From assembly GCA_030710605.1 (NCBI GenBank), contig CP092863.1:143250623-143314622 (forward strand): a stretch of DNA of 64,000 nt. Reading direction: 5' to 3'. The notes beneath the pieces were generated by a model that saw only the letters and a program-made list of their open reading frames with translations, had not been told where the DNA came from and did no database searches. Within the stretch, counting starts at the first letter, position 1, and each line of letters begins with the position of its first letter. This DNA comes from Cordylochernes scorpioides (taxonomy: Eukaryota > Arthropoda > Arachnida > Pseudoscorpiones > Chernetidae). A program made the position numbers and the translations under genes. This document shows positions 1 to 64,000 of this stretch, one piece after another.

Positions 1-320
1 AAATAGACGTCTAAAACCAGACGTCATCTATTGACTGTCGACTCAATTAGCGGCCTCAGGTCGGGGACAAAGCCACAATACCAACTTTGGCAAACTGAAA
101 AGCGTCCACCTAGAGACCATGGTTTCGGGCTAATGGCCCTCGTCGTTTTTCAGTTTGCCAAAGCTGGTGTTGTGGCTTTGTCACCGACCCTAAGGCCGCT
201 AGTTGCGGCGACGGTCAATAGATGGCGTCTGGTTTTAGACGTCTATTTTGACGGGAGAGGCGACCCTTGTCTCTTTAGATCAATTTCCTCCCGGCAAATT
301 TCCATCTATAAAAATATTAT
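1..320. mobile_element. Family A hammerhead repeat, inverted dimer
   Basis: Two arms of one repeat face each other around position 147: the left arm (about 50-146) is the reverse complement of about 147-235. The same unit recurs at 17800-18120 and 59820-60350. The minus strand of the left arm carries a truncated hammerhead at 103-145: stem II, GAAAC, the short stem III and the 3' stem-I strand are present, but the 5' stem-I strand and the first core bases are lost exactly at the inversion point. No protein is encoded. The reading frames here are chance frames in the repeat. A Penelope-like or retrozyme origin is inferred from the ribozyme only. Confidence 0.6.
103..145 (-). ncRNA. Truncated hammerhead ribozyme (family A)
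   Basis: Read on the minus strand this has ACGAGG in place of CTGACGAG, then GGGC-CATTA-GCCC as stem II, GAAAC, an ACC/GGT mini stem III, GGTC as cleavage site and TCTAGGTGGAC as the 3' stem-I strand. The first two core bases and the whole 5' stem-I strand are missing, so it should not cleave. Confidence 0.6.
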
Positions 321-549
321 ATATATATGTGTAGTATATTTTAAACTGTATAATAATGACACTTTTAGTATATGTCACATATCTTCCAATTAGTTAGAGC
401 CGATACTTTATAAAATCATACCCTTCTATTAAAATGTACACTGCTCCTATTTGCTACCACCCCATATTTTGTAAATATGCTATATCTTTATTAATATAAC
501 CTGTACACCCTTATTTGTACTTAAACTTAAAATTGTGACGTCAACATAA

Positions 550-985
550 AAAGCCAAAGAGTGGTCAGCTGCGGGCAGAGTGGAGGAAATAGCCGACGCT
601 CAGATGGAGCCCCCTCCAGGGCTTTTCATAGACGACCCCTGTCAACAGGACAGTTTTTGCAGAGGGTCAGCGGCAGTATGTTCTACAGGGTGTCCATCGG
701 CAGACCGCTTCTGTATCTCTCGGTCTCTCTCTCTCTCCATGTCTCGGTGATAAGCATCCAAGTTTGTGTCATGGCCTCTACCTCTGTCCCGTGGACTGTC
801 CCCGACCACTCTCGGTGCTAACATCTAGCCCTGCCTCTGCTTCTTGTTGTCCTCGTGTGGGAAGAACATCAACACTCGCCTCACGTACACGACTGCCAGT
901 TTATCCATACGTCGACAGAATCACATTTGCAACAATATTACACACATATAAATATATTAAAAATAAAGAAGGCATCTCCTGACCA
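550..985 (+). pseudogene. Cysteine-rich coding fragment, frameshifted (possible exon)
   Basis: A GC-rich island in AT-rich surroundings. One frame is open from 550 to a stop at 748-750 and has cysteines spaced C-x5-C-x6-C-x3-C-x6-C (about 637-712). Just after a (TC)n run at about 719-737 that frame stops, and the next frame (open to about 982) continues with C-x8-C-x5-C-x3-C. This looks like one cysteine-rich extracellular domain broken by slippage in the TC run. No family was recognised. No convincing splice sites or initiator were seen. It could be a host exon or a retroposed piece. An alternative frame (561-821) is open throughout but lacks the cysteine spacing. Confidence 0.3.
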
Positions 986-999
986 CGAGAACATGTGCT

Positions 1000-1600
1000 T
1001 TTTTTCTATTGTCTTATCATATATATATATTGTTGCACCAAGTTGCAGCTTTGCAGAGTCGTCGACCTTGGTTTCTTCCTTCTTGGTGTTATACACGTTT
1101 CCCGAGCGGGTTTCCATATTCAGAGCAAATAAATAAAAGTAATTAAATAAAAGTAAATAAAAATAAATTACCTTTCAACGTTATTGTGTTTATTTATTTG
1201 TGGTCTTCCTCGTAGGTCGTGATCCGCAGTCTTCCTCTCCGTCCTCTCTCGCTCCAATAACCAATCAAGTAATATGTACAATAAATATTACAAAAGGAAT
1301 GAAACTATAAAAAGGAATGATGATAATCTAAATATTCTGTTTTAAATAAATATTATATATCGTAGAATATTTTGAATAAATGTAAGGCGCATTAAAATTG
1401 ATGTAACAATATATATATTTTTTATTTATCAAACAAAACACACGTATATCCTATGCGGATATGTACGTGTAAATTTCCGAATAATTTTATGTACATAATT
1501 TCAAAATATATATATACAAAAATTATTTTTTTGGTTTAGAGAGAGAGAGTGAAAAATTATTTAAATTTATAATATATTTTTTTCTAATGAAAAAAAAAAA
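1000..1600. other. AT-rich spacer, no gene seen
   Basis: Short A/T runs, TA repeats and weak pieces of dispersed repeats. The start, about 964-1000, matches the outer end of family C. No supported coding frame. Confidence 0.5.
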
Positions 1601-1890
1601 ATTCAAAGGCCCCTGATTATTACAAAAGTCCAACGCAACCAATGAGTGCAAGTAACCAAACAGGGCTCTGGCACACTTGTAAGTGCAAAGGTCAAACTAC
1701 GCGCTTTACACATGTGTAGACATGTGGTGTACCTACAGTTAAAGTAGTCGCCAACTACTACCCACTAAATGTTTGTATAATAGTGGTTGTACGTATTCCA
1801 AGTACAGGCCATGATAATCATGGTAGGTAGTAAGTGACCACTTTTACTGTAAGTGCACCACATGTCTACATATGTAGGGAGACACCTGGA
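1600..1890 (+). mobile_element. SINE body fragment, partly inverted
   Basis: Positions 1605-1770 match the body of the tRNA-derived SINE seen complete at 31322-31620: the segment around AGTGCAAGTAACCAAAC, then GGGCTCTGGCA, then the ACATGTGTAGACATGTGG palindrome. Positions 1800-1885 hold part of the same body in inverse orientation, so this is a head-to-head pair with no tRNA-like head left. Confidence 0.6.
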
Positions 1891-2159
1891 TTTTAATAAT
1901 ATTAATTTCTGAAAGTTCTATTTAAAGATATACTTAGGTTAATTCATTTTTTGATGTTTATAATGTATATATATTCACCAAAAAGGCACCTCTCCCTTCA
2001 AACCGAGCGTAATAGTGGTGAATGAGTTACAACACCAACATTTTAAAGGGAGAAGTGACTCTTTTGGTGCATAATTACCATCTTCCCGCAAATTCATTTT
2101 ACACTCATCGACAAAACTTGAGGAAGTGGGAAGTTTTTTATTTCATCGGTCGTCCTTTT

Positions 2160-2391
2160 TTTTTTTTGAGTAGACAGAGGCAAATTTTGTTCATACTTGG
2201 GTATCTCGTATGTCTTCAATAAAGGTCACTGTAATATCTTTCAGAGTTATTGTCTGTATCCCGATATACATTGTAAAAGGTACAACTTCCTTAAGTTATG
2301 TCTATGAGTGTATACACACTTGGTTTTCTCGTGTCTTCAATAAAGATCACTGTAATATCTTCCAGAGTTATTGTCTGAATCCTGATATACA
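2160..2391 (+). repeat. 123-bp MITE satellite, left part (split by a LINE)
   Basis: About two units of the 123-bp family (TTGGTTATCTCG ... TCCATGAGTGTATA). It continues at 3303-3367, on the far side of the LINE insertion at 2392-3302. Its 5' part carries the T-run and the AGACAGAGGCAAATTTTG segment that marks the left end of the parent MITE. Confidence 0.75.
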
Positions 2392-3302
2392 ACAACAACA
2401 ACAACAAAAGCCTTTATTAAGGGCCACTCGCCCTATACAGGATTCGCCAGTTCACAAGGGATAGGGAGAACACTGTGAGGCCTTTTTCCGGGATATAGTC
2501 TTGTGGAATCCAAATATCGCCATCGCTATATACCTATTCTTTGATATTTCATTGATCAGTGCCGGAAATGAAGGACAAAGTTGCCCCGTTTTATCATTTA
2601 GTTTTCGTCTTTCCTCAGACAGAGCAGCACAGTCAAATATGTAATGCAACATCTCCGTTGTTATTCCTGATCCACAGAAAGTGCATTTCAGGTCTTCACG
2701 CCTCAATAAAATCAAGTGGTGTTCTCTGAAAAAAATTGAAAGGGTTCTAAATTGTGCAATTAATCTGGTGATAGGAAAAGGGAGTTCAGTTAAGAAGTAT
2801 TCTTCGGTGGTAAACGTTGTATATATGCCTCTATAGTGGGAATATAACTTTGATTGGGTTATTCTTGTTAGGTCGTTTTGTATTGTTTGCTCTATCGCAG
2901 TTCTTAATATTCCAGGGATAGCATTCCTTAGTGAATCAGGATCATTACAATAAGTAAGCCACGAGGATCCGTTATTATTAAGTAAATTGCTTAATTGTTT
3001 TATAAAACCGATGGGCGCACCTGTAGCACAGGATACTTGCCTCATTCTAATTAAACATATTCGAGGCCGTCTATTTGTATCCATACTCAGCACCCTCAGC
3101 CAATATTTCAAGGTCAATTTCAGAGCTGTTATTATTAATGAGACGCGGCCTGTTTCTGGTCTTATTATGTATCCTGGTGTATATCTAAGCAAATTCAAAA
3201 ACCTAGGAATAAATTTATCTTGTATATGGTCTAATAAATCTTTATACTCTGTTGCCCAAATTGGAGCAGCATACATCAAAACAGCCATCACAATTGAGTC
3301 AA
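2392..3302 (-). mobile_element. 5'-truncated non-LTR retrotransposon (LINE) with TSD
   Basis: The minus strand encodes about 280 residues (stop near 2452) of a LINE ORF2 C-terminus: the post-RT region starting with a VLMYAAPIWA-like segment, then a CxxC...H....C zinc knuckle (C-T-F-C, then HYIFDC) near residue 215-230. After the stop comes a short 3' UTR with AATAAAG and a (TTG)n tail at 2388-2406. A 15-bp target-site duplication, GAATCCTGATATACA, flanks it at 2377-2391 and 3303-3317. The target is a unit of the 123-bp satellite, so this insertion is younger than that satellite. A related fragment lies at 17090-17440. Confidence 0.85.
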
Positions 3303-3367
3303 GAATCCTGATATACATGTTAAAAGTTACAACTTCCTTAAGTTTTGTCTATGAGTGTATATATTAA
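3303..3367 (+). repeat. 123-bp satellite, right part after the LINE
   Basis: Begins with the second copy of the 15-bp target duplication and completes the unit interrupted at 2391. Confidence 0.75.
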
Positions 3368-4280
3368 ATAAATATTTCGAATGTAATATATATTTGAGGG
3401 AGAAAATGTTTCCGAAAAGGGAGAGATTATTGAATAAAATTTCCAATAAATATGCCATCAGCTCAAATTGTGTTTTTATAACAAGAGATTGTTTTTATAT
3501 ATTTTAAAAAATAAAATCGATATTTATTTTTTCTATTTGAAAATAATCACAAAAGATATCATTAGTGGTGAAAATTTCGAACAATTATTCCTATAATTTC
3601 AAGATAAAACTACAGTACCTATAAAATATCGATAAATTCCTATTTATTTTTCAAGAAAACTTCAGTTGTTTAAAAATTCTTTTGATGAGTTTTCAATAAT
3701 CTCAGTTTGAAAGTTTCTTTTGGTAAAAATTTTTCATTTCGTCTGCTACTCAACCTCTCTCTCTTCACTTGGTCGTATTATAAGTTGTTATTATTAAAGG
3801 ATTTTTATTGATTTTGAGGAAATAAATAATCCGAATTTGACGAGTACTACTTTTTTTTCATTTATCAAATATGTGAGATATTGGAAAAATCTTTTTCAAC
3901 TTGGAAAAATCTGATTTGTTAGTGTCTCTCACAGATATTTCATTTGGAATTGTCAGTAAGAAAATTATATAACAAAATTTATTGTACTAATATAAATTTC
4001 CGTCAATACTATTAATTAATAATAAATTTTGTAACAAAATGATTTTTCTGGCAATGTGTTTCTTTTCAATAATATCTTCAAACAATATTCCTACATACCC
4101 TACTGCAATGATAATTTGCTATGAAAACATATTTGAAGAAAAGCTTTGCTCTATGCAATACTTTAAAATTATATGTATGTACCTCTACAGACCTATAAGC
4201 TTATGTCCATAGTTCACTAAACACCCCTAAGCTGCCTTCCATAGTAAATACAGGATATATAGGAAAACCAATCCAATACA
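3368..4280. other. AT-rich spacer, no gene seen
   Basis: About 900 bp of very AT-rich sequence with no repeat family recognised and no frame of interest. Confidence 0.5.
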
Positions 4281-4282
4281 AT

Positions 4283-4392
4283 AGTAGAGCGGTCTGGAAA
4301 TTATTTTGGCGAAACCGCTGAGAGGGTTTACTACTGATGAGCCAAGCCTCCCAATATTTTTCACCACAGTAAGGACAGTAGAAAAAGGTAAA
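4283..4392 (+). mobile_element. Family H fold-back, one arm
   Basis: Contains GGCGAAACCGC, GAGGGTTTACTACTGATGAG and CAGTAAGGACAGTAGAA, the marks of the family that is palindromic at 30480-30910 and 63075-63405. Only one arm is present. Confidence 0.6.
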
Positions 4393-4474
4393 AAGAGAAA
4401 CATTTGTTTTTCAATTTTATTTCTTTTAATTATTTAGTTTTTCTTTTACCTTCTCATATGTAATATATTCATAT

Positions 4475-4925
4475 ATACTCATGGACAAAACTTAAGAAAG
4501 TTGTACCTTTCAGCATGTATATCGAGATTGAGACAATAACTCTGTAAGATATCACAGTGATCTTTATTGAAGACATACGAGATAACCAAGTGTGGATACA
4601 CTCATGGACAAAACTTAAGGAATTTGTACCTTTTAACATGTATATCGGTATTCAGACAATAGCTCTGAATGATATTACAGTGACCTTTATTGAAGACATG
4701 CGAGAAAACAAAGTGTGTATATACTTATGGACAAAACTTAAGGAAGTTGTACCTTTTAGCATGTATATCAGGATTTTACAATAACTCTGAAAGATATTAC
4801 AGTGACCTTTATTGAAGACACACAAGATAACCAAGTATGAACAAAATTGCCTTTGTCTCCTTAAAAACAACAGGCGACATTAAAGACTTTCCACTACATA
4901 AGTTATATCCATGAGTATATATCAA
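4475..4925 (-). repeat. 123-bp MITE satellite, about 3 units
   Basis: Minus-orientation array, each unit starting at ACACTCATGGACAAAACTTA and passing through the TTACAGTGACCTTTATTGAA segment. The far end (about 4845-4900) carries the CCTTTGTCTCC/TTTCCACTTCCTTA-like outer end of the parent MITE. Confidence 0.8.
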
Positions 4926-4929
4926 TATA

Positions 4930-5850
4930 ACTATATACACACTGATGTACCAATCCATTAGAATAAATAAAAAAACATTTCTTAAAATTAAATATATTAT
5001 GATAAATGGGATGAGATTTCTTTTCAATTAACGAATCCATAAATTTCATCTTTGCCATTTCAACTTTTTTTAAAAAAACATTTTCTAAATCCATTTTAAT
5101 TTAATCTAAAAAGCCATCAAAAGATTTATTTAATGGTTCGTATGTATATAAATCAACCATTATTTTTATATATACATTTTCCTAAACATAATTCTATATT
5201 AATTTATCTAATATATGCAACATATATACGAATATGTTATAATATATAGGTTTAGAAAACCATCAATTCATGTAAACATTAATCCAATTACATTATTGAA
5301 GGCAAACGATTAAAAATTTAAAAAAGAAGAATGTGTTCCAAAAGATTAATTAGATGAATTATTAAACACAGACGATAGTTTTATTTTTCTACGAGAGAAT
5401 TCACGATGATGATGTAAAATGTTGATATTAAGTGGATTATTATATATTTTATGGATATATTTTAAATATTATAATTATATATAAATTCGAGTGTGTGTGT
5501 GTATATATATTTTCTCCTTTTTATAATTAAGATATGTAAGTAATAATATATATTAGTTAATTAAATAGAGTATATTTACATATATATACGTTTAGTTTAT
5601 TTTTGTTCCACTAGATGGCGCTCTAGAAATGCTCATGGGAGCCTGGTCAAGATATGCCTTTTTTGTTTTTAATAGAATATATAATACAGCAAAGATAAAT
5701 AATATATATATAGATGAAATATTTTGATTAGATTTATATAAATGAAAAGGAATGCTAGTAATATATATTTACGATAGAATTAACAGAAATCGAGAGTTGC
5801 AGCAAAGATAAAAAAAAGTATATAAATAAAATATTCTACTCATATGTATA
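4930..5850. other. AT-rich spacer with a family C end
   Basis: No gene. Positions 5607-5672 (CCACTAGATGGCGCTCT, then GGTCAAGATATGCC) match the outer end of hammerhead family C. The rest is AT-rich, with a short (GT)n/(TA)n stretch near 5490-5515. Confidence 0.5.
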
Positions 5851-5854
5851 TTAA

Positions 5855-6300
5855 TACACACATGGATAAAACTTTGGGAAGTTGTATCTTTTACCATGTA
5901 TTTCGAGATTGAGACAATAACTCTGAAAGATATTACAGTGACCTCTATTGAAGACACACGAGATAACCAAGTGTGTATACACTCATGGACAAAACTTAAG
6001 GAAGTTGTACCCTTTATAATGTATATCGGGATTGAGACAATAACTCTGAAATATATTACAGTGACCTTTATTGAAGACGCACACTGTAATACACTCATGG
6101 ACAAAATTTGAGGAAGTTGTACCCTTCATAATGTATATCGGGATTGAAACAATAACTCTGAAAGATATTAGAGTGATTTAATTGAAGATACACGAGATAA
6201 CCATGCTTGAGCAAAAATGCCTCTGTCTCCTTTAAAATCAAAAACAGACGACCAGCGACATCAAAGACCCTCCCTTTCTTCTAAGTTTTGTCACTAAGCA
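5855..6300 (-). repeat. 123-bp MITE satellite, about 2.5 units plus MITE end
   Basis: Minus-orientation units ending at 6210-6300 in the single-copy outer part of the MITE (TGCCTCTGTCTCC ... GACCAGCGACATCAAAGAC). Confidence 0.8.
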
Positions 6301-6766
6301 TAATATATCAACATGATCCCATTACAATTTCACTTTAGTGACATTTTTTTTTTAAATAGTGTTTGTTATATAATATGATTAACTGGTTATCTAGACACAC
6401 TCCTTCTGAATAGAGTAGCGAAATACCTTTTCTTGATAAAATCAAAAACCGTCTTCTCTAATAAATGGAACCTTTAACTTCGCATTTCTTTCCCGTGAAA
6501 TATATCTTCAAAATACCAATAAAACCTTTAAAAATATTCTTAAAGAGGTCATCCAAATATCAGATAGAAACAATAAACTATGTTCTATTAGCATTTATAC
6601 TAACTCTGTAAAAACTATAACAAGACTTAGAACAAAACACTATAAAGGAATGACAATACATCCAGATGGCACAAGAACCTATAGGACATGTAACAATTGT
6701 CCTGGTGTGGAACTAACACCTACCTACAAATTCTCATGTCCAGCAATGGCCGCAGTCTTGCAGAAA
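6300..6766. other. Spacer, weak reading frames only
   Basis: AT-rich, no gene. Positions 6590-6740 are less AT-rich and have a plus frame resembling a degraded LINE C-terminal zinc-knuckle region (TCRTCNNCPGVELTPTYKF-like), too decayed to place. Confidence 0.3.
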
Positions 6767-8244
6767 TTTACATGGGCCCAGAGCAGCAACTTTACACACT
6801 CAAGATAGTGGACATTGCTGCTGATGTGATAGAGATGTACAGAGGCATCTGAGGCTATTCATTGAACACAACAACAGAAGAAAATTGACATGGACCCAGA
6901 ACTTTACACACTCAAGATAGTGGACATTGCTGCTGATGTGATAGAGATGTACAGAGGCATCTGAGGCTATTCATTGAACACAACAACAGAAGAAAATTGA
7001 CATGGACCCAGAACTTTACACACCCAAGATAGAGAACATTGCTGTGATAGATATGTATAGAGACATCTGAGGCTCTCCATTGGACACGACAACAACAACA
7101 GAAGAAAATTGACATGGACCCAGAACTTTACACACCTAAGATAGAGAAAATTGTGACTGCTGTGATAGAGATGTATAGAGACATCTAAGGCTTTTCATTG
7201 GATATGACAACTACAACAGAAAATTTACATGGACCCAGAACTTTACATACCCAAGATAGAGAACATTGCTGTGATAGAGATGTATGGATACGTCTAAGGC
7301 TCTTCATCGGACACGACAACAACAACAACAACAACAGAAAATTGATATGGACCCAGAACTTTACACACCCAAGATAGAGAACATTGCTGTGAAAAAGATG
7401 CATGGATACATCTGCGGCTCTTCATTGGACACGACAACAACTACAACAGAAAATTGATATGGACCCAGAACTTTACACACCCAAGATAGAGAACATTGTG
7501 GCTACTGTGATAGAGATGTACAGAGACATCTGTGGTTCTTCATTGGACACGACAACAACAACAACAGAAGTTTGATATGGACCCAGAACTTTACACACCC
7601 AATATAGAGAACATTGCGACTGCTGTGATAGAGATGTACAGAGACATCTGAGGCTCTTCATTGGACACACAACAACAACAGAAAATTGATATGGACCCAG
7701 AACTTTACACGCCCAAGATAGAGAACATTGTGGCTACTGTGATAGAGATGTACAGAGACATCTGAGGCTCTTCATTGGACACGACAACAACAACAGAAAA
7801 TTGATATGGACCCAGAACTTTACACACCCAAGATAGAGAACATTGCTGTGATAGAGATGTATGGATACATCTGAGGCTCTTCATTGGACACGACAACAAC
7901 AACAACAGAAAATTGACATGGACCCAGAACCTTACACACCCAAGATAGAGAACATTGCTGTGATAGAGATGTACAGAGACATCTGAGGCTCTTCATTGGA
8001 CACGACAACAACAACAGAAAATTGACATGGACCCAGAACTTTACACACCCCAGATAGAGAACATTGCTGCTGCTGTGATAGAGATGTACAGAGACATCTG
8101 AGGCTCTTCATTGGACACGACAACAACAACAGAAAATTGACATGGACCCAGAACTTTACACACCCAAGATAGAGAACATTGTGACTGCTGTGATAGAGAT
8201 GTACAGAGACATCTGAGGCTCTTCATTGGACACGACACCAACAA
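6767..8244 (+). repeat. Tandem array of 109-123 bp units (about 13 copies)
   Basis: Each unit reads ATTGACATGGACCCAGAACT, TTTACACACCCAAGATAG, AGAACATTGCTGTGATAGAG, then a GACATCTGAGGCTCTTCATT segment and a (CAA)n stretch of variable length. Length variation comes from the (CAA)n tract and an optional GCGACT/GCTGCT insertion. A second array of the same family lies at 45295-46170. The array is open in several frames but units differ by non-multiples of three, so coding is unlikely here. Confidence 0.85.
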
Positions 8245-8421
8245 CTAACACTGTGTTTCTTTTATATTAAAAGTTATCAAACTTTACGGTTACAAATGGT
8301 CTTCAACTGCCTTTATATTGCTATAAAGAGGTATAATTATAATCAATATATAATTATATCATCAATAACTCAACGCCATCTATCGATCAAAATTATAAAC
8401 ATATTTTTTAATTAAGAAAAA

Positions 8422-8722
8422 AATGCATTTCCTGATCGTTCTGATGGCTTGCGCCATCTATCGGAATAAATATCAACTAATCGTTGATTTTTTAATTATT
8501 CCAGAATTGGCCAAATACCGTTTCTCGATTAATCAAGGAAAACTAACCACGTACGCGTTTCGGGCTGTTGGCCCTCGACAGCGTGGTGCAAGCTGTACCT
8601 CAACGACCAAAAAGGATGGTCTTTGGGGCATCCTGAAAAACAAGGCCGGAAGGGTCTATTTATTCCGATAGATGGCGCAAGCCATCAGCAAGTTTCAGTT
8701 GCACGATCAGTAAATGCCTTTT
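8422..8722. mobile_element. Family B hammerhead repeat, inverted dimer
   Basis: The left part reads GCTTGCGCCATCTATCGG on the plus strand and passes through the ribozyme. The right end (8664-8722) is the same terminus in reverse (GATAGATGGCGCAAGCCATC). Other copies: 10985-11065, 14168-14415, 42236-42440, 61590-61775, 62010-62250 and 62415-62520. Confidence 0.65.
8546..8587 (-). ncRNA. Hammerhead ribozyme copy, mutated core (family B)
   Basis: Minus strand: ACCACG stem I, CTGTCGA where CTGANGA is required, stem II GGGCCAACAGCCC, GAAAC, ACG/CGT stem III, GTA cleavage site, CGTGGT stem I. The invariant A of the first core box is replaced by U, so it is probably inactive. Confidence 0.6.
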
Positions 8723-8959
8723 TTTCTTAATTTATATACCTGATCCAAGTACAAATTCACTTTTGTACTATTTTTCATATGTATTTTAATGTTTATTTTC
8801 AATTTAACATATATATTGTAGCGTAGAAATCAAGTCTTGGAATATCTTAAGATGTGAAAGTATTTATTGATGACGTCACCAGTCGACAATTATTAATCAA
8901 ACTATCTACAGCTAGAGAATATTGAACAAGCAAGCTAGGCAACATATATGATGTGATTT

Positions 8960-8970
8960 CATAAATACAG

Positions 8971-9016
<46 letters not shown>
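8960..9016. repeat. (TA)n microsatellite
   Basis: A run of about 25 TA dinucleotides. Confidence 0.9.
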
Positions 9017-9017
<1 letters not shown>

Positions 9018-9034
9018 CTTATAAATAATACTTA

Positions 9035-9350
9035 AAGTTAACCGCATAAGTTTCTTTTCTGTGAAAAATCAATATTTATTTCAAAGAGAAATATTTACTA
9101 TTTCTAACTTTTTTTTTGGATGAAGTATGAAAAGGTGAAAATATGAAGAGTAATGGCGAACGGAAAAATAATTCCCATCCCAGGACACTTTTATTTTTCC
9201 GTTCGCCATTACTCTTCATATTTTCACCCTTTCATACTTCATCCAAAAAAAAAAAGTTAGAAATCGTAAATATTTCTCTTTGAAATAAATATTGATTTTT
9301 CATAGAAAAGAAACTTATGCGATTAACTTTAAGTATTATTTATAATCACA
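9035..9350. mobile_element. Fold-back element (family G)
   Basis: Near-perfect inverted repeat with arms of about 140 bp. The left arm runs from AAGTTTCTTTTCTGTGAAAA to TAATGGCGAACGGAAAAAT and the right arm is its reverse complement. The short centre (CCCATCCCAGGACACTT) is the remnant of the tRNA-like segment found whole in the copies at 12640-12722 and 22640-22705. Confidence 0.8.
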
Positions 9351-9434
9351 CGCCGCAGTCCTTTATAATCTGTTTATTCTTTTCTTTGATTAATTAAATT
9401 AAATAATAAAATATTTCTTCACCACAATAGAAAT

Positions 9435-9600
9435 ATTTCTACAGCCCTTCTGGTGCGATTATTCAAAGAGGAAGGGCATGGTTCATCAATGATTAACCCT
9501 TCTAGCGGTTTCGCCATCTTTTCTGCTATCATTAAAATGACAAAATCACTTAGAGGGTTCACCATTGATGAGCCATGCCCTTCCTCTTTCAATTTATATC
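9435..9600. mobile_element. Family H fold-back, small diverged copy
   Basis: Arms of about 55 bp: GAAGGGCATGGTTCATCAAT ... GGTTTCGCC against the reverse complement ending CATTGATGAGCCATGCCCTT. Central spacer of about 40 bp. Confidence 0.65.
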
Positions 9601-9768
9601 ATTGCAAAATAAAAATATCAATTAAATATATATTTTAGAAGAGAATTAGCATTCAAAAGATATGTTTATAATTTTCATTGTCTTAAATTCTATAACAACT
9701 CATTTTTATTCAAAACAAACTATACATTCTTATGGCTATATTGAGGCATATCTATTATGTATGATATA

Positions 9769-10531
9769 CGAGGGGCATCCAATAAATAAGTTTCCCTATT
9801 TTTTAACAAATAAACAACTTTATTTACAATTATGCAGTTATTTTATTTTCATTATACAACTCATAGAATACTTCTCTACATAATCACCATTTCTGTCCAA
9901 ACATTTTTGGTACCGTTGTAGCGATACTTTGATACCACTGTTGTACCAAGCCGTGTCCTGTCTTCGTAGCCAGTGGTTCGCCTCCGCCTGTTTTCAATTC
10001 AAATTCAAAACATCTGACATGATTGTTCCAATCGAAGAGCATCCAATTTCGATTCCAGGAGGCAGTCGAATCATTATTTCGTCAATGGTGACGCGGCGAT
10101 TTGCTTCCACCACATTCCGAACAGCAGCCACGGCTGCATTGTCCGTAGCAGTAACGGGCCTGTCGCTTCGCTCGTCATCATGCACGTTTTGCCGTCCTTC
10201 CAAGAACCATGAACGCCATCGGCGAACCATTTGGATGCTCATACATCCTTCACCATACACTGACACTAAATTGCGATGAATATTGACCGCAGTTTCATTT
10301 TTCGCTGTGAAAAAACGAATTACAGAACGGAGTTCGCAAGTGGACACGTTCACCAGTGGTAACTCCATGGAAACTGAAGCGCTACGGACTTGTGCGTACG
10401 AGTAGAGTGATTTTGAAAGGTCACCAGCTTCCAACGCATCCTAGTGACCATTTCTTACCTACTAACTAATTTTTACAACGTTTCGTTCGCCGAAAAAAAA
10501 ATAGGGAAACTTATTTATTGGATGCCCCTCG
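9769..10531 (-). mobile_element. Internally deleted mariner element with intact TIRs
   Basis: Terminal inverted repeats of about 35 bp (CGAGGGGCATCCAATAAATA inward from both ends), TA target duplications at 9767-9768 and 10532-10533, total 763 bp. The minus strand keeps the N-terminal helix-turn-helix half of a mariner transposase (10434-9994). After a stop it keeps a C-terminal piece (about 9865-9985) with the family's YxxGIxxLxxRYxKCLxxNGDYVEK pattern. The catalytic DDD domain is deleted. Intact termini mean an autonomous relative could still move it. Confidence 0.9.
9994..10434 (-). pseudogene. Mariner transposase N-terminal remnant
   Basis: 146 codons. Residues about 30-75 match the first HTH of the mariner DNA-binding domain (VIRFFTAKNETAVNIHRNL-like, then a YGE...S.QMVRRWRSWF helix). 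About 85-100 is the linker with DERSDRP, and about 105-140 is the second HTH (RVTIDEIMIRLPPGIEIG). It ends where the catalytic core should begin. A full family member is usually near 340-350 residues, so about 60% is gone. Binding to the TIRs may survive but transposition cannot. Confidence 0.85.
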
Positions 10532-10854
10532 TATTTAAGTGTATTTTTATATAAAAAGTATCTATATTAATATAAATATCATATAAAAATATCATTATAG
10601 ATTGTGTAAAAAAGGAGTTGATAATATAAGTGGATATATTTCCGGCACAAATCTAATCTACTCTATGAGTAACAACCCTAATTCAATCCGACAACCCTGT
10701 TGAAAAAGAAAATTTTCCCGCCTTTTTTAGGCCTAGTGTATTACCGTCTGCATAGTTTTATACATCACTGACCTATATTTTATTGTGTTTATAACGTGTG
10801 TTTTATTCATATTATTATTTGAGATTGATTGGTCAAATCTAATATATTTTATAT

Positions 10855-11070
10855 ATTATTAAATTATGATACATTAGTGCGCCATCTGTTATCAAAATTC
10901 GAAACTATTATAGACGCGTATGATTATTTTTAAAAATAAAATAATTTCAACTACCCTTGTCCAAATACTTAATTCTGGAATAATTAAAAATCAACGAATA
11001 GTGGATATTTATTCCGATAGATGGCGCAAGCCATCAGCAACTTTCAGTTGCACGATAAAAATAGGTTTTT
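10855..11070. mobile_element. Family H end joined to family B end
   Basis: Positions 10868-10925 are the outer end of family H (GCGCCATCTGTTATCAAAAT ... ATTATAGACGCGTATGATT). Positions 10985-11065 are the terminus of family B in minus orientation (TTCCGATAGATGGCGCAAGC). The junction suggests one element inserted into the other. Confidence 0.55.
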
Positions 11071-11517
11071 TTTTATTTAAATTATTTTTTATTGATTTAT
11101 AAGAAAGATAACAAATAAAATGATGACTTATAACAACATTAAACAAAGGAAACTTATCTTCTAACTATTATCTCCAATTTCTTACACACATATATACTCT
11201 GTGTGAACAATTAATACATTAATTACACTAAAATAAATATATATAGCAATATTTCTGAGAATTTTAGCTTTTGAAATATTATCTTCTCCATACAAAGTAC
11301 AAATTATATTTTATATATTACCAAGTTACAAATAAGACACGCTATATCCGTTCTGGATAATTGCGCGTGAAACTATTTACAATAATTGTAGTAGAGTAGG
11401 TAACAGAATTATCAAAAAGAAAATAAACAATTAAGAAAATGAGCATTGAATAAACAAGATATATCGTCTGATATTTAAAATAATTTGACTCTTTTCTTGA
11501 ATTGAAAACATTGTAAT
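11070..11517. other. AT-rich spacer with a LINE 3' tail
   Basis: Positions 11318-11440 (minus) match a LINE-like 3' tail also present on the plus strand at 48130-48260 (ATATCCGTTCTGGATAATTG against CAATTATCCAGATCGGATAT). No coding part remains. Confidence 0.5.
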
Positions 11518-11931
11518 TCTATATACAGTTACGAGCGTCATCAATTCTTCATATTTTAATCAGTTTTCATCTGTCACGGTTTGCTTTTTTTTTTTGGAAT
11601 GGCGCCCTCCTATTGGTTGGCTACGATCACGCCACCTTTGCTCCCCCCCCCCACTCGCTTTTTCGTTTTTGTAACTATTGTGTTGGAGCGGGTCGCTCCT
11701 TAAATAAATACATTTATTAGTTAATAACCAAATGGAATCCTCTCTTTCTTTTTCCCAGTAAGAGACGCCTACGGAAGCCAACAGTACATAGACAGATAAA
11801 GCACATAGGCTATAGTTATTAACTAACATATGCATTTATTTAAGGCGCCAATTTATAATTGTAACAAATAATATTTGAATCAAAACATTCAATCGGGTAA
11901 AACACGGGCGTTGCCCGGGTCATTCGGCTAG
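11518..11931 (+). mobile_element. Non-autonomous Helitron
   Basis: Starts near TCTATATACAGTTACGAGC and ends in a GC hairpin (GGGCGTTGCCCGGG) about 10 nt before the terminal CTAG at 11928-11931, followed by T. These are the Helitron 5' TC, 3' hairpin and CTRR signatures. The last about 90 bp, from GGCGCCAATTTATAATTG, are shared with the copies ending at 21444 and 42986. The interior differs and includes a C-run and a minus frame of no known family. Confidence 0.7.
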
Positions 11932-12344
11932 TATACGTCTAGGCAGGCCTAACTCCATATCGAGGTTAAACTTTTCACCCGGGTTTGTTCAAATATTTGA
12001 GGTATGGAATAAGAAGTAGCAAATAAATATACATATAGGCTCTGACTTATATGTATATATATATAGATATTTGCTAATAGAAAGCCAAAACCTACATTAG
12101 TAATATACATTATTAATATATAATCTTCCCTAATGGAATTTTATTTTCCTATAGTTATAATAAAATTGAGAGTTTTCCTCTAGGGCAGTTTTGTTAATAG
12201 AATTTCCATTCTGCAAATATTGGTTTTAAATATTATTAGATAATTATATATAATTAATTAAATAAACCGTGTGTAAACTTCTTCATAATTAGAACTTCTC
12301 ATATGGAAACCTTTCACTTTTTATTATTATTATTCTTAGTATAT

Positions 12345-12385
12345 GTGATACTATCCATGATAATCATGGTGGGTAGTTAGTTACT
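12345..12385. repeat. SINE 3'-end fragment
   Basis: CCATGATAATCATGGTGGG is the reverse of the SINE tail motif at 31575-31600. Confidence 0.5.
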
Positions 12386-12479
12386 GCTAGGTATATTAAT
12401 TTAAAGAATTTTTCTCTATGTAAATAAATTATATAGATATATGAATAAATATAAATTGATGATGATAACATTAGCTAGC

Positions 12480-12895
12480 CTATGATTATAAACAATACTT
12501 AAAATTATACCGCATAAGTTTCTTTTCTATGAAAAATCAATATTTATTTTAAATAGAAATATTTACTATTTCTAACTTTTTTTTTTTTCATGAAGTATGA
12601 GAGGGTGAAAATATGAAGAGTAATGGCGAACGGGAAAAATAAAAGTGTCCAGGGTCGGGAATCGAACCCACAACCTTCTGCTTACCGGGCAGGTGCAATG
12701 CCCACTAGGCTAACCTGGACGTTATTTCTCCGTTCGTAAATAATACTTAAAGTAACTTATAATACATTATAAAGGACTGCGGCGTGTGATTATAAACAAT
12801 ACTTAAAATTATACCGCATAAGTTTCTTTTCTATGAAAAATCAATATTTATTTTAAAGAGAAATATTTACTATTTCTAACTTTTTTCTAGCATAT
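12480..12895. mobile_element. Family G fold-back with tRNA-like centre, rearranged
   Basis: A left arm at 12480-12640 is followed by a tRNA-like segment (12645-12722). Part of the left arm is then repeated directly (12783-12890) instead of a clean inverse arm. Related to 9035-9350 and 22495-22860. Confidence 0.65.
12645..12722 (-). pseudogene. tRNA-like sequence in a fold-back element
   Basis: On the minus strand it starts GTCCAGGTTAGCCTAGTGGG, keeps a B-box (GGTTCGATTCC) and ends CCTGGAC, so the acceptor ends pair. The predicted anticodon loop CCGGTAA has GGT (Thr-like) but lacks U33, so it is tRNA-derived rather than a working tRNA. Similar copies lie at 21130-21204 and 22640-22705. Confidence 0.6.
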
Positions 12896-13144
12896 GATTA
12901 TTAACAATTGGCAACTTAGTTAGTGCCTTCTTGATTCTTGTTTTTTGTTTTTTTTTTTTCTTCTTAATTCTTAAATTTTACTTTTGTAGTTTCTATGCAT
13001 AAAGATAACATTAAAAATATATTTAAGTAACATTTTCTCTTTTTTACCACAAAAACACCAACAGTTACTACTATTACTTTTTTATTAATAAATAGAGTTG
13101 TGGCGTCTTATATCTTTTTTATAATTTATCGAAATCTACAAACC

Positions 13145-13198
13145 TGTGATAATGACAGATTTTTACTGTAAGTTACATCACATGTTTACACATGTGCA
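13145..13198 (+). repeat. SINE fragment, left of the LINE
   Basis: TTTTACTGTAAGTTACATCA and the ACATGTGCA segment belong to the SINE body. It continues at 13692-13760 after the LINE insertion. Confidence 0.5.
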
Positions 13199-13691
13199 TT
13201 ATTATTATTATTATTTATTTAAGTAACCCAGGTTCCTGGAGCGTACAGAAGTCGCCAACTACCCGGGATGTCCTTCTGACCTAAGTCTTCTTGGATTTAT
13301 ATACAATGCCAGTGGAAGTCCAATTAATGAGGTGTCGCCAGGCAGATTTCTTTCTTGGGAGATTTTCTAGGGATGCTGAACATATGTTGGTGATACCTAG
13401 GAGAGTGGCTGTCTGGAATCTTTGGTATTGGAAGGTTGGGCAAGTGAAGAGGAGGTGGTCTACGGTTTGGTCTTCATCTTGGCGGTGGGGGCAAATTGGG
13501 TCTTCTTTCGATACCGTTGCAAGGTCTGCCTGAATGTAACCATGGCCGGTCAGGATTGTTGTGGAGGTAGATCCATGCTTGATGTTTCGAAGCATTTGGA
13601 GGAGTAGTTTCGGGGTAGCAGCAAATCTTCGTAGATTTCTGGTGGAGTAATCTTGGATGTAGAGGTCTGTCCACATTTTAAGGGTTATCTG
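13199..13691 (-). mobile_element. 5'-truncated LINE with (TAA)n tail and TSD
   Basis: The minus frame 13676-13281 (131 codons) is a LINE ORF2 C-terminus: LTGHGYIQADL, then C-P-H...H.L..C (CPHRQDED..DHLLFTCP), the zinc knuckle after the RNase H region in R1/Jockey-type elements. A 3' UTR and an (AAT)n tail (13199-13217) follow. The 9-bp repeat ACATGTGCA at 13190-13198 and 13692-13700 is the target-site duplication. It sits in a SINE fragment. Confidence 0.8.
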
Positions 13692-13744
13692 ACATGTGCA
13701 ATTAGACTTTTGTACTTACAAATGTAAGTCTCGAGATATAATTT

Positions 13745-13870
13745 AACCAGCACGTATCATCCATAAACCACGCACGTATATTTTCAGAATTTTGATTTTC
13801 AAACAGAAATAATGTAATATATTTTTCTCTCAATATATAATAGGTATTTAAAATATGTATATAATAATGT
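13745..13870 (+). repeat. Unoccupied copy of a Helitron target repeat
   Basis: CAGCACGTATCATCC ... GCACGTATATTTTC ... AATGTAATATATTTTTCTC matches both flanks of the Helitron at about 42667-42986 but lacks the Helitron. It therefore serves as the empty site. Confidence 0.6.
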
Positions 13871-13909
13871 ATTGAAAATAGAGCAATCCATAGATAAATC
13901 TTTAATTAA

Positions 13910-14105
13910 AAAGGCATATAATGGATCAAAATAATTTATTTTAACAATATTTGAGTTGGCTGAACGCCAACCTTTATCAAAATGTTAAAACATTTGTTGA
14001 CACACTTTAAAATGTTATAACACCTTGATAAAGGTTGGCGTTCAGCCAACTGAAATATTGCTAAAATAAATGATATTTTGATCCAACATATGCCTTTTTT
14101 ATTAT
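13910..14105. mobile_element. Family F fold-back (Penelope-like terminal repeat)
   Basis: Inverted arms around about 13998: GTTGGCTGAACGCCAACC ... and its reverse, each ending in CAATATTTGAG/GAAATATTG and a TTTTGATCCAA-type outer end. The core (TTGATAAAGG ... CAACTGAAATATT) is a degenerate hammerhead pattern with the GAAA box kept. Relatives: 23385-23462, 23806-24095, 28720-28806, 30030-30370 and 44008-44465. Confidence 0.6.
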
Positions 14106-14167
14106 ATAATAATGTGTATATAAAAATTGTATTTATTATTAAGTTGTTAACGTAATAAATCCTTTTA

Positions 14168-14600
14168 TTAGGAAAAAGGCATCTCCTTATCGTGCAACTG
14201 AAAGTTGCTGATGGCTGGCGCCATCTATCGTAATAAATATCAACTATTCTCGTTGATTTTTAATTATTCCAGAATTGACCAAATACCCATTCTTGATTAA
14301 TCAAGAAAAGCTAACCACGGACGCGTTTCGGGCTGTTGGCCCTCATCAACGTGGTGCAAGCTGTACCTCAACGACCAAAAAAATTGGTCATTAAGGCATC
14401 CTGAAAAATCATGAAACGGGTAGTTAAGGCCAGAATTGCGTGAGAACGCTACACAATGCGAAAAAATAGTACAAATGAGATATTGTACTGGGATAAGGTG
14501 CATAAATTAGGTAATAAATCCTGTTGAAGGACTGACAAGTCCGAAAGCTTGAAAATAAAAATTGCACAAGAAACTTAACCCTGGAAGCTTCATTTATTTT
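14168..14600. mobile_element. Family B hammerhead repeat plus D-type tail
   Basis: Positions 14168-14415 are a family B copy (CATCTCCTTATCGTGCAACT ... GGCGCCATCTATCG ...). Positions 14519-14590 carry another terminal type (GTTGAAGGAC...GTCCGAAAGCTTG), repeated at 43275-43365, a diverged relative of the hammerhead at 47211-47250. Confidence 0.6.
14314..14355 (-). ncRNA. Hammerhead ribozyme copy, one core change (family B)
   Basis: Minus strand: ACCACG / CGTGGT stem I pairs perfectly, stem II is GGGCC-AACA-GCCC, GAAAC is intact, stem III is ACG/CGT and the cleavage triplet is GTC. The first core box is TTGATGA instead of CTGATGA, which breaks the conserved C3-G8 pair, so cleavage is doubtful. 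Confidence 0.65.
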
Positions 14601-14785
14601 ATAACTTACAAATGTGTTTGGCTAATTGTACTTACAAGTTATGAGGTTTGACTTTTGAAAGACTCATTGGTCATTGGATAAATTTATAATTTAAAAAAAA
14701 AAGGTGGTCAATGTGGGATTCGAACCCGTGTCATTTCTGTCGAAATTCGAAGGTTAATACCATTCGGCTACAGAACCATTATCTA
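14588..14785 (-). mobile_element. SINE copy with tRNA-like head
   Basis: Minus strand: tRNA-like head at 14705-14781 (GGTTCTGTAGCCGAATGG A-box side, GGGTTCGAATCCCAC B-box), followed by a shortened SINE body that keeps the ACTTACAAATGTG segment. Confidence 0.6.
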
Positions 14786-14789
14786 TAAA

Positions 14790-15281
14790 AATGAAGATAT
14801 ATATTATAAAGTATCTTCAATGATAATTTTCTTGTCATTTCAGAAGCTTCTGAAAAAGACAAACGGTTCTAATCGTCTAAATTATTAATTGATAAATGAA
14901 TTATGGATTACTCAATCTTCTATATATATATGTTATGAATATTTTGTTGTTGTTGTTAGATAAAGGGTTGATAAGACAAAGGATCGATAAGATAAAGGGT
15001 TGAAGGTGCAGGCGTGATAAAAAAAGATAATTATTTACCGTCAAGTAGCTTTTATTTTTAATTACTTGAGGAAAGATTACACATTAGTTATTTTCACATT
15101 ATATTAAATTTATAAAGTTGATCCTATATTTTAGTGATTTAAAAGGATAGATATGTTAACTACGCATATTTACAACAAAACTGAAAGTCTTTCTAAAACA
15201 GATGATAACAAAAGTAAAATTATCAATGAATAAAATAAAATATATATTTTTTAAAATATAGAAATATTTGAGTTTTTAGAT

Positions 15282-15314
<33 letters not shown>

Positions 15315-15765
15315 ATGACTGAATGGATTTAATAAAAACATATTTCCCCATTGAGTAAAAATGATATATCATTCCTAAAAGATTTGTATCCTGAAACATT
15401 TTTTCTGATGTTTAGCACTTTTTTTCTTTCATCACACCTTTTCTAATCTGTTCCATCCCAATCAATAGCAATATATCATAGTGTTTTTTATTCTTCATAC
15501 CATATTATTTTAACACATCGATAAATTTCAAAAAATAAAACTTTTTGATGTAATATATTGTCAAATATTTCATAGTTTAAATCTTGGAATTCTTATAAAA
15601 CTTTACGCTCATTTTATTTTGTAGTTTTGTTGTTATATCTATAAAATATATTCAATTATTATGTTTTAGAATTTATAATCTTTGTGAATTTATAATTATT
15701 TTTTTATTCAATAAATAATAAAATCTTGTATAATTTCTATTTGTACTGTACGAAAAATATAATAT
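14790..15765. other. AT-rich spacer, no gene seen
   Basis: Includes a (TTG)n run near 14946 and a (TA)n tract near 15285-15313. No coding signal. Confidence 0.5.
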
Positions 15766-15960
15766 ACACTCACATGAACAAAACTTAAGGAAGTTGAATC
15801 TTCCAACATGTATATCGGGATTCAGACAATAACTCTGAAAGATATTACAGTGACCTTTATTGAAGACACACGAGATAACCAAGTGTAATTAAAATTTCCT
15901 CTGTCTCTTTCAAAAACAGACGACCGGTGACATCAAAGACTTTCCACTTCCTTGTATTCA
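15765..15960 (-). mobile_element. Single-unit copy of the 123-bp MITE
   Basis: Runs from ACACTCACATGAACAAAACT to the outer end GACGACCGGTGACATC ... CTTTCCACTTCCTTG. One internal unit only. The right terminus is degraded. Confidence 0.7.
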
Positions 15961-15964
15961 TATA

Positions 15965-16400
15965 TGTATATTGAAAATTCCAAAAATAATAATTAGAAAA
16001 AATATTGAATTCAGAAATATTTTCATTCTACAATTTTATTCCTTAATATTTAATTAAAAATATATAAATATATTATTATTTTTTTAAATATGAATAAGAA
16101 CAAAAGAATAAAACAAAGATAAATTATTATATCAAAAGTATATACACACACCCAATAGTTATTAAAAAATAATCAAGATATAAATTCTTTATGGATATTA
16201 ATGAAAAATCTAATTTACTATCATAGAGAAATTATGAAGTTCAACTTTGTATATTTTATTCTAATATATTCAAAATGATATTATTTTATTAATGTGTAAC
16301 ATTATTAAAACATTATTTCGAACCACTCGAAAAACTCAAAATATTTTAAGAATATCGAGAATTTAAAACTCGACCTCATGTATTTAGTACATAAAATGTG
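15965..16400. other. AT-rich spacer, no gene seen
   Basis: Only A/T-rich low-complexity sequence. Confidence 0.5.
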
Positions 16401-16403
16401 AAC

Positions 16404-16845
16404 ATACACTCATGGACAAAACTTAAAGAATTGGAATGTCTCTGATGTCGCCGGTCGTCTATTTTTGTTAAGAAGACAGTCAATTTTGTTCACACTTGGT
16501 TATCTATTATGTCTTCAATAAAGGTCACTGTAATATATATCAAAGTTATTGTCTCAATCCCGATATACATGCTGAAAGGTATAACTTCCTTAAGTTTTGT
16601 TCACACTTGGTTATCTCGTTTGTCTTCAATAAAGGTCACTGTAATATCTTTTAGATTTATTGTCTGAATCTCAATATACATGCTAAAAAGTACAACTTCC
16701 TTAAGTTTTGTCCATGAGTGTATACACACTTGGTTATCTCGTATGTCTTCAATAAAGGTCACTGTAATATCTTTCAGAGTTATTGTCTCAATCCCGATAT
16801 TCATGGTAAAAGGTACAACTTCCTTAAATTTGTCCATGAGTGTAT
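16404..16845 (+). repeat. 123-bp MITE with about 3 internal units
   Basis: Starts with the single-copy left end (ACACTCATGGACAAAACTTA, then GATGTCGCCGGTCGTC), then about three TTGGTTATCTCG ... units, ending AATTTGTCCATGAGTGTATA. Both MITE termini are present in inverse orientation. Confidence 0.8.
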
Positions 16846-16849
16846 ATTT

Positions 16850-17088
16850 GTTAAGAAATCTATATAAAGACAAAATACATTAGAGGATCAATATTTCAAA
16901 TAGATTTTGTCACAAAAGGCTTCCGGTTTGAAAAATGGACAGAGTTGACATTTCTGAGACATTGTCTTAGCTAAGTGATTTTTATTGGTTTTAGGGAGAG
17001 AGATAGAAATTCAATATATTTTCTATGCAAATATATCATTTATATTTTATTATACACCACGTACAAGTAGTATTGACTATGGTAATCA
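16850..17088. other. Spacer, no gene seen
   Basis: AT-rich, no supported feature. Confidence 0.45.
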
Positions 17089-17089
17089 C

Positions 17090-17440
17090 ACACACAAAAG
17101 TCTTTATTAGGGACATGCCCCATACAGATTCTCCCAATTAGGTAAGATAATAATCATCTTGTGTTATTTACATAGAAATTGAACTGGCTTTACTCTTCAT
17201 CTCAAAGTCATTCACTTGTTGACTGGTAGTTACATAATGATGATCTAAATATTTTATTGTAAGCTATTGCTTTAGAATTGTTTGCTGATATTCTTAAAGC
17301 AATAAGTAGGGTAAAAATGTTGGTACATTTAATTTGTTGATATAGGGCCTTCCTCTCTGCATCAAGGGCTGTACAATTAAGCAGGTAATTGGGGAGTTCT
17401 TTAGTAATTGGACTATGACAATCATGATGAGTATTAGTTG
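17090..17440 (-). mobile_element. LINE 3' fragment with (TG)n tail
   Basis: The minus strand keeps about 75 codons ending at a stop at 17208-17210, with H-D-C-H ... NYLLNCTALDAERKALYQQ. This matches the zinc-knuckle end of the LINE at 2392-3302 (HYIFDCAALSEERRKL). A 3' UTR follows with CCTAATAAAGACTTTTG and a (TG)n tail at 17090-17100. Both fragments belong to one LINE family. Confidence 0.75.
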
Positions 17441-17639
17441 ACAGTCATTTATAAATGACTACCTCCAGGAGAAGAAAACCATGTTTAGTCATGTTCTCAG
17501 TCTATGGTCTCTTATGGGAGTTTCTACTGTAGTTTGTTCACGATAGATATTTGAATGAAAACAATATTCTTGCAATATTCCATGCGTTATGTATTTCACA
17601 ACTTTTTCCTATTATATAAAAATTCAATTTCGTCCTAAT

Positions 17640-17800
17640 TTGCCTCTATTTACAAAATAAAATTCAACAATTCAATTTCAAAAGACCAAAGGTAGACGTC
17701 TTTCTTTATTTAAAAGTCCGCAAGCTTTCGGACAATGACCTTCTTCAACAGACTATTATGCAAATATAATAAACTAGAGAAGATATGATATATAAATATA
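17640..17800 (-). mobile_element. D-type terminal repeat fragment
   Basis: Minus strand CTGTTGAAGAAGG ... TGTCCGAAAGCTTGCGG resembles the hammerhead at 47211-47250 with a changed first core box. Probably a decayed Penelope-like terminal repeat. Confidence 0.4.
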
Positions 17801-18120
17801 GGCACAAGGCGCCTCTCACGTCAAAATAAACGTCAAAAACTGACGCTATCTATTGACTGTCGCCGCAAACTAGCGGCCTCGGGTCGGTGACAAAGCCACA
17901 ACACCAGCTTTGGCAAACTGAGAAGCGTCCACCTAGAGACCATGGTTTCGGGCTAATGGCCCTCGTCAGCCTAGGGCGGACTTTATTCCTGGAGATCCAT
18001 ACGGGATCCAATGGAATCTTCACAATCTACCAAAGGGGCATTTTGACGTTTATTTTGACGGGAGAGGCGCTCTGTGCTTCTATGGATCAATTTCTTCCCG
18101 GCAAATTTTCCATCTATATA
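17800..18120 (-). mobile_element. Family A hammerhead repeat
   Basis: Bounded by copies of the GAGAGGCG...CTGTGCTTCTATGGATCAA and GTCAAAATAAACGTCAAAA ends in inverse orientation. It contains an intact ribozyme at 17927-17981. A solo LTR is inserted just after its right end (18126). Confidence 0.7.
17927..17981 (-). ncRNA. Hammerhead ribozyme, intact core (family A)
   Basis: Minus strand: 5' stem I GTCCGCCCTAGG, CTGACGA, stem II GGGC-CATTA-GCCC, GAAA, stem III ACC/GGT with a two-base loop, cleavage triplet GTC, 3' stem I TCTAGGTGGAC. All invariant core positions are present and stem I pairs over about 10 bp with one bulge and one G-U. The very short stem III is typical of retroelement-borne type I hammerheads, which often cleave best as dimers. 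Confidence 0.85.
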
Positions 18121-18125
18121 TATAT

Positions 18126-18646
18126 TGTTACGTGCAAGGCCTCTAAACGGTTGCAACCTCCGCCAATAGATGGCGCTTTCGCCAGATTCCCTTGCTGGCC
18201 GATGTGGGAGTCGCCGACTGCTGTGGTCCCGTTTCCTGGGGAGGTTGGCTGTAAATACGCTTTTGTGTTGGCCCCAGGATGTAGGGTCATGTAAATACAC
18301 ATTGTCTGTTATTTTGTTTAGATGTAATGCTAGTAATAGATGACAATAAAAGAAGTGCTTCAAGTCTACGTGCCGCCTCCTGTCATTACTCTCGCCACTG
18401 CCATCATCGCCAGACTGCTGCTGCTGCTACTACTCTTCTGGTAAGTCTCTCGTGTCCCCCCACCAGTGGTAAGGCCGAGAGATACTGCCAGAGGAAGGGA
18501 GTTTCCACTGGAGAGGTGGAACTCAGGAAGTCTTTGGGTGGCCTGCGGGGAAAAGCTGCAAGGAAGAGCAACGGGAGCCTAAGTAGGTGAACCACGAAGG
18601 GAAGAAGCGCGTTGTCGCAAAGAACCAGTAGGGTAAACACGCGACA
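18126..18646 (+). mobile_element. Solo LTR of an LTR retrotransposon (candidate)
   Basis: A 521-bp GC-richer block starts TGTTACG and ends CGCGACA, flanked by ATAT at 18122-18125 and 18647-18650 (4-bp target duplication, weak because the target is TA-rich). It interrupts the TA-rich end of the family A repeat. It contains AATAAA at about 18343 and GTAAGTC-like splice-donor context at 18441. No internal region, PBS or polyprotein follows, so it is a solo LTR. Reading frames inside (18327-18590, 18404-18691) are incidental. Confidence 0.55.
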
Positions 18647-19106
18647 ATATATATGTCCGTAAGCTCTCAGCCTTTTAAATAAAGAAAACACTTCGCGTCT
18701 ACCGTTAAATTATTTCAGACATGCATTAATCGTATTAGAGCTCTCTCTCTCTCGCTAAAATCCATTACATTTATAATTTACTACAAAATGTTTAATGGTG
18801 GATGGGACACGATAAAATGACAATAGTTCTATTTGTTTCAACGGCCATTTGAAAGTAAATCTTGATTGTAAATCGGCTTAACTCTCCGTGAATAATTAAA
18901 ACACTCGCCAACAACAACTTGTATTCTTGAATAAATGTTATTTCTTTTCTTCAAATTACAATTTTATCATATATTTGTTCATTTTAGAATATAAATAAAA
19001 TGTCTTTTAGTCAAAATATATATTAAGAAAAAGAGTTGCGTCCTTTTATACTTTTTTAAAAATATAAACACAAGGTAATACGACCAAATCCAAACAAATA
19101 AATAAT

Positions 19107-19150
19107 GTGTGACGTTTCGGTGACAGCGTTGTTACCATCTTCAGACAAAA
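19107..19150 (-). ncRNA. Hammerhead ribozyme, Penelope type (family E, left)
   Basis: Minus strand: TTTTGT stem I, CTGAAGA, stem II GGTAACA/TGTCACC, GAAAC, two-base-pair stem III (AC/GT), cleavage after GTC, ACACA stem I. The core fits CUGANGA...GAAA. It is the left half of an inverted dimer with 19188-19231. Confidence 0.75.
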
Positions 19151-19187
19151 GTACTGAATGAGAAATTTTCCACAGCAATTCAGTACT

Positions 19188-19231
19188 TTTGTCTGAAGAT
19201 AGTAACAACGCTGTTACCGAAATGTCACACA
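19188..19231 (+). ncRNA. Hammerhead ribozyme, Penelope type (family E, right)
   Basis: CTGAAGA at 19193-19199, stem II with one mismatch, GAAA at 19219-19222, then TGTC. The base after GAAA is T where C is usual, weakening stem III. Confidence 0.65.
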
Positions 19232-19329
19232 CTATTTATTTATTTGGATTTGGTCTTATTACCTTGTGTTTATAATCTATAATCCAAATTGTGCTTCATC
19301 AATTCTTTTTAAATATATACTTTATTTGA

Positions 19330-19540
19330 ATAAAACTATATATGATCTAAGTCTTTTACATCAGCCACTTTGTCTATATACATTTTATGAACTCTGTCGA
19401 ATAATACATGTAAATTTGTAAATATTTAATTCTTAGTTCTAATTTGTTCTTTTGTTTGTTTACTCTGTAATATGCGTAAATATTTCAATATCGCGCCTGG
19501 TTGTGATTAATGAATAAACAAATAAAATAAAACAATATAA
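19330..19540 (+). mobile_element. LINE 3' end (no coding part)
   Basis: Shares TTTACATCAGCCACTTTG, CTCTGTCGAATAATACATGT and the TTTCAATATCGC end with the LINE at 25670-26105. Ends in an AATAAA-rich tail (about 19510-19535). Confidence 0.65.
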
Positions 19541-19780
19541 TTTTCTTTTATATTATTATTTTTTTGTAGAAAAAATTGCGAGCGCGAACTCAAAAGAAAT
19601 ATGAATATTCAAACATTTTAGAAAGAGTCTAGATTTTATATAATTCACAATTTCTTAATGTTATTTCATTTTTGTCTATTATATAATTGCGTGTAATTCA
19701 GATTTAATTCATTAATATAATATTATAAAATGAATATAATATGTTAATAATTGATGTATAACGATATATATGTAAATATA
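19540..19780. other. AT-rich spacer
   Basis: No feature recognised. Confidence 0.45.
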
Positions 19781-19782
19781 TA

Positions 19783-19984
19783 CACTCATGGACAAACAAT
19801 AAGTATGTAGAAAGTCTTTGATGTCGACGGTCGTCTATTTTTAAGGAGATAGAGACAATTTTGTTTACAATTGGTTATCTCGTGTGTCTTCAATAAAGGT
19901 CACTGTAATATCTTTCAGAGTTATTGTCTCAATCCCGATATACATGGTAAAAGGTACAACTTCCTTAAGTTTTGTCCATGAGTG
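19783..19984 (+). mobile_element. Complete single-unit MITE (parent of the 123-bp satellite)
   Basis: TIRs CACTCATGGACAAA... and ...TTTTGTCCATGAGTG, with TA on both sides (19781-19782, 19985-19986), as in Tc1/mariner-type elements. Single-copy left part (AAAGTCTTTGATGTCGACGG ... CAATTTTGTTTACAATTGG), then one copy of the 123-bp unit. Total 202 bp, no coding capacity. Confidence 0.8.
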
Positions 19985-20079
19985 TATATGGGTGCACAGT
20001 ATACACACTTATGGTTACAATGATAGAATGATTTTAAAATCAACATATATAAATGCTATATAAAGTTATAATACAATAT

Positions 20080-20350
20080 AATGCGGCTTATGATTGTAAA
20101 ACGACATTTTAAAATTATCCCGCATGTGTTTCTTTTAAACTAAAAATCTAAATTCCTATACCTGACACTTTTATTTTCCGTTTATCAAAGATAAGAAACA
20201 CATCCTCGCATGTCTTATATTCTTATACTTATTACTCTTCACAATTCATCCTTTCATACCTCATCCCTATGGTTAGAAATAATCGTTATTTCTCCTTAAA
20301 ATAAATTTAGAATTTTCGTTTAAAAGAAACACATGCGGGATAATTTTCAA
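20080..20350. mobile_element. Family G fold-back, diverged
   Basis: TTATCCCGCATGTGTTTCTT on the left is answered by AAAGAAACACATGCGGGATA on the right. The centre is rearranged and has lost the tRNA-like part. Confidence 0.65.
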
Positions 20351-20514
20351 ATGTCGCAATGTACAATGTGACATCTATACAGAACACGATAGAATATTGT
20401 CACTAAGTCTCCAGCGACACCAAGCATTTCTTGGCAGACAAAATAAACGTAAATCACAAGGTTTTTCCGTTAAGTTGATAGTGTGGATCTCTAGACCAAC
20501 TGGGAAAATCCAGG

Positions 20515-20916
20515 ACTCATATACACTCATTGACAAAACTTGAAGAGGTTGTACCATTTACCATGTATATCGGGATTGAGACAATAACTCTGAAATATAT
20601 TACAGTGACCTTTATTGAAGGCACACGAGATAACCCAATATACACTCATTGACAAAACTTAAAGAAGTTGTACCATTTATCATGTATATCGGGATTAAGA
20701 CAATAAATCTGAAATATATTACAGTGACCTATATTGAAGACACACGAGATAACCCAATATACACTCATTGACAAAACTTAAAGAAGTCGTACCATTTATC
20801 ATGTATATCGGGATTGAGACAATAACTCTGAAATAAATTACAGTGACCTTTATTGAAGACACACGAGAAAACCAATAAAGACTCATGGACAAAACTTAAG
20901 GAAGTTGTACCTTTTA
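20515..20916 (-). repeat. 123-bp satellite, left of a Helitron
   Basis: About three units in minus orientation. The last one breaks off after GTACCTTTTA at 20916 and resumes with TCATGTATATCGGG at 21445. Confidence 0.85.
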
Positions 20917-21444
20917 TCTACTTATATAATTGCCTTATTCTGTCTGTGTGAAGTTCACGGATAGATTTTGGTCATCAACGCGCGCATCATCATTATGATC
21001 ATTATCATTATCTAATGATAATTATTATTATTATTATCTACTTATATAATTGCCTTATTCTGTCTGTGTGAAGTTCACTGTGTGAAGTTCACGGATAGAT
21101 TTTGGTCAGAATGGATAAAATAAAAAAAGTGTCAAGGGATGGGAATCGAACCCACGACCTTCCGCTTACCGGGCAGATGCCATGACCACTAGGCTACCTA
21201 GGACAACGATAGGTTATTTTAAATTATATATAAATTAAATATTAAAACTGAATATTAAATCGAAATATTTATAGACGCTCGCTCGATTTGAAGATTTATA
21301 TCGTAACTAATCTGACTGTAAAGTTTGGAGCGGGACGTTTCACAAGAGTGACATCCACGGCGCCAATTTATAATTGTAACGAATAGTGTTTGAATAAAAC
21401 ATTTAATCGGGTAAACCCGGGCGTTGCCCGGGTCATTCGTCTAG
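20917..21444 (+). mobile_element. Non-autonomous Helitron inserted in the satellite
   Basis: Starts TCTACTTATATAATTGCC and ends GGGCGTTGCCCGGGTCATTC...CTAG (hairpin, then CTAG at 21441-21444). It lies exactly between A (20916) and T (21445), the Helitron target rule, without target duplication. Neighbouring units such as 21675-21710 show the uninterrupted site. The first 100 bp are duplicated inside (20917 and 21037 start alike). It carries a tRNA-like segment at 21130-21204 (minus). Confidence 0.9.
21130..21204 (-). pseudogene. tRNA-like sequence carried by a Helitron
   Basis: Minus strand starts GTCCTAGGTAGCCTAGTGG, has a B-box GGGTTCGATTCCC and loop CCGGTAA. It is the same tRNA-like type as at 12645-12722. 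Acceptor pairing is imperfect. Confidence 0.6.
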
Positions 21445-21980
21445 TCATGTATATCGGGATTAAGACAATAACTCTGAAATATATTACAGTGACCTTTATT
21501 GAAGACACACGAGATAACCAGTGTGTATACACTCATTGACAAAACTTAAGGAAGTTGTACCTTTCAGCATGTATATATCAGGATTGAGACAATAACTCTT
21601 AAATATATTACATTAACCTTTATTGAAGACACACGAGATAACCAATAAAGACTCATGGACAAAACTTATGGAAGTTGTACCTTTTATCATGTATATCGGG
21701 ATTAAGACAATAACTCTGAAAGATATCACAGTGACCTTTATTGAAGACACACGAGATAACCAAGTGTGTATACACTCATAGCCAAACCTTAGGAAGTTAT
21801 ACCTTTTACCATGTATATCGGGATTCAGACAATAACTCTGAAAGATATTACAGTGACCTTTATTGAAGACATACGAGATAACCAATTGTAAAAAAAAATA
21901 TCTTTCATTAAAAATAATGGACGATCGTCGACATCAAATACTTTCCACTTCCTTAAGTTTTTTTCATGAGTGTATATGCT
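21445..21980 (-). repeat. 123-bp satellite, right of the Helitron
   Basis: About four further units, ending in the single-copy MITE end (ACGATCGTCGACATCAAATA, then TTTCCACTTCC). The MITE terminus (...CATGAGTGTATA) is at 21967-21978. Confidence 0.85.
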
Positions 21981-21984
21981 TCAT

Positions 21985-22490
21985 GATATTATAATCACTC
22001 CTAAACACATAAAATAAACAGACAAAGAACATTTTTTTTATGAATCCTTTATTATTAAGACTAAAAAATGCAAAATATCATCTCAATTTTAAGTCTTTTT
22101 CTATATTCTAGCCAAGAAGAAACAAGCTGAAAAATCCCAAAAGACCTCGAGGTAATGTAAAATTTTAAATTTTCCGAGCAAACGAACAAATTATTCTCAT
22201 AAAGATATTTAATATTAAAAGCTAAAGATAAATAAAAATATCATCTCAATTTACATATTTGGCTATCTAGCAAGAAGAACCAATTTAAATGAATAAGAAA
22301 ATCCAAAAAAGGCCTTAAGATATTTTAACACTCTGAAATTGTCTAACAAAGCTACGCATTATTATCAGGAAGTTTATAATATTAAAACTTAAGGTTGAGG
22401 TATATCTTTTCACGTCCTTGTCGTTTATAAACAATTCTCGATAGAAAATTCGAAACTATTATAGACGCGTATGATTCTTCAAAAATAAAC
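21985..22490. other. AT-rich spacer, no gene seen
   Basis: Two loosely similar AT-rich halves (about 22070-22150 and 22220-22310 share CAAGAAGAA and AAAATATCATCTCAATTT). No coding signal. Confidence 0.45.
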
Positions 22491-22494
22491 AATT

Positions 22495-22862
22495 TTTACT
22501 GTAAAACGACATTTGAAATTATCCCGCATGTGTTTCTTTTGAACGAAAAATTAAAATTTATTTTAAGGAGAAATAACGATTATTTCTAACATTAGGAATG
22601 AAGTATGAAAGGATGAATTGTGAATAGTAATGATAAAAGTGGACATAGCATCTGCCAAGTAAGCGGAACACTGTGGGTTTGATTCCCATCCCTGGACACT
22701 TTTATTTTTCCGTTTATCATTACTCTTCACAATTCATCCTTTCATACTTCATCCCTAAGGATAGAAATAATCGTTATTTCTCCTTAAAATAAATTTTGAT
22801 TTTTCGTTCAAAAGAAACACATGCGGGATAATTTTAAAATGTCGTTTTACAATCATAAGCCA
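22495..22862. mobile_element. Family G fold-back with tRNA-like centre
   Basis: Arms of about 140 bp (GTAAAACGACATTTGAAATT ... GAAGTATGAAAGGATGAATT, and its reverse ending AATGTCGTTTTAC) around a degraded tRNA-like segment at 22640-22705 (GCCAAGTAAGCGGAACAC, GGGTTTGATTCCC). Confidence 0.8.
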
Positions 22863-22879
22863 CATTATATTATATTGTA

Positions 22880-23050
22880 TTATAAATTCTACTGCCCTTA
22901 CTGCAATGGAAAAATTTATAGGAGGGCCTTGCTCATCAGTGGTGAACCCTCTCATTTTTCATTTTAGTAAGGGCAGTAGAAATTGTTTAATTTTAGAAGA
23001 ATCATACGCGTTTATAATAGTTTCGAATTTTGATAACAGATGGCGCGCAG
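22880..23050. mobile_element. Family H copy
   Basis: Ends CTACTGCCCTTACTGCAATG and CAGTAGAAATTG...ACGCGTTTATAATAGTTTCG face each other over a short centre. A further fragment of the same end lies at 23515-23640. Confidence 0.6.
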
Positions 23051-23089
23051 ATGAATCATAATTCTTGATAAAGATAATAAAAAGGCATA

Positions 23090-23345
23090 TATTGTCTTGA
23101 ATAAGAATATGACAAAATAATACGCTACTATACATTTACAAAATTCGTATAACATCGCAGCTCTTTTTTTATTTACTTGATCAAAATAAGCTTTCGGAAA
23201 AGCTCTACTTCAGCTAGCATAGACATATGAACGTTTATATAACGTCTAAATAACGTATTATATTTCTCAGTTAACTGAAGAAGGGATTGCCTGAAAACTT
23301 CTATTAATCGAATAAATAAAAAGTTACGGCTTCATATGAAATTTT
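23090..23345 (+). mobile_element. Penelope-like terminal repeats, inverted pair
   Basis: The minus strand of about 23184-23212 gives CTGAAGTAGAGC...CCGAAAGCTT. The plus strand at about 23276-23310 gives CTGAAGA-AGG...CCT-GAAAACTT, a minimal hammerhead-like core. Both face outwards over about 60 bp. Stem pairing is weak. Confidence 0.4.
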
Positions 23346-23384
23346 AGAATATGTCAAAATCTACAATCCTGTGATAATGATTAC

Positions 23385-23462
23385 TATACCTTGACAAAGA
23401 TTGGCGTTCAACCAACCGAAATATTAGCAAATAAATCATTTTATTCAATCCATTATATACCT
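23385..23462 (+). mobile_element. Family F end
   Basis: TTGACAAAGATTGGCGTTCA, CCAACCGAAATATTAGC and the ...ATTCAATCCATTATATACC outer end match the other family F copies. Confidence 0.55.
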
Positions 23463-23805
23463 TTTTATTATCTAAATATATAAATATGAATATATCTCTA
23501 TATTATGATGCATTAGCGCGCCATCTGTTATGATAATTAGAAACTATTTTAGGCGCGTAAGATTTTTTTTGCAGTAAGGGCAGTAGAAATTGTACAATTT
23601 CAAAAAAGAATCTTACGCGTCTATAATAGTTTCTAATATATCTATATTTTCAAAATATGTTTCTAATATTCTCTCAAATATACATTAAAAGAGGTTATCT
23701 AAAAAGTTATAATCTATATATAAGGATAAATCTGAGTCTCTTTCAATGATAACAAAAGAAACAACTTTTCAAGTCACATAGAGGATATTGTTTTGAAAAT
23801 AGAGC

Positions 23806-24095
23806 AATCCATAAATAAATCTTTAATTAAAAAGGCATATATTGTATCAAAATATCATTTATTTTACCAATTATTCAGTTGGCTGAACGCCAACCTTTAT
23901 CAAGGTGTTATAACATTTTAAAGTGTGTCAATAACAAGTTTGTTATTGTTGAGTTATGTGTTAAGTTGACGTTATGTGGCGCTGAGTTTGTTGTTGACAC
24001 ATTTTTAAATGTTATAATACCTTGATAAAGGTTGGCGTTCAGCCAACTGAAATATTGGTAAATTAAATGATATTTTGATCCAATATATGTATTTT
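23806..24095. mobile_element. Family F fold-back
   Basis: AATATATGCCTTTTT-type ends (here as AAAAAGGCATATATTG at the left) and the AACGCCAACCTTTATCAAGG core are inverted around a spacer of about 100 bp. Confidence 0.65.
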
Positions 24096-24349
24096 CAATT
24101 ATAGAGGATATTGTATCTCAATGCAACAAAATAAAGAACATTCTTTTCTGAATTTACAGAAAATCTTGGGGGTTTTGACTATAAGAAAAGAAGTACAATT
24201 AATAAATCAATCATACGATCTTAAGCCACTTATACTAGATAAATATGGTATCCATATATTTCTGTTGGAAAAGAAGGTGTTCAAGGCAGCCAATGGAAGG
24301 CCGACGGAGGGGGCTACGGGGATGCAGCGGCTGGAATGAGGGAAAAAAC

Positions 24350-24660
24350 GAATAAACACCATCGTTTCAGTTTTAATTGTGTTTTTAGTCGGTTATTGAA
24401 TTGTATATAATGAATTGTATATAGGTTGCTTAAATAATTTATTTTAGATTTCCTCTTCTGTTTGAGAAAACCATCGTTTCAGTTTTAATTGTGCTTTTTT
24501 TTTGTCGGTTATTGAATTGTATATAATTAATTGTATATAAGTTGCTAGAATTATCCATTTTAGATTTTGTCTTCTGTTTTAGAATACCATCGTTTAAGTT
24601 TCAAAAAGTTTTTTTAGTCGGTTATTAAATTGTATAAAATGAATTGTATATAATCTACTA
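24350..24660 (+). repeat. Tandem repeat, 3 units of about 110 bp
   Basis: Each unit has ACCATCGTTTCAGTTTTAAT, TCGGTTATTGAATTGTATA and TGAATTGTATATA. Unit 3 is diverged. Confidence 0.7.
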
Positions 24661-24930
24661 AAATGTATTAAGGCGCAAGTATCCCGAGCTGGGATATCGC
24701 GTCCGATATGTCAAATAAAATATATAAAAAGAAGAGAAGAACTTGTAAGAAACTTACGAACGGGAGGATTTGCCCTGATTCCCCGATTCTCATAGTGTAA
24801 ATATATTTAAATATATAATTCATTAAATAATCCATTACTAGTAATTTATAATAAATATAATTTTCCCTCCTGTTTTCGTCGTATATTTTAAAAGTGGTAC
24901 AAGACACCTCAACCTTCAACCCCACCGATA
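24660..24930 (-). mobile_element. Possible LINE 3' region
   Basis: GGCGCAAGTATCCCGAGCTG at 24671 resembles the GCGCTATATCCCGCAAGGGA ... CTTGCGCC tail at 25050-25083. No zinc-knuckle frame was found. Confidence 0.3.
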
Positions 24931-25017
24931 AAGAATAGAGGTGAGAGACTCCCTCTATAGAACTGTTGTCACAACACAGAGTGGCGTTGGTGAAATCACA
25001 ATAAATTCTATACTTTC

Positions 25018-25600
25018 TTTACAATTACAATTACAATTATTTTATTTCAAAGCGCTATATCCCGCAAGGGATACTTGCGCCAAACAAGGAGAAAGGTCTA
25101 TTTACATAAGTTATTTTCATTATTCAACGCATGAAAACATTAGAGATCCAGATTTTGTAGAAAGTTTAGAATGTATTTACAAATTTTGAATTGAACTTTT
25201 AATATGATTTTTTTCGGAAATCAAATCGTTAAGTAACAAACAACTAGTTCATTCTTCATTCTATAACTTGAAATGCTGAGCAATCGATCAGTAGATGTCT
25301 TGAGGTTTGTTCCTCAATACCACAAAAGCAACTTGAATCCTCCACTGCCTTTATTCTATTTTAAAAACTTTTTAAATTTCCGTGGTTTGTAACAAATTGA
25401 GTATTATAAAAATTTGGACGAAAGTATTTAGGGATTTCTTGGGGGAAAAAGCTTGAGAAAGTATTATTTGGTTCGTTTTTCAGAACATTCATTCTTGTCT
25501 CAGTGGTACATGGAACCATATCATACAAATGTTCACACCTCCTTTCACATACATCTTTCATAAAAGACTAACTAAACTATAAATCAATAAAGTACAAACT
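25018..25600 (-). mobile_element. 5'-truncated LINE with (TTGTAA)n tail
   Basis: Minus strand: about 66 codons (25561-25361) including NTQFVTNHGN, then after a frame break CFCG....RHLLIDCSAF, the zinc knuckle of a LINE ORF2 C-terminus, encoded at about 25270-25340. The tail is (TTGTAA)n at 25018-25040. It is head-to-head with a related LINE end at 25670-26105. Confidence 0.7.
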
Positions 25601-25669
25601 GAAAAAAAAACAAAATTTACCAAGGGAAATATTCACAACAATTTTTAGCGAATAAAAATCTATTATTAA

Positions 25670-26105
25670 GAATCATTTGTATCAATCCATTCATAATACT
25701 AATTATACAATTCGCAGTATTTTTCCAAACGGAATTCCTTTACAGTTCCATTCAAATTTTATAATCACTCAATTTGTCACATCACACGGCCAGAAATACT
25801 TACATAAAAGATGTTTATCAGAAACACCAAATTGTTCCTGCGGAGAAACTGAACAAAATTCACCTTATCTACGACTGTCCGAACTTTACAGAAGTGAGAT
25901 TGTTCCCTGATCTAAATGTTTTATCTCTCCTACATCAGCGACTTTGTTTATATAAATTTTATCAACTCTGTCGAATAATACATGTAAATTTGTAAATATT
26001 CAATTCTAAGTTCTAATTTGTTTGTTGTTTTGTTTATTTCCTCTGTATTAGGCGCAAATATTTCAATATCGCTACTGATTGATTAATAAATTAATTAAAA
26101 TAAAC
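25670..26105 (+). mobile_element. LINE 3' fragment, frameshifted
   Basis: One frame (25677-25855) reads ...ITQFVTSHGQKYLHKRC, then C-S-C-G. The next frame (to a stop near 25995) continues HLIYDCPNF. Together they make the CxC...H....C knuckle, broken near 25855. The 3' UTR ends in TTTCAATATCGC and an AATAAATTAATT tail. Confidence 0.75.
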
Positions 26106-26164
26106 TTATTTCGGTTTGAAATAAATAATAAATATATAAACTTATAACGCCTAGAGAATATATA

Positions 26165-26340
26165 AATGTATATTAGTTTCATTTTCTTTCATTTAGTCGT
26201 TTGTTTCCTGATCTAAATCATTTAACTCTCTTACATCATCCACTTTGTCTATATACATTTCATCAACTCTGTCGATTAATACATGTAAATTTGTAAAATT
26301 TTAAATCTCAAATGTCAATTTGTGTTTTTTGTTTTTATTT
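26165..26340 (+). mobile_element. LINE 3' end (copy 2)
   Basis: TTTAGTCGTTTGTTTCCTGA ... CATTTCATCAACTCTGTCGA, same 3' UTR family as 25905-26105. Confidence 0.6.
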
Positions 26341-26341
26341 A

Positions 26342-26576
26342 CAGTAAACTCTCCTATAACGCGATTAATGTGTTCCGCGTTGTATGAAATCACGTTATAG
26401 GAATTCGCGTTGTACGAAATAAAACTTGTATAACGCGAATGTTGTTAGGGTAATTTGTTTTATTTTATAACGCGTTATACGAAAAATCGCGTTGTATAAA
26501 TAAATTTGTCGCAATTTTTTTTATCGCGTTGTACGAAATCGCGTTGTAAAAACTCGCGTTATAGGAGAGTCTACTG
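26342..26576. mobile_element. Pogo/Tigger-like MITE, 235 bp
   Basis: TIRs CAGTAAACTCTCCTATAACG and its inverse (...CGTTATAGGAGAGTCTACTG), with TA at 26340-26341 and 26577-26578. The interior is built of repeated CGCGTTGTACGAAAT motifs. A second copy lies at 48765-48998. Confidence 0.85.
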
Positions 26577-26577
26577 T

Positions 26578-26820
26578 AGTTTCATTTTGTTTCATTTAGT
26601 CGTTTGTTCCCAGATCTATATGATTTAACTCTCTTACATCAGCCACTTTGCCTATATACATTTTATCAACTCTGTCGATAAATACATGTAAATATGTAAA
26701 TATTTAAATCTCAAATATCAATTTGTGTTTATTGTTTTTATTTATTTATACTGTAATAAGCGTAAATACTTCAATTAATCATCTTGTTGATTAATAAATG
26801 AATAAAAAATGTTCAATAAT
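26578..26820 (+). mobile_element. LINE 3' end (copy 3)
   Basis: Same 3' UTR as 26165-26340 (TTTAGTCGTTTGTTCCCAGA ... AACTCTGTCGATAAATACAT), ending in an A-rich tail. Confidence 0.6.
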
Positions 26821-26834
26821 AAAAAAAAAACATC

Positions 26835-26872
26835 CGAGAATAGATGGCGTCTGGTTTAAGACGTCTATTTTA
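26835..26872 (-). repeat. Family A end fragment
   Basis: GAATAGATGGCGTCTGGTTT and AAGACGTCTATTTTA match position 220-250 of family A. Confidence 0.5.
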
Positions 26873-27055
26873 TATTATATATAAAATAGAAATTTGCATC
26901 TATATCCGAGAATAGATTTTTTACCTCATTTACATATTTTCTCAAGCTTTCGAGTTTTATAAACCATTTTTACAGGAGGATATGACAAAATGACTCTTTA
27001 ACTATTATGTTTTATAAATATCACTTTTTAGTTAACTAATAAATATAAATAATAC

Positions 27056-27236
27056 AAGGTTATCCCAAAAGTTCGTAAACACTGGCAAAATATTTTACCA
27101 ATAATATTCGCCGTTATGTATAATGTATTTGTATTATGCATAAAGTAATTTATTATTATGTATTAATAAATTATGTATTCACTAAGTAATAAGAAAAACA
27201 CGAACTTTTGAAACAAACTTATAGTTAAATATTAAG
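27056..27236. mobile_element. MITE with AAGTTGTCC-type TIRs
   Basis: Ends AAGGTTATCCCAAAAGTTCG and ...CACGAACTTTTGAAACAAAC are inverse repeats. The interior shares ATATTCGCCGTTATGTATAA with the copies at 31784-31900 and 40330-40433. Confidence 0.65.
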
Positions 27237-27389
27237 ATTCATTTTATTCATATACTTTTGTAGAGAAGGGTTTATAAAACCTGAAAAGACTTATCCTCTC
27301 GGAGGATGTTTTTTTATTATTGCTTATATTTCTGAGGTATCTATCTTTCGAATAAAAATTGTGTATATATATTAACGTGTAGATTTGTG

Positions 27390-27660
27390 TAAATGGGGGG
27401 TTACCGTGTATATTTTGCGGTTACCGTGTATATTTATCAGATAAAAATAGTGTATATGGTGGGTTAAACGTGTAGATTTATCTAATAAAAATAATGCATA
27501 TATGGGGGGGGGGGTTACCAGGTAGATTTTGCGGTTACCGTGTTGATTTTTCTAATAAAAATAGTGTATATGGGGAGTTACCGTGTATATTACCGTGTAT
27601 ATTTATACACGATATTTATAAAAATAATGAATATGGTGGGTTAAACGTGTAGATTTGTGT
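27390..27660 (+). repeat. Irregular GT/T-rich minisatellite
   Basis: Repeated short phrases GTTACCGTGTATATTT, AATAAAAATAGTGTATATGG and GGGTTAAACGTGTAGATTT in varying order, with a G-run at 27505. Confidence 0.7.
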
Positions 27661-27707
27661 ATATGATGAGTTACCATGTAGACATTGCGGTGCATAGAGG
27701 AACCTAC

Positions 27708-27762
27708 CTGAGGCAGCGGCCACGTGGAGTAGCAGAAGGAGCTCCACACACAAAGTCCACAT
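27708..27762 (-). CDS. Possible first coding exon with signal peptide
   Basis: On the minus strand an ATG at 27762-27760 opens 18 codons plus one base, MWTLCVELLLLLHVAAAS, a textbook signal peptide (short N-region, Leu-rich core, small-residue AxA-type end). It then meets CAG|GTAGGT, a strong 5' splice donor (GT at 27707-27706). The intron phase is 1, the usual phase after a signal-peptide exon. The region 27690-27900 is GC-richer than its surroundings, and the upstream GC-rich 27763-27890 could be 5' UTR. The next exon was not found on the minus strand towards position 1, where only repeats are seen, so it may lie outside the window or the exon may be a relic. The alternative frames here are longer but lack any protein signature. 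Confidence 0.4.
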
Positions 27763-28004
27763 CTCCTCGAGTCTCGGCCCGAATGACTGAACCATCGATT
27801 GGAACCTGCGCCGTGGCCGTCCAAACTTTCCGTTCTCAGCTTCCCCCGCGAAATCTTAAACCGCCTAGAGAACCCCAACACACACATAACTCTTGTATTA
27901 CTTCTTTTTCTGTTACACTCATAGAAACAAAAACTTAGAGTATACAAGTTTTACCTTATACTATGTATATCGGGATAATAATTGTGCATACTGTCTACCT
28001 ATTC

Positions 28005-28100
28005 ACACTCATGGACAAAACATATCGGAATTCAGACAATAACTCTGAAAGATATTACAGTGACCTTTATTGAAGACACACGGAATAACTAAGTGTATAT
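28005..28100 (-). repeat. 123-bp unit, partial
   Basis: ACACTCATGGACAAAACATA followed directly by TCGGAATTCAGACAATAACT: an internal deletion removed the GTTGTACCTTTT segment. Confidence 0.65.
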
Positions 28101-28244
28101 TTAAAAATTTATATATTTTTGTCGTTCATATTTCTTTAAATGCAAATCTTTTGATATATGTTAATGTGTGAAAAAAAACAATAAAAACTTTATGAATAAA
28201 AAAGTTCAGATGTTGGCATTAAAATTTAAAAAAAAAGGTTTATT

Positions 28245-28300
28245 ATGACCATGCTCACATGAGCGTGGTCAGGATATGCATTTTTTTATTTTACTATGTA
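28245..28300. repeat. Family C end fragment
   Basis: ACCATGCTCACATGAGCGTG, then GTCAGGATATGCATTTTT: the outer end of family C as a small palindrome. Confidence 0.5.
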
Positions 28301-28464
28301 AATATGTAGATATGTAAATATATAACAATTATTCTCTTATACGTTCTTATTTTTACTCCTGTATAAGAGCAGAAATTCTTTAAAAGATCAGTTAAATATA
28401 TATATAATTTATATATATTTTATCGTTTATTTTTTTCATTCATTTTTTCATATTTATATCTATT

Positions 28465-28690
28465 AAAAACAAAGTAGGCATATCCTGACCAGGAGCACAT
28501 GTGCTTTACAGAAGGCAGAGCGCCATCTGGCGGAACAGAAATCAACTAAACATTGATTTAGCCTGTTCCCTGATATTTGGCCAATCCAATTTCTTGATAA
28601 ATCAAGAAAAGCCTTCCACGAACGCTTTTCGCGCTGTTGGCGCTCGTCAGCGTGGAGTAGGCTGTACCACTGCCTTTTTTCTATTGTTTT
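28465..28690 (-). mobile_element. Family C hammerhead repeat
   Basis: Starts AAAGTAGGCATATCCTGACC, passes GCGCCATCTGGCGGAACAGA and AATTTCTTGATAAATCAAG, then the ribozyme. Partial copies: 52285-52410, 52795-52925, 59560-59695 and 63685-63850. Confidence 0.65.
28615..28656 (-). ncRNA. Hammerhead ribozyme (family C)
   Basis: Minus strand: TCCACG / CGTGGA stem I, CTGACGA, stem II GCGCC-AACA-GCGC, GAAA, then AGCGTT with a GTT cleavage triplet. The core is complete. Stem III is weaker than in family B because C after GAAA is A. Stem II has compensating changes relative to family B (GGGCC/GCCC against GCGCC/GCGC), so pairing has been kept while the sequence changed. Confidence 0.75.
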
Positions 28691-28719
28691 TTCATATATA
28701 TATATATTAAAAGTCATAT

Positions 28720-28806
28720 TTTGGATCTAAAATAAAACAAAAATTTTATTTAATACAAAATGCCAATATTTCAATAGGCTGTACGCCTTACTTTGTCAGG
28801 GCTTTT
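28720..28806 (-). mobile_element. Family F end
   Basis: Minus strand: CCTGACAAAGTAAGGCGTAC, AGCCTATTGAAATATTGGC and a TTTAGATCCAAAATATGAC outer end. The first core box is CTGACAA (hammerhead G replaced by A), GAAA is kept. Confidence 0.6.
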
Positions 28807-28818
28807 CTATATATATAT

Positions 28819-29103
28819 ATAGTATAGTTATGAAAATTTTAAGATTAATAAATTTTTGTTTTTAATTTAAATGTGTGAGGTTTGTTTTTTGTAATAAAAA
28901 ATTAGATAGATTATATTTTTTTAAAAAAGTAACACCAGCAGTAGCATCGGCAGTTACGCTAGTACTACTAGTTATGCTACTGCTGGTGTTACCTTTTTTA
29001 AAATATAATCTAACTAATTATTTATTACGAAAAAAAAACAAACCTCACACATTTAAAATAAAAACAAAAATTTATTAATCTTAAAATTTTCATAACTATA
29101 CTA
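28819..29103. mobile_element. Fold-back element, near-perfect palindrome
   Basis: Arms of about 140 bp run from AGTATAGTTATGAAAATTTT to a centre at about 28963 (GTTACGCTAGTACTACTAGT), with GTAACACCAGCAGTAGCAT answered by ATGCTACTGCTGGTGTTAC. Reading frames in the arms mirror each other and are incidental. Confidence 0.8.
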
Positions 29104-29204
29104 TTTGATACAGAATTAGTTTGCTGTTCTGACTCAAAATTAATTCAAAATCTGTAGTTCTTAATATTCTACTTTTCCTCTATTTTCCAATTATAAAAAA
29201 AATA

Positions 29205-29205
29205 C

Positions 29206-29262
<57 letters not shown>
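29205..29262. repeat. (TA)n microsatellite
   Basis: About 26 TA dinucleotides. Confidence 0.9.
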
Positions 29263-29264
<2 letters not shown>

Positions 29265-29439
29265 TTAGAAAAAATCCTCTTCATCTCACGATTTTGTACT
29301 TTTGATAATTTACTGCTCCAGGTGATTGTTTTAAACTTATGGATCCACAAAATTTGAAATCATCGAGAGCTATGAGAAGTTGATACTCAAAAATTGATCT
29401 TCACCTAGCTAAATTTAGATCCTCAAAATTGCTTCTGTC

Positions 29440-29905
29440 TTCTTAAGGAAAAGGGCGTCCTGCGACGTAATAAAGATAATCTCGAGCTTTCGTGCATCTC
29501 TTTCCCTTCTACATGAGTACGTAGACACATATATTCTTTCTTATCTCCACTCAATCATATTAGAGTATCAAGTTGTGACCCTTGATGGTGTCTGTTCGAC
29601 AACCATCATGACTGGGTGAAGTAGAATGCGTCTGCCTTTGTCATTAAGACTGGGAGCACTACTCCGTGGCATGCCGACTTAGCTCCAAAAGAAATAGCCG
29701 CCTCTGACATGCGGAACAGACACCATGTGCAGATGCTCCTAACATGAAGTACAAACGCTGCTCATCCTGTATCTCTGGGGCCCTTACAGGGTACTATCAG
29801 CCGGGCCAGCTGAGCCCAGGTTTTATAGTGAGCTTGTTACTGCTCCCCCTCCTCCTTTTTCATCCGGGCTTGGGACTGGCAAAGGCGGAGTTGAAGAAAC
29901 ATATA
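29440..29905. other. GC-richer insertion of unknown kind
   Basis: Clearly less AT-rich than its neighbours. A 12-bp inverse pair GATGGTGTCTGTTC / GAACAGACACCATG occurs at about 29584-29597 and 29712-29727. A plus frame (29744-30037) has a hydrophobic stretch FIVSLLLLPLLLFHPG but no conserved start context. No family recognised. A retroelement 5' region is as likely as a host exon. Confidence 0.3.
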
Positions 29906-30029
29906 AATGCCGTTAATATGCTAACTGATTCATATATGCATTTGAATTTTAGGATAGAATTTGCATATTGCTTGATGTTTAAATATATACATAATTGTTT
30001 TTCAGTTAGTTTGTATTTGCATATTTACT

Positions 30030-30370
30030 ATTTTTAAAATAAGGCCTATTTTGGATTGTAATAAGATTATTTATTAATCCGATATTTCGATGGATCAATC
30101 TTCCATCTTTTACGAGGTGTTTTGCCGTGAAGCACGTAGCAGGTCGCGTGCCCCAGGTGAGCCACTAGACGTCTTCCAAGCCTTTTGGGCGATAAGATGG
30201 TTTATCGCCTAAAAGGCTTGGAAGACGTCTAGTGGCTCACCTGGGGCACGCGACCTGCTACGTGCTTCACGGCAAAACACCTCGTAAAATATGGAAGATT
30301 GATCCATCGAAATATCGGATTAATAAATAATCTTATTACAATCCAAAATAGGCCTTATTTTAAAAATATA
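30030..30370. mobile_element. Long palindrome (family F type)
   Basis: Two arms of about 155 bp, nearly identical, with a spacer of about 15 bp around 30193. Outer parts are AAAATAAGGCCTATTTTGGA and the TTAATCCGATATTTCGATGG Penelope-like end. The inner arm GGTGTTTTGCCGTGAAGCAC ... GCCCCAGGTGAGCCACTAG is GC-rich and unlike the other family F copies. Confidence 0.8.
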
Positions 30371-30479
30371 CATATGCAATGAATTGCTCTATATTCAGAA
30401 TATTTACTATTATATATTTATTCCATAGAGAACTGTGGCATTTGTTTGATGTATATTTCGTTTTAAACACTTTAGAAAC

Positions 30480-30910
30480 GCTATGTTTTCTTTGATTAGA
30501 TACTTTAAAATATAAAATAAAAGGATTTAAAAGCGCGAATGTTTCTTTTATACATAATACGAACTTCTACTGTCCTTACTGCGATGAAAAAAATATATTG
30601 GGAGGGCTTGGCTCATCAGTGGTGAACCCCCCCAGCGGTTTCGCCAATTTAATCCACCAGACCGCTTCTCAGAGCTCTAATACTGTATTGGATCATTCTG
30701 CTTTTAATATTTTAATACAGTATTAGAGCTCTGAGAAGCGGTCTGGTGGATTAAATTGGCGAAACCGCTGGGAGGGTTCACCACTGATGAGCCAAGCCCT
30801 CCCAATATATTTTTTCATCGCAGTAAGGACAGTAGAAGTTCGTATTATGTATAAAAGAAACATTCGTGCTTTTAAATCCTTTTATTTTATATGTATAGAT
30901 GGCGCGTTAT
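30480..30910. mobile_element. Family H fold-back, best-preserved palindrome
   Basis: Arms of about 200 bp run from CTATGTTTTCTTTGATTAGA-side sequence through TTCTACTGTCCTTACTGCG, GGTGAACCCCCCCAGCGG and CAGAGCTCTAATACTGTATT to a spacer of about 25 bp near 30700, then return. Little divergence between arms, so recent or maintained by conversion. Confidence 0.8.
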
Positions 30911-31320
30911 TGCTTTGTGTTACTTTAAAATATCTTAAGAAAACATAATAATATTAGAAAGGTCAAATAATAACTTTCTAAATATTCTTGAAAACCTTTT
31001 TTTGTACCTTTTTAATACAAACTATTTTACTAAACACTCCAAAGAAGCTTCCTTATTCTTCTTTTGTTGAAGAAATACCAAAAGGTTTTATTGAGCATTT
31101 CTTAAAACCTTCCTTAATCCTACGTTTTTAATTGAAAAATAATTTAATATACAAGTACAAGTATACAAGTACTTGTATTTCTGTTAAAATAGATTTGATT
31201 GGTTTTGAATATAATCCTTCTAAATCTCGAAGATTTGCAAGACATCATTCTGAATACAATTTAATCCTTTCTTCTAATTTTATATTAAATAGGAAATTCG
31301 ATGAGTTTAAAGTGTTTTAG
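30910..31320. other. AT-rich spacer
   Basis: A plus frame at 31132-31320 (62 codons) has no recognised domain. Confidence 0.35.
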
Positions 31321-31321
31321 A

Positions 31322-31620
31322 TAGGGGGTCGGTGGAAGGATGGTCTAAACAGCTGGTTTGAGACCGCTACGACCCGGGATCAAATCCCGCATTGGACACT
31401 TTTTTCTAATTAAAAAAAATGTTCTAATGGCCCCCGATTCTTGCAAAAGTCCAACACTACCAGCGAGTGCAAGTAACCAAACGGGGCTCTGGCATATTTG
31501 TAAGTGCAAAGTCGAACTGCTTTTCAAATGTGTAGACATGTGGTGTACTTACAGTAAAAGCAGTCACTAACTACCCACCATGATTATCATGGCCTGTACC
31601 ACGTGTACTAGGGATAATAA
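31322..31620 (+). mobile_element. tRNA-derived SINE, full-length copy
   Basis: Head 31324-31396 is tRNA-like: GGGTCGGTGGAAGGATGG A-box side, CCCGGGATCAAATCCCGC B-box side. The body 31397-31570 includes GCGAGTGCAAGTAACCAAAC and the ACATGTGTAGACATGTGG palindrome. The 3' end has CCATGATTATCATGG and CACGTGTACTAGGGATAA with a short A-rich tail. Others: 1600-1890, 14588-14785, 37655-37900 and 3' ends at 61070-61135 and 62768-62830. Confidence 0.75.
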
Positions 31621-31783
31621 AAAAAGTGTTTAGAGACTATGATATGTTAAATTTCAAAGCCTATTCAAATAAAAACGTATTTTCTGCTTCTTATATTCTG
31701 TTATAATGGACACTTTTATAGAAAGTTTTCTAAATTTTAATAATCTTTAAAAGAATGCGTACTAACTATGCATTTCGTTTTAC

Positions 31784-31900
31784 AAAGTTGTCCCAAAATA
31801 TCGTAAAACACTTACAAAAAATGAAATATCAATATTATTCGCCGTTATCTATAATGTCTTTGTATTATCTATATAGATAATACCGTAACAGAGTTTTCCA
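31784..31900. mobile_element. MITE (AAGTTGTCC TIR family), partial
   Basis: AAAGTTGTCCCAAAATATCG and TATTCGCCGTTATCTATAAT match 27056-27236. The right TIR is missing. Confidence 0.5.
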
Positions 31901-32199
31901 TTGTAAAGTCTTGAGCTATCTCCTCCGAAGATTCTGAACTACACATAACAATCTATATACCAAAATTTTCGTTATTTTTTTCTTCGTGTCATAGGCCTGT
32001 TTTTATTTTCCTAATGTTAACAGTTATTTTTATTTTTTAATTTAATCTATTTTACAATCGTAGATTTTTTGCATTTATCATCAACGGTTCGTTTGTTTTG
32101 AAATCCGTATTTTGTTTACCTTTTACTAATTCTTATTTACTAATTTTTACTAATTTCTGCATTCATTTGATTATTTGTATTTGATTTGTAAGTACTTTG

Positions 32200-32700
32200 T
32201 TATAGTTTTTCATTTAAATAGAGCTCAATTTTTGTGTATGTTTCTTATTTGCATTATCTTTCCTAATGTCTTTGGCAACGTTTTTTTTTTCTCATAAATA
32301 GGCTGAGGTTATATTATTTTTCGAATTGTAGATTGAATTATTACTTTTATTCTATATTTATTTTCTTTTATAAATGTTTGTTATAGTTTTTCATTTTAAT
32401 TTAGCGCAATTTTTGTATCTGGTTATCTTTTTTGGATCAATTTTTGTGTATGTTTCTTATTTGCATTATCTTTCCTAATGTCTTTGGCAACGTTTTTTTT
32501 TTCTCATAGATAGGCTGAGGTTATATTATTTTTCGAATTTTAGATTGAATTATTACTTTTATTCTATAGTAATTTTCTTTTATAAGTGTTTGTTATAGTT
32601 TTTCATTTTAATTTAGCACAATTTTTGTATCTGGTTATCTTTTTTGGAATCTTTTCATCTCTCTTTGGCATCTTTTTTTTTCTCATTGATAAGACCTATT
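32200..32700 (+). repeat. Two direct repeats of about 240 bp, T-rich
   Basis: GTTATAGTTTTTCATTT ... CTTTCCTAATGTCTTTGGCA ... CTCATAAATAGGCTGAGGTT occurs at about 32203 and again at about 32440. These share phrases with the 1.03-kb amplicon that follows. Confidence 0.75.
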
Positions 32701-32790
32701 CCAAATAATTTAATAGTGTGTGACGTTTCAGCAACAGCATCATACAAAAGAATAAATGAACTCAAGAATAAAATCTCATTTTTTCTTTTG

Positions 32791-33820
32791 TCTGATGATG
32801 GTGACATTTAGATTAGATCTTTTTTTTTTTTATTACTTTGTTATAGTTTTTCATTTGAATTTAGCTCCATTTTTGTGTCTTATTTAATAAATGAACTAAA
32901 GAATAAAATCTCATTTATTCTTTTGTCTGATTATTGTGTCTGATTTTCTTTTTTACAGTATCTTTCATAATGCCTGATTTGATTACTTGATATTTTATAG
33001 TTTTTCATTTAAATTTAGCTCCATTTTTGTGTCTGTTGTTTTTTTTCTTCTCATAAATAGGCTGATGGCTTTATTTGATAGGCTTTGTGTACTCAATTGT
33101 TGCTTTTTGTGTCTGGTTTCTTTTTTGCTGTATTTTTTTGGAATCCTTTTTTTTTTCATCAATTGTTTCCTCACATGCTTGGCATTTTCTTTTTATGCCT
33201 GTCCTGGCTTTCAGTTTTATAGTTTTCCTCTGCTTGGTTCTTATTTTACCTTTTTTTTTTCAGCGTCTTCTGTCATGCCTCGAAAAGGCCGTGGAAGATT
33301 CACTCCCCTAACAGCTAGGGCGTGCTAATATGCCTCGCCGCAGACACAGAACCCCAATTACTATTTCTCTTGTACAACTATATTGCAGATAAGATAAGAG
33401 GACCTTATTAAAAAATAAATAAACAAACTGCAATTCGACACTATCGATAATTCGACCATTTTAAAAATGAAATTTTCAAGGTTGATTGTTGTTTAAATAC
33501 AACTTTACCGGTAAAAAGGTATTACAGAGGCGAAGGCAGCCACTTTAAAATTAAACACAGGCTCTTGTAGGAAGAACCGAAATATTCAGAATGAATGGAA
33601 GTCTGAAATCTGAAGGACCAAAAGATATGGGTCATCTTTACATGTATGCTATCCAATGTTCGCACACTTTGTGTACTCAATTGTTGCTTTTTGTGTCTGG
33701 TTTCTTTTTTGCTGTATTTTTTTGGAATCCTTTTTTTTTTCATCAATTGTTTCCTCACATGCTTGAAATAGGCTGAGGTTATATTATTTTTCGAATTGTA
33801 GATTGACATTTTTTCTTTTG
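32791..33820 (+). repeat. 1.03-kb amplicon, copy 1
   Basis: Starts TCTGATGATGGTGACATTTA and includes the T-rich tract, a 3' splice-site motif, a short basic frame at 33275-33328 and the GATAAGATAAGAGGACCTTA segment. The next copy starts exactly 1030 bp later. Confidence 0.85.
33275..33328 (+). CDS. Short arginine-rich frame after a splice-acceptor motif, copy 1
   Basis: Preceded by a pyrimidine run and CAG|CGTCTTCTGTC, then ATG. It encodes MPRKGRGRFTPLTARAC and stops. A one-base insertion (AGGGCG for AGGCG), compared with later copies, shifts the frame after residue 15. Whether it is translated is unknown. Confidence 0.25.
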   Translation: MPRKGRGRFTPLTARAC

Positions 33821-34851
33821 TCTGATGATGGTGACATTTGGATTAGATCTTTTTTTTTTTTATTAATTTGTTATAGTTTTTCATTTGAATTTAGCTCCAT
33901 TTTTGTGTCTTATTTAATATATGAACTAAAGAATAAAATCTCATTTATTCTTTTGTCTGATTATTGTGTCTGATTTTCTTTTTTTACAGTATCTTTCATA
34001 ATGCCTGATTTGATTACTTGATATTTTATAGTTTTTCATTTAAATTTAGCTCCATTTTTGTGTCTGTTGTTTTTTTTCTTCTCATAAATAGGCTGATGGC
34101 TTTATTTGATAGGCTTTGTGTACTCAATTGTTGCTTTTTGTGTCTGGTTTCTTTTTTGCTGTATTTTTTTGGAATCCTTTTTTTTTTCATCAATTGTTTC
34201 CTCACATGCTTGGCATTTTCTTTTTATGCCTGTCCTGGCTTTCAGTTTTATAGTTTTCCTCTGCTTGGTTCTTATTTTACCTTTTTTTTTTCAGCGTCTT
34301 CTGTCATGCCTCGAAAAGGCCGTGGAAGATTCACTCCCCTAACAGCTAGGGCGTGCTAATATGCCTCGCCGCAGACACAGAACCCCAATTACTATTTCTC
34401 TTGTACAACTATATTGCAGATAAGATAAGAGGACCTTATTAAAAAATAAATAAACAAACTGCAATTCGACACTATCGATAATTCGACCATTTTAAAAATG
34501 AAATTTTCAAGGTTGATTGTTGTTTAAATACAACTTTACCGGTAAAAAGGTATTACAGAGGCGAAGGCAGCCACTTTAAAATTAAACACAGGCTCTTGTA
34601 GGAAGAACCGAAATATTCAGAATGAATGGAAGTCTGAAATCTGAAGGACCAAAAGATATGGGTCATCTTTACATGTATGCTATCCAATGTTCGCACACTT
34701 TGTGTACTCAATTGTTGCTTTTTGTGTCTGGTTTCTTTTTTGCTGTATTTTTTTGGAATCCTTTTTTTTTTCATCAATTGTTTCCTCACATGCTTGAAAT
34801 AGGCTGAGGTTATATTATTTTTCGAATTGTAGATTGACATTTTTTCTTTTG
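33821..34851 (+). repeat. 1.03-kb amplicon, copy 2
   Basis: Nearly identical to copy 1 across its length, including the frame-shifted basic frame at 34306-34359. Confidence 0.9.
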
Positions 34852-35970
34852 TCTGATGATGGTGACATTTGGATTAGATCTTTTTTTTTTTATTAATTTG
34901 TTATAGTTTTTCATTTGAATTTAGCTCCATTTTTGTGTCTTATTTAATATATGAACTAAAGAATAAAATCTCATTTATTCTTTTGTCTGATTATTGTGTC
35001 TGATTTTCTTTTTTTACAGTATCTTTCATAATGCCTGATTTGATTACTTGATATTTTATAGTTTTTCATTTAAATTTAGCTCCATTTTTGTGTCTGTTGT
35101 TTTTTTTCTTCTCATAAATAGGCTGATGGCTTTATTTGATAGGCTTTGTGTACTCAATTGTTGCTTTTTGTGTCTGGTTTCTTTTTTGCTGTATTTTTTT
35201 GGAATCCTTTTTTTTTTCATCAATTGTTTCCTCACATGCTTGGCATTTTCTTTTTATGCCTGTCCTGGCTTTCAGTTTTATAGTTTTCCTCTGCTTGGTT
35301 CTTATTTTACCTTTTTTTTTTTCAGCGTCTTCTGTCATGCCTCGAAAAGGCCGTGGAAGATTCACTCCCCTAACAGCTAGGCGTGGTAATATGCCTCGCC
35401 GCAGACACAGAACCCCAATTACTATTTCTCTTGTACAACTATATTGCAGATAAGATAAGAGGACCTTATTAAAAAATAAATAAACAAACTGCAATTCGAC
35501 ACTATCGATAATTCGACCATTTTAAAACTGAAATTTTCAAGGTTGATTGTTGTTTAAATACAACTTTACCGGTTAAAAGGTATTACAGAGGCGAAGGCAG
35601 CCACTTTAAAATTAAACACAGGCTCTTGTAGGAAGAACCGAAATATTCAGAATGAATGGAAGTCTGAAATCTGAAGGACCAAAAGATATGGGTCATCTTT
35701 ACATGTATGCTATCCAATGTTCGCACACTTGAAAAAGCCACTTAAAGTTGTCCGTGCGTAAACACAGGCTCTTGTAGCCAAGGTTTGTCCTTGAGCCTTA
35801 TTTATAGTCATAGCAAAAGCCAACCTTAGTGAAAACTAATGCCTCTCTAGAATGAAGCGAAGGTTGGTATCCAAAGGGGCCAAAGATATTTCAGACACTA
35901 TACAGTGTGTTCAACTTTGGGCACTGTCAGTATATGTGCTTCGAACAATACAACTATATTGCAGATAAGA
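34852..35970 (+). repeat. 1.03-kb amplicon, copy 3 plus extra segment
   Basis: Copy 3 continues beyond the usual end into a further about 250 bp (35730-35970: AGCCACTTAAAGTTGTCCGT ... TATGTGCTTCGAACAATACA), which also follows copy 5 and appears inverted at 38600-39730. It ends abruptly in telomere-type repeats. Confidence 0.85.
35337..35453 (+). CDS. Short arginine-rich frame, copy 3 (38 codons)
   Basis: MPRKGRGRFTPLTARRGNM, then PRRRHRTPITIS and a short tail. It follows the same pyrimidine tract and CAG acceptor motif. This is the uninterrupted form, identical to 37009-37125. Such basic starts are seen at the N-terminus of several transposase/helicase proteins (Helitron among them) and of nucleic-acid-packaging proteins, and no assignment is possible. 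The longer upstream frames are poly-T artefacts. Confidence 0.3.
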   Translation: MPRKGRGRFTPLTARRGNMPRRRHRTPITISLVQLYCR

Positions 35971-36021
35971 TAGGTTAGGTTAGGTTAGGTTAGGTTAGGT
36001 TAGGTTAGGTTAGGTTAGGTT
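35971..36021 (+). repeat. Telomere-type tract (TTAGG)10
   Basis: Ten perfect TAGGT pentamers join copy 3 (ending GCAGATAAGA) to a piece of another unit starting GGCGTGCTAATATGCC. TTAGG is the telomere repeat of most arthropods. It lies inside the amplicon block, so it is interstitial. Confidence 0.9.
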
Positions 36022-36533
36022 GGCGTGCTAATATGCCTCGCCGCAGACACAGAACCCCAATTACTATTTCTCTTGTACAACTATATTGCAGATAAGATAA
36101 GAGGACCTTATTAAAAAATAAATAAACAAACTGCAATTCGACACTATCGATAATTCGACCATTTTAAAAATGAAATTTTCAAGGTTGATTGTTGTTTAAA
36201 TACAACTTTACCGGTAAAAAGGTATTACAGAGGCGAAGGCAGCCACTTTAAAATTAAACACAGGCTCTTGTAGGAAGAACCGAAATATTCAGAATGAATG
36301 GAAGTCTGAAATCTGAAGGCCCAAAAGATATGGGTCATCTTTACATGTATGCTATCCAATGTTCGCACACTTTGTGTACTCAATTGTTGCTTTTTGTGTC
36401 TGGTTTCTTTTTTGCTGTATTTTTTTGGAATCCTTTTTTTTTTCATCAATTGTTTCCTCACATGCTTGAAATAGGCTGAGGTTATATTATTTTTCGAATT
36501 GTAGATTGACATTTTTTCTTTTGTCTGATGATG
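36022..36533 (+). repeat. 1.03-kb amplicon, copy 4 (3' half only)
   Basis: Starts within the basic frame and carries the second half of the unit. It is of the copy 1/2 type (GGCGTGCTAATATG), not of the copy 3 type. Confidence 0.85.
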
Positions 36534-37650
36534 GTGACATTTGGATTAGATCTTTTTTTTTTTTTTTAATTTGTTATAGTTTTTCATTTGAATTTAGCTC
36601 CATTTTTGTGTCTTATTTAATAAATGAACTAAAGAATAAAATCTCATTTATTCTTTTGTCTGATTATTGTGTCTGATTTTCTTTTTTACAGTATCTTTCA
36701 TAATGCCTGATTTGATTACTTGATATTTTATAGTTTTTCATTTAAATTTAGCTCCATTTTTGTGTCTGTTGTTTTTTTTCTTCTCATAAATAGGCTGATG
36801 GCTTTATTTGATAGGCTTTGTGTACTCAATTGTTGCTTTTTGTGTCTGGTTTCTTTTTTGCTGTATTTTTTTGGAATCCTTTTTTTTTTCATCAATTGTT
36901 TCCTCACATGCTTGGCATTTTCTTTTTATGCCTGTCCTGGCTTTCAGTTTTATAGTTTTCCTCTGCTTGGTTCTTATTTTACCTTTTTTTTTTTCAGCGT
37001 CTTCTGTCATGCCTCGAAAAGGCCGTGGAAGATTCACTCCCCTAACAGCTAGGCGTGGTAATATGCCTCGCCGCAGACACAGAACCCCAATTACTATTTC
37101 TCTTGTACAACTATATTGCAGATAAGATAAGAGGACCTTATAAAAAATAAATAAACAAACTGCAATTCGACACTATCGATAATTCGACCATTTTAAAACT
37201 GAAATTTTCAAGGTTGATTGTTGTTTAAATACAACTTTACCGGTAAAAAGGTATTACAGAGGCGAAGGCAGCCACTTTAAAATTAAACACAGGCTCTTGT
37301 AGGAAGAACCGAAATATTCAGAATGAATGGAAGTCTGAAATCTGAAGGACCAAAAGATATGGGTCATCTTTACATGTATGCTATCCAATGTTCGCACACT
37401 TGAAAAAGCCACTTAAAGTTGTCCGTGCGTAAACACAGGCTCTTGTAGCCAAGGTTTGTCCTTGAGCCTTATTTATAGTCATAGCAAAAGCCAACCTTAG
37501 TGAAAACTAATGCCTCTCTAGAATGAAGCGAAGGTTGGTATCCAAAGGGGCCAAAGATATTTCAGACACTATACAGTGTGTTCAACTTTGGGCACTGTCA
37601 GTATATGTGCTTCGAACAATACAACTATATTGCAGATAAGATAAGAGGAC
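36534..37650 (+). repeat. 1.03-kb amplicon, copy 5 plus extra segment
   Basis: Matches copy 3, including the extra about 250 bp (37400-37650). Contains the basic frame at 37009-37125. Confidence 0.9.
37009..37125 (+). CDS. Short arginine-rich frame, copy 5 (38 codons)
   Basis: Same 38-codon product and same acceptor context as 35337-35453. Conservation here reflects recent duplication, so it is not evidence of selection. Confidence 0.25.
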   Translation: MPRKGRGRFTPLTARRGNMPRRRHRTPITISLVQLYCR

Positions 37651-37654
37651 CTTA

Positions 37655-37900
37655 TTATTTTACTGTAAGTGCACCACATGTCTACACATGTGAAAAGCAG
37701 TTCGACTTTGCACTTACTAATGCCAGAGCCCCGTTTGGTTACTTGCACTCGCTGGTGGGGTTGGAATTTTGCAAGAATCGGGGGCCATTGGAGCATTTTT
37801 TTTTTCTTTAAACAGAAAAAAGTGTCCAATGCGGGAATCGAACCCGGGTCCTAGTGGTCGAAAACCAAACGGTTTAACCAGCCTTCCACCGACCCCCAGA
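37655..37900 (-). mobile_element. SINE copy inserted in the amplicon block
   Basis: Minus strand: tRNA-like head at about 37822-37897 (GGGGTCGGTGGAAGGCTGG, GGGTTCGATTCCCGC), then the body to TTTTACTGTAAGTGCACCAC (37659). The 3' end is truncated. Confidence 0.75.
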
Positions 37901-37902
37901 CA

Positions 37903-38600
37903 AAAGAATAAATGAACTAAAGAATAAAATCTCATTTTTTTCTTTTGTCTGATGATGGTGACATTTGGATTAGGTCTTTTTTTTTTTTATTAATTTGTTA
38001 TAGTTTTTCATTTGAATTTAGCTCCATTATTGTGTCTTATTTAATAAATGAACTAAAGAATAAAATCTCATTTATTCTTTTGTCTGATTATTGTGTCTGA
38101 TTTTCTTTTTAACAGTATCTTTCATAATGCCTGATTTGATTACTTGATCTTTTATAGTTTTTCATTTAAATTTAGCTCCATTTTTGTGTCTGTTGTTTTT
38201 TTTTTTCTTCTCATAAATAGGCTGATGCTGTATTTGTGTACTCAATTGTTGCTTTTTGTGTCTGGTTTCTTTTTTGCTGTATTTTTTTTTTTTTTTTTTG
38301 GAATCCTTTTTTTTTTTCATCAATTGTTTCCTCACATGCTTGGAATTTTCTTTTTATGCCTGTCCTGGCTTTCAGTTTTATAGTTTTCCTCTGCTTGGTT
38401 CTTATTTTACCTTTTTTTTTTTCAGCGTCTTCTGTCATGCCTCGAAAAGGCCGTGGAAGATTCACTCCCCTAACAGCTAGGCGTGGTAATATGACTCGCC
38501 GCAGACACAGAGAGAGAACCCCAATTACTATTTCTCTTTTTTACTTTTTTACCAATGCCTATAATTTTTCACCTGAAAGATTTTTTATTTTGTTTGTTAT
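37903..38600 (+). repeat. 1.03-kb amplicon, copy 6 (diverged)
   Basis: Begins CAAAAGAATAAATGAACTAA and reaches the basic frame at 38437. Poly-T tracts are expanded (38283-38299). Confidence 0.8.
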
Positions 38601-38634
38601 TCAATACGGTCCTCTTATCTTATCTGCAATATAG
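38437..38634 (+). CDS. Short arginine-rich frame, copy 6 (65 codons)
   Basis: Same start and first 18 residues, but with NMTRRRHRERTPITIS: an in-frame two-codon GAGAGA insertion and one substitution, followed by 32 new codons. Alone among the copies it stays open to 38634. Function unknown. Confidence 0.25.
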   Translation: MPRKGRGRFTPLTARRGNMTRRRHRERTPITISLFYFFTNAYNFSPERFFILFVIQYGPLILSAI

Positions 38635-39745
38635 TTGTATTGTTCGAAGCACATATACTGACAGTGCCCAAGGTTGAACACACTGTATAGTGTCTGAAAT
38701 ATCTTTGGCCCCTTTGGATACCAACCTTCGCTTCATTCTAGAGAGGCATTAGTTTTCACTAAGGTTGGCTTTTGCTATGACTATAAATAAGGCTCAAGGA
38801 CAAACCTTGGCTACAAGAGCCTGTGTTTACGCACGGACAACTTTAAGTGGCTTTTTCAAGTGTGCGAACATTGGATAGCATACATGTAAAGATGACCCAT
38901 ATCTTTTGGTCCTTCAAATTTCAGACTTCCATTCATTCTGAATATTTGGGATCTTCCTACAAGAGCCTGTGTTTAATTTTAAAGTGGCTGCCTTCGCCTC
39001 TGTAATACCTTTTTACTGGTAAAGTTGTATTTAAACAACAATCAACCTTGAAAATTTGATTTTTAAAATGGTCGAATTATCGAAAGTGTCGAATTATCGA
39101 AAGTGTCGAATTATCGATAGTGTCGAATTATCGATAGTGTCGAATTGCAGTTTATTTATTTTTTAATAAGGTACTCTTATCTTATCTGCAATATAGTTGT
39201 ATTGTTCGCAGCACATATACTGACAGTGCCCAAAGTTGAACACACTGTATAGTGTCTGAAATATCTTTGGCCCCTTCAGGTACCAACCTTCGCTTCATTC
39301 TAGAGAGGCGTTAGTTTTCACTAAGGTTGGCTTTTGCTATGACTATAAATAAGGCTCAAGGACAAACCTTGGCTACAAGAGCCTGTGTTTACGCACGGAC
39401 AACTTTAAGTGGCTTTTTCAAGTGTGCGAACATTGGATAGCATACATGTAAAGATGACCCATATCTTTTGGTCCTTCAGATTTCAGACTTCCATTCATTC
39501 TGAATATTTCGGTTCTTCCTACAAGAGCCTGTGTTTAATTTTAAAGTGGCTGCCTTCGCCTCTGTAATACCTTTTTACCGGTAAAGTTGTATTTAAACAA
39601 CAATCAACCTTGAAAATTTGATTTTTAAAATGGTCGAATTATCGAAAGTGTCGAATTATCGATAGTGTCGAATTGCAGTTTGTTTATTTATTTTTTAATA
39701 AGGTCCTCTTTTCTTATCTGCAATATAGTTGTATTGTTCGAAATT
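38590..39745 (-). repeat. Inverted copies of the extra segment and unit 3' part (two)
   Basis: 38605-39160 and 39165-39740 are each the reverse complement of about 35440-35960. TCGAATTATCGATAGTGTCG is locally repeated 4 and 2 times. With copies 3-6 they make an inverted duplication of several kb. Confidence 0.85.
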
Positions 39746-39759
39746 TTATTTTCTAATTA

Positions 39760-40190
39760 ATTTTTTTCTTTTTTTTTCACTCTAATAATATTTATTTAAA
39801 TCTGATAATATATATATTTTTATTTAATGCAATTTATTTAATAATTTATTCAATCCAATGTCTATAGTTTCTTCCCTGAAATTGCTTACCAAACATGAGT
39901 CAGTGTTTCCTCAGTGTTAACAGTTGGAGTGTTAGAATGCGGAGAAGCAAAATAACTCCCTACTGAATTTCTCAAAAGTCTTACTCCCAGAGGAATGCAT
40001 CCACACCAGTTTAACTCTAGGTTGGTGCTATTGTTATGCTTCTGAGAAGTTTTAATCCTAAGCAGGGTCTTTGAAAATGTTACACGTGTGGTGATACTGT
40101 GCATGTGCTCTCATGTCCTTAAAGTAGTGTAGTTCTGTTGTTTGCACTTTCATTTTCTGATTTGTTAAAATTTTTCTAGTATAGTTTCTC
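39760..40190. other. Spacer with an unassigned GC-richer piece
   Basis: Positions 39880-40110 are less AT-rich. A minus frame of 72 codons (40104-39886) has no recognised domain and could be a decayed transposon fragment next to the Helitron ends at 40197-40325. Confidence 0.35.
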
Positions 40191-40196
40191 ACCTGC

Positions 40197-40325
40197 GGGT
40201 CCTTCGGGTAAACCTGGGTCGTTGCCCGGGTCACTCGGCTATTTATATCTATATATATCTATACTTTTAAAGTCTCTGCAGGCCCTTTGGGTAAACCCTG
40301 GGCGTTGCCCGGGTCACTCGGCTAG
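40197..40325 (+). mobile_element. Two Helitron 3' ends in tandem
   Basis: GGGTCGTTGCCCGGGTCACT...CGGCTA at 40211-40241 and GGGCGTTGCCCGGGTCACTC...CTAG at 40299-40325, each with a GC hairpin. The second is followed by T, as expected at a Helitron end. Confidence 0.65.
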
Positions 40326-40329
40326 TGTA

Positions 40330-40433
40330 TAAAGTATTTGTATTATTATGTATTCGCCGTAATAATATTATTCGCCAAGTAATATGAAAAATAACGTTTT
40401 TGAGAAAAACACGAACTATTAGGACAACTTTAT
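40330..40433. mobile_element. MITE (AAGTTGTCC TIR family), partial
   Basis: TATTCGCCGTAATAATATTA interior and ACACGAACTATTAGGACAAC right end. Confidence 0.5.
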
Positions 40434-40487
40434 ATCTTTATACTTGCATGTAGAAAATATATAAATAAATAAGATAAATTAATATGA

Positions 40488-40651
40488 TAAGAGTTATTGT
40501 CTCAATCCCGATATACATGGTAAAAGGTACAACTTCCTTAAGTTTGGTCCATGAGTGTATACACACTTGGTTATTTCGTGTGTCTTCAATAAAGGTCACT
40601 GTAATATCTTTCAGAGTTATTGTCTCAATCCCGATATACATTGTAAAAGGT
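40488..40651 (+). repeat. 123-bp satellite, left of an insertion
   Basis: About 1.3 units, broken at ATTGTAAAAGGT (40640-40651). Confidence 0.85.
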
Positions 40652-40808
40652 TCATTAGTGCTGTAAAGACCAGGATATCCCAAAGGATGTGTATGCACAG
40701 AGGAGGCCCTGGAGTGGATTCGTCACCTCGACATTCCACTCTAGAGAAACTTGCCAACATTGTTGTATTGTGCTGTAAAAAACAATATCATACGCAATAA
40801 TAATAATA
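40652..40808 (+). mobile_element. Short LINE 3' insertion with TSD
   Basis: 157 bp ending in (AAT)n, flanked by a 12-bp duplication ATTGTAAAAGGT (40640-40651, 40809-40820). The plus frame has a short C-terminal peptide (STLEKLANIVVLCCKKQYHT) before a stop. Severely 5'-truncated. Confidence 0.75.
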
Positions 40809-41585
40809 ATTGTAAAAGGTACAACTTCCTTAAGTTTTGTCCATGAATGTATACAAACTTGGTTATCTCGTATGTCTTTAATAAATGTCACTGTAATATA
40901 TTTCAGAGTTATTGTCCTAATCCCGATATACATGCTGAAAGGTATAACTTCCTTAAGTTTTGTCCATGAGTGTATATTGGTTATTTCGTGTGTCTTCAAT
41001 AAAGGTCACTGTAATATATTTCAGAGTTATTGTCTCAATCCCGATATACATGGTAAAAGATACAACTTCCTTAAGTTTTGTCTATGAGTGTATACACACT
41101 TGGTTATTTCGTGTATCTTCAATAAAGGTCACTGTAATATATTTCAGAGTTATTGTCTCAATCCCGATATACATGGTAAAAGATACAACTTCCTTAAGTT
41201 TTGTCTATGAGTGTATACACACTTGGTTATTTCGTGTATCTTCAATAAAGGTCACTGTAATATATTTCAGAGTTATTGTCTCAATCCCGATATACATGGT
41301 AAAAGATACAACTTCCTTAAGTTTTGTCTATGAGTGTATACACACTTGGTTATTTCGTGTATCTTCAATAAAGGTCACTGTAATATATTTCAGAGTTATT
41401 GTCTCAATCCCGATATACATGGTAAAGATACAACTTCCTTAAGTTTTGTCTATGAGTGTATACACACTTGGTTATTTCGTGTATCTTCAATAAAGGTCAC
41501 TGTAATATATTTCAGAGTTATTGTCTCAATCCCGATATACATGGTAAAGATACAACTTCCTTAAGTTTTGTCCATGAGTGTATTT
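40809..41585 (+). repeat. 123-bp satellite array, about 6 units
   Basis: Units at 40979-41585 are nearly identical, with a shared ATCTTCAATAAAGG change and ATATATTTCAGAG, so they arose by recent local duplication. Each is 123 bp (two are 122). The last ends with the MITE terminus CCATGAGTGTATT. Confidence 0.9.
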
Positions 41586-41589
41586 AAAC

Positions 41590-42235
41590 GTCACGCTTTG
41601 ATAATGCCATCAATTTAAACAAATGTTATAACTTCATTTCAAGAAAATTAAAAATAGTTTCAAAAAATAAAATTCTAGTTCTTAATTGATGAATAATTAA
41701 AAAAATAATAAAATAAATATTTTAAATAAAACACTTTTCACGTATTTAAAATATTTTTACAAAGCTTTTCTACAAAGTTGTCTATTCTTTTGAAGTTAAA
41801 TTTTAAATAATAAATAAGATATTAATAAACTATGCATTAATGTTTTCAATTATGGAGTAACTATTGGGAATTTTAACTTGATTGGATTTCATCTTAATTT
41901 AATCACTAAATATTTTATAAACAAGTTGACAATATTTTATTTTTTAATTCCCTCTCAAAAAAAAAACTATTTATAGATTAAAAATTTGATATTTTGTAAA
42001 ATAAAACTTTGATATTAAAATTTAGAAGCCGTAAAGTTTTGATTTCATTAAATTCTTTTGTTTCTTTAAAAACGGGGAAAAAGAACTTTCGGAGAATTCT
42101 CTGTAATCTATATCAATGTTCCAATAGATGGGGCTCTGCCATCTAAAACAATCATGTGAGAGGTCATGTATGTCTTTTTCAATATACATATATATATATA
42201 TGTATATATATCTGTTTATATATATATATATACTG
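41590..42235. other. AT-rich spacer
   Basis: No gene. (TA)n stretches at 42183-42234. Confidence 0.5.
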
Positions 42236-42440
42236 ATGGATTGCGCCATCTATCGGAATAAATATCAATTATTTGCTGATTTTTAAATAATACAGAATTG
42301 CCAAATACCCATTCTTGATAAAACAAGAAAAGCTAACCACGTACGCGTTTCGGGTTGTTGGCCCTCGTCAGCGTAGTGCAGGCTGTACGTCTACGACCAA
42401 AATATTGGTCACAGAGGCTTCCTGAGAAATCAAGTAATGG
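42236..42440 (-). mobile_element. Family B hammerhead repeat
   Basis: Starts TGATGGATTGCGCCATCTAT and continues through the ribozyme to the GCTGTACGTCTACGACC part. The outer end (CTTATCGTGCAACTG) is replaced by a (TA)n tract. Confidence 0.65.
42336..42377 (-). ncRNA. Hammerhead ribozyme, intact core (family B)
   Basis: Minus strand: ACTACG / CGTGGT stem I (one G-U), CTGACGA, stem II GGG-CCAACA-ACCC, GAAAC, ACG/CGT stem III, GTA cleavage triplet. All conserved core positions are present. Confidence 0.8.
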
Positions 42441-42666
42441 TTATATTTAAGGCCAAAACTTACATATATACGCTGAACATGTAAAAAAAAAAATTAAAAT
42501 TGAAAAAAAGTCGAGTGTTGATATTAAAAACAAAAAAAGACATATCATGTCCACTCAAATAAGCTTTTTAGATGACAGAGCCCCATTAAGAGATATCATT
42601 CAACCAGCACGTATCATCCACCATGCACGTATATTTTCAAAATTTTGTTTTTCAGACTGAAATAAT

Positions 42667-42986
42667 AATATATACAGTTATCAGCGTCATAATCAATTCT
42701 TTCTTAATCAATTCTGTCACCGTTTGCTTTTGTGAATGGAATAAATACCCAAATATGGCCATTTCTCATAACCATCGGTGGTTCAGTGGTAAAATGCTCG
42801 CCTGCCACGCGGGCGGCCCGGATTCGATTCCCGGCCGATGCATTTTTTTTTTACAATTTTAAAAACTCATTTATATATTATACAAGAATGACATCCACGG
42901 CGCCAATTTATAATTGTAACGAATAGTATTTGAATAAAAGCATTTAATCGGGTAAAACCCGGGCGTTGCCCGGGTCATTCGGCTAG
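42667..42986 (+). mobile_element. Non-autonomous Helitron carrying tRNA-Gly
   Basis: Starts near TATATACAGTTATCAGCGTC and ends with hairpin GGGCGTTGCCCGGG and CTAG at 42983-42986, then T. The interior carries a tRNA-Gly copy (42772-42842) with a following T-run. The last about 90 bp match the Helitrons ending at 11931 and 21444. Confidence 0.75.
42772..42842 (+). tRNA. tRNA-Gly(GCC) pseudogene in a Helitron
   Basis: 71 nt with anticodon arm CGCCTGCCACGCGGGCG (anticodon GCC), A-box GGTTCAGTGG and B-box GATTCGATTCC. Differences from the near-universal eukaryotic sequence: position 1 is C (breaks the 1-72 pair), GTAAAA for GTAGAA in the D-loop, and an A in the T-stem/loop border. Followed by T9. 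Probably not functional. Confidence 0.75.
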
Positions 42987-43019
42987 TGTAATATTTTTTC
43001 TCTAAATAGATAATAAGTA

Positions 43020-43365
43020 TTCAAAATATGTATATTCAATGGAGGAATCTCCAATCTCCACTCTGTCACCCCGGAAGCCCTGAACTGGCTGAAGGCCTTG
43101 CCTCTCAGACTTTAATGACCGAGAAGTCCTCACTTCTTTTTTCTAGATTTGATTCATTTTGTCTCCTCTCTTATTGTAAAGACGTTGCTGTATCACCTCA
43201 TAAGCATAAATAAATAAAATATGTATATAATAATGTGTATAGAAAAATATGTATTTATTATTTAATTATTAACGTGATAATCCTGTTGAAGGACTGACAC
43301 ACAAGTCTGAAAACTTGAAAATAAAAAGTTGTACAAGAAACTTAACCCTGGAAGCTTCATTTATT
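43020..43365 (+). mobile_element. Mixed repeat fragments with D-type terminal repeat
   Basis: 43040-43200 is a less AT-rich piece with a short frame (SVTPEALNWLKALPLRL) of unknown origin. 43275-43365 matches 14519-14590 (GTTGAAGGACTGAC ... GAAGCTTCATTTATTTT). Confidence 0.4.
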
Positions 43366-43369
43366 TTGT

Positions 43370-44005
43370 AATATTAATATGTATATCGTGTGTATTAGTT
43401 TGATCAAAAAGTTATATAAAAAACTAAACTTATGAAATATTTGATAAAATAAAAATATCAAAAAATGATTTTATTTACTTTTTCATATTCCAGGAAAATA
43501 TTATTCTAGAACTATCTTATACAGCGTTGTCGATTCCCTTTCGCAAAAAAAGAAATAGCAAAAATTCTATGATCAAATATATTTTTTTAATTATATTTAT
43601 TAATACTTTAAATTTTATTTTTTAATGAATGAGTCATATAAATATATATATTTATACAGAGAGAGAGATTTCTAAAAAAACTACAGTTTGACCAGATGTT
43701 TAGGATTATAAAAATAAAATTTGACTAAAAAAAATATTAAGAAATAATTTCAAGATTTATAAAAGTCGGAGAGGAGAGATAATATTTCTCCTATAAATTC
43801 TAATATTTATTAATCTCCAACACAGCTTGTTAGTTTAGAAGTTTGGTCGTGAGTTTGTCCAGGGTTGTCGGATGCTTTATTTTATTAATAATATTCTGTG
43901 AGTAGAGAGTTGCAGGAGTATCGGTTGGTTAGATATAACTTCGTGGAAATTAGAATATTTTCTTGTGAATAACTACGTGAACTATATATGTATATTATAT
44001 CTTAT
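43370..44005. other. AT-rich spacer, no gene seen
   Basis: No recognised feature. Confidence 0.45.
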
Positions 44006-44007
44006 TT

Positions 44008-44465
44008 AAAAATGCTTATTTTGGATCATAAAGCTTAATTTTCCAATATTTCATATGACAACTCGCCAAACTTCTTCGGGGAACAAGATTGTTTTGAGAT
44101 GCTCGCGTTTCAATTCACGAGTATGTACAACTGCGATAAAATTTAAAATATAAGAATTGAAAATCAGTTATATAACATATTACTGATTTTCAAATTTTAT
44201 ATTTTAAATGTATATATTTATTTATTCTCTATATATTCATATTTTATATATTATTTTATCTTATATTATTATTTATTATATTTATAAACATTAATATTGT
44301 AGGTTTTAGATATTTTAAATTTTATAGCAGTTGTACATACTCGTTAATTTATACGCGACTATCTCAAAACAATCTTGTTACCCGAAGAAGTTTGGCGATT
44401 TGCCTTACGAAATATTGGAATATTAAACTACTTTATGATCCAAAATAAGCATTTTAAAATAATTT
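44008..44465. mobile_element. Family F fold-back with long spacer
   Basis: Left AAAATGCTTATTTTGGATCA ... TTCATATGACAACTCGCC ... CTTCTTCGGGGAACAAG is answered by the reverse at 44365-44460 (CTTGTTACCCGAAGAAGTTT ... CGAAATATTGGAATATTAAA). Inner arms also pair across 44120-44345. Core boxes CCGAAGA and GAAA fit a diverged hammerhead. Confidence 0.6.
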
Positions 44466-44589
44466 ATTATATGGATTGCTCTATTTTCAAACATATTATA
44501 TGTAATTCTGATGTCCTAATAGCTTATGTCCATAGTTCATCTAAAATACCCATTCGAAGAGTCAAGCATCAGTATCACTATAAAAGGAA

Positions 44590-44800
44590 GTTCCAAAAAT
44601 GCAATATAACAGCGGTATGGTAGATTAAACTGGCGAACCCGCTGGGAGGGTTCACCACTGATGAGCCAGGCCCCCTATAATTTTTCCATTGCAGTAAGGG
44701 CAGTAGAAATTGTTTTATTTTAAAAAGAATATTACGCGTCTAAAATAGTTTCGTAATTTGATAACAGATGGCGCGCTAGTGCATTGTAATATTATATCTT
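44590..44800 (+). mobile_element. Family H copy
   Basis: GGTAGATTAAACTGGCGAAC ... TTCACCACTGATGAGCC ... CAGTAAGGGCAGTAGAAATT ... ATAACAGATGGCGCGC. Confidence 0.65.
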
Positions 44801-44829
44801 ACAAAATGAAAAGATTTAAAACATTAATG

Positions 44830-45115
44830 CCTCCCTTATACATAATACAAACCTCCACCGCCCCCCACTGCGATGAAAAAAATATTGAGAAGGCTTGGCT
44901 CATCAGTGGTGAACCCTCCCAGCGGTTTCGCCAGTTTAATCCAACAGACCGCTTCTCAGAGCTCTAATACAGAGTTCACTACTGATGAGTCAAGCCCTCC
45001 CAATATATTTTTCAACGCAATGGGGACAGTGGAGGTTTGTATTATGTATAAGGGAGACATTGTTGCCTTTAAATCTTTTCATTTTGTATGTATGGATGGC
45101 GCGTTGTTGCTTTGT
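44830..45115. mobile_element. Family H fold-back, compact
   Basis: CCCCACTGCGATGAAAAA ... CAGCGGTTTCGCC against ...CACTACTGATGAGTCAAGCC...CAACGCAATGGGGACAGTGG. Same terminal type as 30480-30910, with the inner part of one arm deleted. Confidence 0.65.
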
Positions 45116-45294
45116 GTTCATATTATATCTTAATTATTGAAATATTATAATATATATTAAAATCATAATTACGAAAAAACTTGAATATAAATATTATTTT
45201 ACAAAATCAACATGCTATCTAAGTCCAAGTTTCTTTAACTATTTATTTTCATTTCCAAAGCTTTCAAGCCAATTTGCTCATCAGCAGGTGATCT

Positions 45295-46175
45295 GATAGT
45301 GGATATTGCTGCTGCTGTGATGGAGATGTATGGAGACATCGGAGACTCTTCATTGGACACACGACAACAACAACAGAAAATTGACATGGACCCAGAACTT
45401 TACACACCCAAGATAGTGGATATTGCTGCTGCTGTGATGGAGATGTATGGAGACATCGGAGACTCTTCATTGGACACACGACAACAACAACAGAAAATTG
45501 ACATGGACCCAGAACTTTACACACCCAAGATAGTGGATATTGCTGCTGCTGTGATGGAGATGTATGGAGACATCTGAGACTCTTCATTGGACACAATAAC
45601 AACAACAGAAAATTGACATGGACCCAGAACTTTACTCACCCAAGATAGAGACCATTACGGCTGCTTTGATAAAGATGCTTGGGGACATCTGAGGCTCGTT
45701 TTTGGACACGACAACAACAACAGAAAATTGACATGGACCCAGAACTTTACACACCCAAGATAGAGAATATTGCTGTGATAGAGATGTAAGGAGACAACTG
45801 AGTCACTTCATAGGACACGACAACAACAACAGAAAATTGACATGGACCCAGAACTTTACACACCCAAGATAGAGAACATTGCGACTGCTGTGATAGAGAT
45901 GTACGGAGACATCTGAGGCTCTTTTTTGGACACGACAACAACAACAGAAAATTGACATGGACCCAGAACTTTACACACCCAAGATAGAGAATATTGCTGT
46001 GATAGAGATGTAAGGAGACAACTGAGTCACTTCATAGGACACGACAACAACAACAGAAAATTGACATGGACCCAGAACTTTACACACCCAAGATAGAGAA
46101 CATTGCGACTGCTGTGATAGAGATGTACGGAGACATCTGTGGCTCTTCATTGGACACGACAACAACAACAGGAGA
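45295..46175 (+). repeat. Second tandem array of the 111-120 bp family
   Basis: About eight units. The first three are exactly 120 bp and open in one plus frame (45299-45577, 92 codons, 40-residue repeat with MEMYGDIGDSSLDT and KIDMDPELYTPKI). Later units alternate between two forms (with AAGGAGACAACTGAGTCACT, and with GCGACTGCTGTG) in a two-unit period. Confidence 0.85.
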
Positions 46176-46439
46176 CATACAAGTATCACTTCCAGCCAAT
46201 TATATATATTCAATTATAAGGCGTGTGTAGTTAGCTGGAAGTCATACTTATTGTTCTTCTTATTGCTCTTCTTGTTCTCTCGTTACATTGTAGAGAGAGA
46301 GATTGAGATTGAATCCACTTTTATTACATCGTTCATAAAAATTTATGGTGACAGATGAAAACTAAAGAAAATAATAAAAATAACAAGGATGAATATACAT
46401 AATGAAATCTATGCAGTCTTCATTGGTTTAGATCAAGGG

Positions 46440-46930
46440 CTACAAGACATCCTGAATTCGGCCCTTGGTTATAAATGGATCTTTTTCCCCAATATGTTCA
46501 ATTGCCATGTTGAGGAAATCTCGAAGAATGATCTTGTTTTCTGTCGAGAGTGTCTCGGAGAGTACCTCCCTCACATGCTGGTATAGGACTGCGTCCACTG
46601 CTTCAAACCCACAAATGTCCTCATAGAGGGGAGATAGGAATGAATCAGCATTCATTTGTTCAAAAATTCCCTCCACGCGCTCCACCTGAGAGAGTTTTAC
46701 TTTGTCCGCTCTGGCTGCAACAGAGCATTGCGGTCTGTCTGCTCTCCACGGTCACCCCTGGGCTCAATACTATTGGACCCGTCTCTGCCTGATCTCCACA
46801 GATCATCACCCTGCCCTCTACATCCCGGCTTTCCTGGCCCCACCTGGCAATGATTCCCTGGCCGCCCATCCCCAGGCCCCTCCAATAGTGCTTTGTATAT
46901 ATTCTGCTTTAGGCGTCCATCGGGGCTCAA
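46440..46930 (-). pseudogene. Broken gene of unknown family in a GC-rich island
   Basis: Minus strand, three consecutive frames look coding: an N-terminal piece (46930-46880, SPDGRLKQNIYKALLEG), a middle piece (46868-about 46730, with GRVMICGDQAETGPIVLSPG), and a C-terminal piece of about 100 codons (about 46752-46440) with EGIFEQMNADSFLSPLYEDI and ending at a TAG. Two frameshifts separate them. GC content is far above the surroundings. No family recognised: it could be a decayed host gene, a transposon gene or an endogenous viral gene. Longer plus-strand frames here overlap it and are likely shadows. Confidence 0.4.
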
Positions 46931-46959
46931 AAATCATTCATTCTGGTTAGCAGACCCGT

Positions 46960-47285
46960 AAATAAACTATCACGTCACTTCCATAGCATATTCTCCAAAT
47001 ACAATAGACTCATTCTAGAATCTTTAATCTCCAAAGACAATAATAGCATAAACAGAAGATCTACCCCAACAGTTCCAGCATATTCAACGCAGATGATGCC
47101 AACCCCCATTGAAACAGTACCCTCTACAACTGCCACTATTTTATTTTTGAATTTTTTAAATGTATTTCTCTGAATCTCTATTGTATCTGTTGCACGCCTT
47201 TGTGGAGCCAGTGGCCTGATGAAGCGCGACCGCGCGAAAGCTTGCCTCCCAGATACCTTAATAAAGAAACTCTGCAAATATTTTA
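46960..47285 (+). mobile_element. Penelope-like 3' region with hammerhead (family D)
   Basis: A plus frame at about 46990-47155 (ISKDNNSINRRSTPTVPAYS ...) is open to a stop at about 47156 but has no recognised domain. It is followed by the ribozyme at 47211-47250 and ACCTTAATAAAGAAACTCTG. The arrangement, a coding tail then hammerhead, would suit a Penelope-like element end. That is inference. Confidence 0.4.
47211..47250 (+). ncRNA. Hammerhead ribozyme, intact core (family D)
   Basis: GGC stem I, CTGATGA (47216-47222), stem II GCGC-GACC-GCGC with an extra G-C possible, GAAA (47236-47239), AGCT stem III, CTT cleavage triplet, GCC stem I. The core is perfect but stem I is short (3-4 bp). Confidence 0.75.
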
Positions 47286-47334
47286 AATTTATTTAACTCT
47301 TAATTATAATATTATTTGCATCAATATTTCAAGT

Positions 47335-47440
47335 ACAAATAAAGATATTTCCGTTCTCCTGTTGAAGAACACGTTGGCATGAAAGCTAGAGAAATAAAAA
47401 AATAGCTAAAAGAAACCTAGTCCTGAATTGCTTATTGATT
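47335..47440 (+). mobile_element. D-type terminal repeat, degenerate
   Basis: CTCCTGTTGAAGAACACGTT ... ATGAAAGCTAGAG, then an AAAAAATAGC tail: GAAA box and AGCT stem III kept, first core box changed. Confidence 0.4.
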
Positions 47441-47807
47441 TTATAAAATTGTGTGTAGAGGCAGAAATGAATATGTAATATAAATATTATATCTATATTT
47501 CCTCAAATAGATATGCAACTTTTTCACAGATATGTTGAAGTAATTATTCTATCAAATGATTAGAATCTGTATTGTATTTGCATATTAGTGACTGTTCTTT
47601 GTAAATTTATTATGCAAATACGTTATTTTCGATATATAAATGAATTCATTCTATTGTTCAGTTAGAGTTTTATTATAATCATCATAGTGACTTGAATGTA
47701 TGTCATTAAGAACAACAACTCTGTTATTTCATTTTTTTTTATTTTGGTATAAGTCGCACAACAGAACATTAAAAATAAGAGCTAAAAAGATGAATTTAGT
47801 TCAGTTA

Positions 47808-47935
47808 TATACAATCATTGACAAAACATAAGAAAGTGGAAAGTCTTTGATGTGGCCGATCGTTTTTTTTTTTTTTAAGGAGGCAATTTTGTTCACATTT
47901 GGTTATCTTGTATGTCTTCATTGTCATCTCTAACT
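47808..47935 (+). mobile_element. 123-bp MITE, left end only
   Basis: ATACAATCATTGACAAAAC ... AAGTCTTTGATGTGGCCGAT ... TTGGTTATCTTGTATGTCTT, then truncated. Confidence 0.7.
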
Positions 47936-47939
47936 GTCA

Positions 47940-48405
47940 TAACTCATTGTAAATAGCTCAACTTGATCAACTTTCTCTCTCCACGATACTAATTATTACA
48001 GATGACTTCATTAACTTCCATCATTGCTTAACATACTGTAAATAACTACCTTTCGATTTCTTCTATCTGCTTATGTTGTTGCTTATTTGTTTAATGTATA
48101 TGTTTATTTAATGTTCTTTTTCTTAATTTTTTATTTTCTTTTTGTTAATTCTGTTACCTACTCTACTACAATTATTGTAAATAGTTTCACGAGCAATTAT
48201 CCAGATCGGATATAGCGTGTCTTATTTGTAACTGGTTAATAAATAAAATATTCATTTAATATTAATATAAATTACTGGAGAATTTTAACTGGAATTGTGT
48301 TTATGGCTCTTTTTTATCATCACTATTAAAGATTTTTACCGGGGTGATAAACGTAATACACTGTTCTTATGGATAATTAAAGGGAGAGGTATCTCTCTAA
48401 GTACA
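47940..48405. other. Spacer with LINE 3' tail
   Basis: 48130-48260 is the plus-strand counterpart of the tail at 11318-11440. 48330-48405 (TGATAAACGTAATACACTGT ...) resembles 49685-49790. Confidence 0.45.
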
Positions 48406-48411
48406 TGAATA

Positions 48412-48694
48412 TGTGGCGACCACACTTTGTTTCAGCGAGCGCGAACTGGGACAAAGCTCCACTACACACACGGGTAGTGGACGGCCTCGGCAACCGCGAG
48501 CGTCAACCTGACTACGCATGCCCGAGCATCGGAGACACTCTGGCGACTCGACGGTAAACAAGAAGGCTTGATTCCAACGGCCGTTACTTCTTTTCTCTCT
48601 ATATATTTCTGGCTTTAAATAAATTAATTCTAATTATAATTTTATCAGCGGCCTTTCCACAAGCCACACCAACACATCACGCAACCATCCCACA
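48412..48694 (+). mobile_element. Candidate solo LTR
   Basis: GC-rich block from TGTGGCGACCACACTTTG to ACCATCCCACA, with TATATATTT at 48600 and AATAAA at 48617. TG...CA ends and short inverted termini (TGTGG/CCACA). No convincing target duplication. Confidence 0.4.
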
Positions 48695-48764
48695 TATATC
48701 ATTTAAAAATTACAAAATATTTTATCACAATTAAAGTTGCAAATATCCACAGTGCATACGTATA

Positions 48765-48998
48765 CATTAGAATCTCCTATAACACGAGTTTTTACAACGC
48801 GATTTCGTACAACGTGATAAAAAAATTGCGACAAATTTATTTATACAACGAGAAATTTCGTATAACGCGTTATAAAATAAAACAATTTACCCTAACAACA
48901 TTCGCGTTATACAAGTTTTATTTCGAACAACGCGAATTCCTATAACGTGATTTCATACAACACGGAACACATTAATCGCGTTATAGGAGAGTTTACTG
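48765..48998. mobile_element. Pogo/Tigger-like MITE, second copy
   Basis: Inverse orientation to 26342-26576: starts CATTAGAATCTCCTATAACA, ends GTTATAGGAGAGTTTACTG, with TA on both sides. Confidence 0.8.
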
Positions 48999-49019
48999 TA
49001 TATTTGTAAATATTTCTTG

Positions 49020-49090
49020 TAAAATATAGTCGATATTATTTAAAAAGCCCGTTGAAGAGCGATTATCACTTGAAAGCTAGTGTTTTGATA
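49020..49090 (+). mobile_element. D-type terminal repeat, degenerate
   Basis: AGCCCGTTGAAGAGCG ... CACTTGAAAGCTAGTG. Confidence 0.4.
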
Positions 49091-49134
49091 TAAAAAGAAA
49101 CTCATTGTGATAATACTTTGTAAATTTAAAACGT

Positions 49135-49275
49135 TTTTCAAAATTCGGAACTATTTTAAAGGCGTAAGATTCTTTTTTGAAATTAAACAATTTCTACTGC
49201 CCTTACTGCAATGGAAAAATTAAAGGGAGGGCCTGGCTCATCAGTAGTGAACCCTCCCAGCCGTTTCGCCAGTTT
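49135..49275 (-). mobile_element. Family H copy
   Basis: AGGCGTAAGATTC ... CTACTGCCCTTACTGCAATG ... AGTAGTGAACCCTCCCAGCC. Joined to the mariner fragment that follows. Confidence 0.65.
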
Positions 49276-49279
49276 AAAA

Positions 49280-49700
49280 CGTTTTTCACAATTTTATCAT
49301 AAACATGAATATTATCCTCTTGTAACTTTATGTTGTATTCTCGCTTAAAATCAGCCATCGCCACTTCACCAGTTATAAACAGCTGTTTGGTAATTTCTAC
49401 CGATTTCATAACTCCTCTCTCGTAGGATGTTATCAAATCGAAGCCGCCCCTGTACTGATGAGGGCCATAGCCTGGATTCATAGTATACACATTGGTTACT
49501 GTCTTGGCTTTCTTGGGGGGAAGGGAACCGGAGTGTCTCCATTGCATTGATTGTTGCTTGGACTCTGGTGTAAAGTGATGGGCCCAAGTCTCATCCATGG
49601 TAACAAATCTATTAACAAATTCCTCTGGATTGGCTTCAAATAACGCAATATTTTCCGAACTTTCTCCTTATGGTGTTGTGGCTCATTGTTTATCCCCACT
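49280..49700 (-). pseudogene. Mariner transposase fragment joined to unknown coding sequence
   Basis: Minus strand: NIALFEANPEEFVNRFVTMD leads into DETWAHHFTPESKQQSMQW and PKKAKTV, the mariner block holding the first catalytic Asp. The frame then runs on for about 75 codons (49480-49280: YGPHQYRGGFDLITSYERGV ... FKREYNIKLQEDNIHVYDKI) with no mariner resemblance and no stop until the family H repeat. The second and third catalytic residues are absent. Confidence 0.7.
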
Positions 49701-49828
49701 AGTGAAGGTTTTTAGTAGAGCGTTAAACATAATGCTTCGTTCTGATGTAAAATTAAATGGAGAAATGCCTCTTCAAGTACATTAATATCATCCTTCCCCG
49801 CAACTTTATGTTTTTGTATTATATGTAT

Positions 49829-51200
49829 ACAATGGTAAGAGGATATCTCTCCCTAAAGAACACTTTGGCTCTGTAACTAGGTGTTGTCCTTTACAAAGAG
49901 GTGGTTCTACTGTAGCTGCTCTCTGGTAAGAGGACACCTCTCCCTAAAGGACACTCTGGCTCTGTAACTAGGTGTTTTCCTTTACAGAGAGGTAGTTTTA
50001 CTGTAGAAACTCTCTAGTAAGAGGACACCTCTCCTTAAAGGACACTTTGGTTCTGTAACTAGGTGTTGTCCTGTACAGAGAGGTAGTTTTACTGTAGAAA
50101 CTCTCTAGTAAGAGGACACCTCTCCTTAAAGGACACTTTGGTTCTGTAACTAGGTGTTGTCCTGTACAGAGAGGTAGTTTTACTGTAGAAACTCTCTAGT
50201 AAGAGGACACTTCTCCTTAAAGGACACTTTGGTTCTGTAACTAGGTGTTGTCCTTTACAGAGAGGTAGTTTTACTGTAGAAACTCTCTAGTAAGAGGACA
50301 CCTCTCCTTAAAGGACACTTTGGTTCTGTAACTAGGTGTTGTCCTGTACAGAGAGGTAGTTTTACTGTAGAAACTCTCTAGTAAGAGGACACCTCTCCTT
50401 AAAGGACACTTTGGTTCTGTAACTAGGTGTTGTCCTTTACAGAGAGGTAGTTTTACTGTAGAAACTCTCTAGTAAGAGGACACTTCTCCTTAAAGGACAC
50501 TTTGGTTCTGTAACTAGGTGTTGTCCTTTACAGAGAGGTAGTTTTACTGTAGAAACTCTCTAGTAAGAGGACACCTCTCCTTAAAGGACACTTTGGTTCT
50601 GTAACTAGGTGTTTTCCTTTACAGAGAGGTAGTTCTACTGTAGCAACTCTCTGGTAAGAGGACACCTCTCCTTAAAGGACACTTTGGCTTTACAATTAGG
50701 TGTTGTCCTTTACAGAGAGGTAGTTCTACTGTAGCAACTCTCTGGTAAGAGGACACCTGTCCCTAAAGAACACTTTGGATCTGTAATTAGGTGCTGTCCT
50801 TTAAAGAAAGGTAGTTCTACTGTAGCTGCTCTCTGGTAAGAGGTCACCTCTCCCTAAAGGACACTTTGACTCTGTAACTAGGTGCTGTCCTTTAAAGAAA
50901 GGTAGTTCTACTGTAGCTGCCCTCTGGTAAGAGGACACCTCTCCCTAAAGGACACTTTGGGTCTGTAATTAGGTGTTGTCCTTTACAAAGAGGTAGTTCT
51001 ACTGTAGCAACTCTCTGGTAAGAGGACACCTCTCTCTAAAGGACACTTTGGCTCTGTAACTAGGTGTTGTCCTTTACAGAGAGGTAGTTCTACTGTAGCT
51101 ACTCTCTGATAAGAGGACACCTGTCCCTAAAGAACACTTTGGATCTGTAATTAGGTGTTGTCCTTTACAGAGAGGTAGTTCTACTGTAGCAACTCTCTGT
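49829..51200 (+). repeat. 91-bp satellite, about 15 units
   Basis: Unit: GTAAGAGGACACCTCTCCTT, AAAGGACACTTTGGTTCTGT, AACTAGGTGTTGTCCTTTAC, AGAGAGGTAGTTTTACTGTA, GAAACTCTCTA. Spacing is 91 bp. ACCTCTC..AAAGGACA and TGTCCTTTACAGAGAGGT are complementary, so each unit can fold into a hairpin. Central units (50016-50640) are the most alike. Edge units are diverged, as expected from unequal crossing over. Confidence 0.9.
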
Positions 51201-51745
51201 TACTGGTAAATCATTATTTTTTTATATATATTATGAATTTATTATAAAAAATCCCAACACACACACAAGAATAAAAACATAAAATATATATTAACTAGAC
51301 TTTCATAGATTTTTAAAATTAATTTTAAAAAAAATCATCATCATAAAATAATAATAGCGATAAAAAATAATTCATTATTCTATGATCGGATTAATCTATG
51401 ATCTGTATGACAGGGTTGCCCGATTAAAAAAAGAAAGATAGAGAAAACTTCAATTATGGTAACAGTGAGACACGCGACTGTGAACTGAATTATAAATGGT
51501 ACGGCCTATTTAAATGGGACATCTTTTAGAATGGGGAATTTACTTAAGTAAATACTGACATTTCTACTATTATATTACTGTTAGATGTAAATGGATATTC
51601 GTATCTTGGTTTAGAAAATTACTATTTGAATTATATATTTACATTTGACTAAAATACGTGGTGCCATTTTCTTCTTCGAAAGTCTTCCTTTTATATGAAG
51701 AAAAAATTAATAAATAAATTAGTTTCTAAACATGTTTTGCAAATG
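51200..51745. other. AT-rich spacer, no gene seen
   Basis: No feature recognised. Confidence 0.5.
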
Positions 51746-51750
51746 GGAAA

Positions 51751-51931
51751 CAGTTAAACCTGTCTATAGCGCCCCCTCTTGGAACTCAACAAAATAGGGT
51801 ACTATAGAGAGGGGGTGTTATAAATAGATAGGTCACTTTTAATGTAAAATGTTTACATTTTAATGTTTAAAATCGGGCGCTATAGAGAGGAAGGCGCTAT
51901 TTAGAGGGGGCGTTATAGACAGGTTTAACTG
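51751..51931. mobile_element. Pogo/Tigger-like MITE, second family
   Basis: TIRs CAGTTAAACCTGTCTATAGC and its inverse (...TTATAGACAGGTTTAACTG), with TA after the right end. The inside repeats GCGCTATAGAGAGG-type motifs. Confidence 0.8.
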
Positions 51932-52054
51932 TATATACTGAGTTTTTTTTTACTAAACAGTTTTTGTAAATATATTTCAGACTTTTAAAAATTATTTTAA
52001 TTGTAAAGTGGATTCTATTTTCTTTAAGCTAAAACGTTGCCTGGCCGGCATTCA

Positions 52055-52240
52055 TAGTCCTTGATTTCGAAACTATTATAGACACGTATGATTCTTTTTG
52101 AAAATAAACACCTTTTACTGCTCTTACTGCAATGGAAAAATAAATAGGAGGGCCTGGCTCATCAGTGGTGAACCCTCCCACCAGATCGCCAGTTTAATCT
52201 ATCATACCGCTATTTTATCGCATTTTTCGATCTTTCTTTT
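52055..52240. mobile_element. Family H copy
   Basis: CGAAACTATTATAGACACGT ... CTGCTCTTACTGCAATGG ... CATCAGTGGTGAACCCTCCC. Confidence 0.65.
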
Positions 52241-52279
52241 ATAGTGAAACTGAAGCTAATTTTGTATTAAAATCAAAAA

Positions 52280-52440
52280 GGGGAAATATCCTGACCACGC
52301 TTACATAAGCTTTTTTAGAAGGCAGAGCGCCATCTAGTGGAACAGAAATCAACTAAACATTGATTTAGCTTGTTCCCTGATATTTGGCCAACCTATTTTC
52401 TTGATAAATCTTGAAAAAAATGTAAAAATGTGGCATTTCT
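52280..52440 (-). mobile_element. Family C copy without ribozyme
   Basis: GGAAATATCCTGACCACGCT, GCGCCATCTAGTGGAACAGA and TTTCTTGATAAATCTTGA. The sequence departs before the ribozyme. A second such copy is at 52795-52945. Confidence 0.6.
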
Positions 52441-53195
52441 TCATAGATTAAAATTAGTGGATTAATTTTTCCATTTTATTTTGGAAGGTAGGAAAAAAAT
52501 CCTCTTTGACCTGAAAGCTCTTAACAAATTCGTCTTTTTAGAAAAATGAATCATTTTTAGCGCCTTACCAAATGCTTTATTTTATTTTTTTTTGCTAAAA
52601 AGACAAAATATTTCTGTCGAAACCTTGAGAAAATAAAAACATCTTTCAAAACGAGTGTTATTTAAATAACTATAATATATGCTATATTATAATGTGTGTG
52701 TTTATTTTATTTATGTTTATATTAAACATATATATATATATTGAAAACTATAAAAATAAAATAATAAAAAATGTCAGGTGTTGGTATTAAACTCAAAAAC
52801 GGGGAATATCCTGACCACGAAAACATGAGCTCTTTTAGATAGCAGAGCGCCATCTAGTGGAACAGAAATCAACTAAACGTTGATTTAACTAGTTCCCTGA
52901 TATTTGGCTAACCCATTTTCTTGATAAATCTTGAAAAAATGTAAAAGCGTGGCATTTCTTTATAGATAAAAATTGGTTGATTAATTTTACCCTTTTATTT
53001 AGGTACGTAGGGAAAAAGCTTCTTTGACTTGAAAGCTCTTAACAAATTGAATCTTAATAAAGTTTTGTATCTTTGAAATATTTTAAAAATGATTTTTACA
53101 GACTCTCTCTCTCTCTCTCTCTTTACATCGGATATGAAATAAACAGAAAAATAGAATTTAATGTATGAGTATTCAAATGAAGTGATTTTTAAATT
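52440..53195. other. AT-rich spacer with second family C copy
   Basis: Positions 52445-52530 and 52945-53050 resemble each other (TGGCATTTCTT ... GGTA...AGGGAAAAA ... GAAAGCTCTTAACAAATT), so 52285-52530 and 52795-53050 are two copies of one element. A (CT)n run lies at 53103-53123. Confidence 0.5.
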
Positions 53196-53199
53196 AGTA

Positions 53200-54286
53200 C
53201 ATATACTAATAGAAGACTTTAGGAAGTTTTATATTTTAATGTCGATTGTCGTCTGTTTTTTTTTTTTTTTTTTTTTTTTTAAGCAGACAGAGGCAATTTT
53301 GTTCACACTTGGTTATCTTGTCTTCAATAAAGGTCACTGTAATATCTTTCAGAGTTATTGTCTGAATCCCGATATACATGCCAAAAGGTACAACTTCCTT
53401 AAGTTTTGTCCATGAGTGTATACACACTTGGTTACCTCGTATGTCTTCAATAAAGGTTACTGTAATATATTTCATAGTTATTGTCTGAATCTCGATATAC
53501 ATGCTAAAAGGTACAACTTCCTTAAGTTTTGTCCATGAGTGTATACACACTTGGTTATCTCGTATGTCTTCAATAAAGGTCACTGTGATATAAATCAGAG
53601 TTATTATCTGAATACCTATATACATGCCAAAAGGTACAACTTCTTTAGGTTTTGTCCTTGAGTGTATACACCCTTGGTTATCTCGTATGTCTTTAATAAA
53701 GGTCACTGTAATATAATTCAGAGTTATTGTCTGAATCCCGATATACATGCTAAACGGTACAACTTCCTTAAGTTTTGTCCATGAGTGTATACACGCTTGG
53801 TTATCTCGTATGTCTTCAATAAAGGTCACTTTAATATAATTCGGAGTTATTGTCTCAATCCCGATATACATGCCAAAAGGTACAACTTCCTTAAGTTTTG
53901 TCTATGAGTTTATACACACTTGGTTATCTTGTGTGTCTTCAATAAAGGTCACTGTAATATAATTCAGAGTTATTGTCTCAATCCCGATATACATGCTAAA
54001 AGGTACAACTTCTTTAAGTTTTGTCCATGAGTGTATACACACTTGGATATCTCGTATGTCTTCAATAAAGGTCACTGTAATATAATTCAGAGTTATTGTC
54101 TGAATCCCGATATACATGCCAAAAGGTACAACTTCCTTAAGTTTTGTCCATGAGTGTATACACACTTGGATATCTCGTATGTCTTCAATAAAGGTCACTG
54201 TAATATAATTCAGAGTTATTGTCTGAATCCCGATATACATGCCAAAAGGTACAACTTCCTTAAGTTTTGTCCATGAGTGTATTATA
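53200..54286 (+). repeat. 123-bp satellite array, about 8-9 units, open in one frame
   Basis: The left MITE end (53205-53300, with a T-run) is followed by eight to nine 123-bp units to TCCATGAGTGTATT. Because 123 is divisible by three and the unit has no stop in one minus frame, frames of 211 and 130 codons result, with the 41-residue period containing HSWTKLKEVVPFSMYIGI and VTFIEDIRDNQVCI. No initiator or domain, so treated as satellite. Confidence 0.9.
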
Positions 54287-54599
54287 ACCGACAATATTAA
54301 TAATATATAAATTGTAAAATTAAATATTTGATTTTAGTTCTTACATTTTCGCTTTTCAATAATATGAAGTTAATTGATAATTAGTGTCTATGATATTTAT
54401 TGACATAATGCCCCCTTATTTTCTTGGTCACTAAGATGATGGAAGATGAGAGAGCTGGACTCGTAGAAAAGAAAAAAAGAAAAATTATCGAACCTATGAA
54501 ATTTGGGCATGTAGAAAGCTACTCAGACTGCCATGGATAGTGGGAAAATGTCAAATATTTCAATCTTAAATAATTTAATCCTGTTAGATCCCTATACTC

Positions 54600-56697
54600 T
54601 CAAAAATGTAAATAAGGAATGACCTTTTTCAGATATACAATGAGAGAAAATGGGTTAGAAAAGATGTTGATGTTAAGAAAATTGAAGGAAGAGAGGAAAA
54701 CACCTGCAATGAGCTGGCTAGTAGGTGTTAAGAAAGCTACCAGAAGGCCACTAGATGTGAGTGATGGTCACTAAGAGATCAAATTGGAGAATATTTGTCC
54801 ATATAGTCACCAAGGAAGAGAGGAAGACCTGCAATGAACTGGCTAGAAGGGGACAAGAAAACTACCAGAAGGTCACTAGATGTGAGTGATGGTCACTAAG
54901 AGATCGAATTGGAGAATATTTGTCCATATAGTCACCAAGGAAGAGAGGAAGACCTGCAATGTGCTAGCTAGAAGGGGTCAAGAAAGTTACCAGAAGGTCA
55001 CTAGATGTGAGTGATGGTCACTAACAGATCAAATTTGAGAATATTTGTCCATATAGTCACCAAGGAAGAGAGGAAGACCTGCAATGAGCTGGCTAGAAGG
55101 GGACAAGAAAACTACCAGAAGGTCACTAGATGTGAATGATGGTCACTAACAGATCAAATTGGAGAATATTTGTCCATATAGTCACCAAGGAAGAGAGGAA
55201 GACCTGCAATGAGCTGGCTAGAAGGGGACAAGAAAACTACCAGAAGGTCACTAGATGTGAGTGATGGTCACTAAGAGATCGAATTGGAGAATATTTGTCC
55301 ATATAGTCACCAAGGAAGAGAGGAAGACCTGCAATGAGCTGGCTAGAAGGGGACAAGAAAACTACCAGAAGGTCACTAGATGTGAGTGATGGTCACTAAG
55401 AGATCGAATTGGAGAATATTTGTCCATATAGTCACCAAGGAAGAGAGGAAGACCTGCAATGAGCTGGCTAGAAGGGGACAAGAAAACTACCAGAAGGTCA
55501 CTAGATGTGAGTGATGGTCACTAACAGATCAAATTGGAGAATATTTGTCCATATAGTCACCAAGGATGAGAGGAAGACCTGCAATGAGCTGGCTAGAAGG
55601 GGACAAGAAAACTACCAGAAGGTCACTAGATGTGAGTGATGGTCACTAAGAGATCGAATTGGAGAATATTTGTCCATGTAGTCATCAAGGAAGAGAAGAA
55701 GACCTGCAATGAACTGGCTAGAAGAGGTCAAGAAAGCTACCAGAAGGTCACTAGATATGAGTGATGGTCACTAACAGATCAAATTGAAGAATATTTGTCC
55801 ATATTGTCACCAAGGAAGAGAGGAAGACCTGCAATGAGCTGACTAGAAGGGGTTAATAAAGCTACCAGAAGGTCACTAGATGTGAGTGATGGTCACTAAC
55901 AGATCAAATTGGAGAATATTTGTCCATATAGTCACCAAGGAAGAGAGGAAGACCTGCAATGAGCTGGCTAGAAGGGGACAAGAAAGCTACCAGAAGGTCA
56001 CTAGATGTGAGTGATGGTCACTAAGAGATCGAATTGGAGAATATTTGTCCATGTAGTCATCAAGGAAGAGAAGAAGACCTGCAATGAACTGGCTAGAAGA
56101 GGTCAAGAAAGCTACCAGAAGGTCACTAGATATGAGTGATGGTCACTAACAGATCAAATTGAAGAATATTTGTCCATATTGTCACCAAGGAAGAGAGGAA
56201 GACCTGCAATGAGCTGACTAGAAGGGGTTAATAAAGCTACCAGAAGGTCACTAGATGTGAGTGATGGTCACTAACAGATCAAATTGGAGAATATTTGTCC
56301 ATATAGTCACCAAGGAAGAGAGGAAGACCTGCAATGAGCTGGCTAGAAGGGGACAAGAAAGCTACCAGAAGGTCACTAGATGTGAGTGATGGTCACTAAG
56401 AGATCGAATTGGAGAATATTTGTCCATGTAGTCATCAAGGAAGAGAAGAAGACCTGCAATGAACTGGCTAGAAGAGGTCAAGAAAGCTACCAGAAGGTCA
56501 CTAGATATGAGTGATGGTCACTAACAGATCAAATTGAAGAATATTTGTCCATATTGTCACCAAGGAAGAGAGGAAGACCTGCAATGAGCTGACTAGAAGG
56601 GGTTAATAAAGCTACCAGAAGGTCACTAGATGAGCTGTGAGTTATGGTCACTAACAGATCAAATTGGAGAATATTTGTCCATATAGTCACCAAAAGT
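54600..56697 (+). repeat. 125-bp satellite with three-unit higher-order repeat
   Basis: Unit 125 bp: AGGAAGAGAGGAAGACCTGC, AATGAGCTGGCTAGAAGGGG, ACCAGAAGGTCACTAGATGT, GAGTGATGGTCACTAA, GAATATTTGTCCATATAGTC. About 17 units. From about 55640 the variant unit with TGTCCATGTAGTCATCAAGG recurs at 55671, 56046 and 56421, exactly 375 bp apart, showing a three-unit higher-order repeat. Confidence 0.9.
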
Positions 56698-56731
56698 TGA
56701 CTTGATGGACTGTAATAATTACAAAATTACT

Positions 56732-57581
56732 TATATTTCTATCCTTATATATATAAAAATGAAATGCGAAATCGATGTTTGTTATCGCATCACGCAAAAA
56801 TCTACTGACTCAATCATTATGGAATTTCGCATGTAGGTAGCTGAAGATTTCGTTTAACATATAGGCTATTCAAAAAACTAAAAAAGTTAATGTGCTTTTT
56901 TTTTAAATAAAAAACCAAAAAGCGTTAGTTCCAGTCTTTTACCGCTAGGGAGCAGCACTGGTCGCGACGATAAATGAATTTGATTTTTTTAAAGCATCGG
57001 TGGTTCAGTGGTAGAATGCTCGCCTGCCACGCGGGCGGCCAGGGTTCGATTCCCGGCCGATGCATTTTTTTTTAAACAATTTTTAAAACTCATTTATATT
57101 ATATCTCCTATATAAATGGAAATTTCATAAGTGGTGTTCGCTAAAAACTTTCGTTACAATGCATCAATTTCGACCAAATTTTCAACATTTATGTAAAACG
57201 AGATGGAGCAGGTTTTGCTTAACATCAAATTATTTTTCCTAACTTTAAAATACATAACTTTGCTGTTATCGATAAAATACAAAAAAATTCAACAGAGTTA
57301 ATTTTATTTATATATAAATACAAAAAAGAAATTCAGCAATTCATTCAACTCAATCTAAAAAAATATTCAAAACAAGCAATTTTAAGATAACACCATATGT
57401 AAAACAGTCGGCCAAGAAAACAACAACGATATTACATCTTTCTCACATATTCACACACAATCTTGATTAATAATTAAATCTAATCTTTAGCATTGTTTAT
57501 TATACTTCATAATATATAATATTCGTTAGGCAAACTTTCACTCGGATAAAACCCGGGCGAAGCCGGGTACACATCCGCTAG
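56732..57581 (+). mobile_element. Non-autonomous Helitron carrying tRNA-Gly
   Basis: Starts TCCTTATATATATAAAAATG and ends GGGCGAAGCCGGGTACACAT...CTAG (hairpin, then CTAG at 57578-57581), between A (56731) and T (57582). 850 bp without a Rep/helicase frame. Carries a tRNA-Gly copy at 56994-57064. The 3' end differs from the Helitrons at 21444 and 42986, so it is a second family. Confidence 0.8.
56994..57064 (+). tRNA. tRNA-Gly(GCC), Helitron-borne, nearly intact
   Basis: 71 nt. Acceptor GCATCGG/CCGATGC pairs fully, anticodon loop has GCC, A-box TGGTTCAGTGG and B-box GGTTCGATTCC are intact. The only visible fault is an A in the T-stem (CAGGG for CCGGG) giving one mismatch. A T-run (57065-57073) follows directly and could terminate Pol III. 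Could be transcribed. Whether it is charged is unknown. Confidence 0.75.
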
Positions 57582-57849
57582 TATATATATAAAAGTCAAT
57601 GTCTGTCTGTTTCGCGATAAACTCAAAAACTACTGAACCAATTGATACCAAATTTTGCATGTCGCTTTTTATAAACCTGAGAAATATTTCCGGCTACATT
57701 TTGATTAGTATTTTTGGCTATTTCTTTTTTTCATTTGAAGAACTTTTGTTTTACGCGGAGTAATCTGGAATGGAATGAATACGCAAATATGGCCATTTTT
57801 TATAAGCATCGGTGGTTCAGTGGTAGAATGCTCGCCTGCCACGCGGGCG
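57582..57849 (+). mobile_element. Second Helitron, truncated in its tRNA-Gly
   Basis: TATATATATAAAAGTCAATG followed by TCTGTCTGTTTCGCG is a Helitron 5' end, lying directly after the previous element. It breaks off inside its own tRNA-Gly copy (57806-57849) where satellite sequence begins. Confidence 0.7.
57806..57849 (+). pseudogene. tRNA-Gly(GCC), 3'-truncated
   Basis: First 44 nt, through the anticodon arm (GCCTGCCACGCGGGCG), then joined to satellite (AGAGGAAAACCTGC). The T-arm and acceptor 3' strand are missing. Confidence 0.75.
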
Positions 57850-58250
57850 AGAGGAAAACCTGCAATGAGCTGGCTAGAAGGGGTCAAGAAAGCTACCAGA
57901 AGGTCACTAGATGTGACTTATGGTCACTAAAATATCAAATTTGAAAATATCTGGTATATAGTCACCAAGGAAGAGAGAAAAACCTGCAATGAGCTGGCTG
58001 GAATTGGTCAAAAAAGCTACCAGAAGGTCACTAGATGTGAGTGATGGTCACTGACAGATCAAATTGTGGAATATTTGTCCATATAGTCACCAAGAAAGAG
58101 AAGAAGACCTGCAATAGGCTGGCTAGAAGGGGTCAAGAAAGCTACCAGAAGGTCACTAGATGTGAGTGATGGTCACTAACAGATCAAATTGGAGAATATT
58201 TGTCCATATAGTCACCAAATTTGACTTGATGGACTGTAATAATGACAAAA
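57850..58250 (+). repeat. 125-bp satellite, second block
   Basis: About three more units. It ends with the same flank (GACTTGATGGACTGTAATAA) that ends the first block at 56697-56725, so block and flank have been duplicated around the Helitrons. Confidence 0.85.
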
Positions 58251-58384
58251 TACTTTATATATATATATTTCAAAGTAAGTTTGTAAAATATTGAATATAT
58301 GTAATTTATTGAAACTCTTTCCTAGTGTAAGAAACTCAAATATATTTCTATAAAGAAATATCCTGTAGTAATTATAAGGACTAA

Positions 58385-58640
58385 TGTATATATATTACGA
58401 TGCACTAGCGCGCCATCTGTTATGAAAATTTGAAACTATTTTAGACGCGTATGATTCTTTTTGAAATTAAACAATTTCTACTGCCCTTACCTCAATGGAA
58501 AAATTAATGGGAGGGCCTAGATCATAGGTGGTGAACCTTTCCAGCGGTTTCGCCAGTTTAATCTACCATACCGCTGTTATATTGCATTTTTCGATCTTCC
58601 TTTTATATTGATACTGATGCTAGACTCTTGGAATGGGTAT
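58385..58640. mobile_element. Family H copy
   Basis: CACTAGCGCGCCATCTGTTA ... CTACTGCCCTTACCTCAATG ... CCAGCGGTTTCGCCAG. A short inverse arm is at 58780-58880. Confidence 0.65.
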
Positions 58641-58889
58641 TTTAGATTAACTATGGATATAAGCTTTGAGGACAGCAGAATTACATACATTTATAAATAT
58701 ATAATATGCTTCGAGCAATCGCTCTTCCGCAAATATCAAATTGAGTCTTTTATAAGAACATTTATATTATGATGTACTACTACAGATGAACCAGGCCCTC
58801 CCATTAATTTTTCCATTGCAGTAAGGGCAGGAGAAATTGTTTAATGTCAAAAAGAATCTCACGCGTCTAAAATAGTTTCGAATATATTT

Positions 58890-59555
58890 ATATATATCAT
58901 TATGTATGAAATATACTAATTGTAGCAATTTATATATAGAGAGAGACAGTTTAATACTCAAATAAGAAAAACTCTAAGCCTTGATCTATACATATTTAAT
59001 GCATAACTCAACAAAAATATAATATCACAAGAATAGTATATATGAGAATAGAGATTTATCAGTGGATAATTCTGAGGGTCACTAAAAATCATTTAGGCTC
59101 TTTTATATTCATTTGATATTTCTTGAGCAAACGTGCCTAGCATTAAATAAGCAGACGAAACAAACGAGGCCTAACATCTACCCACATTTCATTAGGTAAA
59201 ATTGCCTATTACCTCTTTTTACATTCTCGTGTTCAATATAAAGTACCTATTATAAATCATTTTAATTATAAGATATTTATCTTTTGATTATAATTATGGT
59301 ATTTTTCAAAGTTTGTAAATATTCTTATTTCCTTTTTTGTTGTTTTAATATGTATTTTATCCGAAACATTGGATTTGCCATTTGAAATTACTCTTGGCCT
59401 ATTTAAATTATGAGAGACTATGTATGCGGTTGGTTTATATAAAATGCCTAAAAAATTTAAATTTCTGTTAAAATCAGAAACCCAAGATTTCCTCTCTTTT
59501 AGAAACTACCATATATATCTGCCAATTATATATCATATATATTTATATATTAAAA
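58890..59555. other. AT-rich spacer, no gene seen
   Basis: No recognised feature. Confidence 0.45.
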
Positions 59556-59559
59556 ATAA

Positions 59560-59697
59560 AGATGGCATATCCTGACCAGGAGCATATGTGCTTCACAGAA
59601 GGCAGAGCGCCATCTGGTGGAACAGAAATCAACTAAACATTGATTTGGCCTGTTCCCTGATATTTGGCCACCCCAATTTCTTGATAAATCAAGAGAC
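59560..59697 (-). mobile_element. Family C end
   Basis: GATGGCATATCCTGACCAGG ... GCGCCATCTGGTGGAACAGA ... AATTTCTTGATAAATCAAGA, cut before the ribozyme by a 123-bp repeat fragment (59698-59810). Confidence 0.6.
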
Positions 59698-59810
59698 AAA
59701 AGGAAGTTGTACCTTTTAGCATGTATATCGGAATTCAGACAAACTAACTCGTATTACAGTGACCTTTATTGAAGAAACACAAGATAACCAAGTGGGAACA
59801 ATATTGCCAC
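59698..59810 (-). repeat. 123-bp unit, split by family A
   Basis: GGAAGTTGTACCTTTTAGCA ... AGATAACCAAGTG. Its other end (TGCCTCTGTATACTTC ... TTTCCACTTCCCTAAG ... TCCATGAGCCTATA) is at 60345-60428, so the family A repeat inserted in a MITE copy. Confidence 0.65.
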
Positions 59811-59811
59811 T

Positions 59812-60345
59812 ATAGATGGAAAATTTGCCGGGAGGAAATTGATCCATTGAAGCACAGGGCGCCTCTTCCGTCAAAATAAACGTCAAAACCTGACGCCATC
59901 TATTGACCGTCGCCGCAACTAGCGGCCTCGGGTCAGGACAAAGTCCCAACATCAGCTTTGGCAAACTGAGAAGCGTCCACAGCGAGACCATGATTTGACG
60001 GAAGAGGCACCCTATGCTTCTATGGATCAATTTCCTCCCGGCAAATTTTCCATCTATATTCTAGCCATAGATTTGGCCCAGCCACCTTGCCAGCAAAACA
60101 CCTCTTTGGCAGATTGTCAAGATTCCATTAGATCCCGTGTGGATCTCATGGAATAAAGTCCGCCCTAGACTGACGAGGGCCATTAGCCCGAAACCATGGT
60201 CTCTAGGTGGACGCTTCTCAGTTTGCCAAAGCTGGTGTTGTGGCTTTGTCACCGACCCGAGGCCGCTAGTTTGCGGCGACGGTCAATAGATGGCGTCAGC
60301 TTTTGACGTTTATTTTGACGGGAGAGACGCCCTGTGCTTCTATGA
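59812..60345. mobile_element. Family A hammerhead repeat, inverted dimer in a MITE
   Basis: Left arm 59820-60000 (minus sense, ribozyme truncated at 59968-60000) and right arm 60055-60345 (plus sense, ribozyme intact). Both carry GGCAAATTTTCCATCTATA and CAATAGATGGCGTCA-type ends. Confidence 0.75.
60158..60212 (+). ncRNA. Hammerhead ribozyme, best copy (family A)
   Basis: Stem I 5' GTCCGCCCTAGA (to 60169), core CTGACGA (60170-60176), stem II GGGC-CATTA-GCCC, GAAA (60190-60193), stem III ACC/GGT closing on AT, cleavage triplet GTC ending at 60201, stem I 3' TCTAGGTGGAC. Every conserved position is present. Stem I pairs CCTAGA/TCTAGG, then GTCC/GGAC beyond a small internal loop, a typical site for tertiary contact with loop II. 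Confidence 0.9.
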
Positions 60346-60737
60346 ATATTGCCTCTGTATACTTCAAAAAATGACCGGCGTCATCAAATATTTTCCACTT
60401 CCCTAAGTTTTTATCCATGAGCCTATATATATAACAGGTATATATGTAATTTAAATGACTTGTGTTTGATTTTTAAACATTTATATTTCATCCATGTTTC
60501 TTAGGGTAGAGCCCTGTCTTTCTTTTCATATATTTTTCTTAATCACAAATAAAATTTGAAAAAAAAAGACAAAATTTCAATAAAAAATAAATCTTACATT
60601 GGATATTTGTTAATCTTTTTTCATAAAACAAAGCAATCAACCAATAAGATATTTTCCAAGTAAATAACTGAAGATAGAGGTTAACAAAGATATTTTTCGA
60701 AAGCCTATGCGAATTAACCCATTGAAGATCTAATTTC

Positions 60738-60788
60738 AACATGCTGATGAGGACCAACACCCCGAAACGTGTACCTGGTTACCTTTTC
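60738..60788 (+). ncRNA. Hammerhead-like copy, weak stems (family B)
   Basis: CTGATGA at 60744-60750 and CCCGAAACG are intact, but stem II (GGACC/CCCC) and stem I pair poorly. Probably inactive. The flanking AATTCCGATAGATGGCTCAA end confirms family B. Confidence 0.5.
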
Positions 60789-60879
60789 TTGATTAATTAC
60801 GAAATTATATTAAGGGCTAATGCTAAAATAATTCCGATAGATGGCTCAAGCCATCAGCAAATTTTAGTTATACTTTTAG

Positions 60880-61065
60880 TTAAATATATAATTTACTTAT
60901 TCTGAAAGCAGGAATCATTGATGGCATATGAACAAATACAACATCTACAATAATAAGAGAAAAAATACTATTAATAAAATAATAAACATTTGTTAAAATA
61001 CTATACTTTGGACATGACTTCATTCAGACATAATTAAATGATTCAGCTAGAGTATTTTATACAGG
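60880..61065. other. AT-rich spacer
   Basis: No recognised feature. Confidence 0.4.
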
Positions 61066-61069
61066 TAAA

Positions 61070-61135
61070 TCAGTCGCCACCTACTACTCATCATGATTAT
61101 CATGGCCTGCATCACTTAAACTAGGAATAATTTAA
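61070..61135 (+). repeat. SINE 3' end
   Basis: CAGTCGCCACCTACTACTCA, TCATGATTATCATGGCCTGC and an ACTAGGAATAAT tail. Confidence 0.55.
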
Positions 61136-61585
61136 AGGTCATATATAAAAATACTACTTAAATCATATAACAATAAAAATAATATAAAGAATCTATTATC
61201 TTGCAGTCTAATAACCACAACGTTTTTTTCTCGTGGTCCATGGTCAAAAGTTTTTTTTTTCTATAATTCACAGAGTAAGAGAACTAATTGGAGTGAGGTG
61301 AGTAGAAAGCATTAATCTTTAGAGAAAGAATGATGGATTGTACTTAGTTTCTGACCTCTAAGATAATTTATAATTTTCCTTCACATTCTCACCTTATGTC
61401 TCCATTTTTCACTTTTTAAATAAATATTTAAAATCCTATATATATTCGCATATATAGAAAAAAACAGTTAAATTTCGGAATACAATTTTTTTTACTATAA
61501 ATATATTCAATATATTCTCAGATTTAAGAAATTTACGATTAACTTTTATAAAATATTCGAACACCTTATGTAATATTTTATGAAA
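61135..61585. other. AT-rich spacer, no gene seen
   Basis: No recognised feature. Confidence 0.45.
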
Positions 61586-61589
61586 TTAT

Positions 61590-61775
61590 GAAAAAGGTAT
61601 CTCCTTATCGTGCAACTGAAAGTTACTGATGGCTTGCGCCATCTATCGGAATAAATATCAACTATTCTCGTTGATTTTTAATTATTCCAGAATTGACCAA
61701 ATACCCATTCTTGATTAATCAAGAAAAGCTAACCACGGACGCGTTTCGGGCTGTTGGCTCTCATCAGCATTATGA
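61590..61775 (-). mobile_element. Family B copy, cut inside the ribozyme
   Basis: CATCTCCTTATCGTGCAACT start through GCGCCATCTATCGGAATAAA. The hammerhead (61732-61773) keeps CTGATGA, stem II, GAAAC and stem III, but its 5' stem-I strand is replaced by foreign sequence. Confidence 0.65.
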
Positions 61776-61799
61776 AATATGTTTAATTATTATAAAAAA

Positions 61800-62000
61800 A
61801 AACACCGCAAGCTTTCGAGATATCGCGCTTCAACAAACAAAATTATAATTTAGCTCTTAGATTATATCTTGAAGATAGAGGCTGCCTGGCCGGCATTCAT
61901 AGTTCTTCAAATTAAAGATACTTGGGCCAGTAAATCTTTTTATTTATTATCTCGACGTTTTGACAAAAATCTTTTGTTCTCGTCAGGAGCGAATAAAAAT
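61800..62000 (-). mobile_element. Two Penelope-like terminal repeats, degenerate
   Basis: 61806-61840 (minus): GTTGAAGCGCG...TCTCGAAAGCTTGCGG, D-type. 61950-61992 (minus): CTCCTGACGAG...TTTTTGTCAAAACGTCGAG, where GAAAC has become CAAAAC. Confidence 0.5.
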
Positions 62001-62009
62001 TAAAACATT

Positions 62010-62250
62010 TGGCAAAGGTCAAGATGCCTGAAGGACCAGTTTTTTGGTCGTTGAGGTACAGCTTGCACCACGCTGATGAGGGCCAACAGCCCGAAACGCG
62101 TACATGGTTAACTTTTCTTGATTAATCAAGAATGGGTAATTGGCCAATTCTGTAATAATTAGAAGTCAACGAGAATAGTTGATATTTATTCTGATAGATG
62201 GCGCAAGCCATCAGCAACTTTCAGTTGCTCAATAAGCAGATGCATTTTTA
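62010..62250 (+). mobile_element. Family B copy with hammerhead
   Basis: Starts AAGATGCCTGAAGGACCAG and ends GATGGCGCAAGCCATCAGCA with a GCAGATGCATTTTT tail. The most complete plus-strand copy. Confidence 0.7.
62067..62108 (+). ncRNA. Hammerhead ribozyme, intact core (family B)
   Basis: ACCACG stem I, CTGATGA (62073-62079), GGGCC-AACA-GCCC, GAAAC (62093-62097), ACG/CGT stem III, GTA cleavage triplet, CATGGT stem I with one C-A mismatch. The core is complete. Confidence 0.8.
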
Positions 62251-62334
62251 ATAATGTATGCATCTTATCCCAGTACAATATCACATTTGTACTATTTCTT
62301 CATATTTGGCAAAGCGTTAAAAATTATTCTTAGA

Positions 62335-62640
62335 TTATAATTTCGCCTATTGAAGAGCGAGTATTCGAATGCTTGGGGTGTTTTTGTAATAAAGAAACGT
62401 ATTGCGTAATTTAGGAAAAAGGCATCTCCTTATCGTGCCACTTAAAGTTTCTGATGGCTTGCGCCATCTATCGGAATAAATATCAATTATTCTTCGATTT
62501 TTTGGTTAATTATTCCAGAATTTATAAAGAGACAAAGGTCGTCTCTCCCGTCAAAATAGACCTCAAATCTAGACGCTATCTATTCCAGAATTGAATAAAT
62601 ATACGCAAGTTATCAGCAACTTTAAGCTGCATGTAAAGGA
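62335..62640. mobile_element. Nested ends of families D, B and A
   Basis: 62340-62395: D-type (ATTGAAGAGCGAG ... CGAATGCTTGG). 62413-62522: family B start. 62530-62590: family A end (GTCTCTCCCGTCAAAATAGA) inserted in the family B TATTCCAGAATT site. Confidence 0.5.
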
Positions 62641-62767
62641 AATCCTTTTTCTTAATTTATACACCTTATCCCAGTACAATATCACTTTTGTACTGTTTTT
62701 TTCTTATTGCGTAAAGTTTTTAGATATCTTATTATGTATTAAACATAGCTAGATATTAATTTGATAT

Positions 62768-62830
62768 CGCCTACTTCTACCTACCATGATTATCATGGCC
62801 TGTAACACGTGTACTAGGGATAAGCAAAAA
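62768..62830 (+). repeat. SINE 3' end
   Basis: ACCATGATTATCATGGCCTG and CACGTGTACTAGGGATAAGC with an A tail. Confidence 0.55.
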
Positions 62831-63074
62831 AAAAAGATTTTAATTTGAAGAGATTCGTCTGATTATACTCAGAGAATAAATGAAATTTATTTTTCTTCTT
62901 TACTTATTAAAAGAAAAGGGAAAAAACAGCTTTTTTCAATATATCCAATTTTCATCCAATATTTTGGTGATAATTATTTTTGTGTCTAAATATAGAAATG
63001 TTGTATGTGAACTATTGATAAATCAATAAGTTAAAATGATTCATATGATGGGAATTTTTCAGATTTAATTTAAA

Positions 63075-63405
63075 CATACCTTATTTTATGACGCATTAGC
63101 GCGCCATCTGTTATGAAAATTCGAAACTATTATAGACACGTATGATTCTTTTTAAAAATAAACAATTTCTTCTGCCCTTACTTCAATGGAAAAATTAATA
63201 GGAGGGCCTGGCTCATCAGTGGTGAACCCTCCCAGCGGTTTCGACAGTTTAATCTATTATATAATAGATTAAACTGGCGAAAAATCTGGGAGGGTTCACC
63301 ACTGATGAGCCAGGCCCTCCTATTAATTTTTCCATTGAAGTAAGGGCAGAAGAAATTGTTTATTCTCAAAAAGAATCATACACGTCTATAATAGTTTCGA
63401 ATACC
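63075..63405. mobile_element. Family H fold-back, palindrome
   Basis: Arms of about 155 bp: AAAATTCGAAACTATTATAG ... CTGCCCTTACTTCAATGG ... GGTGAACCCTCCCAGCGG, meeting at TCTATTATATAATAGA (63252-63267), then the reverse. The right arm has GCGAAAAATCTGG for GCGAAACCGCTGG. Confidence 0.85.
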
Positions 63406-63409
63406 TTAT

Positions 63410-63680
63410 TTTTTCAAAAGGTTTTTTTTTTTCAATTAAATCAAAGTTACGTCTAGTTTATTAATCATAAAGAAAAATATATTAAACATATCTCTTATAT
63501 TGAATTACATATTTCATTTTAAAAAAATATGATCCAAAAAACATAATTTGTAAACAGAACAAATAATAATGCATATAGATAAACATCTAATCATTTCATT
63601 AGATCAAAAATAGCTAGATATGAAAAAACACTAGAAAAAAAAATAATAAAAAATAAAAAGATCAGGTGTTGATATAAAAA
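63410..63680. other. AT-rich spacer
   Basis: No recognised feature. Confidence 0.4.
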
Positions 63681-63684
63681 ATAA

Positions 63685-63850
63685 AAAAGGCATATCCTGA
63701 CCAGGAGCACATGTGCTTTTCAGAAGGCAGAACGCCATCTGGTGGAACAGAAATCAACTATTCTAAAATGTTTAGTTGAATTCTGTTCCACCAGATGGCG
63801 CTCTGCCTTCTGAAAAAAACATGTGCTCCTGGTCAGGATATGCCTTTTTT
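63685..63850. mobile_element. Family C outer ends as a head-to-head pair
   Basis: AAAAAGGCATATCCTGACCA ... CATCTGGTGGAACAGAA on the left and the reverse on the right, meeting at about 63767 (TTCTAAAATG). Ribozyme absent. Confidence 0.7.
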
Positions 63851-63944
63851 ATTTTTAATAGCTAGATATACAGAGTTAACAGCAATAGAATTATATTATA
63901 TATACGATTTTTAAAAATATGTAAAATAGATTTTAACACATATA

Positions 63945-64000
63945 CGAGGTGTGTTCAAAAAGTATCGCGACCTTTGAATTTTCGCGGGTTACATATCTTC
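63945..64000 (+). mobile_element. Terminal repeat of another mariner, cut by the window end
   Basis: After TA (63943-63944): CGAGGTGTGTTCAAAAAGTA, then TCGCGACCTTTGAATTTTCG. This start is characteristic of mariner-type termini and differs from the 9769-10531 element. The transposase, if any, lies beyond 64000. Confidence 0.65.

What the first reader, a model, noticed from the sequence alone, without database searches (positions are those of the whole stretch)
1..64000. Five distinct repeat families in one window each carry a hammerhead self-cleaving ribozyme
Families A (17927-17981, 60158-60212), B (42336-42377, 62067-62108), C (28615-28656), D (47211-47250) and E (19107-19150) all show CUGANGA, a stem II hairpin, GAAA, a two- or three-pair stem III, an NUH triplet and stem I. 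Outside the catalytic positions their sequences differ, and stem II changes are compensatory between B (GGGCC/GCCC) and C (GCGCC/GCGC). Hammerheads with tiny stem III are established in Penelope-like elements and retrozymes. The density and variety here, without any reverse transcriptase in view, suggest a large community of small non-autonomous ribozyme elements.
Basis: partly seen in the sequence, partly recalled or inferred. Interest (0 to 1): 0.85.

Follow-up and report, generated by a model that had tools for sequence, protein, structure and literature searches.

The report
Hammerhead elements carrying Penelope insertion marks
Short non-coding repeats that carry hammerhead ribozyme motifs occur in very high numbers in this genome, and the way they sit in the DNA matches how Penelope retrotransposons insert, which suggests whose enzyme spreads them.

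Summary
The hammerhead motifs are real but are not five independent families. A (17969-, 60170+) and B (42371-, 62073+) have canonical cores, above shuffle controls. C is a sister of B with a damaged stem III. In intact copies helix III is a palindrome; two A or two B RNAs fold unconstrained into a double hammerhead. Exact genome counts are 14,515 (A), 37,250 (B/C) and 42,082 (PLE/E), reversed controls 0, 0 and 7. A and B are short units (about 320 and 338 nt) whose copies carry PLE integration marks: head-to-head inverted copies, a tail on one end only (33 of 36 insertions) and target-site duplications. GIY-YIG elements of the same genome are also head-to-head, and two copies show the one-sided tail. 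Best reading: retrozyme-like elements moved in trans by PLE enzymes, a proposal already in print (PMC7229834), here with integration-level data. Ribozyme activity, circular RNA and the PLE reverse transcriptase domain are unproven here.

The parts
60158..60212 (+). A2 hammerhead motif, predicted cleavage after 60201; palindromic helix III ACCAUGGU
59811..60355 (+). A2 insertion: inverted partial copy 59811-59996, then forward copy 59994-60355 (head-to-head)
   Evidence: as L001
17927..17981 (-). A1 hammerhead motif, predicted cleavage after 17938
17790..18119 (-). A1 insertion with a shortened inverted partial copy (18041-18119)
1..318 (-). Third A insertion, head-to-head, cut by the window edge; its hammerhead (104-158) is broken on the 5' side
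62067..62108 (+). B2 hammerhead motif (helix III ACGCGU; predicted cleavage after 62102; one C-A mismatch in stem I)
61585..61773 (-). Inverted B copy facing B2, with its own hammerhead motif at 61732-61773
42336..42377 (-). B1 hammerhead motif, predicted cleavage after 42342, in B copy 42233-42458
14314..14355 (-). Additional B hammerhead with a mutated core (TTGATGA in place of CTGATGA)
8546..8587 (-). Additional B hammerhead with a mutated core (CTGTCGA)
60738..60779 (+). Additional diverged B hammerhead
28615..28656 (-). C hammerhead, sister of B; one stem III pair lost in this copy
47211..47250 (+). D, PLE-type hammerhead-like motif (helix III AGCU, CUU triplet, extra A after A9)
19107..19150 (-). 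E, PLE-type hammerhead-like motif (helix III ACGU, extra U after A9)
19187..19230 (+). Second E motif on the other arm of the palindrome 19063-19274
61870..61986 (-). PLE 3' end: PLE-type hammerhead 61954-61986 (degenerate, AAAA in place of GAAA) and PLE tail 61870-61901

Best explanation
Families A and B/C are short non-autonomous retrotransposons (retrozyme-like; units of about 320 and 338 nt) with a canonical-core hammerhead that probably works best as a dimer through its palindromic helix III. They are inserted by the enzymes of Penelope-like elements of the same genome. Proposed cycle: tandem transcripts cut themselves at the hammerheads into unit-length or circular RNA (inferred). A PLE reverse transcriptase with GIY-YIG nuclease cuts an AT-rich target and copies the RNA from both target ends, starting at two neighbouring internal sites, one per end (the enzyme is inferred; the footprints are shown). 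The two DNA strands meet at variable points, giving head-to-head insertions with a tail on one end and a target-site duplication (shown). D and E are solo ends, or non-autonomous copies, of PLE-type elements with the extra-nucleotide hammerhead.
For: Head-to-head: 31 '-+' against 2 '+-' neighbour pairs under 700 bp in the first 100 listed sites, all on C1, of each of three hammerhead patterns. One-sided tail: 33 of 36 head-to-head groups found in the 60 A and B loci have one short and one long end (32 of 35 without the duplicate L036), about equally left and right. D 4 of 4 and E 3 of 3, read by eye in loci picked because they were head-to-head. TSD of 8 bp or more: B 15 of 29 (cross-paired control 2.5%), A 12 of 27 (control 14.5%). 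GIY-YIG neighbours under 8 kb: 11 of 11 pairs head-to-head. In two of these (L098/L099, L100/L101) the tail string is on one end only. Published PLE signs match: inverted pLTR, 31-bp tail optionally on one inverted pLTR, 8-10 bp TSD (PMC3846280, passages); two adjacent internal start sites, both target strands extended, AT-rich cutting (PMC11167929, parts 1-2 of 4). Hammerhead: covariation in B/C, dimer folds of A and B.
Against: No ribozyme activity, transcript or circular RNA was tested. The reverse transcriptase half of the GIY-YIG elements was not confirmed: the frame upstream of the GIY-YIG domain in L087 shows a YIDD motif that I recognise by recall, but Pfam gives no reverse transcriptase match, and 12 of 30 GIY-YIG loci are of another group. 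No PLE with an A- or B-type hammerhead of its own was established; C-type hammerheads lie near GIY-YIG in L073 and L088 and were not resolved. Exceptions to the tail rule: L014 and a small second group in L024 have two short ends, L060 is classed as two long ends. End classes were set after seeing the ends. A targets are AT-rich, so their TSD control is high. In the covariation test two measures are ordinary (pairs with two-sided change 184 of 500 shuffles, pair types 196 of 500), and most of the 12 cells are the C clade, so few events. Rfam models do not support the motifs. Inner DNA ends are not seen to gather at the hammerhead cut (sample selected by match length).
Confidence: 0.74

Rival explanations
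1. A and B/C are only solo pLTRs or internal-deletion derivatives of autonomous PLE families that still have full members here; they have no circular-RNA cycle of their own.
For: Same integration marks as GIY-YIG elements; solo pLTRs are reported (PMC3846280, passages); C-type hammerheads near GIY-YIG in L073 and L088.
Against: Direct arrays of the short unit with spacings of 338 and 347-352 (B/C) and 319 (A); in 30 GIY-YIG loci the motifs 2054-2110 on the gene's strand are PLE-type in 8 and A/B-type in none (strands), but only about 1.5 kb on each side was read; canonical core against extra-nucleotide core.
Confidence: 0.3
2. Inverted-repeat DNA transposons (MITEs) that happen to hold hammerhead-like sequence.
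For: The outer ends are inverted repeats, and E looks like a palindrome.
Against: Inner junctions vary, many copies lack one arm, the two ends differ by a tail, and direct multimers occur.
Confidence: 0.04
3. Chance or decayed motifs without ribozyme function.
For: Rfam scores lie below gathering; several window copies have core or stem changes; monomer folds are weak, only A2 has z below -2.
Against: Shuffles, genome counts with reversed-pattern controls 0, 0 and 7, pairing kept in 93.1% of cells, and 19 of 37 A hammerheads in L001-L030 identical to A2, in a sample chosen by similarity.
Confidence: 0.08

Closest known systems
Metazoan non-LTR retrozymes (PMC7229834; abstract, Results parts 1-2 of 3 and Discussion read)
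   Same: Short (170-400 nt) non-coding units with a type I hammerhead, tandem copies, several families per genome (coral: more than 6000 motifs in 16 families), TSDs when present
   Different: Here head-to-head insertions with a one-sided tail; expression as circular RNA not tested
Penelope-like elements with minimal hammerheads (PMC11167929 parts 1-2 of 4 and passages; PMC3846280 passages; Cervera and de la Pena 2014 and Lunse et al. 2017 seen only as reference entries)
   Same: Inverted pLTR, optional tail on one end, short TSD, AT-rich targets, minimal hammerhead
   Different: A and B units are too short for a gene, have a canonical core, and a longer helix III palindrome (6-8 nt against 4)
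Newt and axolotl hammerhead repeats (PMC7229834 Results part 2; PMC6155905 passages)
   Same: Helix III of one pair with a palindromic tetraloop or two pairs with a tetraloop, better cleavage as dimers
   Different: Tandem repeats of 330-350 bp; head-to-head insertions were not mentioned in the parts read
Plant LTR retrozymes (PMC7761336 passages)
   Same: Non-autonomous hammerhead retroelements
   Different: Hammerhead inside ~350-bp LTRs, with PBS, PPT and 4-bp TSD

Membership tests
Hammerhead ribozyme (type I) | Core CUGANGA and GAAA with stems I and II and an NUH cleavage site | tested here: met
   A and B/C. For D and E the core has an extra nucleotide after A9, so they do not meet it strictly
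Hammerhead ribozyme (type I) | Rfam model at gathering score | tested here: not met
   best 23.5 bits against 52
Hammerhead ribozyme (type I) | Self-cleavage | not testable with these tools
   no assay
Metazoan non-LTR retrozyme | Non-coding unit of about 170-400 nt with a hammerhead, also as direct tandem repeats | tested here: met
   319 nt spacing in L004; 338 and 347-352 nt arrays
Metazoan non-LTR retrozyme | TSD longer than 4 bp and no LTR, PBS or PPT | tested here: inconclusive
   TSDs; PBS and PPT were not looked for
Metazoan non-LTR retrozyme | Expressed as circular RNA | not testable with these tools
   no RNA data
Penelope-like element (A and B/C) | Gene for reverse transcriptase and GIY-YIG endonuclease | tested here: not met
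   units of about 320-338 nt
Penelope-like element (A and B/C) | Head-to-head inverted copy, one-sided tail, TSD | tested here: met
Penelope-like element (GIY-YIG loci of this genome) | Reverse transcriptase domain beside GIY-YIG | tested here: inconclusive
   GIY-YIG matches in L084, L087 and L061; no reverse transcriptase match in the part of the frame read; YIDD motif by recall

The most novel reading that the evidence does not exclude
The palindromic helix III of the hammerhead is more than catalytic: it pairs two element RNAs (or two units of one RNA) into a double hammerhead that hands two templates to a PLE reverse transcriptase dimer, each copied from one of the two target ends at a different start site. 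This would explain in one step why insertions are head-to-head, why nearly all have exactly one tail, and why the ribozyme is kept in both PLEs and retrozymes.
Probability: 0.15. Interest if true: 0.85.

Novelty: new variant of a known kind. Interest (0 to 1): 0.6.

Why it matters
Which enzyme spreads animal retrozymes is left open in the papers read, with PLEs as the favoured candidate because the two co-occur and share type I hammerheads (PMC7229834 Discussion; PMC7761336 passages). The insertion footprints here are a direct, countable argument for that link and give start sites that can be tested with a purified PLE enzyme. The rule of one tail per two-ended insertion also constrains how PLEs integrate.

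Tried and rejected
Rejected: the MITE reading (variable junctions, multimers, one-sided tails). Rejected: five independent families. Monomer folds did not help: B1 z -0.18, E z +1.05, only A2 below -2, and none of the seven minimum-energy folds shows the helix III hairpin of the descriptor. Dimers of C, D, E and the PLE motif did not fold unconstrained into a double hammerhead; only A and B did. A/B sequence beside GIY-YIG genes: B matches in L064, L072, L073 and L088 were not resolved further, A gave none at E 0.05. Enrichment of inner ends at the hammerhead cut: not seen, in a sample selected for long matches; a loose cluster of A 5' ends at unit 67-71 is left uninterpreted. Exact A and B hammerhead patterns in viral contigs: 0 stretches each. 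The host was not identified; an arthropod hemocyanin search found nothing, and its controls cannot ring either. Reverse transcriptase domain in GIY-YIG loci: not confirmed (no solved-structure match).
Full report
What was claimed and what is there. A strict descriptor finds four sites, 60170+, 17969-, 42371- and 61767-; 200 dinucleotide shuffles give a mean of 0.035. A looser one finds eight, of which 60668+ fits no family here, against a mean of 0.16 and a maximum of 3 in 100 shuffles. No Rfam hammerhead family reaches its gathering score; HH9 appears at 23.5 and 19.0 bits with E 0.22 and 6.

How many families. B and C are 84% identical over 77 bp and align without gaps over 42 nt. In 30 distinct B/C copies chosen from those listed, 93.1% of cells pair, and every slid control is at 36% or less; 12 cells carry two-sided changes (shuffle mean 3.2, 0 of 500 as high). 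Two other measures are ordinary (184 and 196 of 500 shuffles as high), and most two-sided cells belong to the C clade, so they stand for few events. Further B copies lie at 8546-8587-, 14314-14355-, 60738-60779+ and 61732-61773-, and a broken A copy at 104-158-. Of 38 ACGUC strings copied from the 80 displayed, 34 pair better in stem II if one nucleotide after A9 is skipped (in 8 of them by a single pair); D and two D-like motifs do too; A, B and C do not.

Helix III. In intact copies the letters from A15.1 to U16.1 are palindromes: ACCAUGGU in A, ACGCGU in B and C, ACGU in E and the PLE type, AGCU in D. The window's own C copy is not. As a hairpin A can form two pairs and a tetraloop, B and C one pair and a tetraloop; these are the forms that the axolotl paper gives for hammerheads which cleave better as dimers (PMC7229834). 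ACGU and AGCU cannot close a hairpin. Unconstrained cofolding of two A or two B RNAs gives the double hammerhead (A -51.6 against 2 x -22.2 kcal/mol, B -35.3 against 2 x -13.5); C, D, E and the PLE motif gave other dimer folds. Dimer action of newt and viroid hammerheads is described in PMC6155905 (passages).

Copy number. The genome has 2.62 Gb in 24 contigs. Exact matches: 14,515 of the A core pattern (control 0), 37,250 of the B/C pattern (control 0), 42,082 of the ACGUC pattern (control 7); the control is the pattern read backwards. The D pattern did not complete. A D stretch has 2,006 and an E stretch 2,248 first-look candidates, 40 scored each.

Architecture. The three A loci of the window each have an inverted partial copy beside a forward copy. 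In 30 A loci and 30 B loci chosen by similarity to the window copies, grouping of matches gives 36 head-to-head groups. Outer ends fall into two classes: A near unit 350 or 386, B near 338 or 379-392. In 33 of 36 groups one end is short and the other long (15 of 17 in A, 18 of 19 in B; 32 of 35 without L036, a duplicate of L033). Exceptions: L014 and a small second group in L024 have two short ends; L060 is classed as two long ends, its left end not well placed. L031, the window's B2 locus, has a nested order and is not among the 36. Class limits were set after seeing the ends. An earlier hand-typed table gave 30 of 31. D (L092-L095) 4 of 4 and E (L091, L096, L097) 3 of 3 show the same by eye, as does the window's E, but these D and E loci were picked because they were head-to-head. 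Tails are about 36 nt in A, 40-50 in B, 30-50 in D, and about 27 in E.

Orientation in lists not ranked by similarity. In the first 100 listed sites of each of three patterns, all on C1, neighbours under 700 bp are head-to-head 13, 9 and 9 times and tail-to-tail 1, 0 and 1 times. B/C sites also form direct arrays with spacings of 338 and 347-352, for instance two minus then five plus units at C1:5646959-5649258. A has 319 nt spacing in L004.

Target sites. Direct repeats of 8 bp or more flank 15 of 29 B insertions (2.5% in cross-paired controls) and 12 of 27 A insertions (14.5%); four duplicates (L007, L021, L028, L036) were dropped. A often lies in AT repeats.

GIY-YIG elements. PF01541 gives 17,015 first-look candidates, 150 scored, 146 matches. 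The 11 neighbour pairs under 8 kb are all head-to-head. For two of them I read the outer ends: the tail string is present in L099 and L101 and absent from L098 and L100, with 11-12 bp repeats at the junctions by eye; both sit in tandem repeats, which weakens the TSD reading. Of 30 GIY-YIG loci, 8 have a PLE-type motif on the gene's strand at about 2054-2110 (strands). The loci are mixed: 12 align with each other as a group around L061, where the GIY-YIG domain lies near the start of the frame. In L087 a YIDD motif stands upstream of the GIY-YIG domain, recognised by recall; Pfam finds no reverse transcriptase there. So the name PLE rests on GIY-YIG, hammerhead type, inverted order and tail. 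The window's PLE end has its hammerhead at 61954-61986- and the tail at 61870-61901-.

Comparison with print. The tail on one of the inverted pLTRs and 8-10 bp TSDs are described for rotifer Penelope elements (PMC3846280, passages). Two adjacent internal start sites, extension from both target strands and AT-rich cutting are shown for the anole PLE (PMC11167929, parts 1-2 of 4). That PLEs may mobilise animal retrozymes is proposed in PMC7229834 and PMC7761336. In six searches I saw no listing that reports integration footprints for this; I saw listings and abstract starts only, and subscription papers and preprints are not held.

Conclusion. The integration marks are shown. Mobilisation in trans by PLE enzymes is the inference that fits them best. 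Self-cleavage, circular RNA and the working dimer are inferred from sequence.

Noticed in passing
window 2452-3348 (-): Open frame of 298 aa that looks like the end of a non-LTR reverse transcriptase gene by recall; Pfam gives no match.
   Followed up: partly
window 9994-10440 (-) and 49203-49667 (-): Mariner-type remnants: the first matches HTH_48 of Mos1 transposase; the second looks mariner-like by recall only, no Pfam match.
   Followed up: partly
window 54685-56693, 53304-54282, 49833-51199: Long tandem arrays of 125, 123 and 91 bp; the 123-bp unit recurs elsewhere in the window.
   Followed up: no
window 29843-29897 (-): Sub-threshold type-P1 twister ribozyme match, 39.5 bits, gathering score 67.2, E 3.9e-5.
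   Followed up: no
G000:C1:4128698-4129269: Three B/C-type hammerheads spaced 114 bp on one strand, then one on the other: a possible shorter unit.
   Followed up: no
L061 1402-2832 (+) and similar loci: A second GIY-YIG group with the nuclease domain near the start of a 476-aa frame, unlike the L078 group.
   Followed up: partly
window 42772-42842 and 56994-57064: Two closely similar tRNA-Gly genes.
   Followed up: no
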